Shown here in pieces: positions 1-64,000 of a stretch of DNA of 64,000 bases; within the stretch, counting starts at the first letter, position 1; each line of letters opens with the position of its first letter. The notes under the pieces are model-generated. The model did not search any database. It saw nothing but the letters and a program-made list of their open reading frames with translations, and was not told where the DNA came from. Source of the DNA: Malania oleifera (lineage: Eukaryota > Streptophyta > Magnoliopsida > Santalales > Ximeniaceae); NCBI RefSeq assembly GCF_029873635.1, contig NC_080423.1:111617087-111681086 (forward strand), given 5' to 3'. A program made the position numbers and the translations under genes.

Positions 1-211
1 AATTATAAATTTATGGAGAGATTTTAAAATACTAATTATTTTATTAATGCAGGTTCGCGACATAAGTGAATAAAAAATAAATTAATAAATTCAATTACTA
101 TTAACGATTGCAAATAATGTTATTATAATCATTACTGGAGGTTACAAAAATTAAATTATAAATTTATTAGGAGATTTCAAAATACTAACATTTTATTACT
201 GCATGTTTCTA
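1..211. repeat. Imperfect direct repeat upstream of the calnexin gene
   Basis: Positions 1-54 and 154-211 are imperfect copies of one AT-rich sequence (both run AATTATAAATTTAT, then a GAGATTT core, then AAAATACTAA, then a TTTTATTA tract and a TGCA). A weaker piece of the neighbouring sequence recurs near 446-495 (compare the stretch from about 66). No coding potential or terminal structure was seen, so this is probably old tandemly duplicated intergenic DNA. Confidence 0.6.
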
Positions 212-860
212 AAATATAAATTATGTTATTTATTTTTTCAAAATTTTTATTTATAATAGTTATTGAAGTTATTATTTCTATTATCAATGATTAACAAAAA
301 TTATTAATTCAATTATTAATGGTAAGGTTTTTTTATGTGTACAAATTTATAAGCATTCTTAGCTTTGAATATTGCTTCCACAAAGTGAAATTTTTTTAAA
401 AATAATAATAATAATAATAATTATACCTAATGCATTAGACACTGTTAGTGAATAAAATATAAATCAATAAATTTACATATTATTATCTATTGTCCATAGA
501 GTTGAGTCTAGAGGGGTGGTGAATAAACTTTTTTATGAATTTATACTTTTCTCTACAAAATAAAAAATTTTAATAAGATACAAATGATTATTTAATTAAT
601 ATTTTATAAAAATAATTTTTGTCAAAATGAAAAGTTTAATATGGGCAATCCCATTATGAAAATAAAGTAGCTAAGCTAAGAATGATAAATCTGAAAAAAA
701 AAAATGTAGAGTCGTTTTGGCTTGGGAAATGGATCAAAACGCGTGCATGTGACGTTGTGATATGGTCATATTTACTGTTTTTTATATTAAATAATAATAA
801 TAATAATGTGAAGAATATAATAAAGAGATGGGAAAAGCACTGGATTCTTATGTGGCAGGG
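212..860. other. AT-rich intergenic DNA upstream of calnexin
   Basis: No gene was recognised here. The stretch is strongly AT-rich with short ATA and AAT runs. The small open frame at 682-873 has no recognisable protein and lies in the presumed promoter, so it is not annotated. Confidence 0.5.
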
Positions 861-864
861 AGTG

Positions 865-899
865 ATTGGTTGATTTCACGTGGCAGGTAATGTTATTGG
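865..899 (+). promoter_or_regulatory. G-box flanked by two inverted CCAAT boxes, calnexin promoter
   Basis: A perfect CACGTG followed by GC lies at 877-882, flanked by ATTGG (CCAAT on the other strand) at 865-869 and 895-899. Plant unfolded-protein-response promoters combine CCAAT boxes (bound by NF-Y) with CACG or ACGT cores bound by bZIP17/28/60. Calnexin is a classic target of that response. The spacing here is not the exact ERSE consensus, so the assignment is an inference from context. Confidence 0.4.
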
Positions 900-1020
900 C
901 CGAAACAGCTCGAAGGAAAAAAGAGAATCTGTATATGAATGAATGCGGAGGACTTCCTCCTGCTGCACTAAAGTCTAAAGCCGAAGCCGTGAAGGTGTAG
1001 GGCTCTCTAACCTACTTCTT

Positions 1021-1060
1021 AGCTCTATATAAATATTCTTAGCTCTATATAAATATTTGA
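1021..1060 (+). promoter_or_regulatory. Duplicated TATA box of the calnexin gene
   Basis: The sequence AGCTCTATATAAATAT occurs twice in tandem, at 1021 and 1041, giving two TATATAAA boxes 20 bp apart. They lie about 115-150 bp upstream of the calnexin ATG, which fits a core promoter followed by a short 5' UTR. Two transcription starts roughly 20 nt apart would be expected. Confidence 0.6.
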
Positions 1061-1074
1061 AGGAAGAAGAAGCC

Positions 1075-1099
1075 TGTGTGTGTGTGTGTGTGTGTGTGT
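1075..1099 (+). repeat. (TG)n microsatellite in the presumed calnexin 5' UTR
   Basis: About twelve TG units lie between the TATA boxes and the ATG at 1174. Length variation here would alter the 5' leader but not the protein. Confidence 0.75.
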
Positions 1100-1173
1100 T
1101 TATGTTGCAGTGGAAATTGAAATTTCATTACTGAGATTTGAATTTATAAATTCAGTGATTAGTAATAGTAGAA

Positions 1174-4100
1174 ATGGGAGAGGGGAAACCAGTCCCTCTG
1201 CAGTCTATGATGCTCTTGCCCTTGTTCATCATAGCTTCTTGCCTCACCTCTCAGCTCTCCGCTTCTCATGATACGGTATTTATTTTATTTTATTTTAATT
1301 ATTTAGTTAATTACTTGATATCCTAGCTCCCTCCTCCTCCTCCTCCTTCAATCCAATCTATGCTGTACGGTTTGTTTATTTCTGTTTTCTTTTTCTTCTG
1401 AAATTCTGTTTGTGTTGTGGGGTTCTAGATCTTTTACGAGTCGTTTGACGAAGCATTTGATGGCCGCTGGATCGTGTCTACCAAAGAAGACTACAAAGGT
1501 TAGGTTTCATTCTGGATGGATCTGTTTTGTTTCCTTAATGTCGTATCTATATACTCTCTCTCTCTCTCCAGCATTCTTTTCTTTCCAGCTTTCTTCTTTA
1601 CGTTTACTTATATACCGTTGCTGTACATATCTTCTTTGTTGTCATTGCCTGCTGGTTTCTGAAAGAAGGAAATCCTATGACATTCATCTCTAGTTCATGC
1701 TTTGTTATGTGCTTGCGCGATGAGACGTGCATCTTTCTGTTATCGTTTATGGGCAACAAGTTTCAGGATGAACTCGCGCACACACACGCACACGCACACG
1801 CACACACTCTAATGAGACTTGTGAATGCATCATCCTTGGGCATTTTCATTTTCTAAGGAACCAAACTCCTAAGAAACTACTCGTTTATGCTGCCCATTCA
1901 TTCGACCTTCAATCGAAATCATGATATTATTGATATTTCTATGTGGATCGTTATCTGTTTCAAAGAAATTCTCTACGATTCTAATTTAAAGAAAAAAAAA
2001 AACCTGTCCACATTCTAATGATTTGATTCGTTCTTTAAAATTTGAAATGCGTGTGCAGACTACACTATCCTATCCTAATAAATTCTTAGCTGCAGCTGCA
2101 ACAGGCATCAATATTTTGGTCGTACACAAAAATTATTGCAGACTCTTATGTATGTTACTATTTTCTCCATTTCTCAAATAATTCAAATTTTACTTAATCC
2201 AATAAACATTACAAAGTTGACTAAAATACGCATAAGGAAGATCACGCATAAACAATGACTTTTCTGCCAACAGATATCACACATCTAGTGTAGGCACCCA
2301 AGCTTTTTGTATTATTTTAATCAACGTTGAGCTGCTTCTATTGTTTTGTGTTTTCAGACTAGTTGTTAATCAGCAATGTGATAGATGATAAGATGTTGAC
2401 ATTGTTAGTTCATGACTGCATTTAATCTCTTTCCATAAAATTTCCACAAAATGATTATAAATGTTTTCACAGTATCAACTTCCTTCAACATACTGCTTTC
2501 AATTGGGGTTAAAATCTCTTATATTTCAGCAAAAGGGGTTGCAAAATTGTTCCAACCTTGTAATTTTAGTAAGGTATAAGTCTAGTACACTATTGAGAAT
2601 AATATTCTATGACTAGAAATTCATTTATTTTCAAACTGATCCATTTACAACCTTTTATTTGATTACCGAATCCTTTATGTTAGAATGTGTGAAGAGTAAA
2701 ATGTTTTGCCAATTCCTTATCTTAACGGACATTGTCAAATTTTGTGTATATATTTTTCTAGCTGAACAAATAGCGCATATGTGCTTGTTTTTTGTGTGAA
2801 AACTTGTTTTTTAAATCCGCTTCATAAATAATATTTCTTTCTGAAAATCATTCTTTAAATTTTCAAGTAAATTATGTATATCTTCCATTTATATATATGC
2901 ATCTAGCTATAAGTATTGAGGTGGCAGGCATTTCCCTCTCTGTATTATGTTGCATTCTATCAAGTTTATAACTATTCATAAATATCCCATATCTAAGTCA
3001 TAACTGACCTGTTATGCTTCTAGGGGTTATTTCCCATTATGCTTTTTATAGAAGTGTGACTAGTTTTAAAATAGTTGTCTGATGTTATGCATAGATTCTT
3101 AATTAACTGTGTAGAAACTGGAAGATTCCCGAACTGCACTGATCCCTTCTTATTCCCCTAAATATCCATGTAAAAGTACTGACCCAGTATTGTACCATGC
3201 TAATGGCAATATTGCAAAATATTATGCAACTCATACCTAAGCCGTAACTACCGACGAGGCTGATGGCTATATATGAAAATATTACCATCCCATAACTGGT
3301 AAACTGTTTATAAGTAACAAAAATTTCTCATATCTAACTCATAATCGTTCCACGGCAACTATAACTTTTTTGGTGTCCACTTTTTATTCCATCTGAAATA
3401 ATCCTATAAAAGTATTGGTGGAATAGTGAAGTCTTAATTGCATTTGGCCGTGCAGTAGATGATATCCTTGCTCACGATTCTGATCCTTTATTTTAATGCT
3501 TTTCTTTTTTCTCTTCCTCAAAAGTCAATTGAACCTGCTGATGTCATCAAAACACATGTCACACATGCTATTGAGGTGCCATGTTGTAAAATCTACTTAA
3601 AACTTTGAATATTCTCATTTATAATTTATTTAATTAGTTACAATGTGAGACTGAGGCTGTTACTTTATTCTCCTTTTATTTGATCGTGTAACTTCCTTTA
3701 TTATGTGTTCTGCATTATGCTGAAAATTATTCAATTTTCCATTGAAGTTACTACCAATTGACCATATTTGTTTACCAGCCGACCATAATCTTGGGCAGGT
3801 TATGGTTATTTTTAGAGATATAGAAAAATAATTTATCTAATGAATAATTAATTTAATTAAAAAAATTCTCCGAAGATGTATTACGCATGCATTACAAGTT
3901 TGGTGTTTGGTTAGTAATAAAATGTTGGATTAACATTGTGTATTCTTGTCATAACTGATGCCATTCTTGCTACAGTATTGACAGAACATAGTGAAGCATG
4001 TGAGTTATTGACTATAATTTTTCATTGTTTTAGCACATTTTAGTAAGCAATCTGTAGTTTCCTCTGAAGGCTTTTTTGGTGCAGTGTCCTTTTTCTTTTT

Positions 4101-4598
4101 TTTTTTTAAAAAAGCCCCTCAAATCACCTCAAACTATTGCCCCTTCCCAATGTTAATTCTTCACTTAGGCTTAGTTTGGCCCCCCTTACAACTTTTGACA
4201 AAAGAACTTTTAAAACAGATGAAAAATAATTGATTGAGGTGGTGGTAGAATTGATATCTATTATTGTCATAACTGAAGCCATTCTTGCTACAGTATTGAC
4301 CGAACTCAGTAAAGCATCTTAGTTTTTTGCTACAATTTTCTGTTGTTTTTAACAAGCACACGTTAGTAAGCAATCAATAGTTTCCTGCAGAGGCATATTT
4401 GGTGCATTAAAGTGCATTAGTCATTTTCAACAATTTTTTGCATTGTTTTACTACGCAAATTTTAGTAAACAACCACTAGAGTTTCCTGTGGAGGTATTTT
4501 GGATTCTGCAAGGTGGGAAAAAATGGAAAAAAAGACTTCTGGGGAAGTACCTTGCTTTTTTTGCTTGTGTTGCTCATTTATTATCAAGGGCAGCTTTG

Positions 4599-4634
<36 letters not shown>

Positions 4635-7600
4635 GGAGAGACTGAATAGAAAAAGAGGGGTGATTGTAGTGGGGTTTATTGTCTCCCGAGCTCTGTGATA
4701 AATATATTTTTGCCCTTTATTTAGAAACTTTTACAGTTGGGAACCCTTCAAACTTTGTGTAGAACACCACTACATCCTACAAATCACTACATTTTGGATA
4801 AATTTTATATTTAGTCCCCCAACTGTCCTTTTTCTATTTTAAAGAAATTCCTCCCCTCAAATTACTGATGACCAGTTATTTCCCCCCATCAAATATCTCT
4901 TAGGCTTGGTGACCTTATGTCAATCCTTTAGTGACCTTTGCAAGCAAGGTACCCCTTATGTTGGCTTTTCATTTGTCTTTTGTGACGATGTTGACATTAC
5001 TTGTGATATCTCTTGGAAGAAAGGTTTAAAAAAATTTGATGTTACTATCTATATCAACAAAATGCACATTTCTTTTCGGGAGCCTTCCCATAATAACTCC
5101 ACGGTTAAGCGTGTTTGGTTTGGAGTAATTTAGGAATGGGTGATCTTCTGGGAAGTTTTCTCAGAAAGTGTGTGAGGACAAAATACAGTGAAAATGACAC
5201 GTGTTGATCTGTAAGGTCAATCATTAGTTCGATAAGACCCGCCCCCCTGTTGTTTGGTCTAGGTGGAGAACGAGAGACGCAGTTCTCCCTGACAGACCCA
5301 GGTTGGGGTGTTACAAAATGGTATCAGAGAAATTACTCAACCGGAAGTGTGATTAGATTCACATCGCTTGAGTTTGGAAATGTGGGTTCGCAACGAGGAC
5401 GTTGCGTTCTGTAAGTGGGGGAGAATGTGCTACCTCGTGGAAGAAAGGTTTGAAAAGAATTTAATGTTACTACCCATATTAACAAGGTGTACATTTCTTT
5501 TCGGGAGCCTTTCCATAAGAACTCCACGGTTAAGCGTGCTTGACTCATGGAGTAATCTTGGAATGGGTGACCTTTTGGGAAGTTTCTCAGGAAGTGTGCG
5601 AGTGAGGAAAAAACATACTGAAAAAGACACGTGTTAGTCTGTGGGGCCAGTCATTAGTCCGATAAGGCCCGCCCCCCCTATTGTTTGGTTCAGGTGGAGG
5701 ATGAGAGATGCATTCTCCCTACCAAACCCAAGTTGGAGCGTTACACTACTATCATGTTTTTTGCTTGGATGAATCTGTTTTAATTTAGTTAAAGTTCATG
5801 TGAGGTGGTTGTTTCAATTCTTTCATCTAAAGGATACTGTATGTTATTATCTTAAAATGCCACAAAATGTATTCTAGTGAATTTTTTTCAGCTTATTTAT
5901 TTATTTATTTTGCTTTTATATTTTATAGATAAAACATGAAATATGCCTCATTTTTTCCTCCATTTTTGTGTACCATAGTACATTTCCATTGTAATTTTAA
6001 ATTTTATGCGACTGACATGACTGTCATTTTCCACCTGTTTTTGAACATTAATGCTTGTAATAATATTTTATTAACTACGCTATGTCGCATTCATCCTTAC
6101 ATTTTTATTATATATTATTCAAACCACTTGGTTCTTTGTGAAGTTGAATTTTTAATGAGTTTCCCTGTTCTTAGGTGTATGGAAGCATGCCAAGAGTGAG
6201 GGACATGATGACTATGGGCTTCTTGTGAGTGAGAATGCTAAGAAGTATGCTATAGTGAAAGAACTTGAGGAGCCACTGAGTCTTAAGGACAAAACTGTTG
6301 TCCTACAATTTGAGACTCGCTTCCAAAATGGACTTGAATGTGGTGGTGCATATCTAAAATACCTCCGATCTCAAGAGGCTAGATGGGAACCCAGAGAATT
6401 TGATAATGAGTCTCCTTACTCTATCATGTTTGGACCTGACAAATGTGGATCCACAAACAAGGTGCACTTTATCCTCAAGCATAAGAACCCCAAGAATGGG
6501 GATTACATGGAGCATCATCTCAAGTATCCACCATCTGTCCCATCTGACAAACTATCTCATGTATACACGGCCATTTTGAAACCTGATAATGAGTTGCGCA
6601 TTCTGGTTGACGGAGAGGAGAAGAAGAAGGCGAATTTCCTTTCAAATGAAGATTTTGACCCACCATTAATTCCTCTCAAGTCAATTCCAGATCCTGATGA
6701 CAAAAAGCCTGAGGACTGGGATGAGAGGGAAAAAATTCCTGACCCAGATGCAGTGAAGCCAGATGATTGGGATGAGGATGAACCCATGGAAATTGAAGAT
6801 GTGGAAGCTGTAAAACCTGAAGGATGGCTGGATGAGGAGCCTGAGGAGATAGATGATCCCGATGCATCAAAACCAGAAGATTGGGATGATGAAGAGGACG
6901 GTGAATGGGAGGCTCCAAAGATTGAAAATCCTAAGTGTGAGACAGCTCCTGGTTGTGGCGAGTGGAAGAGGCCAATGAAGAGGAATCCAGCTTACAAGGG
7001 AAAATGGCATGCTCCTCTCACTGACAACCTGAATTACAAGGGAATTTGGAAGCCCCAGGAGATACCGAATCCCGATTATTTTGAACTTGAAAAACCTGAT
7101 TTTGAGCCTATTGCTGCCATTGGTGTTGAGATTTGGACAATGCAAGATGGTATATTATTTGACAATATTTTGATAGCAACTGACGAGAAGACTGCGGAGT
7201 CCTACCGAGAGACTGCGTGGAAGCCAAAATTTGATGTAGAGAAAGAGCAACAGAAGGCTGAGGATGCAGCTGCTAGTCTTCCAGAAGGTCTCTCTGGCTT
7301 CCAGGTAAGTGGGCAGGTTCGGCTGCTTGATTTTTAGTTTTTGCCCTTGTTCTATGTGGAATTATGGAAAGGCTTTGTATAAATTCTTGCAGAAGAAGGT
7401 GTTTGACCTCCTGTACAAGATTGGGGACATTCCTTTCTTGAGCGCATACAAGCTTCAAATTTTCGTGAGTATCATGTTGCAATTAGTCTGCAATAGATGA
7501 GTGTGTTTTGTAGAACATCTACTGAAGTGATCCATTTCTGGCAGGATCTCATTGAAAAGGGAGAGAAGCAACCAAACTTTACCATCAGCATCCTTGTCTC

Positions 7601-7899
7601 CTCTGCAGTTGTTATCTTGACAGTTTTGTTTAGGATCATTTTTGGTGGGAAGAAGCCAGTGAGTGTTTGAGCTCCCTTGCATCATTATGGCTTTTATTTT
7701 ATTTGTGTGATGTTGTCAGCTAATCTTAGGTATTCAATTGTTTATTTTTGTGCAGGGGAGTGTCACCAAAGACGCCAATGGCACTGGGGTGGTTGAGACT
7801 TCAAATGATGAAGCAACCAACCAAGAAAAGGAAGCAGAGAATGATAAGGAAGTTGCTACTGCTCCTCGCAGGAAGCCTCCTAATAGACGTGAAAATTAG
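1174..7899 (+). CDS. CNX: Calnexin, ER membrane lectin chaperone (six exons)
   Basis: Exons: 1174-1275, 1429-1498, 6175-7304, 7393-7464, 7545-7658 and 7756-7899. All junctions are GT-AG and keep frame, giving 543 residues (plant calnexins are about 530-540). Calnexin retains monoglucosylated glycoproteins in the ER until folded. Residues 1-30 form a signal peptide. The luminal lectin domain follows, with the conserved start of mature calnexin ([14 protein letters not shown]). The P-domain at about residues 220-360 has four type-1 repeats ([29 protein letters not shown]) and four type-2 repeats (GEWEAP, GEWKRP, GKWHAP, GIWKP). A transmembrane helix lies near 470-489, then a charged cytosolic tail ending in [10 protein letters not shown]. 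The ATG is the first in frame and precedes the signal peptide. Intron 2 is 4,676 bp and carries a Cassandra element. The transmembrane segment and tail separate calnexin from calreticulin. Confidence 0.96.
1499..5001 (+). other. Calnexin intron 2, part upstream of the TRIM
   Basis: This is non-coding intron sequence. It holds a (CA)n-type tract near 1779-1808 and a (TA)n(GA)n compound microsatellite at about 4600-4640. A short stretch near 4169-4185 (GGCTTAGTTTGGCCCCCC) recurs at 28236-28254 and probably marks a related small transposon. No exons were recognised. Confidence 0.6.
3941..4515 (+). repeat. Imperfect triplicated block in calnexin intron 2
   Basis: A block containing CATTCTTGCTACAGTATTGAC, then TTTTCTGTTGTTTT-like sequence, a TTAGTAAGCAAT core, and a GTTTCC...GAGG...TTTGG tail occurs at about 3941-4084 and 4259-4406 (period near 318 bp). 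A partial third copy of the second half lies at about 4425-4515. It looks like old tandem duplication inside the intron, with no protein frame shared by the copies. Confidence 0.6.
5002..5745 (+). mobile_element. Cassandra-type TRIM retrotransposon in calnexin intron 2
   Basis: Two direct terminal repeats, 5002-5315 and 5426-5745, begin TGTG and end TTACA. A primer-binding site TGGTATCAGAG (initiator Met tRNA complement) starts 3 nt after the first repeat, at 5319-5329. A purine tract (GTGGGGGAGAA) ends just before the second repeat. The internal region is only 110 bp and codes for nothing. Flanks TTACT (4997-5001) and CTACT (5746-5750) form a 5-bp target duplication with one mismatch. Each LTR contains a 5S-rRNA-like segment, the hallmark of Cassandra among TRIMs. 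The element must use proteins of other retrotransposons to move. The LTRs have diverged, so the insertion is not recent. Confidence 0.92.
5088..5586 (+). other. 5S-rRNA-like segments within the two Cassandra LTRs
   Basis: At about 5512-5586 the sequence matches the 3' two-thirds of plant 5S rRNA: AGAACTCC-CGGTTAAGCGTGCTTG, then AGTA, then GGAATGGGTGACCTTTTGGG. These are the regions of the internal RNA polymerase III promoter (A box, intermediate element, C box). The 5' LTR copy at about 5088-5159 is more decayed (AACTCCACGGTTAAGCGTG and AATGGGTGATCTTCTGGG). These are LTR components and not functional 5S genes. Comparison is from memory of the 5S consensus. Confidence 0.85.
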
Positions 7900-8959
7900 G
7901 GGACGGAAAATTAGAAAGCAGAGAAGAGAGGCTACTTGTTCAACTTTGGTCAATTTTTACCGGTGTCATTTCCTAGGCTCAAATCTTGTTAGAGATCCTG
8001 TCAATTTGTTCTTTTCTTTTTTAAAGCTTGGTTTTCTAAATTTGAAGTTGCATGTTAGTGTAAATCAGGTTGTCATGTCAGGCTGCTGTTTCTTTTCCAG
8101 CGCTATTAAGTAAAGATCCATTGGACGAGTGAAAGATTAGGAAGCTTGTAAATTTTGAAAATACCTGGTGAAACAAGATGAGTAGAGCAGTTCCTGCTTC
8201 AAAATTATAAGACACAAAAGGGTATCTTTTATACTCAGTGTAGCCACTGCCCTGCTTGAACTGATTATTTTGCACTTGGGATTTAAAGAACAGAAACCAG
8301 ATGTGATTGGGAAGGATTAAGTTGACTAGTGGGAGCTCCATAATGTTTTGGATGAGCCAAAGATTGGCACAAATTCATTCAACTTTTGCCTGGGTAAAGT
8401 TTGACAAATGAAACAGGCCACAACTGAATTTGTATTCATACGTCCTGATAATCTGGTGATGATTCCATACAATCATAAATTTTGTTAAGTTTTCCTTGAC
8501 AGAATGGAGTCCTGACGTTAGATTATATTGATTCCTCATACAATGCAACGTTGAGCTTGGGTGGGACGGGACAAATTAATATGTGAGATAACATAAAATG
8601 AAGAGCATTAGGTGAGAAAGCTATCATTAGAGTAATGATTGCATAGATTAAAACATACATTACAATGTTCGAATTCTTTAGTGAAGGATTTTAGATTTTG
8701 AATGTCAAACCTGCAAAACAGAAGCATGCATAAATTGTGGTTTTAGAGATAATTTTATTTTCAAATATGGATGAATTTCAAAATTCTAATTCGATGACAA
8801 TATGGATTGCTGGAGTGTCATTAATTTTTGAAGAAAGGAGATTGTTTTAACCCTAAGAAACAGAATTAGGCAGCCAATTGAAACACAAAACAAGCATTTC
8901 CAAGCCCTGAAATGGTTTAAATTAAAGAGAGTGAAGGAGAAAAAATTGAACACATACTC
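7900..8959 (+). other. Calnexin 3' UTR and short intergenic region
   Basis: The region begins with the calnexin 3' UTR, whose poly(A) site I cannot place exactly. It continues as AT-rich DNA up to the copia LTR at 8960. No gene, RNA gene or transposon end was recognised. Confidence 0.5.
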
Positions 8960-9291
8960 TATTGGGTTTTTGTGGAGCCTAGTTGCGTTAAATCTGGATG
9001 ATGACTTGACTTTTCTTTAATAAGAGATTTCTATCCTAAGGCTTAGTCCATGGAGCGAAAGCTTACCCCCGAGAAAATTTTTTGGGCCATTTTGTAGCCC
9101 ATTTGAAACGCCGCACTCTCTATATTTTTCTTCCTAATAATAGTGAAATCCCTGCAACTCCATGAACGTAGGCAAAATTGCCGAACCGAAGTAAATACTA
9201 TCTTGTGCATGTGATTGGTTTTTCTTTGGCGTATATACTTTCTCTATTTTGTTTCTTATAGGTTTCGGGAATTTGTCATTAATTTCCAACA
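8960..9291 (+). repeat. 5' LTR of the copia element
   Basis: This 332-bp copy aligns with 15257-15690 over both ends. Two internal segments present in the 3' LTR are missing: the sequence after GGAGCGAAG, and the stretch from the AGCCCATTT region to GCCGCACTCT. Those segments include the TATA-like AGCATATAAAATC, so this copy may lack its promoter. Confidence 0.9.
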
Positions 9292-9330
9292 ACTGGTATC
9301 AAAGCCTAGGGTTAGGTTCGAGTGAGAGCA

Positions 9331-10134
9331 ATGGCAGAGGAAGCAGGAAAGGCGTCTGGAGTAGAAAAGTTTGATGACACAGACTTTGGATTTTGGAGGA
9401 TGCAGATCGAGGATTATCTCAATGGGAAGAAGTTACATCTGTTGCTTCTAGGAGAAAAACCTGCTACTATGAAGGACGAGGAATAGACTTTCCTTGACAG
9501 ACAAGTACTGGGAGTTATAAGATTAACTGTGTCTAGGTCTGTTGCACACAACGTTGTGAAGGAAAAGATTACAACAGATCTGATGAAGACTTTGTCTGGT
9601 ATGTATGAAAAACCGTCAGCAAATAACAAGGTACATCTAATGAAGAAATTATTTAATTTGAAGATAGCAGATAATGCATATGTAGCACAACATCTGAATG
9701 AGTTTAATACTATCACAAATCAATTATCGTCTGTAGAAATTGATTTTGATGATGAGATTTGTGCAATGATCGTTTTGGCTTCGTTGCCAAACAGTTGGGA
9801 GGCAATGAGGATGGCAGTAAGCAACTTTACTGGAAAAGAAAAACTGAAGTATAATGATATAAGAGATTTAATTCTAGCCGAGGAGATTCGCAGAAGATAT
9901 GCGGGTGAAACCTTAGGATCTGGTTCTGCCCTATACCTTGAGACAAGAGGTTGAGGTAATGATCGAAATTCAGATTGGGGTAGAACAAAATCCAGAAACT
10001 ATAATCAAAACAGAAGTAAATCTAGATTTGGCCAAAAGGGACAATGTTAGAACTGTGGGAAAACATGTCACTTTAGGAGACAATGTAAAAGTCTTAAGAA
10101 GAAGAATGAGGATGATTTTGTTAATGCTGTAACA
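9331..10134 (+). pseudogene. copia gag remnant
   Basis: The ATG at 9331 opens a typical copia gag (MAEEAGKASGVEKFDDTDFG, with the FGFWRMQIEDYL motif). The reading frame continues through the retrotransposon gag core (VAQHLNEFNTITNQLSSVEI; LASLPNSWEAM). A zinc knuckle of form CxxCGKTCHFRRQC lies near 10045-10090. Three in-frame stops break it: TAG at 9484, TGA near 9952, and TAG inside the knuckle. The first and third replace tryptophan and the second replaces arginine, judged by the family consensus. The product cannot be full length. Confidence 0.88.
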
Positions 10135-10521
10135 GAAGAGGTACAAGATGCACTACTCCTTGCAGTAAACAGTCCACTTGATGATTGGGTTTTGGAATTA
10201 GGAGCTTCGTTTGATACCACTTCACACCATGATATCATACAGAACTATGTAGTAAGAGATTTTGGTAAGGTGTATTTGGCTGATGGTACAACCTTGGATG
10301 TTGTGGGTATGGGAAAAGTCCAGATGTCGTTGCTCAATGGGTCTATTTGGTTACTAGAGAAGGTATGACATATTCCTGATCTGAGAAGAAATTTGAGTTC
10401 TATCAGACAGCTTGATGATGAAGGGCATGCAATATTGTTTGCTGGTGGCACTTGGAAGGTTACAAAGGAAGCCAGAGTATTGGCTTGTGGAAATAAATCT
10501 GGTACTCTATACATGACCTCA

Positions 10522-10840
10522 TGTAACGACTCGAAAAATAATGATATTTAAATAATAAAGAGAGAGAGAAATGGAATCAGAAATAGAAGGAGGCAGTAGA
10601 CTTCGTCGACGAATACAGGGATTCGTCGACGAAGGTCTTCCGGATCTCGTCAACGAGGTCCCATTTTGTTGACAAGAAAATACCGAGAGAAGAATGGGCT
10701 ACTCTGAATTTCATCGACGACGGGTAAGGTTCGTCGACGAATTTCCTTAAGGACTCGTCGACGAGATGACGTAGCTCGTCAACGAATCCCGCAGTATAAA
10801 TATCCCTAAAATCATTTTTAATCACAGAATTTCAGCCGAA

Positions 10841-10891
<51 letters not shown>

Positions 10892-12492
10892 CGGCCCCTC
10901 CTCCTTCTTCCTTCGATTTCAGCCCCGTTAGACGCCGGATCGATGATTTGAGGCCACCATGACACTCATAGCAGAGTTCTTTTCAAGTTTGCCAAAGTAG
11001 ATCGTTGGTGAAATAAAGTTGGAATTCACCCCAAATCTAGGGTAAGTTCTTTTATTCAGTTTTTGGCTTCCTAACAGTTGTAAGAAATGATGTAGGCCAA
11101 GAAATATTGATATTTTGTTATGAGATTTATGGTTTTCAGGGTGTTGAGTGGAGAACCCTGCGGGTGTTGGACCCGTTATAGTAGGGGATTTTTAGCAGGA
11201 AACAGGTAAGGGAAATATGCTATGCTAGGTTATTTGAGAATGTTTTCAGTATAAAATTATAAATGTTTCACCAGAGTATTGTTCTACAACAGAGACTTAT
11301 ACAGTTTATCAAGTGTGATTAATATGTTTTAAAATTACTGTGTGGCTTGAGAATATATATATATATATAGTATAGAAACATACTTTACAGTATTTTTCAG
11401 AGAAGTGTTTTACAGAATATACAGATAGTGAATGTATTTTACAGCCATTACAGAAATACCATGATTATACGGTTTTACAGCACCATGACATATAAATTTA
11501 CAATTAATTATAGAAACACAATTGATATAGAGATACAGTTTTCCACAACATCATGGTTTATACAGTTATTACAGAATCATGGTAAAACAAATAGTTGTAT
11601 ATAGAGGTGTATTATATAATATTAGACCCTGTTGGACCATACAGTTACAGAGCACGGTACCGTAACTACATACAGTTTATAGAATGCAACCACCTATTCA
11701 GATAATACGTGGTATAAAGGTCGATCGCATAGAGCCCACGAGTGGATAGGCTCCCCATCAGATATGGGTTGAGGAGGGCTGATGAGACTATGGAGTATAA
11801 TGATTTATTCTTGGTTGGCTAGCCAGGGTAAATCCCGCCTATGTGCCGCACAACCCTGTCATGAAGGGTTAAATCGTGACACACAGTTATCCGTAGGAAA
11901 GTTTACAGTTATTATTATGTTTATACAGCTTTACAGAAACAGAAAATATATATATATATATTAGTAGTATTTTGAATAGAAACCTAACGTACAGAAATGT
12001 TAAACAACAGGTAAAAGATGAAGACTATATTTCTAGTATTGTGCTTATAGATTCAATGATACATGATTATATAGTAATAGATTTTTTCAGTATTGTAGCT
12101 CAATTGCCACATACTAGTAATAACATATTTCGTCTTACTGAACTTTGGCTCATCCCAGTATTGAATTATTTTTCAGGTGAGCCAGTTGGGTGAGCGGATC
12201 GGGCTCGCAGATAGAGAGGTCATAGTACTGCCCTGTCAGAGAGAGTGAGTATATTTTTCGGAGTATTTTTGTATAGCCTCATCGGTTTAGGATATTAGGG
12301 AAACAGTCAAATATGTGTATTTTGGGAAACCTATTAGCACTCTGGTATTGTATATAATTATATATGGATATGTTTATTTGATTTCCGCTTCTTACTGCTT
12401 AGGTTAATGATTGGGTCCAATCCAGTATGGTATCAGAGCATGTTAAATATCATAGTATAAAAAAAACCCCAGTTAAATAGCAGGTCGTTACA
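10522..12492 (+). mobile_element. Solo LTR of a Ty3-gypsy-type element, nested in copia
   Basis: The 1,971-bp insert starts TGTAACGAC and ends GTCGTTACA. It is flanked by a perfect 5-bp duplication CCTCA (10517-10521 and 12493-12497) and interrupts the copia pol frame. TG...CA ends, a 5-bp duplication and the absence of internal genes define a solo LTR, left by LTR-LTR recombination. It contains a TCGTCGACGA array (10603-10785), a TATAAATA box (10795-10802), a CT microsatellite (about 10846-10886) and TACAG-rich degenerate repeats (11390-11600). It is related along its length to the solo LTR at 61627-63673, and at its ends to the gypsy LTRs at 29731 and 37826. Confidence 0.93.
10603..10785 (+). 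promoter_or_regulatory. TCGTCGACGA array in solo LTR 1
   Basis: Eight copies of the palindromic 10-mer or close variants start at 10603, 10623, 10647, 10666, 10711, 10731, 10755 and 10776. The spacings are 20, 24, 19, then 45, then 20, 24, 21. Four copies are exact. The last copy ends 9 nt before the TATAAATA box. The position argues for an upstream activating array of the LTR promoter. Confidence 0.85.
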
Positions 12493-15256
12493 CCTCAAGT
12501 CGAAGAGACACAATTGCAGTTGCTGAAACAAGTACTGATACAAGCTTATGGCACCGTAGACTCGGTCATATAAGTAAGAAAGGGATGAAGATGCTGCTGT
12601 CAAAGGGGAAACTACCGAAATTGAAGTCTGTTGATTTTGATTTGTGTGAAAGTTGCATCTTAGGAAAACAGAAAAGGGTGAGTTTCTTGAAAAGTGGCAG
12701 AATACCGAAAGCTGAAAAATTAGAGTTAGTGCACATAGATTTATGGGGGTCTTCTCCTATTGCATCCCTTGGAGGTTCAAGGTACTACGTTACTTTCATT
12801 GATGACTCAACCAAAAAGGTATGAGTTTATTTTATGAAAAATAAATATGATGTATTTGAAACTTTTAAGAAGTAGAAGGCTATGGTTAAAACAGAGACAG
12901 GTTTGAAAGTAAAGTTTTTAAGGTCGGACAATGGAGGAGAGTACATAGATGGAGGGTTCAGAGAGTATTGTGCTGCACATAGAATTAGAATGGAAAAGAC
13001 CATTCCTAGGACACCACAATAGAATGGTGTGGCTGAGCGCATGAACAGAACTCTTAATGAGCGTGCTAGGAGTATGAGGTTGCATGCTGGACTACCAAAA
13101 ACTTTCTGGGTTGATGCTATTAGTACTGCAGCTTATCTAATAAACCGAGGACCTTCAGTTTCCATGGAGTTCAGACTTCCTAAAGAGGTTTGGAGCGATA
13201 AAGAGGTAGAGTTCTCTCACTTAAAAGTTTTTGGTTGTGTTTCTTATGTTCATATTGATTCTGATGCTCATAGTAAACTTGATGCATTGTCCAAAATATG
13301 CTATTTCATTGGCTATGATGATGATAAATTTGGCTATCGGTTTTGGGATGAACAAAATAGGAAAATCATCAAAAGTAGAAATGTGATATTTAATGAATAG
13401 GTTATGTACAATGACAGGTCAACTGCAGTGTCATATGTCATAACAATAGATAAGAAGAAATCTGAGTTTGTTAACTTAGATGAGTTGATTGAAAGCACTG
13501 TCCAAGAAAGGGGTGAAGATGATAAGGAGAATGTCGAATCACATGCAAATCAGAATACACCTGCAGCTGCGGTCCGTAGATCTTCCAGGACCATTAGACC
13601 TCCACAGCGTTATTAACCTACTCTAAATTTTCTCCTACTAACCGATGGTGGTGAGCCAGAGTGTTATGATGAAACCTTGCAGGATAAAAGTTCAAGCAGG
13701 TGGGAGTTAGCCATGAAGGATGAGATGGATTCCTTGTTGGGGAATCAGACATGGGAACTAACTGAATTTCCAGTAGGGAAGAAGGCTTTGCACAATAAGT
13801 GGGTATACATAATAAAGAACGAACATGATGGTAGCAAGCGCTACAAAGCCATATTGGTTGTCAAAGGGTTCCAGCAAAAGGAGGGCATTGACTTCACAGA
13901 AATATTTTCTCCAGTTGTGAAGATGTTGACAATTAGACTGGTAGTGGGAATGGTGGCTGTAGAAAATCTACATCTTGAGTAGTTAGATGTGAAAACGGCA
14001 TTCCTTCATGGTGACTTGGAGGAAGACATCTATATGATTCATCCAGAAGGGTTCATTGTACAAGGACAAGAGAATTTTGTTTGCAAACTTAGAAAGAGCT
14101 TGTATGGTCTAAAACAAACACCAAGACAGTGGTATAAAAAATTTGATAGTTTTATGCATAAAATTGGGTTCAAGAGATGTGAAACTGATCATTGTTGTTA
14201 TGTTAAGTTCTTTGATAATTCTTACATCATTTTACTGTTATATGTAGATGATATGCTTATTGCAGGGTCTAACATTGAGTAGATTAATAATCTGAAAAAG
14301 CAATTGTCAAAACAGTTTGCAATGAGAATCATTAGAGACAAAACTAATGGTACATTGAAGCTTTCACAGTCAGAGTATGTGAAGAAAATTCTTAGCAGAC
14401 TCAACATGAATGAAGCTAAACCAGTGAGCACACCCTTGGGTAGTCATTTCAAACTGAGCAAGGAATAGTCACCGAAGACAGAAGAAGAAATGGACCATAT
14501 GAGCAAGGCGCCCTATGCCTCAGCTATTGGCAGCTTGATGTATGCTATGGTGTGTACAAGGCCAGACATTGCACATGTAGTGAGAGTTGTGAGCAAATTC
14601 ATGAGTAGGCCAAGAAAGCAGCATTGAGAGGTAGTCAAGTGGATTCTGAGATATCTAAGGGGTTCATTAGATACATGTCTTTGCTTCACAGGTACAAGTT
14701 TGAAACTGCAGGGTTATGTAGACGCTGATTTTGCCGGTGATAATGATAGTAGAAAAAGTACTACTGGCTTTGTATTTACTCTGGGTGGTACAACTATATC
14801 TTGCTTCAAATTTATAAAAGATTGTTACTTTGTCTACTACAGAAGCTGAGTATGTTGCAGCAACTGAAACTGGAAAGGAGATAATTTGACTACATGGTTT
14901 CTTAGACGAATTGGGTAAGAAACAGAAGATGGGCATTCTACACAGTAACAGTCAAAGTGCAATTTTTCTTGCCAAAAATTCGGCTTTTCATTCAAAGTCG
15001 AAATATATATAGACAAAATATCACTTTATCCGTTACCTTATTGAAGATAAGCTGGTAATACTTGAGAAGATCTATGGATCTAAGAACCCGACATACATGT
15101 TGACTAAGGGTGTTACTATTGAGAAGCTGAAGCTGTGTGCAGCTTCAGTTGGTCTTTTAGTTTGAGGACAGGAGGATGAGTTGCAGGGATGAAGGATTTT
15201 CATTTGGAGGATTGCAGTCGATATTGGTGATTGAACTAGTCTCTAAGTGGGAGATT

Positions 15257-15690
15257 TGTTGGGCTTTTGTGGAGCCTAGTTGCGTTAAATCTAGATGATG
15301 ACTCGACTTTTCTTTAATAAGAGATTTCTATCCTAAGGCTTAGTCCATGGAGCGAAGCCGTACTTGTGGGTTGCCCCCCAAAAAATTTTTTGGGCTTGTT
15401 TTGTAGCCCATTTAGAACCTTGTCCGCAGCATATAAAATCATTGTTTTTGGGTGATTAGGGTTGAGCGGTCACACTTCACGAGAGAGCGAGAGAGAGAGA
15501 GTTTTGTATTGCCGCACTCTTTGTATTTTTCTTCCTGATAATGGTGAAATTCCTACAACTCCATGGACGTAGGCAAAATTGTCAAACCACGTAAATACTG
15601 TCTTGTACGTGCGATTGATTTTTTTTTAGCATGTATACTTTCTCTATTTTGTTTCTCATAGGTTTTAGAAATTTGTTGTTAATTCCAATA
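15257..15690 (+). repeat. 3' LTR of the copia element
   Basis: This 434-bp copy starts TGTTGGG and ends CCAATA where the 5' LTR ends CCAACA. It retains the AGCATATAAAATC TATA region, a GA tract near 15483-15500 and the GCCGCACTCT block. It is the more complete of the two LTRs. Confidence 0.9.
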
Positions 15691-16478
15691 TGCGCTCCAA
15701 AATTGATAAGATGAGTTGTAAAACATATAAAACCTAGCTTGATGAAAACCATAGAACAGGGCAGTGGCAGAACTGAATTTTCAGAGCATTAGCTAACTAA
15801 TATGTTAAGAATAATTCCAGCACAAACAGATTTATATTCTGCTATCTATGTGGCAAGAACCCCAATAATATCCCCTCAAATTTATCTACAAAGAAATATC
15901 TACATTGCAAGTGCTTCAAGGAAATACCAACACTAACATTTTATCAAACGGATTGGGTTCATCCCAATCTTGCAAAAAATCATTACCTTTCTCATCTGCT
16001 TTGCTGTCAATCTCGCCCTTAGCACTTTTCTTGGATGAGCCGTCTTAGCATGGAAAGAAGCCCGCAAACAAATTCAAATGGGTTAAAAATATGAAGAAAT
16101 CACACCTACACAACAACAAAAAAATCCGATTGTCACACAAAACCATCTGCTCAAAAGGTGGTCCTGCTGAAGTAACATTTAAAATAGTAAACCACTACAC
16201 TTATGCCCCAACTGTATTTTTATGCCACTCTTTGGAAATATAGTTTCACAATCAACTTCAATAGTCCATCCCCATAAATTAATGCAACCTAATGATCAAT
16301 TAACACCACAAATTATTATCCTAGTATAGATGACAAGAAAGATAGTTCTATCATGATAATACTAAACACTGAATTAACTCCCAAATGCCATCAACAAAGA
16401 GCCAATAATATTTTCAATGGCATAAAAAGCATGTTGAGGAAGACCACAAATCAAGGAGCAAACATGAGGCCCTAGTTA
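15691..16478. other. Intergenic DNA
   Basis: AT-rich sequence without a recognisable gene, RNA or transposon end. Confidence 0.5.
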
Positions 16479-17130
16479 CGTGATATTTTCTTTTAAGAAA
16501 AGTCAACAAATCTCTTTATTATTGAAAGGAGCGTGAAAACTAATTTAGGATTGATTTTGTATTTATTCCATTGTTCCCCAATTGCAAGTATAAATAGGGG
16601 TTGTAAGTTGTTGTAAAATACACAATTTTGAACAGAGTTATTTTTTTTATATTCTTCTTCCTTTAATTTTTTTTTCACATGGTATCAGAGCTTGTTCGTC
16701 CAACCATTGCTCCGATTGTCCGGTGAGCTCACCACAAGCTCCGCCATCGACGACAACGAAGGAACCGTCACTTCTTCGCTGCCTATCTGATCTTCGTCTC
16801 TGCTATCAATAACCTCCGACGTTGTTGTCTCTATTGTTGTTTTTCGCTGAAGTCTTCAGCATTATCATCGGCGTCTCCATCAATTTTCTGACGTCATCTT
16901 CCTCAATCAACTTGTTGCTATTTCATATCTGCGCTTTCACAGATTTGTCGTCCGATTTGACGTCATCTCCTGATTGTCTACGTCGTCGTCTTCAACAAAG
17001 TAGAGAACATGCTGGTTCGTCTAAATCAGAGGTTGAAGACGATCTCCTTTTCACAGCTACAGATATGCATCCAACCAACCCACGCTATAAGTGGGCTCTG
17101 AATCGCACCATTACTTCCACTCAACTTTGA
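16479..17130 (+). mobile_element. Truncated copia-type retrotransposon, 5' end only
   Basis: An LTR-like stretch with a TATA box (GTATAAATAGGGG, about 16589) runs to about 16678. It is followed directly by the primer-binding site TGGTATCAGAGCTTG starting at 16680. After this comes a GC-richer leader (CTCCGCCATCGACGACAACG and onward) typical of retrotransposon untranslated leaders. The rest of the element is missing beyond about 17130. The left LTR boundary is approximate. The 102-codon frame at 16822-17130 lies in this leader and has no recognised product. Confidence 0.6.
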
Positions 17131-17352
17131 AGAGCAATTCTAAAGTGACTCACTGACAGTTTTATGGATTAAGGCAAATCAATATTTTAAATATTTAAAA
17201 TATTCAATTGAGTGGATAATCAATTCTTCCATAAATAAATAAAAAAAATTTCATTTTGCCTCTTGCATTATAGCCTTTTAGGCTATTTCATTTCTTAAAA
17301 AATCGGCATTGTTGCTATGGTGCTTGGAAGATAAGGACTAAAGTTAGAATCT

Positions 17353-17660
17353 GTAAGAACTCGACTCGTGAGATAGAGAATAAATAAATAAGAAAAGGGT
17401 AAAACAGTAATTTGAGCAGGCTTTGTTGATGAAGTCAGTGTTTTCGTCGACGAAAACCCTTCTATTGTTTGATGACGAAATGCAGAGGTTTGTCGACGAG
17501 GAGAAGCCAAGAGGTTTTGGGAAATCTTGAAATCTCAGGCTCGTTGACGAATTTATTTCGTTGGCTCATCGACAAAGACGCCGCCTCGTCAACGAGATTG
17601 GCTTGCTCAAAGGTTCTATAAATATTTTTTTCTTTGCTTCTTTTTTAAGATATCAAAATA

Positions 17661-17692
<32 letters not shown>

Positions 17693-19145
17693 ATAACTCG
17701 AAGCTCCATTCTCTCTCTCTAGATTTCTTTGTCGTTCGTCGTTAGAATCGACGAACTGACGTTACTATGAGGATCAGGGAAGGAATCTCTACATGTTTTG
17801 TGGAACGAATCTTCCTTTTGAGGTTTTCGGGTTTTGACCCAAAAATTGAGGTAAGGTTCGGTTTTCATTTCCGTTTCGGTAGATTTGTAGAGAGTAGGAT
17901 TGTAAGTAATTATCATATTGTGATTTATAGGTTTTGGGAACTCGTTTCGCTATTTAGGAGTCGTAGAGTTTGTGTTTGGATTTTCGGGGAAAGGTAAGAG
18001 AATTCTGTTTATATCGATTATTTTTGAAATCATATTCAGTAGAACAGTGGTTTATGATCCTGTGTATGTTTTGACTACTTATTTGGGGAAATCTTATGGG
18101 TAAAAATTATGGGGTTTTCACATTACAGTTTTGGGAAGAGGGGGCATTGGGTTGCATCTCTGGTTTCGTTGGAAAACCGTGAATATATTGTTGAGTATAT
18201 TGTGTTATGGAGATGGTCGTGCCTTGACTTGTTTTAAATTGTATTTTGAAAATCATGATTTTGTGATTACCAAATAAGTGTGGAATGAACTATTTATATG
18301 AATATGCATTGAGTTGTGATTTGCTGAAATTAGATATAGGAACGTGTGTTCCGAATCGTTCCAGGTTGTGAAAGAATGTCTGACTCTATATCTGAGGGTG
18401 TAAAATACCACCTGCCAGTGGCAAGAGTGTCCGGCTCTATATCCAAGGACGTGAAATATCCCCTCTTATCGACTGATCACCGAAGGGCGTGAATCCACCA
18501 GATGTACCGGTACGATGCCATGGGAGCCTGGGGCTACGCCATGTGCCGGGGACACTGTGTAATGCGGGTTGGATTCGCGTCGAAGGGTGTGACAACACCG
18601 GGTTAATTGATCATGTGTGTGTTGATAATTATACTGAAACTGTTTTTGTAAAAATACTGGAAGTGGACTGTGTATGTTTTATGTCATGATAACATTCATA
18701 TGCCACACACTGATATAACCTGATTCTGCCTTACTAAGAGGTGTCTCACCCTTATCGTATGTACATGTTTTTAGGTCGTTCGAGTAACCGGAACTAGTGT
18801 CCTAGTGTTGGGAGCGTGGTGGTTGGTTAATTGCGTAGAGTACTTGTGTAAGTACTTGGACCGTAATAGGGTTGTCGTTTTGGGTATTGCAGGCACCTTG
18901 GGTTATGTTTTGTAATATGGAGCTTAGACTCTATTTGTATAGACTCTGGTATGGTACGATGTATGTATGGAATGAACTTTTCCATGATGTATATGTTGTG
19001 TATGTGAAAGTGTATTCGGTGTACGGGAACCCTACAGGATCGGACCCTCATTCATTATAGTATTATGTGTGTTTTGTATGATATAGGGACGTGTTAGGTT
19101 ACTACATCACACCCTGGATCCCATTACCGAGTTCAGGGCGTGATA
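17353..19145 (+). mobile_element. Solo LTR (gypsy-type) with a TCGTCGACGA array
   Basis: The 1,793-bp block starts TGTAAGAACTCG and ends GCGTGATA (terminal CA probably mutated to TA). It is flanked by a perfect duplication GAATC (17348-17352 and 19146-19150). It has the same architecture as the other solo LTRs: palindrome array, TATAAATA at 17617-17624, a CT microsatellite at 17666-17692, then a long transcribed part. No retroviral genes are present. Confidence 0.85.
17423..17595 (+). promoter_or_regulatory. TCGTCGACGA array in solo LTR 2
   Basis: Copies start at 17423, 17444, 17469 (weak), 17490, 17541, 17566 and 17586, with spacings 21, 25, 21, 51, 25 and 20. Only 17444 is exact; most others differ by C-to-T or G-to-A changes. 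The TATAAATA box starts 21 nt after the last copy. Confidence 0.78.
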
Positions 19146-20187
19146 GAATCAATTGTACTATTATATTTAATTTAATGATTTGAAACTTCATTTTAATTAC
19201 TAGGCAATATTAGAAGTAGGTAGTTTGCAATTAGAAGGGGATATAGTTTGAAATTCGATGGTCTACAAGCATATGTAAGTGGTCTCTGTGTAGATCTTTC
19301 GGATTCAGTAGGTCTTCGATTTTCCTCACCACCAAATTGATTAGTGCAGTTGGTTTGGAGGTTAGTTTTCAATGTTCTTCGATTTAGTTTGATTTTTCGT
19401 ACATATTATAAAATCAACAAATTTTGATTCTCTAAATTTTGCTTTCTCAACTGACTTAATATAAAAGCCTACCATCGCTATGATTCTATGCCTCTTGAGA
19501 TCAACAATTGTAGGGAGAGACAACCAAGAGACGAGAATAATATATCCCACCTAATATTTTTAAATTGAACTGTTTTGATCATGAGCTACATGATCCTAAT
19601 TTAAAAAATTCTAAGCAAGAGACAATTGGCTCTTGGACCGGTTTAGTCGCAAAGAAAAGTCAGATTAGACATTACTTACTTAACAACTAACCCAAATTGT
19701 TATGGTTTGGTGGCTTACTTAAGCTAAACAGGGTTAATCTAATTTTGAAAGGTCGAAACAGGTCTGATCAAATTTGTTTTTTTTCTTTTAAGTATTCAAC
19801 TAGACGTGCATGGTTTTAGAAAAGGCGCAAGCCACATTGGTCCACTGGTAGCCAAACTAAACTGGGTCAGTTCATGGTTTGGTTTTAACATTCTCAAAAT
19901 GTTCTCAAAACTAGCCATAAAAATTTTAAAAAATCCTCTGTAACTACCCATACATAAATTTTTTTTTAAAAGTTCTTAAAACTACTCGTGCATATTCCAA
20001 TTATAATTTTCTTAAAACTTGCTTTGGTTTCTTCTTCTGAACAGCCGTGGAGAACCCGCATTGCGCGTTCCTGCGGCTAGTATACCTTTGGCCTCCATTG
20101 GATTTAATTTGCCATTGCCATTGCTGTTGGTATTGGGTGAATCAAATCCGCTGGGACTATCTTGTTCTCCGCATCTCCGCCTTGTTA
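19146..20187 (+). other. Upstream region of the TDP1-beta gene
   Basis: AT-rich intergenic sequence that must hold the promoter of the gene starting at 20188. I see no convincing TATA box, nor any gene or transposon end. A frame open from 20047 begins with GTG and probably only extends the true coding frame into the 5' UTR. Confidence 0.45.
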
Positions 20188-23100
20188 ATGACAAATCTAT
20201 TACCAGATTCCCACTCTGCTGTTGAGAAGAAGAAACCAAAGCAAGTTTGCAGCACTGCTTTTCTACATCTGAAATGCCTCGACGTCCCTCTGATTTCCAC
20301 TAGTACAGGTTCTTCCTCCCACTTCATCCCTCTCTCTCCCCACACCGCTTGCACCATCGGCCGCGACCGCCGCTTCTGCCACTTCCTGTTCGACGACCCT
20401 CGAGTCAGTAGGCGCCACTGCCAGCTTTCCTTCCACGCCGCGCTCCGCAAGATTTTTATTTCCGACGGCTTCGCTTTCTTCTCCCCTACTCCTGATTCCG
20501 TTATCAACAATGAACCGAAGGTTGAGCACCCTCCTTCCTGTTCTCGGGTCAGGGTTAGGGCCCACTCCTTAAATGGTGTTTTTGTCAATGGGGTTAGGGT
20601 TGGAAGAGATACCGTCGCCGGCTTATCTGATGGAGACGAGGTTCTGCTTGTTTGTGCTGGAAATGATGGTGTTTGCAGTCTCGGGATTCGCATCGGTTTT
20701 GTTGTCCAGAGGGTTGTTTATACGGACGATGTTCCCGTTGTTGGCAACGTCATTTCCGATAGCAAGTCCAGTTCTGCATCCTTGAATTCTTTGGGTAGGG
20801 GAAACGCTCTTCAGTCCGACGGTGGCAATCGGAATAAGAACCGCCCACACTCTTGTTCCCCACCCGGGAAGAAATTCTATCTGAATCGCCTTGAGTCTAT
20901 GGTTCATGGTTCTTTCGGCCCTCACACTGTTGTTTCCTTGCCAGAGCTTCTTCATCCTGTTGAAGGCCTTTTGCGAATATTTAGTGCAACATTTACATGC
21001 GATGTTTTATGGTAATGATCCACGGTCCACACGGCTACTTTTTGTTCTTCGTCTGTTCTCCTTCTTGTTGCCGGTAATTTATGGGGTTAACGAATAATTA
21101 TTTGCAAGTCAGATCGAGTCCATATATTCTAATTGCACGTTTACATTTATTTTTAATGGAAAATTTTAGCATTTTTAAACTGCTTTTCTCTCCCTGAGAT
21201 TTATGTGAGATCAGGGCTGCGATTCAGTTTAGATCTACTTCTATTTCTAAGAGAGGTTTCTCGGTAGGTTCCTATCACACTGTGAGATTCCCCGCCATTT
21301 GCCTGTGACAATTGCATGTCATAATTCTGAGAGATGTTGGAGTTCCAGCCCTGATAAAAGATCAGCAGTGCCTTACCCAGATTTTCCGAACCTAGTTGTT
21401 GTGTAAGTTGAGGTTCCTATATTTATTATTTGTAACAAAAAGAAAAAAAAAATATTAAAAAAAAAATTAGAGGTAATCTGCAAAGTTGCTGAAGTATGAT
21501 AGGTTTCTAATATTATCCTTCTCTGATTGTAGGTATCCTCCATTCCCCGAGGTCATTGCCTTCGGTAATGACCGCACAAAACAAGGCATTGCTTGCCATC
21601 ATCCAAAATTTATTGTTTTGCAAAGACAAGATAGTATTCGTGTCATCATTACTTCTGCAAATTTAGTGGCAAAGCAGGTGATCACTTAGCAGGAGGTCTT
21701 GTCTGCATTTTTCTCCTGGTACTTTATGAGAATGATGCGTCTTCTTTTTCCTTTTGATTCATATATTTTAACGCTGAAAGCCTGAAATGAGGGATTACAA
21801 TTATGACGTAATGTGCGCTCCATGGCCTGGAAAAAACTAGTGTGTGAATATCTGCTCTTTTCTTTATTTTTCTGTTTTTTTTTTTTTTTTTTCATTTGTT
21901 AAGTGAATATAAAATATACATCATTGTAATTAATTTACAACCACATTAGATGTGAACCACATTTGTAGTTTTATGACTGCGTTAGGTGAATGAATTGGTC
22001 TTCTGTGGACACTTAGAGAAAGGAGTTCTGTATGCGCTGTGTTTATAGTTCATACCAGATGCCAACACTTCCTGTATACTCCACAAAAATATGTTTTTTT
22101 TTTGATAGGTGAGAATAAGAGTATGTGATGTAGGATGAGAAGCAAGACCATGTTGTTCGAGACTCATTCGAAAGAATTGGATCAAGGATTGTTGAGTTTA
22201 GTCAATAGTTTATTACGTACTTAGTTTAATTAATATAGGATTATGTGTATTTGGAGGCTTGTTTGTAATATTTGCGTTTATGAGCATGCTTGTAATTTCA
22301 TATAATTCTAGAGGCACATGTGTAATTTCATGTGTTATTGGCTTTCTTAAAATTAGTGTGTGGAAGCCACGTAGAAATTGATTGTTGAATTTGAATTTGA
22401 AAGTGAATGTGTGATTCCCCATTGTATCTCCCCTCTCTTCTCCTTCTCTTCCTTCTTCTTCCCCTTTCCTCCCTCTATCCTCTTCTCCTACATTCTTCAA
22501 TGACTGCAGATCATTGATGCTTTCTTGCATCATTGGTGTCAGAGCCAATTTCAATTTCCCCCATCTTCCCCCACTCTTCTTCTTTTCTTCATTCTCTCTC
22601 TCTGCCTCCGATATTTGTTCTCTCTCTTCTCCACTTGTTCTATTTTCATTGCTGTTCTGCAAATATCTTACCTTCTCCATTCTTCTTTCTTCTTCTTCTT
22701 CCTCCCCCGTCTACTTCCAGGAATTGTACTTTCATTGGTGGATAAACAAAATATATTGAAATTGACAAGCACTTGATCAAAACAAAATTAATGATGGATT
22801 TCTACGTCTTTCGTATGTAAAATTGGAATATAACTTCTTTGCCCTTTTTACTGAAGGTCTTAGTAGTTAGTACTAGGATCTTTCATTCTCTTGTGTGCAG
22901 GATGGCATGGGAGACATCTATGGACAATGAGACCAACGTGAGGAGGAGTGTTAGACACCTATATGATGACACTAATTAAGGGAGAGATAATTGGGGAATT
23001 AGTTTGTCTGTCCTTTATGGGCATAGGTGTAATTTCTTGTCCGTCCGATTAATATCAACACGAGTGTAGGTTTGAATGGAGCTGACCTTTAAGGAAGCAA

Positions 23101-26100
23101 GTGTAATTGCTGCCTAAATGTGTCTTGTGTACTTGTAACTAAAGTGCATGAAATTTGAATTCTGAGTTGGTAAGAATTTGGAGTTATTGTGTTCATTTGT
23201 ATGTCCTAATATGGGGAAAGGCCTTGCTAATGGGTGTCCAATACTTCTTTGTTTTTATTACAGTTCAATATTATTTCTCTTTGCGGTGCTGCTTATCTGT
23301 TTTTTCTGAATATTGCAGTGGAACTGTGTGACCAATACCATCTGGTGGCAAGATTTTCCTTGCAGAACTGCACCTGATTATTGTTCTCTTTTTACCCAAA
23401 TCTCAGATATTGTTATAAATCAAAATTCAAAATCTGATTTTGCTGCTCAGCTGGCTGGTTTTATGGCATCTCTTGTTATTGATGTACCTAGTGAAGCCTA
23501 CTGGATCACAGAGTTAGCGAAGTATGACTTTGGCGGTGCAATTGGACATTTGGTGGCTTCAATACCAGGAGTGCATGCCTACAGAAATCCATACATACCA
23601 AAATCTATGCATGTAGCTGTGAGTATCTCCTTTTCTGTGTTATCTCCTTTTGTGTGTATCTACCTGCAAGCACATGCTTGCTTGCACAACCATGCATGTG
23701 TTGTTGCTGGTAAGTCAAGCTGGTGTATGATGCTCTACTATACTCTTTTGGCATTAAATTATGTTAGTTATTAAGCTGCAATAGTTTTACTTTAATATGT
23801 AGATGTATTTCTGCACGAGGATTCTCTCAATCTTCCAGCTCAAGTATTTATGGATGATGATGGGGTAGAGTTGCTGGCTCTATTTAAGCAAGTGGTTCTT
23901 TGCAGAATTCTTTATTTGTGCTTTACTTTTGTAGCAGGCTAATCAGTGTGAACCATGGTCATTTGTCGAAAAGTTTCTTGGTTCTATTGAAGCTTCTGTA
24001 GTTGGTTTAAGCCACCTTTTTCACGCTGCAGCTGATTCGAATGGTGCACGATTAAAGAAATTGGCTGCTTTCTTTAGGAACTGTTGCAAACATGTGCGTG
24101 GTTTGTCAAAGATTGTTCTAAAAAGAAATGCAAACATACCTGCTGATGCAAATGCTGTGAGTGTTCTGGTTCCTGACCGAGAAGAGTTATCTCAAAGCGG
24201 TAAATATCTTACCGTCTAATGGCTAGCACAATTGATGTACTTCAGTTTTGCTTTATTTTGTCCGTATTTTAAAAAATTATAATTTAAAATTGTGTTTACT
24301 CAGTAGGTTACTGTCTCACTCTCTCCTCATCCCTCTCCGTTTTTCTTCTCTTCTCTTTATCAGCATATGTATGGATTGTTTGAGGCATGGTTTTAAAAGT
24401 GGGACTGGTGATCCATCTAGTGATGTAACTGGGTCTGTTGGACTAGTCAAATCAGTGGGTCAAACCGGTGGTTGAACTGGTGGTTTTAGTTTATATTTTT
24501 TTTGAATATTGCTTTAACAGAAAAATAAGAAATTTTATTAAAGAGAAGAGAAAGTGCAAAACAGGGCAGAAATGCTCCTTAGAATATATAAGAACAGAAA
24601 AAGAAAACATCAAAACAGGGTTGCTCTTGAATCACGTTGTAAGTCTGAAAAAGACAATCCTATGAAACAGCCAGCTTCAAAGCCCACAATGAGGCCAAAT
24701 ATCCTATCCTGAAGTATAGACAAAGACATCTTCTTCCCTGTGAATATACAGACAAAGACATCTTCTTCCCTGTGAATATACATATGTGCTGCTCCAACAA
24801 AATCCCCCCACAAAACAGCAAAACACCCACACCTCCACAATATTGAGCCATCTGTACTCCTCCTGTAGCTTGAAAATGAGATAGCCAATGGATCCTCTAT
24901 CAACTTGAGAGTAGTTGAGACACACCCAATTCTCTCCAAGTCTAAATTCATTATTCCTCATCCTCCATGAGAAGGAACAATTAAGGAACAAATGAGTCAG
25001 ATTCTGAACTATCAAAACATAAAGATCAAACATCTGGAGATAAAGCCTTGAGGGGCTTCCTACTCTCCAACAAGTTGTTAGTGCCAGCTCTGCTAAGAAC
25101 AACAAACCAAATAAAAACCTTAATCTTGAGGGGATTTTGTCCTTTCAAATGGTACAGTGAAGCGGGAAAAACATGTTTGTATCGGTGAACTGCTCAAAAT
25201 AAGATTTGGAAGAATAATCCCCTGGAGAATCAAGAACCTGTGACTGGAAATCTGTCCTGGAGGAAGGACGACTACACACCAACAAACATAATGCGGTGAG
25301 CTCCACACCTCCCTATCATTAAGGGACCTAGGAAAATGAAAATCCCAAGAGAATTTATTCCCATTTGATATAAAGAAGTAAGAAATAGTACCATTATGCA
25401 ATGAGGACAGCCTTTATAAATGAGGAAAAGAAATTGAAAGCGCATAATCACCTACCCAAATGTCTTCCCAAAACTGAATGTGGTTCTCATTTCCAACAAG
25501 AAATTTGGTGCAAGGAACAAGGGTTGTTAGAATTGGGATTCTAACAAGCTTCATTGGAAGGGTATGCAGGATCGAATCGAGCACCATTGAAGGAAGAGGA
25601 CTGAGTTTTTGTTGAACCACAGGAACTCTGGTTGTTGAATGCCAAAGAACTGTTGATCAAACAACAAGACGGCTAGCTGCTGCTGATCAAACACCAGTCA
25701 CCAGATGGAGGGCTCTCTGGTTGTCGAACAGGAGAGAAATTCAGGTGCAGGCTTGCTGAATTTCAATGAGTAGAGGACTGAGGTGTCGAACTCTGGGAAA
25801 TCAGGTGCAGATTCTGCTGAATCTGTTCCCTGATGGGAGGCTGGGAGCCATTTTGCCCCAGTTTTAGAAGACTTTGGACCAAACATAAACCTTTTGGGGC
25901 CTTTAGGCGAATAAAAACATGTATTGGGCCACATTATTGAAGCCTAAAAAGGAAAAAAAATCCGTATCCAGGTAACAGAGTAGGATCTGTACTATTCTAC
26001 TTATGATTCTACGATTCTACCGATTCTACTTGATTCCAATTTTTGTTGCAACTTGGATCGTTTGGGTGAATCTGGATCATAGAATCGTACAATCCTATGA

Positions 26101-29100
26101 TCCAAATTGCGATTTCAATAACCATGGTAAGGAATGAAACTTAGATATATCTGTGAATAACCTCCAATGACTCTCAAGAGAACATCTCATCCTCAAATTA
26201 AGTAATTAATGTCCCACATTCCCACCCACTACCGTGTAAGACTAATTTACTTTTAATAGCTTTGTGCCAAAGGGAAGACTCCTCTTAAAGGAAATTCCCC
26301 AAGCTATTTACCCAATAAAGCTGTGTCCGTAGAGACCAATCTGTAAATACCCAAACCCCCCTCCTTCTTAGACCTACAATATCCCAATTAAATAAATCTT
26401 TTTCTTCCCACCCACCCCATAGTAGAAGAAAGCCCTAATGACTCTGAATATTATTTTTTGAAGATTATTATTATTTTAAGTGAAATGGAGTCAAGAAGTG
26501 GGTTAATAGTGACTAATGACAGGATGGTAGCACAAGAGATCATTGATTTTTTTAGACATTTGCTTTGTGAGGAAGATTTAGACTGACCTATAATTGAGCG
26601 CTTGGAGTGGAGTCCTGTTTTGGATGTTCAAATGTCCAGGTTGAGGAGTAGGCTGGGGCGGTAGTGTTTAGTCTTGAGAGGGATGAGGCTCTCAAGCTTG
26701 GGTTTAACATGGCTTTTTTTTTTTTTCTCCTCAAAGAGTGTTGGGATGCTGTGAGGTGGGAACTGTACCTTCATCTCTCTAGTGCCAAAGAAGAATAAGT
26801 CTATTGAGGTTTTAGATTTTAGGCCTTTTAGTTTAATATATTGTGTGTATATGATCATAGCTAAGATGCTTGCTAATAGTTTGAGTTCTGTCCTTTGTGA
26901 TACTATTTTTCTTGCACAAAGTGCTTTTGTGGGAGGGAAGTAGATTGTTATAAGAAGGAGAGTGGTATTGTGTTTAAATTAGACTTGAGAAGGCTTATGA
27001 TAGGGCTAGTTGGGATTTTTTGGTTAGGGTGCTTAAGAGGAAAGGTTTTGGAGTTGGGGTGAATAAGTTGGATTGGGGGATGCCTATCTAATGCTTATTT
27101 TTCATTGATTGTTGATGCGCAGCCTAAAGATTTGTTGTTTTCTTCTTGGGGAATTAGGCGAGAGGATCTGTTATCCCCTTTTCTTTTTGTCCTTGTGGTG
27201 GATGTTTTGAGTAAAATGATAGATAGGGTTGTAGATAGGGGGTGAGAGGTGTCAATGGTGGGCAAGGAGGAGGTTGTAGTGTCTCATCTGCAGTTTGCAA
27301 ATACCATGATTTTCTTAGATCACCACACTGACTCTTTTGCTAACATTTGCCCTATTCTGCAAATTTTGGAAGTCTCAAGTCTTAGAATTAATTTGAGAAA
27401 AATGTGGTGTGGGGTCCATTAGTCTTAGTCTTGGGTGGATTTTGGAGATGACTTCTCTAGCTAGGTCTGGTGTTCTAGAATGGACTCTCATCAATTTAGG
27501 ACCTCCTGGGGGGTGGGGAGCCTTGTTCATTAGCCTTTTGTGATCTAGTGGTGTCTAAGGTTGAGGAGCTTTGTTTTCTTTGGGTGGTAGACACCCTTTC
27601 AACTATTATGTTGTATTATTTATCTCTTTTTAGGTTCCTTGGTGAGCTCAAAAGATGGAGAGGATTATGAGGAATTACCTTTCATCAAGTATAGGAGAGA
27701 GGAGAGATCGTTCGGTTAGGTGGGAGGTGGTTTGTAGGTGTAAGGAAGAAGGTGGATCGAGTCTTGGTAATTTGGAGTCTTAATTGGAGGATGGTAGTTG
27801 GGGTGTTCGCAACTTCTTGAAAGTCCTTGGAGGTGTATTTATCAAGTTTATCCCTTTTTATTGCTTTAACAAAATTCCATTTTGGGAGGGAGAGAGAATC
27901 ATTTTAGGTTTGGGGAAGATGTTTATTTATTTATTTATTTATTTTTGGTGCTTTTGGGAGGGGAGGGGGTGGGGTGTGGTGGGGGGGTGACCATTATTTT
28001 CTTCCTTTGCTAGGTTATATCGCCTTTTTCTTGAGAGTTTCATTTTAGAAAGGGATTTGAAGGGTGATGGTAGAGTTTTGATCTTTGGACACTTCAGGGG
28101 AATATCCTTTTAAATCTTTTCCTTTTCTCATTTTGCTAAGATTGATGTGATCTTTCCTCTCTATTGGGGTGTTTGGGAGGCAAAAGTTCCTTTTGAGTTT
28201 TGAGATAAAGGGTTTTTTTTGGTTGGTGGTCCCGTAGGCTTAGTTTGGCCCCCCTATGGCTTTTTAAAAGAACCTTTTAAAAAGGAGCTGATGAAAATGA
28301 ACTTTTTGATATTTTTTTTCAAAAATGTTTGGCCCCTCTGCGAAAAAGGAGCTGTAAGAAAGAAAAAGTTGGCTTTGAGTTTTTGGTAAAAAAGTTGTAA
28401 GGTGCCTAAAAGCATTTTAAATGACTAAAATGGATATATAATTTTAGGAAATATAATTAATGCATCGATAGTTTTGTAATATTTGAAAAAAATATGGGAC
28501 AACAATGGAATAGAATAATTTACTGGAGAAAAAGCTAGCATTTAGCTTTTAAAAGCTTCAAACTCGTAACTTTTAAGAGTTCCTTGCAAAAGCTAAAAAT
28601 TAACTTTTAAAAGCTGGGAATGTTGTTTACCAAACATATTAGTCCCAACTTTTACTTTTAAAAAGAATAAGTTGAAGCAAAAAAGGGGACTCACCCTTAA
28701 CAGAGTTAACTCCAACAACCTGCTGTAGAGTAGGAGGCAATATGGCTATTCTTGTAAGTGCTAGTGCATTATTTGCAGGGCTTCAGGTTTAATTCGTCCC
28801 AGACTCCCAGTCATGTCATCTCATGCTGAGTTGCCTTGTTTTGGCAGGATTGACTTTGCTTTGAGAAACATTGTTTTAAGGGTGTAAGCTAGACCAATAA
28901 TAAGGCCAGTTCTGGCCCAATCAGATCATACCAGCTGGTCCATTTTGGGTTTTAAAACAATGGTTTAACAAGGTATGAAGAAAGTAGATCCTTCCAAATG
29001 CATTCATAGCAAGGGGAATCCTTCAATCTATGTTTGAAAAGTGTGAAGTGATTTATGTGCTTAGGGTGCATTTTTTTGTGGCTAAGGTTTCACAGGACTG

Positions 29101-32100
29101 GACTTAACCATATTGGGGACTAGCTATTCTAGTTACGGATACCATACATGAGTAGAATATATATATATGTGTGTGTGTGTTTTAATATCTATAAAATCTT
29201 TAGCCTTTGCTGGCTGGTGGGAGGGGATCAGGCAATTTTTATGTCTTGTATGTGGGGTTAAGGACCCCCCTTGGCCTTACCAATCCCTTACTTTGGCTGT
29301 ACGAAACCTGGGCTATAGGGAGCTTTGCCAAGCCAAACATCATTAGCCTGTGAAACAGACATGCTTATGGTGGAAAATGGAAGGTTGTGAATTGGTGGGT
29401 TGAGGTGATGGATGTGCAGATGTTTGTTGGTGTGTTGTGGTGGGTTATGGTGTCTGTTAGAGGGGATGATGTTTGCTGGTTTGTGTATGCACTAAATGTT
29501 AAGTAAAAATTAAAATTAATTTTGGATTTATTTTTAAATCAAAAAAATTTGATCACTTAATTTTAGGTATTGGCTCCTTTAAGATAAGGAAGGCCACAAT
29601 TGGATTGGGGAATAAGTAAGGAACTTTCTTACTATCAAATTATCAAAAAGTTGAATTTAACAGATTCAAATTTGATATAGATAAGCTCAAATCACATTCC
29701 AAAACAATCTCAATTACATTAAGCGATATGTGTAACGACCTGCTTAATTATCATACATTTTTTTTTTCCTTTTTTTTTAATAAAACCAATATAGTAAATC
29801 CAATAGATCATAATCAACCTGAACCCGTGGGTACTAGAGATACATAAAAAAATAGCACGGAAGCTTAAGCAGCAGGAAACATAAAATCATACACATCATG
29901 TAATACTATGTACCCAACATCACTCATCACAATACCAGAGTTACTACATCCATTGTATTTATATATACATAATACACAACCCAAAAGATGTCCTAGGGTC
30001 ACTTCTCAAAAGTCCATCTGACCCTATCAAAGTACTTACTCCTTTTGAAAGGACAGATCAGCAATAACTATCTCAGCGAAGCTTTATTCGCTCTCCTATC
30101 AGGGGCTCCTGAAATGATCATATAATTTGGGGTGAAACACTTCTCAGTAAGGGAAGATAAACTAATACTAGTGTGTGACAACATAAGTTTTCCGTGTTAT
30201 ACATAAAGCATATATATGCGTATCAAGTAAATATGTCTGTAACATTTCTGGGAAAAATATGTATAATCATAACATGGTAGAACATAATGGATTTTCATAG
30301 CATATTTCATCTCATATAATAATAATAATATGAAAGCAACCCTAATAGGTTAGTTGACTGTTATCATGTATTACCCCCACATGATTAGGTTGTGTGGCTC
30401 GAAGGCTGGACCTGACAATAGTTGGCCGACCACTGCCAAGTTAAAAGTACAGTTTGTAAGTCCAATGGGTCTGCCAGACCTGGTCTGTACACCAGGGGTG
30501 CTCACACTTCTTAAAACCACATCGATTATCCGTCCTCACGCTACTCCGTACAGAAGCATTAACACAATATTGTGATGATCACAAACACATAGCAACGGTA
30601 CCGTGCAAGTGCTAGCCTAAATCAAGCCAACTAGGTTCTGATAACATATAGCATATAATGAAACTGTGATACATAGATATTTCATATTGTTAGTTTCCAA
30701 ATCAATATCATTACATCATTTTGCATATATATATATATACATCATGAATATCATTGGCCCGTACACCGGCATTTCATATTTTACCATAGCTCGGTCCGTA
30801 CATCAGCAAAACATATCCATAGCTTGGCCCGTACGCCGGCAAATCATATCCATAGCTCGACCCGTACGCTGACAAAACATATCCATAGTTCGGTCCGTAC
30901 GCCGGCAAAACATATCCATAACTTGGCCCGTACGCCGGCAAATCATATCTAGGTGTGAGCATAATTCGGTGAAAACCGAATTAACCAGCCGAAATTGGCC
31001 GGTTCGGTTCGGGTAAAAAATCCGGTTCAGTTAAAAATCTACAAATTTTTGGTTAATCAGTTTCGGTTCGGTTAACGGTTAAAAAAATATCGGTTAACCG
31101 AATTACTAATACTTTATATTTTTAATATAATTTATAATAGGGCAGTCGGCGCCGTCGGGCTCGGGCGACTCGGGCTTGGCCGCTTGGGGCCTGGGCCTAG
31201 GGGGAAAAAAAGGCTTCGTGCCTTCGTTCACTTCACACTTCACACAAGCACACTCACGGTCCAGTGTCCACAGACTCATAGATTGGGGATTAGAGTTAGG
31301 GAGTAGGGACTTAGGGTTTCTTACTTACTCAGTTTCTCTGCGCTTTGCCGAGTGCCGATCTGCTCCGCATGGCGCACGCCCGCAGGCCGCAGCTCTCCTG
31401 CCTCTCCATCGGAGTCATCGACTCATCGGACCACCTCTCGGAGAGTCAGAGTCGGCAAATCCCCTCTGGCCTCTTCGTTGTCTTCGAGTCTTCGGCAGCT
31501 CGGCTCTCTAGAGTCCAGCCTCTCGTCTCGGTTCTCAGCGTCTCAGACTCTTGGCCACCAGCTCGCCGTGCAAACCCGGACGGCTGGACCCCAGTAACTC
31601 AGTAAGTCTTCCTCTTCTCCTCCTCCTCGAGTCCTCGGTTCCTCCTCTTCCTCTTCTTCTTCTTCTTCTTCTTCTTCCACTTTTGTATAATAATCAATTT
31701 TAAATAAAATCAGTTAAAATGGTTAACCAAATTACCCGTTCGGGTAATTCGGTCGGGTCCGGTTCGGTTTTTGTGACCAATTTGGTCGGTTCGGTTAATG
31801 CTTTTATTTAACCGAATTTTTCGGTTAATTCGGTTAATTACCCGAATTTGGCCGAACTGACCTTTTGCTCACCCCTAATCATATCCATAGCTCAGCCCAT
31901 ACGCCGGCGAATCATATAAAATTTTTAGCCTGTACGCCGGTTTTTCATTTTAAAAATTCATAATATTATCATGTTCTCAGAAAACAGTAATTCATCATAA
32001 TTTCTACTCATGCCACACAAAATGGGTATTATATATGTCCAAAACATATCATCATTTTTAACAATATTTTCCAACATAATGCATAATCATATATATATAT

Positions 32101-35100
32101 ATATGAACATATATTTTCTAGAAATCAAATATTATAAAATTGTACATATTTTTCATAAAACATCAAGTTTAGTTTATCCCCCTACCTGGTTCTTGAAAAG
32201 TACCTAAGAAAAACAGTCCTGCATCTGCGTTCCCCTTTCAGCACCCTAAAAATGATATTTTTCAGAATTAAACTTCAGTATTTCTACGCATACTACGCTT
32301 TCTACAATTGTCAGAAAGTCAAATATTGAATAGAAAGCCTTACCCTGGATTTGAGATGGATTCCGAATTAGCTCCACCAACGATCTACTCTGACAGATAT
32401 GCAGAGAATTTCCCCAGGAGTGTCGTGGTGATTTCAAATCGTTGAACCGGCACAAGATCGGCTCGAAATCTTAGAGAGAAGTAAGGGAAAACGAAATGAG
32501 GAGAGAGATAGAGACATTCCCGCAGGTTTTTCGGCCATAAAATGAAGGTTAAACCTATTTATACACTGGCCTTCATCGACGAGCCACCTCACCTCGTCGA
32601 CGAAATTCAGAGCCGCACAAATATCCTCTCTGTATCTGCTCGTCGACGAAGCGCACCCTTGTCGACGAGGCCAATATGCCGCGTCGTCGACGAACGCGAA
32701 CTGTGTCCCCTTTTTAATTTCCTTTTCCTCCCTCTTTATTATTTAAATATTATAATTTCTCTGGGTCACTACATTCTCCCTTCCTTATAAAATTTTCTCC
32801 TCGAAATTTGCTATTCATATAACTCATCATCCCTTAAAAGTAAAACGGTCTACTTATTTTATTACTTAACCTCACTTATGGCGGAGGAATACCGTGGTTA
32901 CATTTCAAGTCCTGGGAGATTACATAAATAATATAAAATTCTCCCAAAACTAAAATACCACTTACTAATAAAACTATTACATGTACCTGCAAAAGAAACA
33001 TTACCTAACTACTTACATTTTACCTTGATTAAACTTCTTGAAATAAATGCGGATACTTCTGTCTTATCTGTTCCTCGGACTCTCAAGAGGCCTCTTCTAC
33101 CGCATAATTCCTTCACAAAATTTTTATCAGAGGAATCTTTTTGTTACGTAACTCTTGCACTTTCCTATCCAGAATCTGTACTGGTACCTCCTCATGCACC
33201 CTGAATCACTGAACTCTAATTCATCATAACTAATAATATGAGAAGGGTCTGGGACATATTTTCTCAACATAGATATGTGGAATACATCGTGCATCTTGGA
33301 TAATACAGGTGGTAAAGCTAACCTGTAGGCCCTACTTTGTCTAGAATTTCAAATGGACCGATAAACCTAGGGTTAAGTTTACCCTTCTTTTCAAATCGCA
33401 TAATCCCTTTCAACGGAGCTATCTTAAAAAATACATGATTACCCACATAAAAAATACATGATTACCTACATCAAATTCCAGATTCCTGCGGCGATTATCA
33501 GCATAACTCTTCTGTCGGCTCTGAGCTGCACTATCCTGTATCTGATAAGCCGAATCTATTACACGCTTGCTGAACAAGCTTTGCTGGTCCCACTACTCGC
33601 TACTCGTTGCTCACCCATCTCATCCCAGAATAAAGGAGAACGACATCTCCTACCATACAATGTTTCAAACGATGCCATGCCAATGCTGGTATGATAACTG
33701 TTATTATAAGCAAATTCCACCAGTGACATGAATTGAATCCAACTACCCCCAAAATCTAATACGCATGCTCGGAGTATATCCTCTAATATCTGTATCGTCC
33801 TCTCAGTCTGCCCATCTGATTGAGGATGGAATGCGGTGTTAAATGATAACTGAGACCCTAGAGCTTCTTGCAAGCTCTCCTAAAAATGTGACGTAAAGCG
33901 TCGGTCTCGATTCGACACAATAGATATTGGCACCCCATGTAAACGAACTATCTTTTGAATGTAAATCTCCGCCAATCTTTTGAGAGAGTAGCTGATCTTG
34001 ATAGGTAAGAAATGTGCGGTCTTAGTCAAACGGTCAACAATCACCCAAATGACATTCTGGCCGTGTAACGCCGTCGGCAGTCCTGACACAAAATCCATAG
34101 ATATATGATCCCACTTCCATTCTGGGATAAATAATGGCTATAACTGCCCTACCGGCCTCTGGTGCTCAGCTTTTAACTACTGGCACGTCAAACACTGGGT
34201 TACATACCCGACAATCTCTTTCTTCATACCACTCCACCAGTACGACTCTCGCAGATCCCTATATATTTTCGTACTACCAAGATGAACCGTATATAAAGAT
34301 CTGTGCGCCTCCTCTAAAATAGTCTTTCTGATCTCAGTATTGGCAGGAATGCATAATCTGGAACGGAACCGCAAAACTCCGTCATCTGCAATATTGAATT
34401 CCTCCCTCTGACCACTCTGCACCCTGTCCATCACTTCTACTAATTCTGGGTCTTCCTTCTGAGCAGCTTTAATTCTTTCCTGCAGAGTAGGTTGCACTAC
34501 TAAACTGGCGATACATACCTGAGGATCACCTTCAACTAATTCGATGTCGAGTCTCTTTAGATCTATCATAATCGGATACTGAATCTCCATAGCCGCCAAC
34601 ATTGATTCTCTAGATTTCCTGCTTAACGCATCAGTTATCACATTAGCTTTCCCTGGGTGGTAATTGATAGTGCAGTCAAAATCCTTAATAAGTTCCAACC
34701 ATCTTCTCTACTTTATATTCAGTTTCTTCTGAGTGAAAAAGTATTTTAAACTCTTGTGGTCGGAGAAGATCTCACACCACTTGCCGTATAGGTAATGCCT
34801 CCAAATCTTCAATGCGTGTACAACTGCAGCCAATTCAAGATCATGAGTAGGGTAATTCTTTTCATATTCTTTCAACTGTCTGGAAGCATACGCTACCACC
34901 CTGCCATGCTGCATCAACACACAGTCAAGTTCTTTCAAGGACGCATTATTGTAAATGACATAACCCTCACCCCCTGACGGGATGACCAATACTAGTGCTA
35001 TGACTAATCTCTGCTTCAATTCCTAGAAACTTTGCTCACAGCTGTTGTCCCACTCAAATCTAACATTCTTCCTAGTTAGTTGTGTCAGAGGTCCTGACAA

Positions 35101-38100
35101 TGCTGAGAATCCTTCAACGAAACGACGGTAATACCCAGTTAGCCCCAAAAAACTCTTGATCTCCTGGACGTTCCTCAGTCTAGCCTAATTCATTACCGCC
35201 TCAATCTTACTGGAATCCATAGAAATACCATCTCTAGATATAACATGCCCCAAAAACACGACCTTCTCAAGCCAGAAGTCACATTTACCGAACTTAGCGT
35301 ATAACTTCTTTTCTCGTAGCATTTGTAGAACCTGCCTCAAGTGTGTCTCATGCTCCTCATAGCTCCTCGAATAGACCAGTGCATCATCAATAAAAACAAC
35401 AACAAACTGATCTAAATATGGATGAAAAATCCTATTCATTAAATCCATAAATATAGCAGGAGCATTTGTCAGACCAAATGGCATAACAAGGAATTCGTAA
35501 TACCCGTACCTGATCCTGAAGGCCGTCTTCGAGACGTCTTCTGCTTTCACTTTTACCTGTTGATAGTCGGATCTAAGATCAATTTTCGAATAAACTCGTG
35601 TACCCTAGAGCTGGTCAAACAAATCATCTATACGGGGTAGAGGATACTTGTTCTTGATCGTCACTTTATTAATCTCCTTATAATTTATACACATCCTCAT
35701 AGACCCGTCTTTCTTCTTCACAAATAAAACTAGAGCTCCCCACGGAGATACACTAGGTCGTATAAAGCCCTTATCAAGTAAATCTTGCAACTGATTCTTC
35801 AATTTTGCCAACTCTGCAGGCGCCATTCGGCAAGATACTTTAGAAATCGGCGTTGTACTTGGAAGTAGATCAATAGGAAAATCTATCTTGCGATCAGGTG
35901 GTAAGTCTGGTAACTCATCTGGAAAAACATTTATAAACTCCTTTACCCCGGCGTGCTAGCAAGTTTCAATTCATTCTCTGACATCTCCTTCACAATTGTC
36001 ACAAACCCCTGACAACCACTCAGCAGTAGTCTCCTGGCTTGAATAACTGAAACTAGCTGAGGCGGGGATTGCACTCGCGACCATGAACTTGAATTCTTCT
36101 CGTCTCGGAGGTCTGAATAGCACTTCTCGTGAATGACACTCTATGCTAGAAAAATTAGCTGCTAGTCAATCCATGCTGAAGATCACATCAAACCCATGCA
36201 TATTCAGCACTATTAGATCAGCAGATAAGATTTTTCCCTGAATATCAACTAAACAACCCCAAGTACCCTACTACACCTCACTGCCGACCTAGTCGGTGTA
36301 GATACCAACAACTCAGTATCTAACAACCGTGTTTCTGCCCCACATAGTCTAGCGCACTCCGAAGACACAAACGAGTGTGTAGCTCCTGAATTAAATAATG
36401 TAATAATTTTAAAAGAAAACATAATAACCATACTTGTCACCATGTCACCGGCTGTCTTAGCATCATCTGGCGTTAGAGCGAACATTCTGACTAGAGCCAT
36501 ATTTCTCTGCTGGTCCCCACGTGGCGCCTGATAGTCTCCCCGGTACGGTTTAGGAGCAAGAGCTGCATCTGGTGGTGTAGGGCAGTCTCGCATCATATGT
36601 CCCGGTCTACCACAGCAATAGCAAACAACTCTACCTGCACGACACTCTCCCCAGTGTCTCCTCCCACAAGCCTGACATTTGGAGGGCCTTGCACTACCTG
36701 AACCTCGCGTCCTCCCGTCTCCTGCCTCCGTCCTTTGTCATGGTTTCCTCTCCTCCACTGATTCTGTCTAGGACCCTGTTGGTAGCCCAAAGATGCAGAT
36801 CTCTTCCTCTGCCCCCGTTCTTCTGCATCCAGAAGTTCACCAACCTCTGCCAAGGCTGCTCTGTCGACTATCAGCAAAATCCTGGATCCTTAGCACTACA
36901 ACTTGCTTGAATATATTCCGCCTCAAACCTCTTTCAAACTGCCTCGCTTTTTTCACCTCATCAGGGACAATATACGGAGCGAAGTGAGAGAGTTTTATAA
37001 AACGCGCCGCATACTGCTGGACTGATAATTGTCCCTGCTTCAGACTCAGGAACTCCTCCACTTTAGCCTCCTTGACAGTAGTTGGAAAATATCTATTGAA
37101 GAACAATTCCTTAAACCGATCCCGAGTCATGGCTATCGGCGTAGTCATTTGCTGCTCCAGAAGCCTCATAGCAGTCCACCACCTCTCGGCCTTTCTTGTT
37201 AGTCTATAGGTGGCGAAGAGAACTCTCTGTTCTTCGGTATATTGTAACACGGCCAAAACTTTCTCAGTCTCTTGCATCCAGTTCTCAGCGGCTGCAGGAT
37301 CGACTCCTCCTGAGAATGGCGGAGGATTCATCTTAGTAAATTTTTCTATAGTGCACCCATGGCCTGCCGACAGACCACCCTGCTCCTTGAAGCTCCTGGC
37401 GATTTCAAGCATAACCTGTTGAACCATGCTACGTAATATTGCGTCAGAGTGGGTCCCGCCTGCACTCGAGGGCCCTGCCCCATCATTGCCACTCGCATGG
37501 GCATTATCTCCTCCTGGATCCATCATGAAAACAACAAACATAACTTAGAAATCCTATCCTTGTAATTTACCCACCTAACCTCACCTCTTGTCTTAACCTT
37601 CTCAGCTTATTTCTAACCCAGTCCTACATTTTAGGAACATAACCCGACAATAGTTTACTATGGTTTTCCTGAAATTGTCACTCCAAGAAAAACACAGAAA
37701 TCACCATGGAAGTCCTGCCTCTAGACTGTAGAACAACATCTCAAATCATTTTCCTATACTTTGGTATCGTTTCTGCTGCATTCTAAAGTCTACAGAATCT
37801 AACAACTTAGGCTTTGATACCAAACTGTAACGACCTGCTTAATTATCATACATTTTTTTTTCCTTTTTTTTTTTTAATAAAACCAATATAGTAAATTCAG
37901 CATATCATAATTAACCTAAACTCGTGGGTACCAGGGATATATCAGAAAATAGCACAGAAGCCTAAGCAGCAGGAAACATAAAATCATACACATCATGTAA
38001 TACCATGTACCCAACATCACTCATCACATTACTAGAGTTACTACATCCATTTTATTTATATATACACAATACACAACCCAAAAGATGTCCTAGGGTCACT

Positions 38101-41100
38101 TTTCAAAAGTCTATCTGACCTTATCAAAGTACTTACCCTTTAGAAAGGGCAGATCAGCAATAACTATCTCAGCAGAGCTTTATTCGCTTTCCTATCAGGG
38201 GCTCCTGAAATGATCATATAATTTGGGGTGAGACACCTCTCAATAAAGGAAGATAAACTAATACTAGTGTGTGACAACATGAGTTTTTCGTGTTATACAT
38301 AAAGCATATAAATGCGTATCAAGTAAATATGTCTGTAACATTTCTGGGAAAAATATGTATAATCATAACATGGCAGAACATAATGGATTTTCATAGCATA
38401 TTTTATCTCATATAATAATAATAATACGAAAGCAACCCTAATAGGTTAGTTGACTGTTGTTATGTATTACCCCCACATGATTGGGTTGTGTGGCTTGAAG
38501 GCTGGACCTGACAATAGTTGGCCGACCACTGCCAAGTTAAAAGTACAGTTTGTAAGTCCGATGGGTCTGCCAGACCTGGTCTGTACACCAGGGGTGCTCA
38601 CACTTCTTAAAACCACATCGACTATCCGTCCTCACGCTACTCCGTACAGAAGCATTAACACAATATTGTGATGATCATGAACACATAGCAACGGTACCGT
38701 GCAAGTGTTAGCCTAACCGAGCCAACCAGGTTCTGATAACATATAGCATATAATGAAACTGTGATACATGGATATTTCATATTATTAATTGCCAAATCAA
38801 TATCATCACATCAGTTGGCATATATATATGTACATCAAGAAAATCATTAGCCCGTACACCTGCATTTCATATTTTATCATAGCTCGGTCCGTACGCCGGT
38901 AAAACATATCCATAACTTGACCTGTACGCTGGCAAAATATATCCATAGCTCGGCCTGTACACCGGCAAATCATATTTATAGCTCGGCTTGTACCCCGGAA
39001 AATCATATAAAATTCTCGGCCCGTACGTCAGTTTTTCATTATAAAAATCCATAATATTATCATGTTCACAGAAAATAGTAATTCATCATAATTTCTACTC
39101 ATGCCACACAAAATGGGTATACATATGTCCAAAACATATCATCATTTTTAACAATATTTTCCAACATAATGCATAATCATATATATATATATATATATAT
39201 ATATAAACATATATTTCCCTAAAATCAAATATTATAAAATTATACTTATTTTTCATAAAACATCCAGCTTAGTTTATCCCCTTACTTGGATCCTGAAAAG
39301 CCCCAAAGAAAAACAGTCCTGCACTTGCAGGGTTCCCCGTTCAACATCCAGAAAATGATATTTTCTAGAACTAAACTTTAGTATTTCTGTGCGTATTACG
39401 CTTTCTACAATTGTCAGGAAGTCAAATATTGAGTAGAAAGCCTTACCTTGGATTTGGGATGGATTCCGAATTAGCCCCACCAACGATGTACTCAGGCAGA
39501 TATGCAAAGAACTTCCCCAGGAGTGTCGTGGTGGTTTCAGATCGTCGAACCGGCAGAAGATAGACCCGAAATCTTAGAGAGAAGTAAGGGAAAATGAAAT
39601 GAGGAGAGAGAGAGACATTCCCGCAGGTTTTTTGGCCATAAAATGAAGGTTAAACCTATTTATACACTAGCCTTTGTCGACGAGGTCTAGAAGGTAACTC
39701 GTCGACAAACTCTCCCCCTCGTCGACGAAATTCAGAGCTGCACAAATATCCTCTTGGTATCTTCTTGTTGACAAAGCGCACCCTCGTTGACGAGCCCAAT
39801 ATGCCGCGTCGTCGACGAACGCGAACTGTGTCCCCTTTTTAATTTCCTTTTCCTCCCTCTTCATTATTTAAATATTATAATTTCTCTGGGTCACTACAAT
39901 ATGTCCCAGAAATATAAGTGTGAATCATCTTAGCGCGGAATTAGGATTTTAAATGAAGTTGTCCGAGCCAACTAAGGATTCATACGTATCTATAGTTCTA
40001 ATTCAAATGGCTTCCCAAAAATACTACAGTATCCAAAATCAAAGATGATCATTTAACTTTAATAAATGAAAAGGCCCACTAAAAATAAATTACCAATAGT
40101 GCTTGTAGAGAATACCAATTCAGAATGGGTCATCTCACACAAGTTGTGCGTTCTCATCTGTTAGTCATTAACAGAAATTTAAACATGTATTTAGCTTCCA
40201 CAGGAAATCTGGAATACGACATCTCAGTCTGCTTCTGCTGCTCATTAAAGAAACACAGATATATTTGCTAATGTTCACACATCTAGAGTATAAGCTATAT
40301 GTTTTGCCAACTTTAGGGTCAACAAAAGTTTCACATGCCACCAATTACTTGTCAGCTTCTGAAACAAGCGAAAGTTGTTATTTTTCTTGTTAATATCTTT
40401 TTAAAAATGCATCCTTGTGACAATGCTCAAGTAATGACTTTTTTAGATTCCGCCTTTCATTGAAAAATTAACCATAAAGAGAGCCTCATGCACTCCAAAG
40501 GCTCTTGTTTTTGGGTGCTAACTCTGCGCGGGGCTTCACGTGTGATATAAATGTTTTGCTAGAAATTTGCTTGAAATTCTTTAAATTTTAATTGTCTTGA
40601 CCAGGCCTTTCTAAATGCTAGGCAGTGTATGGTTTGGGCCTTTGGGATTTACTTTTAACCAGGCCCGTCTTTTGTTGAACTTGTTTTTGTGCTGTTGACA
40701 TTGCTATGTAATTACATTACTTTGCTTCTTGGTTTAGATTGTATTCAACTTGGGTTTCTACCTAGGAATATCGCAAAGTGGGTTGCTCCTTTGTGGGACA
40801 TTGGCTTCTTCAAATTCTCTGGATATGTTCATCCTGATGAAGTACTTGCAGCTGCTTTACAAGGAACCAACAGAAAAGTACAACTGATACTATATGTGTC
40901 ACAGGCATGATGTGTGAACCAGTTCTTGGAGTTTGTCTTATATATCTATTGGTTATCGAATTACTTATTGTAGCACATATTTAATAATTTTTTGCATAAG
41001 CATTTACGAACATTATGATGCCCTTTGTGCAGGGGCCTAGTTTTTTAAATATATCAGGTATGTTGCAACCTGAGCATGTATCAGCAATATGCTCACTTGT

Positions 41101-44100
41101 TGCATCAATTCAGAGGTGTTCAGGTCTCTGGCGACTACAAGAGGTAACAGTACTGTTGCGAAAGTTGCACCTTTTCACTATTGGCCACTAAATATATTAG
41201 TGGGCTCATTGCATTGTCAACATTTCAACCATTAGATTCACTGACACTGGTACATGGCAAAGACACTGGGATGTGGGAAATTTTAAAAGAAGAATTTATA
41301 GATGATTAATATGTATAAATTTCTTCACTCTAAATCAAATGTTTGAATTTGATATAAGAGCCTTTGATCAACATGAAGTTTTTAATCATAAGCATGATCA
41401 ATGTTTTTAGCAAAAGAAGAAAATTCTACTAAAGGATCTGGAATGTACAAAAGGGAGAATAAGAAATCTTTCTAATCAAAACAGGAAAAACAAGTAGTAA
41501 ACAATGAAGGGGGGAAAAAAACACCAATCAAGCCAACAAGTAAAAATCCCTAACAGAATTAAAAAAATAGAAATAAATGAAGCTACGATCAAATATTGAT
41601 GAAGCAATGCTAGCCAAATCCTTTGCATATAAAGAAATGGCACTTTTGGAGACCCATTAGCAAATCACCAAGGCAAGGCCAAAAATAAATAAAAGCTAGT
41701 CTACACTCCAGGAAGCTAGATCTTGTTGAATAATTGGGTGAAATGGAAGACCAACTTGCGATGATAGTTCTCTCCCTTTATTAATAATATATCTCAAAGT
41801 ACATATCAATTACCATAATACCCTTACTAATATTTGTTAACATAACACTCACACTCGTAACAATGCTAAATGATTAAGGTAATCATCAACACTCCCCCTC
41901 AAGCTGGAGCGTATATATCATATGCTCTTGATTTGTTACAAATGAATTTAACACGAGCATCCCCCGAGGCTTTAGTAAATAAGTCAGCAAACTGCAAATC
42001 AGACTTCTCATGAGTGGTGGTAATGAGCTTTTACACAAGTTTCTGCCAAACAAAATGGCAATTAACTTTAATGTGTTTTGTTCGCTCATGGAACACTAGG
42101 TTGGAAGCAGTATGAAAGACAACTTCATTATTTCACATCTGCTCTATAGATTGAGAATGTGGAAAACCTAGTTCTTCCAACACGTTCTTCAACCACACAA
42201 GTTCAGATGTAGTGTGAACCATGACCTTATACTCTGACTCAACACTTGACTTGGCCTCCACAATTTGTTTCTTAGTCCTCTAGAAACCAAGTTTCCACCA
42301 AGAGGATATAGTACCCAGTTGTGGATCTTCTATCAGAAGGTGACTTGGCCCAATCTGCATCAGTATATCCCTAAATATGAGTTTGACCTCAATATTGATA
42401 TAAGATACCTCTCCTAGGTGCACTTTTGAGATATCTCAAGCTGCAAATTATTGCATCCCAGTGACTTGTTCTTGGAGAATCAAGAAACTGACTCACAACA
42501 CTTGTTGTGAAAGATATATCAGGTTGAGTGACCATGAGATAATTCAACTTTGTAACAAGTCTCTGATATTGTCCTGGGTTGGGCAACAAATCACCCATAT
42601 CTTGCACTAGCTTACTATTAGGATCTATAGGTGTATGAAGAACATACTTCCTCTATGATAAGATGGTTTTGGTACGAGATCTCGATACTTCTATACCCAA
42701 AAAGTACTTTGATGGTCTCAAATCCTTTGTTTGAAACTTAGTTAGCAGGAAATGCTTTAGGCTTTGAATACCTTGATCATCATTACTAGTAATCACAATA
42801 TCATTTATGTACACAATAAGCGAAATCCTTTCGGATGGAGTATGATGATAAAATATAGAATGATCTATTGCACACCGTTAGAGGCCAAACTCAAGTACTA
42901 CAACACTGAAGCGACCAAACCATGCGCCCATGAAGATTGTTTTAAATCATATAGTGACTTCTTGAGTTGGCACACCAAGCCTGACTACCCCTGAGCAACA
43001 AACCGAGGTGGTTGCTCATATATACCTCCTCCTGAAATCACCATGTAGGAAAACTTTCTTCATGTCTAACTGATGTAAAGGCCAGTGATAGGTGGTGGTT
43101 AAGGAGATGAACAAATGTACTGAGGCAACCAGTGATAGGTGGTGGCTAAGGAGATGAACAAACGTACTGAGGCAAGTTTGGCTACAGAAGAGAACATTTT
43201 TGAATAGTCTAGGCGTACACATGAGTATATCCCTTAGCAGCAAGGCATGCCTTCAATCAAGCCAAGGAACCATCTAGATTAACCTTCATAGTGTACACCC
43301 AACGACAACCAACTAGACTTATCAAGAGGAAGACATACCAAGTCCCAAGTATCATTATCCTGTAGAGCATGCATCTCTTCTATCATTGTAGTCCTCCACC
43401 TAGAATGAGACAGGGCTTTAGAAATAGGCTTGGAAGAGCAATAGAAGACAGGGTACTAACAAAACAATAGTATGAGGGTGAGAAGAAATCATAAGAAACA
43501 AAATTAGAGATTGGATGTTTGTTACAAGTGCATTTACCTTTTCAAACAGTAGTAGGAGGATCAACCAATTGGGGAAGAGGATCATCTGAAGGGGAATTGG
43601 AGGTGTAGAAGTGGAAGCTGGAGAAGGCTCTCCTCCCTTGTGTCACTGCTTGTACACTTGTAGGCTTGGACGATCCAAGCGACAAGATGGACTCAAACTA
43701 GATGAAGATGCAGGAAGACTGGACAAACAAAATAAGTTAGGATCCGGAAGGCTGTTTGATGAAATGCCTCAGAGAGATGTGTATCTTGGACGATGATAAT
43801 TCTCTTCTTTGCAATCTGGTTCAGTTAAATTTGATTAACCAAATTAATCGAAAATTCAGTTTGGTCGGATAATGGTTGGTTAATAAGGCTAATTCAGTCA
43901 GTTTGGTTTTGGAAAATTCTTAACTGAATTTTTTCGGTTAATTCGGTTAATTGACCGAATTGCCCGAACGGGCTGAATGCTCACCCCTACAATCTCGTAT
44001 GTGAAATTAAATCAATTTTTTGTGGAGTCCAAGGTAAGCTTATTCAATCTTACCCAAGGTCCTGAGATGATCATACATGCTCCACTAATGAACTTGAAAA

Positions 44101-47100
44101 ATGATGCTGGTACACTGAAATATGTATCAGACAATCAAAGTTGGATTTCTTTAGATCAACATCAAAATCTTGTGAAGGGAAACCTAATTTATCACAGTGA
44201 ATCTCAAAATATCACAGCTGGGCCTTAATCTGAATGCTGGCAGGCCTTCAAAACACCTACATTTGTATTAACAGTCCAAGATCTAGTAGTGTAGGTCAAA
44301 ATGTTGAAGCCAAGTCAAAATATTGCAAAACACCCAAAATATCATGGCTAAATCAATTTCTTGCAACTCTGGAAAATGCAGAGAATGGCAGTTTCTCACA
44401 CGCATGGGACGTGTTTGCAGCCGGCAAATTTCCTCTAGGGATGGTTTTTTGAATGGAGGTAGATCAAGGGGGTGATGAGATGGTGGTGCCTGTTGCTCCG
44501 GCAAGGTGGAATTTCAAAGGGGTTGGCAGCTGGGAGATTTTATGGTGGTTTGTTGGGCCACAGCCCTGGTCAGATGAAGGTGAAATTGAGGGTAAGGTCT
44601 TTCAGATGTTCTTCCTTTATTGGTGATGGAGATGTAACGAACTAATGCCTGGAGATTACTGTTTGAATGAGGGGTACAATTGCAATTTTTGAAGAAGTTG
44701 CAAAACAATGCTTCAGTTCTGGGGCCTTTCCTGCTATTTCTGAACTTTGTATGCTTTGTAAGATTTGTAGTGATGCACAATGGTTACAGAAATTGAAATT
44801 TAATCAAATTAACTGTAAACCGTTCTGGTCTGTGTCAACAGTGGCAGTGGCAGAAGAGGGGATATTGTTCCAAGGTGCTTTTATACCAAATTGATGTAGA
44901 ACAGAAATAGAAATCAGAGAGAGAGAGAGAGAGAGGGAGGGAGGGAGGAAAAAGGTAGGGGGGGGGGGAGGGAGGTTGCATGAGAGGGAAACCAGTCAAG
45001 AAATTTGTATTCAAAATGATAACTAACTGTTCCATACTTTATGAACAAATCACTTGTACATCTAATATTACATCTAAAACAAATATTTACAAAATAATCC
45101 CAAGTAAAACAAAAAAAACACAAAATAACCCCAAAGTACTTTAAATACACAAAGTAGCCCTAAATTAACCAAACTTATAGAATAATTAGAAGTTTCTCAA
45201 ATGAAAATAAAATCCTAGCTACCATATAGACATCTAAAGCTCTCTGTTGGAGGTTCTCTATCAACTTCCCTTACTGGTGGTAACCCATTGGGCTACTCAG
45301 CTGGCGCGACTTCCTTGAGTTCCTGCAGCAACTTGCTGACACATTTGGGAAGGGAGTGAGCATGAATCTCTATCCAAGAGCATCTAGATGAATCTACAGT
45401 TTTTGCTTTCTTCTATGAGGTTCTTCAATTCAGAAAATGAACAACCATTCAGCCTCCTTTTTTCATTAGAGCATCTTCTTTCACTGGTTTTGCGCCATCC
45501 TTTAGATTTGAAGCAGAAAAGTGTCATCAGGGTGAGCTGTCTTTCAATTGTATTGGTTAGGTCAACCAAGTAGAGAATGTAGCACAGCAGGCATCCATTG
45601 GCACTTTTTCTACCAAACTGAATCTTCTAATTAATTGCTACTCCATGAATGGAGTTCTTAGCCAATCACTGGGTGCCACATAATGTGGCGCAAGGGCAGC
45701 ATGCAAAGCACTGAATCCATGATCCATGCACCTGAAAGACTGATATTGAGCTTCAAATCCTAAAAAGCTTGACCTAGAGTTTCTGTCTCATAAGGTGTGA
45801 GGCTGTGAAGGTAGTGAACTAGGCTGCAAATATAGGCATCTTTCTCCCATTGTTCATGATGTGCCGGCTTCAGAACTGTGCCTGATGACATAAATACTGT
45901 TTTCCTTCAGTTCAGTTGTGATTTTGGCCCAAATGCTGTCCTCTTATTTTCTGAAGGTTGCTTAAAGTAACCTTCAGTCATTATGCAATAGAACAGTGAG
46001 AGGGAGGGAGGGAGAGAGCTAATTGTGAAAGAAGGGAAGAGAATAAATAAAGTTCCTTCTTACAATTATATTTTAAAAATAGAAAATCACAATGATACCC
46101 TTGGGCTACTATTACTTTTTAGTTACAACCATGCTCTGCCCTTTTGCTAGTCTTGTTACATTATGTGTACAAAGTCCCAATATTAGTCTATTTTTTTATT
46201 TTTTTTATTTTTGTTTTTCTTTACAAGGTATTGAGCCGATACAAGTGGCCTGATTTACAAGAAACTGATTTCCTTTATGGTGAGTATTTTTCTGCATGAT
46301 ACTAGACTTTTGAACAGGAAAGCAAATGATATGTACTATAATTTTGAATCTGTTGTTGCTTAGGTTCATCCTCAATTGGTTCATCTGTAAATGCCCAATT
46401 TTTGGCTGCATTTTCAGCTGCTGCTGGGAAAAGATCGTTGCCATTTTCTGAGTCTGAAGAGTCTGACCCACAGGTAAGGTGCAACACTTTTGCTTTTTTG
46501 TACTTGTAACTTGTAACCATGCATGTGAAGTTGTGGGTGCCTATAGATTCATCAATTCATCGGTGCTTGATAGTGGGGATGCTGGAATGCCAGTCAAGAA
46601 TCAAGAAGCCCATCCATCAAAATCATTTTTCCAACCATTGAACGAGTGAAGCATGCAAGTTGTGGGGTTCCGCCTTCACGACACATCCTTTGTTTCTCAG
46701 AGGTATAATAACTTCATCTGTTGAAATGCACTTGTAGTGGACAAAATATGCTTGGACATGTACTATAATCTATGCAATGAACCAGTGGCTTGCCCTGGGA
46801 AAGGAGGAAAGGTAGTTTCTGTATATGTAGAATAACAACAATAAAACCAAGCCTTAAGCCCCACTAGGTGGGATTGGCTACATGAATCCTTTTCCACCAA
46901 TTTATGCGAGCATAGATAATTTTTTTCGACAAATTCAGGGCTATTAAATCCTTATTGACTATCTCATTCCAAATTATTTTAGGTCTACCACTACTCCTTT
47001 TACTACCCCTCAAAATTACTCACTCTTCCTCATTGGCGCTCTGTGGCCTACATTGCAAGTGCCCAAACTATCTAAGTATTATTACTATTTGTTTTTGTTT

Positions 47101-50100
47101 GATAATATAATTTTTTATTGCTTTTATAATAATAACTATTATTTTAATAATTATTATTATTCCTTTTGCTTTTGTCGAACTCCGCCTGTGACGCACTTAA
47201 TGTCCTAATTTTTTCACACACAGCTGGTCCCAAGCCCGGGTTAAGGAGGAGGGTTGCGTTAGGTAGCTGACAGCCAGCGTAAAATTTGTCAGATCACTAT
47301 GATATGAATCCTTATTGAATATTTGTTGGAGCATCCCCTACGAGCGATGTGTTGTATTTGTAGCGGAAAGTGGGCGAGGGTGGGCTACGTCGTCGCCCTA
47401 TAGCGACGCGCCGTGTCGGCGCCCGGTACGGTGTCAAATATGCGAGGGTTCTTGCATCATTCCAGACGTGGGCAGGTAAAAACGTTAGTTCAGGAAACTA
47501 AGATTAGATTAGCAACTTGGAATATAGGGACACTCACGGGTAAAAACATGGAAATTGCGAATACAATGATTAGAAGAATTAATATAATTTGTCTTCAAAG
47601 AAACTATAAGTGGGTGGGGGAGAAAGTTAAAGAAATCGATAAATCAGGATTTAAACTTTGGTACACTGGAAAAGAAAAATATAAGAATGGAGTAGGCATT
47701 ATTATAGACAAAAACTTAAAAGATAGGGTTGAAGATGTAACTAGAGTAAGGGATAGAATTATAAAAATCAAGATGGTAATAGGACAAGAGATAATAAATA
47801 TCATTAGTGCTTATGCTCTTCAAGTTGCCTTAGTAGAAAATCTTAAGAGACGGTTTTGGGAAGATATGGATAGTATTATACAAGGCATGCTAGGAACTGA
47901 GAAAATATTTATAGGAGGAGATCTGAATGGATATGTTAGAAGAGATAATAAAAATTATGAGAGGATACATAGTGGATATGGATATGGAGACAAAAATGAG
48001 TCTGGGGAGATGATATTAGACTTTGTTATGTCATATGATTTTAGTATAATGAATACTTGTTTTAAGAAGAGAGAGAAGAACACTTAATAACCTTTAAAAG
48101 TGGACAAAATAGAAGTCAAATAGATTTTTTTTTTTAACTAGGAGGGTAGATCGTTTATCATGCAAGGATTGTAAAGTTATTCCAGGTGAAGGCCTAACCA
48201 CTAATATAGAGTCTTAGTTTTAGATATATGTATTAAAAAATGGAAGAAAAAGGATAAAATAAATCAGTGTAGGAGAACTAGATGGTAGAACCTAAAAGGA
48301 GAAAATATAATAAAATTTAAAGATAAAATGATCAAAGATGGGGATTGGACCTTAAAGGATGGGATAGATACAAATACTCTTTGGAATAGATTAGCTAGCT
48401 TTATTAAAAAGATAGCAAAAGAAATTTTAGGTGAATCAAGAGGAAGATTCTCGAATAGCAAAGAGAGTTGGTGGTGAGATAAAGATATACAAAAAATCAT
48501 AATGACAAAAAGAATTTGATATAAAACGTGGTAAAAAAGTAGAAACAGAGATAACTTTGAAAAATATAAGGAGGCAAGAAAAGATGCAAAAAGGCCCGTT
48601 AGTGAAGTTAAATATAGATCATTTAATAGTTTGTATGATAGATTAGGTACAAAAGAAGGGGAAAGAGATATATACTTGCTAAAGCTAGAGAAAGGAAGAG
48701 TAAGGACTTAGGAAATGTAAAATTTATAAAAAGTGAGGATGATATTGTCTTGGTTAAGGATGAAGATATTAAAGAAAGATGGTGAAGTTACTTTAGTAAG
48801 TCGTTTAATGAAAACCAAATAGAAGGCTTAAACTTAGAATTGTCAAATGAGGAAAAAACTAAAAATATAAGATTTATTCGTAAAATTAGAGTTAACAAAG
48901 TTAAGTTTGCACTAAAAAAGATGAAAAATGGGAAAGCTATGGGACCAGATAACATCCCAATTGAAGTTTGGAAATACTTGGGTGATAACAGAATTATATG
49001 GTTAACTAGTTTATTTAATACAATTGTAAAAATTAAAAAAATGTCAGATGAATGGAGGAAAAACACTTTAACACCTATATACAAAAATAAAGGAGATATT
49101 CAAAATTGTAATAACTATCGTGGAATTAAACTTATGAGTCATATGATGAAACTATGGGAAAAGGGTAGTTGAACAAAGATTAATGTTAGAAACGAAGATC
49201 TTAGAAAATCAATTTGGTTTTATGCCTGGGAGATCTACCATAGAAGTTATTTATCTTTTAAGAAGATTAATGGAAAAATTTAGGGAAAAGAGGAAGAACT
49301 TGCATATGATATTTATTGACCTTGAGAAAGCATATGATAGAATACCTAAGGGAAGTTCTATGGTGGGTTTTAGAAAAAAAGGGTGTATGTTGTAGGTATA
49401 CTGATGTCATTAAGGATATGTACGATGGAGTAATGACTAGTATAAGGACTATAGATGGAGAAACTAGAGAATTTCCAATTACCATAGGTGTACATCAAGG
49501 ATTTGCTTTGAGTCCTTATCTTTTTGTTTTAGTGATGGATCAATTGACTAAGAGTATTCAAAAGGAGGTTCCATGGTGTATATTATTTGCAGATGATATT
49601 GTATCAATTGACGAAATTAGGGACAGAGTAGAGGCTGAGTTAGAATTATGGAGAGAAGCTTTGGAATCTAGAGGCTTTAGGATAAGTAGAAATATAACAG
49701 AATATATGAAATATAATTTTAGTAATGATAGGAGGAATATTGGAGACAAAGTTAAACTTGATGATGAAGAAATAAATAACACTTGTAGATTTCGAAACCT
49801 TGGATCTATTATGCAAGTTGAAGGAGAAATTGAAGATGGTGTAATGCATAGAGTTAAAACAGGTTGAGTAAAATGGAGAAGTGCTTCAAGTGTGCTATGT
49901 GATCATAGAATACCCTTAAAATTGAAAGGAAAGTTTTATAGGACAGTTATAAGACCAGTTGTGCTATATGGATCAGAATGTTGGGTGACGAAGAAACATA
50001 ATATCCAAAAAATAAAAGTTGCCGAGATGAGAATGCTCAGATGGATGAGTGGTATAATATTGAAAGATAAATTAAGGAATGAACATATTCGTGGTAAGTT

Positions 50101-53100
50101 AGGTGTGGCTCCTATAGAAGATAAGATAAGGGAGAGACGACTCAGATGGTATGGACACTTGCAATGTAGGCCTTATAGTGCACCTGTGAGGAAGAGTAAC
50201 TTAGTTACTGTGGGGGGCGGTAGAAGGGGTAGGGGTAGACCTAAAATAACTTGGAAAGAGATAGTGAGTAATAGGGGTGAGCATAGTTCGGGGAAAATCG
50301 AATTAACCAATTTAATCGGCCGAAATTGGTCAGTTCGATTCGGGTAAAAAAACCGGTTCGGTCGATTCGGTTGGGCTTCACCAAAATTTGGTGAATCGGG
50401 TTTCGGTTCGGTTAACAGCACATAATTATTCGGTTAATCGATTAACCAATTTATTAATTAATTAAAATTTAAATATAAATTATTATATGTTAATTTGTTA
50501 GGGATGGGGCTCAGCTTGGGGTGGAAAAAGGTGGAGCGGAGGGCTAGGGTTTAATTTGTTTACTGTTTTTGCCTCTGCGCCGCAGCGAAGCTTTGGGTCT
50601 CCCTCCATCGAACCATCTCCATTCTCCACTCCCCACTCGCTCTCTCTCCACACTTTCTCCCATCCCTTTCTCCTCTCTTTTCAGCTTCTCTTTGCGGAGA
50701 CGAGCTTCTGGGATATCCGGTTAAGAGCGGTGCGTTTCAGGCGCACTGGTTAGGGCTTTTCTTTTCTGTTTCGGGCTCTATTTGTGCTGCAAAAATTGTT
50801 CAATTTGAGCGTTTCAGCGACTGATTTGTAGGGTTTTGGGACTTGGGAAGTGTTGGGACTTTGTTCAAAGAACGTTCTCCTGGCGGTGGTTTCTTCAATT
50901 CAGTGGTGTTTGGGTGCTGCAATTCTGTCTGTTGATTTCAAGGTGAAGTTTGGAATTGTAGCTTAATTCTGAGAAATACCTTTCATTTTAGAAGTTCAAA
51001 TTCTTCCAAATATACGTGAATGTGTAGAAAATATTGGAACCAATTTAGAGCTGAAATTATGAAACTGCTGATGCCTTAAATTGTTCTTCAACTGCGTTGG
51101 CATAACATGAATGTTTAGAGGTGGTTGCTTGCTGTCAATGTTTTCTTTTTTAAAAACACAGGAAAAGTTTTTATTAATAAAATTAATAGATAAGGTGTTT
51201 AATTAAGCTGGAATTGGTAAAAATTTTTTATAATTATATTCTATTTTTAGCAATTAATTACAGATAATTCCGGTTAAATTTGGTTAAGGTAATTTGGTCG
51301 GGTTCGGTTCGGAAGTTCGGTCGGTTCTGTTAACATCATTTATTAACCGAAATTTTTGATTAATTCGGTTAATTACCCGAATTTGGCCGAACCGACCATT
51401 TGCTCACCCCTAGTAAGGATTTAATATCCTTGAATCTATCAAAAGAAATGATCCATGATCGCATAAATTGACGGAAAATGATTCATATAGCCGGCCCCAC
51501 TTAGTGGCTAAGGCTTGGTTTTGTTGTTGTTGTTGTTTTTGCTTTTGTCGCTATTATTATTTTTATAATATTTTTTTATTATTCTTATTGTAGTAATTAA
51601 TTATTCTTCCTATAATAATTAGAATTAGAATTAGAATTATAATAATAATAATAATGATTATTATTATTATTATTATTATCTCATCTGCAGTGGTATGGTA
51701 TGGTTAAGCAATGTCAACTAGTGTTTTGAGAATTTATTGTTTAATGTTGATTATAATTGTTTCTGAAATAAGGAGTCAAGAATGGAATCACTGTTCCTGT
51801 CTATAAGAAGAGGAATCACCATTCTATTGCTATAAGAAGAGGAATCACCATTCTATTGAATGGGGCAGTCATCATTCATATAGGAATATGGTTCCATGCT
51901 CATTTTTTGCATCATAATTTTGATTCCATTCCATCCTTTTCTGCAAACCAAACCGCTTTGTGCCTTTTTTCGTTCTTTTTTTTAGCTGAAGGTCAATTCA
52001 TGTCTAATTTATATTTATATATTTATATATTGGCATGTAGGTGAGGCCTTAGTATTTATTATTATTCCTCTATTGTCTTGTCCCAGATTACCCTATCCAC
52101 ATTACAATATATTTTTTCATTTGAATGAGTTGTGTTCCTCTCTCAACAGAAAACGTGGCAAAGGTTACGAACCACTGGCATACTTCACGATGCAATTCCT
52201 CACCCAAATGATAGAGAAGGGTATCCAATGCATGTCAAGGTAGAATTTTTTAAACCTTATCATGTTATTGTCTGATTTTTGGTGGTTGTGTAACTTATTA
52301 AATGGGTTTTCTTAATGTTTGACTATTCATTGAAATTTTAATCTCTGTAGATCTTATTGTGACTTTTGTGGTAACATAGCTGGGTTAGAGAAGTTTTCTT
52401 TTTGTGGAATCCGACTGTTAGTGGTAGTTTTGGGTATTGTAATTGTTTTTTTATTATAAACATTTTTGTGTCATTGTTATGTTGGCATAGTGAGATACTG
52501 GTTCACTGTTTAAACTATAGGGCATTACATTATTGCTCCTTCTAATGATGTCATTGATCAACTGATCCTTTTGACTCAATGGCTAGGATTAATTGCAGGC
52601 AAGACATACAAATATTTCTTTTTTAGCAGAGTACCCAACTTTCATTTTCAGCACAATACCTATCTGAGCAATGACAAACAGGCGTTTGCTTCTTGCACAC
52701 CCTTGCACACAATGGGGTTGGTTTCTTGGTGGAAGTCATCCTTCTTTTCTTTTTTTTCAGAAATTTATTGTAGAAAGCACATACATATCAAATGAAAACA
52801 ATACCGTCTTAAACCTATTTTTCTCAGAAAGATGTCTTGTTTGGCTTCATGTCAAGACTACAAAAAATTGTGGTTTGGGTAGGGGGCGGGGACGGGGGGA
52901 GATATTTCTGCATATAGATGAGTACAGAACTTAATTTTGAACTTTCTAACGTCACTTTCAAACTCAAAGTGGTTCTGTAGACTTTTCACTGCTTCATGCT
53001 CCAAGATGTGGGAAGCTAGGATTATTCCCATGATAATGTTATTGAGAAGGCATGCATCGTACATAGATAATCATATCCGTAAAATTTTACCATGATTGCT

Positions 53101-54309
53101 CCAGCAGGCTGCTTTTGCAAGATGTACATCATATCTATTACCTATGGCCATTAAAAAAGGCAAGAAGCTGTTCCATAGGATGAAGCACAACAAAGTTTAC
53201 CATGACTGAAACCTTCAGCTGCAGTCCTCATCGTATTGCATCTGATGTTCATCTACTTTTGACAATTTTTATTAGTTTCCTACTTAGATTATGACATTCC
53301 TGCCAATTCTGCTTTTTCTGTGTTGGTTGCATTCCATTGTCAGTCTGTGATCACAATGATCACTCTCTCCTTTTTCCTAGCTTTTCTTCCCAATCATCAT
53401 GCTTACAAGACTACAACATTTGATGAGATTTTGGAAAGATTCTTATGTAAACTTTATGCAGGAGTTATATATCTTTCATCAAAAGTCAGCAGAGATGTAG
53501 CCTCGTCTAGGGGTGTACATTGTTTGCTAGTTTTAGTAACGTGATGGAGAGAATCTCTAGCTAGGACGTGAATTGTACATGTGTGGTTTGTCCACCATGT
53601 CATGTTAATGCTCATCTCCTATACATAAAAACTACCACGGCATTCCCACACATGTATGCATGCATGCTCGCGTACATACACAATAAATTCAAAAGAGAAC
53701 AAAAAATTGAAGAAAAAAAATATAAAGAGAATATATTTTTTAAAATTTTATGGTTTGAGTTAACAGGTGGCACGGAGGCGCTTCCAGTGCGATGCTAATG
53801 ATGCCAATGCCATTGCATTTTCCTATGGATGGGTGTATTGTGGGTCCCATAACTTCAGTGCAGCTGCTTGGGGGTGCCCTTTTCCGATTTCGAATTCAAA
53901 TGTCGCTGGCCTAGTGGACGGAGCAGCTGATACTGAGACGGGTTCCAAGCTTCGAATTTGCAACTATGAACTAGGGATAATTTTCATTGTTCCTCCTCCA
54001 GCTGATACGCGTACTGATACAGTTGGGAAAAGCACAAGCAACTTGGATGATATTATTTTGCCATTTGTTGTACCTGCCCCAAAATATCAGTCGACAGATA
54101 CACCGGCAACATTTCAGGCCATGAGGAGGGAATTAGTGGGGTGTAATTGTGAAGCAGATGGAGGTAAGCCGCCGGCAATTAGTACTACTGAAGAAATGGA
54201 AGAGGCGGAGATCCTGGATGAAGAGGAAGTACTAAATGAAATTGATCACGCCCTCATAAACGATGAAGAGAAGGCTTATGCTGATGTACTCTGGAGTATG
54301 GTACGCTGA
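20188..54309 (+). CDS. TDP1B: FHA-domain tyrosyl-DNA phosphodiesterase (TDP1-beta type), twelve exons
   Basis: Exons: 20188-21011, 21268-21402, 21533-21677, 23319-23618, 23938-24199, 40738-40904, 41033-41143, 46228-46279, 46364-46473, 46574-46702, 52150-52239 and 53767-54309, in frame for 955 residues. TDP1 enzymes remove stalled topoisomerase I peptides and other adducts from DNA 3' ends in the nucleus. An N-terminal FHA domain (about residues 35-165) shows GR at 58-59, SRRH at 74-77 and NGVFVNG near 129-135, the phosphothreonine-binding signature. The phosphodiesterase part carries both HxK motifs: H343/K345 (HHPK) and H773/K775 (MHVK), with GSHNFS including N804 after the second. The C terminus is acidic. 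This matches Arabidopsis AT5G07400. The start is the first in-frame ATG; a longer N terminus cannot be excluded. Intron 6 uses a GC donor. Exon 4/5 joining is the least certain junction. Confidence 0.9.
22190..23150 (+). mobile_element. LTR-retrotransposon remnant in intron 3 of the TDP1-beta gene
   Basis: A block from TGTTGAG (22190) to TTGCA (22529) ends next to TGGTGTCAGAGCC (22534-22546), a near match to the initiator-Met-tRNA primer-binding site. A CT-rich leader follows. At 22938-22953 a purine-rich GTGAGGAGGAG tract followed by TGTTAG could be a polypurine tract and the start of a second, diverged LTR. No coding domain was seen between them. Boundaries are approximate. Confidence 0.4.
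24718..24781. repeat. 32-bp exact tandem duplication
   Basis: Units 24718-24749 and 24750-24781 are identical (each begins AGACAAAGACATC and ends GAATATAC). They lie in the LINE fragment and shift its reading frame, since 32 is not a multiple of three. Confidence 0.9.
25530..26126. mobile_element. Possible Mutator-like non-autonomous insert in the L1 fragment
   Basis: Comparison of the L1 protein on both sides shows about 600 bp of foreign DNA here. Flanks AAGGAACAA and AAGGAATGA agree at 7 of 9 positions, suggesting a 9-bp target duplication as made by Mutator-like elements. The ends (GGTTGTTAGAATTGGGATT and, reversed, GGTTATTGAAATCGCAATT) are weakly inverted. The right end is rich in GATTCTA/TAGAATC words. 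Family assignment is tentative. Confidence 0.4.
26460..28200 (+). pseudogene. L1-type LINE fragment, reverse transcriptase region, + strand
   Basis: In three frames this stretch encodes pieces of plant L1 ORF2: a region before the RT (near 26480-26600), the [11 protein letters not shown] motif (about 26990-27020), [12 protein letters not shown] (about 27170-27210) and a [10 protein letters not shown] segment near 27290. The last replaces the catalytic FADD box, so the polymerase site is destroyed. It faces the other L1 fragment head to head at about 26450. It is too decayed to move. Confidence 0.72.
28233..28700. mobile_element. Candidate MITE-like element in intron 5
   Basis: This AT-rich stretch starts GTAGGCTTAGTTTGG and contains several internal complementary words (CTTTTAAAAG, AGCTTTTAAAAGC) plus GTTTACCAAACATA near the right end. 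It shares its first 20 or so bases with 4169-4185 in calnexin intron 2. Terminal inverted repeats and target duplication could not be settled. Confidence 0.35.
28701..29730. other. Unassigned part of TDP1-beta intron 5
   Basis: No exon, RNA or transposon end was recognised. It contains a short TA/TG microsatellite near 29157-29180. Confidence 0.45.
30950..31877. mobile_element. hAT-like non-autonomous element H1 with GC-rich cargo
   Basis: The element begins TAGGTGTGAGCA and ends TGCTCACCCCTA, 12-bp terminal inverted repeats with one mismatch. The flanks ATCATATC (30942-30949 and 31878-31885) form a perfect 8-bp duplication, the size made by hAT transposases. Subterminal regions are dense in CGGTTCGG and CGGTTAA words. 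The middle (about 31140-31680) is sharply GC-rich, with overlapping open frames in several phases and a TCTTCTT run. It resembles a captured host 5' UTR or first exon. No transposase is encoded. The uninterrupted site can be read in the other LTR near 38965. Confidence 0.85.
32573..32693 (-). promoter_or_regulatory. TCGTCGACGA array, gypsy 3' LTR
   Basis: Copies start at 32573, 32594, 32640, 32659 and 32684 (spacings 21, 46, 19, 25). Three are exact. In the direction of LTR transcription (- strand) the array ends 9 nt before TATAAATA (32556-32563). Confidence 0.83.
33029..37541 (-). pseudogene. gypsy gag-pol remnant, - strand
   Basis: Gag begins at or near 37541 ([13 protein letters not shown]; probable ATG 37523) and holds the retrotransposon gag core to about 36837. 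A CxxCxxxxHxxxxC knuckle ([14 protein letters not shown]) lies near 36600. Protease shows [10 protein letters not shown] near 36400, with N in place of the catalytic Asp. RT (35826-35185) contains [13 protein letters not shown] and the FIDDALVYS active site. RNase H lies at 35019-34708. The integrase zinc finger and core occupy 34700-33560 ([12 protein letters not shown]). The C-terminal end ([16 protein letters not shown]) stops at 33029-33031. Stops such as FDQL*G, N*ARL, NIK*R and CQ*LK mostly replace Gln or Trp. No intact polyprotein is possible. Confidence 0.92.
37826..39898 (-). repeat. 5' LTR of the gypsy element (right copy)
   Basis: This 2,073-bp copy has the same ends as the left LTR and no insert. 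The 36-bp minisatellite occupies about 38840-39030, with fewer and more decayed units. A (TA)n run lies at about 39179-39205, - strand TATAAATA at 39657-39664, and the palindrome array at 39674-39818. Confidence 0.94.
39674..39818 (-). promoter_or_regulatory. TCGTCGACGA array, gypsy 5' LTR
   Basis: Copies start at 39674, 39699, 39719, 39765, 39784 and 39809 (spacings 25, 20, 46, 19, 25). Two are exact. Reading toward transcription on the - strand, the last copy ends 9 nt before TATAAATA (39657-39664). Confidence 0.84.
39904..40737 (+). other. Remainder of TDP1-beta intron 5
   Basis: AT-rich intron DNA between the gypsy target duplication and exon 6. No other feature was recognised. Confidence 0.5.
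41724..43790 (-). mobile_element. Truncated copia retrotransposon in TDP1-beta intron 7, - strand
   Basis: A short LTR (41724-41891) starts TGTTGA and ends TCAACA. Next to it is a - strand polypurine tract (GCTTGAGGGGGAG). The - strand then encodes the end of copia pol: a [14 protein letters not shown]...QPDISF segment (42607-42389) and an RT segment with [18 protein letters not shown] (about 43100-43060). A 48-bp tandem duplication lies in the RT region. The 5' part of the element (gag, integrase, 5' LTR) is absent and the left portion of pol is full of stops. The right boundary is approximate. Confidence 0.75.
43076..43173. repeat. About 48-bp tandem duplication in copia RT remnant
   Basis: The sequence CAGTGATAGGTGGTGG, then TAAGGAGATGAACAAA, then GTACTGAGGCAA occurs twice in succession with two or three differences. 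48 is a multiple of three, so the protein frame survives with a 16-residue repeat. Confidence 0.8.
43820..43989. mobile_element. hAT-like element H3, deleted copy
   Basis: The right end GCTGAATGCTCACCCCTA and the subterminal CGGTTAATTCGGTTAATT match elements H1 and H2. The left terminal 15 or so bases are absent: the copy begins at TTCAGTTAAATTT. Even so, CAATCTGG (43812-43819) and CAATCTCG (43990-43997) match at 7 of 8 positions, as an 8-bp target duplication would. The cargo region is lost; only 170 bp remain. Confidence 0.65.
43998..46227. other. Rest of TDP1-beta intron 7, possible - strand LTR remnant
   Basis: No gene was recognised. TTTATACCAAATTG at about 44881-44894 reads on the - strand as a weak primer-binding-site match (TTGGTATAAA), followed to the right by TGATGTAG and an AG/GGGA-rich tract (44916-44975). 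This could be the 5' LTR edge of an old - strand LTR element. A second GAGGGAGGGAG tract lies near 45998-46017. Evidence is thin. Confidence 0.3.
46832..47075 (-). mobile_element. 3' end fragment of an RTE LINE, - strand
   Basis: Read on the - strand, this stretch ends with GGATTCATGTAGCC, then CCCACCTAGTGGG, then GGCTTGGTTTTATTGTTGTT. It is the same 3' terminal signature as the + strand RTE element (CCCCACTTAGTGGCTAAGGC at about 51496-51515). It is 5'-truncated, as LINE copies often are. Confidence 0.75.
47413..51490 (+). pseudogene. RTE ORF2 remnant (endonuclease and reverse transcriptase)
   Basis: The AP-endonuclease-like domain starts near 47503 ([14 protein letters not shown]), with [19 protein letters not shown] and GGDLNGYV, and is open to 48087. 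The linker 48090-48840 has stops and shifts. RT runs 48840-49860 with [59 protein letters not shown] and the catalytic LFADDIV near 49580-49600. The C-terminal part ([32 protein letters not shown]) is cut by the hAT-like insert, then continues with the KEMIHDR...RKMIHIA end, where a TGA replaces Trp. The active sites survive but the frame does not. Confidence 0.9.
50272..51412. mobile_element. hAT-like non-autonomous element H2 inside the RTE LINE
   Basis: The element begins TAGGGGTGAGCA and ends TGCTCACCCCTA, perfect 12-bp inverted ends. Subterminal CGGTTCGG/CGGTTAA words match H1. It interrupts the end of the LINE frame, which resumes exactly after it. Flanks share only GTAA, so the expected 8-bp duplication is not clear. 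The interior (about 50500-50960) is GC-richer than the ends and begins with a pyrimidine-rich stretch like a plant 5' UTR or first exon; it differs from the H1 cargo. Confidence 0.82.
51551..52149 (+). other. Remainder of TDP1-beta intron 10
   Basis: The stretch begins with AT-rich ATT and AAT runs (around 51553-51680). A 29-bp unit, TATAAGAAGAGGAATCACC plus ATTCTATTG, is tandemly duplicated at 51802-51830 and 51831-51858. Nothing else was recognised before exon 11. Confidence 0.55.
52240..53766 (+). other. TDP1-beta intron 11
   Basis: A 1.5-kb intron between the exon ending in the second HxK motif and the last exon. I see no transposon ends or exons in it. Confidence 0.6.
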
Positions 54310-54431
54310 TTGATTTGGGTGCTACTACACTTGATTTAGGAGTTCCATTTTTTTTATTTTTTATTTTTTATTATTATTTTTATTTTTTATAGAAAATTTA
54401 AATATATGGAAATATTTGTAAAAATGTGTTA

Positions 54432-54574
54432 AAAGTGAAACTGAATAATGAGAATTCAGTTTCACTTTAACCCTTACAAGGTCAAGGCATGGTCGCATTA
54501 CTAACACTCTAAAACCTAGTTTTGAAAAACTAGCCTGAAATTGAGATTCGGTAACTTGGTTTTGAAACCAAGTT
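54432..54574. repeat. Cluster of perfect hairpins in the presumed TDP1-beta 3' region
   Basis: A perfect 15-bp stem (AAAGTGAAACTGAAT and its complement) spans 54432-54446 and 54454-54468 with a 7-nt loop. About 85 bp further, AACTTGGTTT-TG-AAACCAAGTT forms a 10-bp stem with a 2-nt loop near 54552-54573. Between them lies CTAGTTTTGAAAAACTAG, another short hairpin. These start about 120 bp after the stop codon. Confidence 0.75.
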
Positions 54575-55674
54575 TTGATAATTTAGTTTTCATTAAAAAA
54601 TATTATTTATTTATTCTTAACATTTCATAAAAATTGACTTAATTTTTTTAAAAAATAAATATAAAATCTTAACAAAATGCTTAAAACTTAAAAAATATAA
54701 TCTCTTTTATGTTTTTTTTTTTTTTAATTAAATGTGATTTGAAATTTATGAGACAACACCTATATAAGTATAACCTGCCTCTTCTGTATAATTTTTTTCC
54801 CTCTTCAATTTTTTATTATACTAGTTGTATAATTTATGCTATAAAATATTATTTTATCTAGAAGTACAAAAGAATAAAAATTTATCAATTTTTTTCGAAT
54901 GTAAATGGGTGACTTGATGAGTACTCGAGCCAAACTTGTCCAACTTTTTTCGGGTTAATTTGTTTATAACGAAGTCTTAATTTAATTCCAATTTAATTCC
55001 AAACTCGAATCTTACTTACCCTGAAGTTCCATATTCATGCATATCCAATGCAAGCACATGCCCTATTTTGGAATTTTGATTTTAGTGTAAATCTACTCTA
55101 TATGCTTTAGATTTACAACCTAAGTTTTAATGTAAATATTTTTTTCTTAAAAAAATCAATTAAAATTTTTTGTTTAATATTTGTAATAACATTTTTAATA
55201 TTTCTAAGTAACAAATCAACTACTATTTATGTCAATTAATACTTTTAATTCTCATTTTATTGTTATCTAATTAAAAGTATAATTATCCTCTTATCAAAAG
55301 TTAATTAAAATTTTGATTAGAACTTTATAATTAATATTTTTAATTTAAATAATGAATATCAATGCTGATTTAAAATCTTTACTTTTATTTTATTAATAAT
55401 TTAGTATTTTAAATATAATAACAAGAGTGGTTATATTAGTATCCCAAATTTAAAATGGTAAGGGTAATAGGATATTCAAAAAGTAGAACTCTCATGGATG
55501 GGATGTTCACTCATGAAGGAAGGTGGGAATAGGATATTCATGTTTCAAGAATTCTTTCATTTCTATTAATTTGAATTTGCCCACCATGTCAAATTCTTAT
55601 TCTCAAACAAATGTTGAATTGAGATGTCATGGACGTCACATTCTTGGGAATCTTGGAAAATCCCTTAAGATTGA

Positions 55675-55778
55675 TGTTTGACTTTTCTACCAATTGCAAA
55701 ATAAGAGGAATAATAAGAAATTAAAATGTTTGACTTTTATACCAATTGCAGAATAAGAGGAATGATAAGAAATTAAAA
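55675..55778. repeat. 52-bp tandem duplication
   Basis: Two copies with three differences (55675-55726 and 55727-55778), each starting TGTTTGACTTTT and ending AAGAAATTAAAA. Confidence 0.88.
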
Positions 55779-58067
55779 TGACTTTAACGAAACACTTAAC
55801 GGGACATTTGAACAAAACACTCAATAAAAAGATTTGACTCTTACAAAACTTTTGGACTCTCTAAACTCTTAGATTATAACAAAGGAGTAAGATGTGGATC
55901 TTTTCCTTGTGGTTCTCCTCAACAAACCATCCTCCTTATATGGTCATGGAGGATAAAATAGATTAGGTTCCATGGTTTCACGGATAAAGTAAATAATATT
56001 TTTGATTGGTGTGTGTTTGTCACTTGATTTATCCGGACTTTTGAACTAGAAATATAAAAAGTGGATTCTTGAGAGAAGTATGTTCTTTTGTATGTAACTT
56101 TCTAATTTATTCACTACGCTTCCGATGTCATATGTCACCTTTTCAACTTGTTGACCAAAGTATATCTCGTTGTAATCATCAATATACTCTTTAATTAGCT
56201 TATGTTAGTAGGATTTTTCTTCTTCGTTTTGATTTTCATGGAAATTATAGATTAATTCTAGTGAAAATCCAATAATAAGTCTCCTTCCATGAATTACCAT
56301 TACTTCAAAATTTTTAGTTCCTCCAATAGGGATATATGCACTTATCATAAAATTAACCGAAGACTTGAGACAAAAAAAGCATTTCTTCTTTGATTTTTGG
56401 TTGCATCTGGATGATGTGGATTAACTTGGGATAAAAAGATACCCAATAATAATGTAGATGCCAAATTTGATATGGCTAGAAAAATTTTCACCGGATCTCC
56501 TTCCCAAAGAGCTATAGGCTTGAAAAGTCATTGTAATTCTTTTGTGACTCTTGGATATTTTGTAAATGATTTGATCTAACAATAAAAAGGAAGTCTTTAA
56601 ATGCTAAAGTTCTAGGGAATTGAAAACAATTTCATTTATAAGACCTCACTCAAAAGTCAAAAGCTTCCATGCTCCATTTGTCAAACTAGGGGTCAAACTA
56701 GAGTTTTTTCATGTGACAAAAGTAATCATGAATAGAGCCCTTCAAATTCCCTAAGGATTTGTTTAATTCTTTGTGAGTTTACCTTCAAAATTTGGGCTAC
56801 AAGCACTAATCTCTAAAATTTCCATCAATCTATGGATAGTGTTCTTGGTGACCATTTTTCTCGTAAGAGCTTTCGAGGTCTAGTTGACTTGAATATCTTT
56901 TCCTTTTTGAGTTGCTGGCTCTTTTATATTCCATGCTTTTTTTTTTTGGTCGTGTAATAATTTTTTGAAAACCATTAAAGACTGGGTTAGTCATTCTTTT
57001 CATTTTAATATGCGACAACATTCTTAGAAAAGTTCATATGTACAATCTTAGAATTTTAGGTGTCTTCATGTTGACCATTGTGTTTTCACCTTGGATTTAT
57101 GATGGGACATATGAAAGAATCTAACTATATGGTGCTTTCTCTCATCTCTCCTTAAGTACAAGGGTACTTTTCCTTAAAAGTGTATGTTATATCTTCATGA
57201 ATGAGAGTGAGACATAGAGGATAAATAGGTAATCCCATTTTGTCTTCAAATTTTGATTTTCGAAAAAGCTTCCCAAAACAAGTAATTTCAAAATCTTTCT
57301 TTATCTAGTCAAAAATAAGATTCTAGATTTTTCTTCACAAGCTTTTTTGTTCTTCAAACATCCTTAAGTTCTCGTCTTTTTAGTGGATTTCAATCTCGCC
57401 CAATATTCTCTTTCAAATAATTTTTATCTTAAATGATATCAAGTAAAAAATCTTTCTATTATTTTACTCTTCCTAAAAGACTTTGATTTTCATATTCGAT
57501 TCTCTTTTAATTCATCAATTCTAAGAATATTATATCTTACTCTTCAATTTTATTTTTATTTTTTTTAAAATTCTAAACTTATGGTTTTCTAAGGCCACCC
57601 GTTTTCTTAAAGAGTAATTAGGGTTCCTCAATAACCCTATTTGGCCAACTCATTGATGATTGGCATGTCAAGGGACATTGTTTTTATTTCCTTATTCTTT
57701 TTCAAAGGCATGCACACACATTATCGAACACTAGTTGTTCTTCAAATGATATCAATAAGGGTACTAGTTAACTAATTTTCCTTAGAATAATTAGCTAACC
57801 ACTTTCTCTATGTACAATTATACTCTTAAATTCATTCTTTAATTCATAAATCTTTTAGAGTTTCTTTTCTTTATTTCCCCCCCCCCCCACCCCCCCCTTA
57901 AAAAAATAGTTGGCAACTCCACTTTTCAATCTTCATGTTTTCTTAGTTAGTCTTTGTTTCCTTTTGATTCTTCTTATTTGGGAATTGCCATAAAACTACT
58001 TCATTTGACACCTTTGGATTGAATTCGGCGTCGACAAATACTTCTTTTGTTCTTTCAGCACTTGAAA

Positions 58068-58908
58068 TGTGACGCCCCGAACTCCCCAAGTGGGGCCCAG
58101 GTGCCACGTGTTCCAATCACCTATATTTGACACCATAATTAACACGCACGCAGTGGAATATAAATAAAACCTCAAATAAATACTAGAGTTCTATATAACA
58201 ACCTAAAAACGAGCACTATAACATCCAGATATCTATATGTACAACCAACATTTAAAATATAACCCAGTACAAATATATTTGTATATATATCAGTATCTCA
58301 TAATACCCCAAAAAGAAACCATCAAAAACAATCCCAGCCTAGGCCTTCAAACCCGATCTCCAGAAGAACCTGAAAAGTTGTTAATCCACTAGGGTGAGAC
58401 ACTTTTCAGTAAGAGTGGAATAAATTATAATAGTGTGTGACAAATGAGTTTTAATATTTATATAACAAAATAAATTGCTTCTCATACAATATTAATAATA
58501 ATTGAGAAAACATATCATTAATAACATCACCTACATCTGATATCACACACACATCCAATATACACAAATACATAATTTTTATGTAGGCGAAAGTCCCCGA
58601 GGATAGGGAAGATTACCCGCCCATACAAGTAGCTTCCTTTTGCTTTGGTACTAAAAACTACCTACCAGAGCACTCACTTTTTTTAGTAAGCCCTCAGATG
58701 AAGAATTATCTCACTACCAGTATACACATCTTTATTATTTTAAGGATGAAGTTTTTCGGGAATCGAGATGTTTACCCGCTCATACAAGTAGCATCCCTTT
58801 GCACTGATACCAAGAAACTACCTAGTAGAACACTCACCTTTCTCAGCAAGCCCCTAGTGGTATGTTTACCTCGCTGTATGCACACACATGCATTCACAAT
58901 ATGCTATA

Positions 58909-58984
<76 letters not shown>

Positions 58985-60384
58985 GTTTTAATTAAATTCA
59001 CATGCACAACACATCCACACAAGTATCATGTAACTTATACTTCGTCTTCCAATGTCCTCAGTACGTGGCCCACACAGAGCAACTGCGTACATATCAGTAT
59101 GTGGCCAACATAGGCACCTACGCACTTCTTATCTACACATGGCTCACACAGGCACCACTACCCATACAGGGTACATAACATGGCCCACATAGACGCCATT
59201 ATCCACACAGGATATAATGTGGTCCACACAAGCACCACTCCAGCTTCCGCAATACATGGCCCACATAGACACCACTATTCACCAGTATCTAATCTCCATG
59301 ACCTACCCGTAGTACATCAGTAGAACAAGCTCCTCGACCTGCCAACGTCATATCATGCATGATTTATATTTAGGCAATATAACAACCTCCTTATGCCAAC
59401 GTTATATTGAGATGCATACGAATAATCACACCAGTTAGTTCACATAGACGCATCAATGCATTACTACACAGGTATTCAACAGATCAATACATTCCCACAC
59501 AGTAATCCAACAGATCAATATATTTCCACACATGAGTCAAACATAACAATTCATTCATCATGTCATAATCATTTCAAACATCCCCACAGACAAACCCAAA
59601 TACCATAGTAATTCATATTCAATTTATTAGGAAAAATTGTTCCCATGTCACACGAAATATCATTCGCAATTATCCCAAATATAAACCTTAAACAAAATCA
59701 TCATTTTCCAGTACTCAAGTTGTTCTAAAAAAATCATATAGATAAATAATAAATTTCATATGCTCGTAAATAATCAGTTCATTTTAATAAAATACTGATA
59801 TAATTTTATTCCCCCTTACCTAATTTCCTAAACCACGCCTGCAGGGTTCTTAAAATTATACTCGCGGTGCTCACCCGAACTTTGATTCAATCAAATCAAT
59901 CTCAATAAAATATTATTTTAACCTTTTCTTATTTATAATAATTAAATAACAATTAATTTCTAAATAACTCATTTATCCTAATTTTGGGCTATGCCTACAA
60001 CGACCCCACGAGAAATCTGCTCCGCTAGACTTGTAGAGAATCATCCCTAGATTCTCGTGGTTGTGTCCGATCATCAATTTTACTTAAAATTTTAAAAAAA
60101 ATTAAAGTAAGAATGAGAATTTGCCTTATCTCATGAGATATGCTTACGTTACTTCTACAGCAAATCCACTTTAGTAGAAATGTCGATGGCGGAGAATGGA
60201 GTTCAGTGATATTTTCGGATTTTCAATTAGGTGAGAATCCGCCGTGAAATCGTAGAGAGAGGAGTGGAGAGCATGAGCGTGAGAGCTTGAGAGAGTTGTT
60301 TTTTTCTTTGCCCTCCTGCTTTGTTCCAGGAAGATTAGGCACTAAGCTTTTTTTTTTTTTCCTTTACTTTATACATTATTATAT

Positions 60385-60420
<36 letters not shown>

Positions 60421-60543
60421 CACAACCCACATATTTCTTAATTTAATTAATTTTCTTAATAATATTAATTAATTAATTAATTAATTAATAATTAATAATT
60501 ATTTATTTATTTATTTTATTATTATTTTTTCTAGGTTAATACA
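58068..60543 (-). mobile_element. Divergent LTR-like block, - strand, without palindrome array
   Basis: The left end TGTGACGCCCCGAAC and right end AGGTTAATACA resemble, in place and orientation, the gypsy LTR ends (TGTAACGACC and GGGTCACTACA). Inside are LTR-like landmarks: GGGTGAGACACTTTTCAGTAAG and AGTGTGTGACAA, shared with the gypsy LTR near 30131-30180. Two tandem blocks with CATACAAGTAGC...CACTCAC (about 58605-58700 and 58755-58855) and CATGGCCCACA repeats (about 59070-59270) are present. No clear target duplication was seen and no genes are inside, so a decayed solo LTR is the best reading. Confidence 0.55.
58911..58984. repeat. (ATT)n microsatellite, about 24 units
   Basis: An uninterrupted ATT run of about 74 bp inside the LTR-like block. 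It produces spurious poly-Ile and poly-Tyr frames. Confidence 0.95.
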
Positions 60544-61235
60544 AAAGTCTTCTTCTTCCCTTCCTAATGCTTCAAGAATTGTCTTTAGAACTGGTCTCGA
60601 GAATATACTTGAAGCATCAATTTCTATAAATTCAAATGAACCTTCTATATTTTAAAACCAATGCCCTCATACTGCAATACAAATATTGATAAAAAATAAT
60701 CCAAGGGGAATATGAAAGAATTCTAAAGCAAAAAAGGGAGGTCTTCTTCCAAGGATCGCTTTATGGACTTGACATGCAAACACACCAAGTTTGTCTTAAA
60801 GGGAAAATGTATATTTTAGTCTATAATACTTCAGTTGACATACAATCAGTCACACACACACAAAGCACACGGATATAGACACGCATACACATAATGAATA
60901 GAGGGAAGCCAAAAAATTTAGTCCGTGACGGTGCCTCCTATGTTGACGTGGTTGTTCGTGCATCTATTGTTGCTACTCATCATCCTCATCCTACATTTCT
61001 TGTTCCACCCCATCAAGGCCATGACGTCACCCTCTGTCACTACCATGCACATGTGCTTCCATGGTAAAGGAAGACTGTAGGACCTCATGTTGCATGAACA
61101 GACGTGGTCCGTACGTGTGCTAAAGGGGTATAGTAGGGCAGCTCAGCTAAAAGGATGTGGACAATGAGATGTAGAAGGGTCTATATGAAGCCCCGTTGAA
61201 AACGGTGGAGACTGTCGCATAACTATTTAGGAGAT
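60544..61235. other. Unassigned intergenic DNA
   Basis: No gene or transposon end was recognised. Confidence 0.4.
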
Positions 61236-61329
61236 TGTTATTTTTCACTCTTATACTTTTATTTTTATAAGTAAAGAAAGAAAGAATGAAAAAAAAATAA
61301 AAAAAATGAAGGGGGCAGCACAACAGGAC

Positions 61330-61477
61330 TCATCGACGAGAGAACAACATAGGTTTGTCGACGAACAATTATCGAGAGTAGGAATTTTCAGATTTCTGAC
61401 ATCGTCGACGAGAGTCCTGTATTCATCGATGAAGGGTCCTCTTGGTCTCGTCGACGAACACAGGGCCTCGTCGACCA
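61330..61477 (+). promoter_or_regulatory. TCGTCGACGA array in the copia LTR
   Basis: Copies start at 61330, 61355, 61402, 61423, 61448 and 61468 (spacings 25, 47, 21, 25, 20). 61402 and 61448 are exact. The grammar matches the gypsy-type LTRs, but the nearest TATA-like sequence (CTATATATG, about 61568) is some 90 bp downstream and not 9 nt. Confidence 0.75.
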
Positions 61478-61626
61478 GAAGTGTTTGGGTTGCGGTAGTT
61501 TTTCTGAATTTTAAATTTTTAAACGTTGAGTGGTTGGGCAAACGGGGGGAAACCTCTTATGAACTTCTATATATGTCATCTGTGCATATTTTGAAAGGAG
61601 AGATGATCATTAGAGAAGTATATTGT

Positions 61627-63601
61627 TGTAATGACCCGAAGAATAATGCTATTTAAATAATAAAGAGGGAGAGAAATGGAAACAGAAATAGAAGGAGGCA
61701 GCAAGCTTCGTCGACGACGTTGCACTTTGGATGTAATAACCTAGAAGATTTACACAAAGCTTCGTCGACGAACAAAGGAAGTTTGTCGACAAGCGCATAA
61801 GGAGACCTCAACGACAAAACCATGTCTTGTCGACGAGAAGATACTGAAAGGGGTTTTGGGCAGTTTGAAATTCGTTGACGAGGAAGTAAGGTTTGTCGAA
61901 GAAATTACTTAAGGACTCGTCAACGAGATGACGTGTCTCATCGACGAATCCGACTCTATAAATAGTGAAAACCCAAATTTTTTATGAGAATTCAGTGCAA
62001 GAAACCTCCTTTCTCTCTCTAAACGCCTCACCCTCCTTCTCTCTTCGATCCCGGCACCGTTTCATGCCAGATCGACGATCTGAAGCCACCATAATGCTTT
62101 TGGCGAAGTTTTCTGCAAGTCTGTCAGAGCGGATCATCGATGGAAGATGTTTGAAATTCGTCACAAATTCAGGGTAAGGTGTTTTGTTCAAAATATGCTT
62201 TCTCTACAGTTATAAAAAATTTTGGATGCAGAAAAATACTGATGTTTTGTTATGAGAAATGTCGTTTTCAGGATTTTGAGTGGAGAACCTTGCAGATATA
62301 GGGATAAAGTATAGTAGAGACTTTTCAGAGATAAGGTAAGGGAAATATGTTATGCTAGGAGATTCATTTATGTTATCAGAAATTTTATACATTTATATAT
62401 ATGCATGTCTACTAGTTATATTATAGAATATGAATTTTTATAAGTATGTGTGGCCAGAGTAGATATTACTTGATATGAAGTTTTGTACAGTTTTCAATAT
62501 AGCAAGCTATACAGATATAGTTAGATATTTACATATTTTTATATAGATCGAATATGTATACATATACAGTTTTACTCAGATGATTACACAGACAGATATT
62601 TAACAGTATACAGATAGAACAGTATATACATTGTATATAGAAAGCTATGTTTTCCTAAATGTCATAACACTCAGAGAGTACAGATAGATTATACAGATAG
62701 AAAGTACAGACAGAATATACAGTTATAGCATCAAGATAGTACAGACATTACAGAATTTACAGTACAGAGTTATGGTATTATGGTTATTTTGGAAACATAG
62801 TGAAAATAATATAAAGAGTATATATATAGTACAGATACAGAATATAGAGTACGGTACCGTTGCTAATACAGATAGAGTGCAACCACATATCTTAGATAGT
62901 GTGTGGGTATTGTCAACCGTGCTTAAAGAGTTTGCAGCTCCCCAGTTCCCTGGGTTGAGGGGGCTAGTTTGACGAGGTAGCAGCCAGTCCCTAGCTTAGG
63001 AGTGAATGTAGTTTGGCCGAGCTGAGGTAGTGTAGAGTATAGTGACTTATCTGGAGGGCCGACCAGATTAAGTCCCGCCTACGAGCCGCACAACCCTGTC
63101 ATGAGGGGTCAAATCATGACATACAAAGATCTAGGGATAAAACACAGTTATGTATATGTATACCGTTTTACAACTTTTGTATATGTAGTATGATATTAGC
63201 AGTACGAATGATAGAAAGTTCAGAAGATACAAATATTTTAAGCTACTATATACGTGATATATGTGTTTTATAGATTTTCCAGAGCATGCAGTTTCAATTA
63301 TTAATATTATAGTTCGGTTGTCACACACTAGCAATAACATATTTCCACTTATTGAGCGTCTTCTCACCCCATTACTTTATCATTTTTCAGGTGAGCCAGC
63401 TAGGCGAGCAGATCAGGCTCGCGGATAGGGAGTTTATTTGATTACCCTGATTGTAGGGTGAGTTTATGACAGAATTTTGGTATTTTTGGGGTAGAAGATA
63501 TTGGAGGTAATTATTTTGCATGGCTATGGTCTGTATATACTGGATTCTGATATTGTATAGTATATATGGTTGTATGATTTATGTTTCCACTGCTTAGGTA
63601 T

Positions 63602-63647
<46 letters not shown>

Positions 63648-63673
63648 GATGATGTAAATTTTGAGACGTTACA
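61627..63673 (+). mobile_element. Solo LTR (gypsy-type) nested in the copia LTR
   Basis: The 2,047-bp block starts TGTAATGACCCG and ends GAGACGTTACA. Flanks ATTGT (61622-61626) and TTTGT (63674-63678) agree at four of five positions. It is homologous along its length to solo LTR 1: the same opening, an array, TATAAATA at 61957-61964, TACAGATAG-rich repeats (62500-62760), and the GGTGAGCCAGCTAGG...GGCTCGCGGATAG block near 63390-63430 (compare 12175-12215). A (TA)n microsatellite lies at 63605-63644. Confidence 0.88.
61708..61947 (+). promoter_or_regulatory. TCGTCGACGA array in solo LTR 3
   Basis: Copies start at 61708, 61762, 61783, 61808, 61827, 61872, 61893, 61917 and 61938. Leaving out the first, the spacings are 21, 25, 19, then 45, then 21, 24, 21, almost identical to solo LTR 1. 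Two copies are exact. The last copy ends 9 nt before TATAAATA (61957-61964). Confidence 0.85.
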
Positions 63674-63882
63674 TTTGTGTACATTTTGATTTCATTGCTT
63701 AGCGAAATTTGTGTGTCATTGCTTCCGTGGATGTAGGTTTTGCCGAACCACATAAAATCTTTGTGTTGATCTTGTTCTAATTGCGTGAGTATTATTTACA
63801 TTTACTTGTTGTTGTTTATTCCGCTGCGTATCTTCATTATACGATCCATATTACAAAAAATTGGTATCAGAGCGTAGTTGTT

Positions 63883-64000
63883 ATGGCATCAAGATCATTT
63901 TCTACAAGATTTGACATTGTCAAATTTGATGGAACCGGAAACTTCGGTTTATGGAAAAAGAGAGTGAAAGATATTCTAGTGCAACAAGGAATGGCTAAAG
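63883..64000 (+). CDS. copia gag, N-terminal part (runs off the window)
   Basis: The ATG at 63883 follows the primer-binding site by 9 nt and opens a gag start (MASRSFSTRFDIVKFDG) with the conserved GTGNFGLWKKRVKDIL segment of copia gag. The 39 codons visible are open. Gag forms the particle shell and binds the element's RNA. Whether the rest is intact cannot be seen. Confidence 0.8.
   Translation, partial: MASRSFSTRFDIVKFDGTGNFGLWKKRVKDILVQQGMAK

Follow-up and report, generated by a model that had tools for sequence, protein, structure and literature searches.

Palindrome arrays of nearly fixed spacing upstream of the TATA box in Ty3 Tekay-type and Ty1/copia LTRs

INTRODUCTION

In the 64-kb stretch of Malania oleifera DNA analyzed here (the window), six long terminal repeats (LTRs) carry arrays of the 10-bp palindrome TCGTCGACGA. 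The question they raise is whether such an array is an upstream activating part of the promoter with a selected geometry, as the original prediction held, or is regular for some other reason.

RESULTS

Window arrays and their carriers

The six arrays are real and lie where they were predicted. At one mismatch or fewer the window has 32 matches to the motif, compared to 0.23 expected from 100 dinucleotide shuffles; when each of the three CpGs is allowed as CG, TG, or CA, 37 of 39 matches fall inside the arrays, whose combined length is 1,010 bp. A solo Tekay-type LTR at 10522..12492 (+ strand), delimited by its boundaries and by the target-site duplication (TSD) CCTCA on both sides, lies within a Ty1/copia element and holds eight sites at 10603..10785 (+), with the predicted spacing of 20-24-19/45/20-24-21 and with TATAAATA beginning 9 bp past the array. 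The boundaries and TSD (GAATC/GGATC, 4 of 5 positions) of a second, candidate solo Tekay-type LTR place it at 17352..19036 (+); its array at 17423..17595 (+) has six recognized sites spaced 21-46-51-25-20, and the TATA box begins 21 bp past it. The Ty3 Tekay-type element at 29731..39898 (− strand; TSD ATATG) retains two LTRs, has broken open frames, and bears an insertion at about 30950-31880 inside its 3' LTR. In element orientation, the array in the 3' LTR (32573..32693, −) has five recognized sites spaced 25-19-46-21 and that in the 5' LTR (39674..39818, −) six spaced 25-19-46-20-25, each with a TATA box 9 bp downstream. Since these two arrays occupy the two LTRs of one element, the six predicted LTRs, all of which do carry arrays, represent five insertions.

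The domains of this element, all on the minus strand, are gag (36840-37544), RVP_2 (36252-36737), RVT_1 (35188-35604), RT_RNaseH (34711-35022), and Integrase_H2C2 (34180-34707), giving the order protease-RT-RNaseH-integrase, as in Ty3. A search for a chromodomain after the integrase left the window frame at 33562-33879 without a domain match; at the sampled locus L064, SH3_Tf2-1 was matched at 3.7e-26 and Chromo at 0.0032, under Chromo's cut-off. The main array carriers among the sampled loci are Ty3-type, and they presumably belong to the Tekay-type lineage, a name that we take from the LTR ends and from the length of the LTRs.

The carriers are not all of one kind: the array at 61330..61477 (+; six sites, 25-47-21-25-20), one of the five insertions, belongs to a Ty1/copia 5' LTR. 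The first part of that LTR, at 61236..61626 (+), starts with TGTTATTTTTCACTC, a start that by eye resembles those of LTRs beside copia pol at loci L050, L083, and L098; the RNaseH end of the short L083 and L098 pieces was recognized by eye, and Pfam gave no match on them. At 61627 this LTR is broken by a solo Tekay-type LTR (61627..63673, +; TSD ATTGT/TTTGT, 4 of 5), whose array at 61708..61947 (+) has eight recognized sites plus a three-mismatch site, TCAACGACAA, at 61808, and a TATA box 9 bp downstream. The predicted string 21-25-19/45/21-24-21, preceded by a step of 54, is obtained only when TCAACGACAA is included; otherwise the array reads 54-21-44-45-21-24-21. A copia carrier with its protein domains is seen at L109, where Retrotran_gag_2 (1.3e-28), gag_pre-integrs (1.6e-11), and SH3_retrovirus (2.1e-14) are followed by RVT_2 (1.6e-61), the integrase side thus preceding the RT as in Ty1/copia; the gag and RVT_2 sit between two array-bearing LTRs (L097/L098), which are 81.2% identical over 585 bp.

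Abundance and spacing in the genome

Exact copies of TCGTCGACGA number 132,361 in the 1.49-Gb genome, compared to 433 for the composition-matched palindrome TCGACGTCGA, and in 20 samples of 10 kb, placed evenly, every one of the 15 exact sites belongs to one of 10 arrays. Spacing statistics were compiled from 57 oriented arrays sampled from the genome, 38 of them oriented by a nearby TATA-like word and 19 by the similarity of their flanks; these methods agree in 447 of 459 checked pairs, and array L058_4451 is involved in 7 of the 12 conflicts. We left out L042, L043, and L045-L047 (which overlap L041 or L044), L051_188 (without an assignable orientation), L073 and L074 (under three sites), and the single-site cluster C1:685593, just past L090. 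The oriented arrays have 4 to 11 recognized sites each, 20 of the 57 show the full eight-site layout, and 10 are unclassified by our sequence-context labels.

Preferred spacing extends past the window to the sample taken genome-wide; its absence there had been named beforehand as grounds for giving up the prediction. Among 369 adjacent spacings, 190 measure 19-22 bp and 95 measure 24-25 bp; a spacing of 23 bp is absent. Short and long steps alternate in 164 of 170 successive cases, and 64 of 66 isolated four-site blocks have the order short-long-short; the L056 array has blocks of 21-21-21. The spacing is not absolute, as exact pairs at 23 bp occur 105 times in the genome; about 20 of the 50 plus-strand places listed have, by eye, one common spacer type, and thus a 23-bp lineage has multiplied. 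The prediction that dimers on the palindromes would face the same way holds within the 19-22 bp pairs and fails across the four pairs. Mean offsets at 10.5 bp per turn give phases, in the 20 canonical eight-site arrays, of about 0/350, 99/65, 228/195, and 314/295 degrees, so the two sites of a pair are nearly in phase and the four pairs point in different directions.

Motif, spacers, and indels

Spacers are less conserved than the motif, as predicted (0.36-0.62 bits compared to 1.50-1.61 bits over the 57 arrays). The difference is large enough to rule out a minisatellite, in which the whole unit would be repeated, spacer included; a tandem-repeat finder run on the window reported none of the six arrays. 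Inside the Tekay A family spacer identity is 0.58, and because spacers are alike within a family, part of the regularity reflects descent. Between the proximal blocks of Tekay A and copia D, spacer identity is 0.31, with 0.28 for shuffled sequences, and 324 of 330 slot lengths agree within 1 (114 equal, 210 differing by one). A null model with the indel rate of LTR pairs (12 indels per 282 substitutions) expects 66% of slot lengths within 1, and 92% at one fifth of that rate, the model resting on those 12 indels, with microsatellite indels excluded, and on nonindependent pairs. That spacing is constrained is supported, within these limits, by the measured null and by retention in two superfamilies.

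Whole-region alignment gave gap rates that did not clearly differ between arrays and flanks (4.4-5.6 and 4.7-5.6 gaps per 100 bp, respectively, in the three bins with the most pairs) and so lent constraint no support. We judged this comparison uninformative, as gaps also arise where a site is missing and where dissimilar sequences are leniently aligned.

Second box, TATA box, and CpG decay

The 45-51 bp gap between blocks holds a second conserved box, about GAAAATACCGAGAG, which is matched on average at 11.3 of 14 positions in Tekay-type arrays (35 gaps) and 11.7 in copia D (3 gaps), with a background of about 4. In the window it directly follows the fourth palindrome at 10676..10689 (+) as GAAAATACCGAGAG, and it recurs at 17500..17513 (+) in the diverged form GGAGAAGCCAAGAG (9 of 14), at 32626..32639 (−) as GCAGATACAGAGAG, at 39751..39764 (−) as GAAGATACCAAGAG, at 61837..61850 (+) as GAAGATACTGAAAG, and, in the copia array, at 61365..61378 (+) as ACAATTATCGAGAG, which shares 10 of 14 positions with GAAAATACCGAGAG. 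The gap does not appear to be the scar of a lost palindrome: 37 of 50 gaps of 43-48 bp have no site-like word and 13 do (five mismatches or fewer), and when the gap range is widened and the rule tightened, 51 of 63 are empty. For the most part, then, the gap is a genuine part of the layout.

The distance from array to TATA box is family-specific. Where a TATA box was found, it lies 9, 11, or 19-21 bp downstream of the array in Tekay-type LTRs and about 90-97 bp downstream in the copia and E families. Near variants of the motif are mostly products of CpG decay; among 404 sites picked at two mismatches or fewer, the non-CpG letters T1, T4, A7, and A10 are each retained in 394-402. CpG observed/expected is 3.19 in the motif, 0.46 in the spacers, and 0.71 in the flanking DNA (up to 300 bp). 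These decay variants, the second box, the family-specific TATA distances, and the copia carrier go beyond the original prediction.

DISCUSSION

A proposed upstream activating array

The predicted activating array with selected geometry is borne out as to its U3 site directly upstream of the TATA box, its preferred spacing, and its weaker spacer conservation; activation and selection are what these features suggest. Judging from sequence, we give a probability of roughly 60% to the reading that, in U3, the array serves a host DNA-binding protein as an activating element whose geometry is constrained. The array would then make up the upstream activating portion of the LTR promoter, and a sequence-specific host protein, probably a dimer since each site is a perfect 10-bp palindrome, would occupy as many as eight sites where the layout is standard. 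A pair would consist of two sites separated by 20-21 bp, or two helical turns, and a block of four of two such pairs separated by 24-25 bp; two blocks would flank the second box, the assembled complex driving transcription from the downstream TATA box. Elements that lost the motif or its spacing would be copied less, which may be why both persist while the spacers drift. Inserted copies would be CpG-methylated, the three CpGs of each site decaying to TpG or CpA.

The spacing could instead be inherited without geometric selection, from an ancestral 45-bp tandem unit of two palindromes with 10- and 14-15-bp spacers that was duplicated into an array and passed on, looking fixed because indels are rare and families young. 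The two blocks of one array indeed have spacers slightly more similar to each other than are those of blocks from different arrays (0.48/0.39, 0.40/0.36, and 0.43/0.39), and the rarity of indels in LTR pairs, the multiplied 23-bp lineage, and the like gap rates of arrays and flanks fit as well. Duplication of a block in inverted form was rejected, as comparison of spacers to reverse complements gave no indication of it within arrays (0.24, 0.33, and 0.27) relative to between them (0.23, 0.31, and 0.29). We consider plain descent unlikely, however: slot lengths agree between Tekay and copia beyond the null even though their spacers are near chance, descent does not by itself produce the contrast between motif and spacer conservation, and inserted arrays do tolerate indels, with 3 per 37 substitutions in the arrays of LTR pairs.

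Two other accounts look to the transcript and to the CpGs. Neighboring palindromes might pair in the RNA, so that the array would give rise to small RNAs, be targeted by them, or act as an RNA signal instead of being a protein-binding enhancer; U3 lies at the 3' end of the transcript, the CpG decay of the motif is that expected of methylated CpGs, and the available portions of two papers report maize Sirevirus palindromes as small-RNA hotspots (PMC5311732, PMC10760457). Array RNA folds better than its shuffles (mean z of −3.48, with 44 of 53 under −2), in contrast to equal-length downstream controls (mean +0.21; 3 of 52 under −2), but this is not independent evidence, since any array of palindromes folds well. 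The tie between array position and the TATA box also speaks against an RNA-level role, and silencing would select against a motif that has in fact been retained, which together make this account quite improbable. Less credible still, and in our estimate very improbable, is an insulating or methylation-dependent element, in which the three CpGs of each site would create a stretch rich in CpG that attracts or excludes methyl-CpG readers, no sequence-specific activator being involved. The high CpG ratio of the motif would suit it, as would the CpG islands that the accessible parts of PMC2829016 and PMC4029996 describe immediately upstream of TATA in the LTRs of Sireviruses and of monocot Del elements. 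A mere CpG island, however, requires neither an exact word nor a spacing, and the four non-CpG letters are retained, the spacers are CpG-poor, and the composition-matched CpG palindrome is rare.

Relation to known systems

The original prediction named no description of such an array and thereby overlooked a close precedent. The closest known system is that of the palindromic repeated motifs (RM boxes) of Sirevirus LTRs (Bousios et al. 2010, PMC2829016), which, in the available text of that paper, are CpG-forming palindromes, at least eight per element, in the upper LTR a short distance upstream of the TATA box, with divergent flanks. The activating array proposed here likewise has many palindrome copies (at least eight in the full layout), forms CpGs, and lies upstream of TATA, and the Vitis Sirevirus motif CGGTCGACCG has the central GTCGAC in common with it. 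The RM boxes are carried by Ty1/copia elements and all but one have a CGG-CCG core, whereas our core is TCGTCGACGA and our carriers are Ty3 Tekay-type elements and one Ty1/copia family; here, moreover, spacing is nearly fixed and a second box stands between the blocks, while the accessible part of PMC2829016 gives no fixed pattern. The CpG islands at the 5' end of Del/Tekay LTRs belong by name to the same Ty3 lineage and are likewise CpG-rich stretches in the 5' part of the LTR, described in the available text as variable in length and weakly conserved, with no island as the predominant pattern in the cluster holding all eudicot elements (Cruz et al. 2014, PMC4029996). That text gives no motif or spacing, in contrast to the fixed motif and layout that hold the CpGs here. 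For the U3 elements of Tnt1 and retroviruses, the part of PMC3601003 available to us speaks of tandem repeats of various sizes; in our arrays the repetition is confined to the 10-bp palindrome and does not extend to the spacers.

No earlier description of this array was found in the literature searched, subscription papers being mostly out of reach. Among the matches listed for the exact 10-mer, none by title concerns plant LTRs, and those listed for the 8-mer core with plant terms, sought for a binding protein, are unrelated papers; the passages seen of one match to the core, PMC3462685, concern SalI primers.

A layout common to two superfamilies

The same layout of sites stands in promoters of two superfamilies whose spacer similarity is near chance. 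Tentatively, and with the odds somewhat against it, eight palindromes in short-long-short blocks around a central box may be one promoter module common to Ty1/copia and Ty3, read by a single host complex whose geometry sets the spacing and acquired by U3 recombination between superfamilies or by independent rebuilding. If so, one host signal would be contested by unrelated elements or would switch them on jointly. Extrapolation from the 200 kb sampled, with its 10 arrays, would put the natural copies in the tens of thousands. Such a number amounts to a large natural experiment on how enhancer sites are spaced and offers a way to the host factor behind very abundant LTR elements; the arrays also make it possible to ask whether promoters pass from one retrotransposon superfamily to another. 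A phage or virus origin was considered and rejected: the two-site pattern occurs in 40 IMG/VR stretches, and we read these matches as coding coincidence because the distance within a matched pair is 18, 21, 24, or 27 bp, always a multiple of three, and GC content is 58-75% at 39 of the 40 loci.

Arrays in the window and across the genome

The original prediction placed arrays of the 10-bp palindrome TCGTCGACGA at 10603-10785, 17423-17595, 32573-32693, 39674-39818, 61330-61477 and 61708-61947, and all six were located there. The 64-kb window, positions 111,617,087-111,681,086 of contig C7 in a genome whose retrotransposon types point to a plant, holds 32 matches with at most one mismatch, against 0.23 expected, and when CG, TG or CA is allowed at each of the three CpGs, 37 of 39 window matches fall inside arrays. 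The six arrays represent five insertions: a solo Tekay-type LTR (10522-12492; TSD CCTCA), a candidate solo LTR (17352-19036; TSD matching at 4 of 5 positions), a minus-strand Ty3-type element with two array-bearing LTRs (29731-39898; TSD ATATG), a Ty1/copia LTR that starts at 61236 and carries the 61330 array, and a Tekay-type solo LTR (61627-63673; TSD 4/5 matching) inserted into that copia LTR. The 61330 array is labelled copia because its LTR start resembles those at loci L050, L083 and L098 and because TTGGTATCAGAGC, which we take to be a copia primer-binding site, lies at 63861, beyond the inserted solo LTR.

The solo LTR at 10522-12492 is nested within a Ty1/copia element (8962-15690) with stops in its frames, whose LTRs are of another type and have no array of their own. 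An insertion at 30950-31880, ending in TGCTCACCCCTA, interrupts the 3' LTR of the Ty3-type element, and similar ends occur at about 43893-43989 and 51316-51412 (repeat family D8); from its appearance it may be a non-autonomous DNA transposon, and its GC-rich middle could be a captured gene piece. Both LTRs of the host element, which is Tekay-type, also have a 33-bp tandem repeat (GTACGCCGGCAAAACATATCCATAGCTCGGCCC-like; 30754-30949 and 38881-39026) 3' of the promoter.

Exact copies of TCGTCGACGA occur 132,361 times in the 1.494-Gb genome, while the reversed word occurs 1,383 times and TCGACGTCGA, a control palindrome of the same letters with three CpGs, 433 times. Twenty evenly placed 10-kb samples of contigs C1 and C7 contained 15 exact sites, all 15 within 10 arrays. 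The first 100 listed exact-site places on C1 group into 44 clusters, of which 3 were covered by loci L041-L048, 40 were fetched and one, single-site cluster 685593, was omitted; two fetched loci (L073 and L074) have fewer than three sites each. Window, samples and C1 loci together gave 58 arrays, 57 of them oriented.

Spacing and sequence of the sites

Adjacent spacings in the 57 oriented arrays (n=369) were 19-22 bp in 190 cases, 23 bp in none, 24-25 bp in 95 and 44-48 bp in 50, with 34 scattered values. Isolated four-site blocks read short-long-short in 64 of 66 cases, the two short-short-short blocks both being in L056, and short and long alternated in 164 of 170 neighbouring steps. The complete layout of four sites, gap and four sites is present in 20 arrays. 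Exact-exact neighbours among the first 100 listed C1 places were spaced by 19 (2), 20 (6), 21 (6), 23 (0) and 24 bp (6). Three expanded arrays (L087:356-638, L103:401-667 and L104:401-688) have a six-site block alternating 21-25-19/20-24-21, which suggests that blocks grow by the same alternation.

As predicted, spacers are less conserved than the motif: the information content, computed in units of one spacing, is 1.50-1.61 bits per column in the motif and 0.36-0.62 in the spacer. Choosing sites by motif match inflates the first figure and not the second. Among 404 sites with at most two mismatches, 330 substitutions were C-to-T or G-to-A at CpGs and 54 were of all other kinds; the observed/expected ratio of CpG was 3.19 for the sites themselves, compared with 0.46 for spacers and 0.71 for flanks. 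These figures are most simply read as an ancestral perfect palindrome, whose variants would mostly be remnants of presumably methylated CpGs.

Arrays in Ty3, Ty1/copia and a third family

Typable carriers are Ty3-type in most cases. The window element has domains in Ty3 order (gag, protease, RT, RNaseH, integrase zinc), L064 has SH3_Tf2-1 and chromodomain below threshold, and matches to window Ty3 pieces adjoin the arrays of L049, L050, L058 and L064. Five arrays (window 61330, L050_57, L083, L097 and L098) lie in LTRs opening about TGTTATTTGTGGCTCTTATAC. In L050, L083 and L098 this LTR is preceded by the end of a copia RNaseH and by a CCAAGGTGGAGAT tract, the RNaseH ends of L083 and L098 being short pieces recognised by eye, without a Pfam match. 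L050 has copia matches at 830-1991 and also an RVT_2 domain (2.1e-28). The LTRs of L097 and L098 are 81.2% identical over 585 bp and have copia gag, gag_pre-integrs, SH3_retrovirus and RVT_2 (1.6e-61) between them. The copia arrays retain short-long-short.

A third LTR-like family, E, has the same palindrome (L056:4320-4575, L070:221-522 and L099:355-636). Its TATA is 97 bp away in L056 and L099, and the spacing in L056 is a uniform 21 bp. In the 3.9 kb preceding L099 there was no match to window copia or Ty3 pieces; the 4.0 kb after it contain a Ty3-type integrase end, which need not belong to E.

Gaps of 43-52 bp (n=63) contain a decayed palindrome in 12 cases and none in 51, and the latter tend to open, directly 3' of the fourth palindrome, with sequence near GAAAATACCGAGAG. 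Mean matches to this 14-bp box were 11.3 in Tekay-type gaps (n=35; four score 5-8), 11.1 in unclassified (n=8), 11.7 in copia (n=3; 10, 12 and 13, the box being retained in these three) and 8.2 in E (n=5, one scoring 3), against 4.8 in the 12 decayed-site gaps and about 4 at random positions; since the box was derived from the same gaps, the Tekay score involves some circularity, and those of copia and E involve less.

Probable constraint on the geometry

Proximal blocks of Tekay-A (Ty3) and copia-D have a spacer identity of 0.31, against 0.28 when shuffled (110 pairs), and their slot lengths agree to within one base in 324 of 330 comparisons (114 equal), or 98%. Three LTR pairs showed 12 indels and 282 substitutions outside arrays (microsatellite indels excluded) and 3 indels and 37 substitutions inside, so arrays do undergo indels after insertion. 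A neutral simulation run to spacer identity 0.30 kept slot lengths to within one base in 66% of cases at the measured indel/substitution ratio, in 81% at half and in 92% at a fifth of it. The excess of the observed 98% over 66%, in arrays that suffer indels, favours spacing under constraint, with the qualification that the pairs are related by descent and that few indels were counted. In whole-region alignments the gap rates of arrays and flanks were not clearly different; we judged this method uninformative.

Any such constraint would not be absolute. Exact site pairs 23 bp apart number 105 genome-wide, and one spacer type, judged by eye, is common to about 20 of 50 listed plus-strand places, which implies that one lineage spread with this spacing; both this lineage and the 21-21-21 array of L056 count against a strict rule. 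The 23-bp lineage, off-pattern yet multiplied, is a natural test of it.

Measured from the site nearest TATA and averaged over the 20 canonical arrays, the eight sites lie at 0, 20.7, 44.9, 64.9, 111.6, 131.7, 156.2 and 176.6 bp. The original prediction that all palindromes face the same side of the helix thus holds within pairs, which are nearly in phase, and fails among the four pairs, which are mutually rotated.

Known systems and possible role

Palindromic motifs repeated upstream of TATA, as seen here, are already known from Sirevirus LTRs (PMC2829016). Del LTRs have CpG islands, and lack of an island predominates in the Del cluster containing all eudicot elements of that study (PMC4029996). 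In the literature searched we saw no description of this motif, of its fixed spacing, of the box between the blocks or of one array type shared by Ty3 and Ty1/copia; these would be the new features, palindromic repeats per se being known.

We propose that the array would be a U3 activator of the LTR promoter, in which dimers would sit on the palindromes, pairs of sites would form the cooperating unit and blocks would surround the box of a second factor, with the distance to TATA depending on the family (9, 11, 19-21 or about 90-97 bp). RNA folding, with a mean z of -3.48 in arrays (n=53) versus +0.21 in controls (n=52), would also fit an RNA or silencing role. Activation and an RNA or silencing role may coexist, by analogy with the proposal for maize Sireviruses (PMC10760457).

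Other short words recur in the spacers. In the long spacers (14-15 bp) of the 57 arrays, CTT or CTTC often stands near the middle and may be a third weak site; of 95 such spacers, 27 have TTCT and 26 have CTTC. ACGTG or TGACG, a possible bZIP site, is found in 20 of 49 TATA-proximal short spacers, compared to 25 of 190 short spacers overall.
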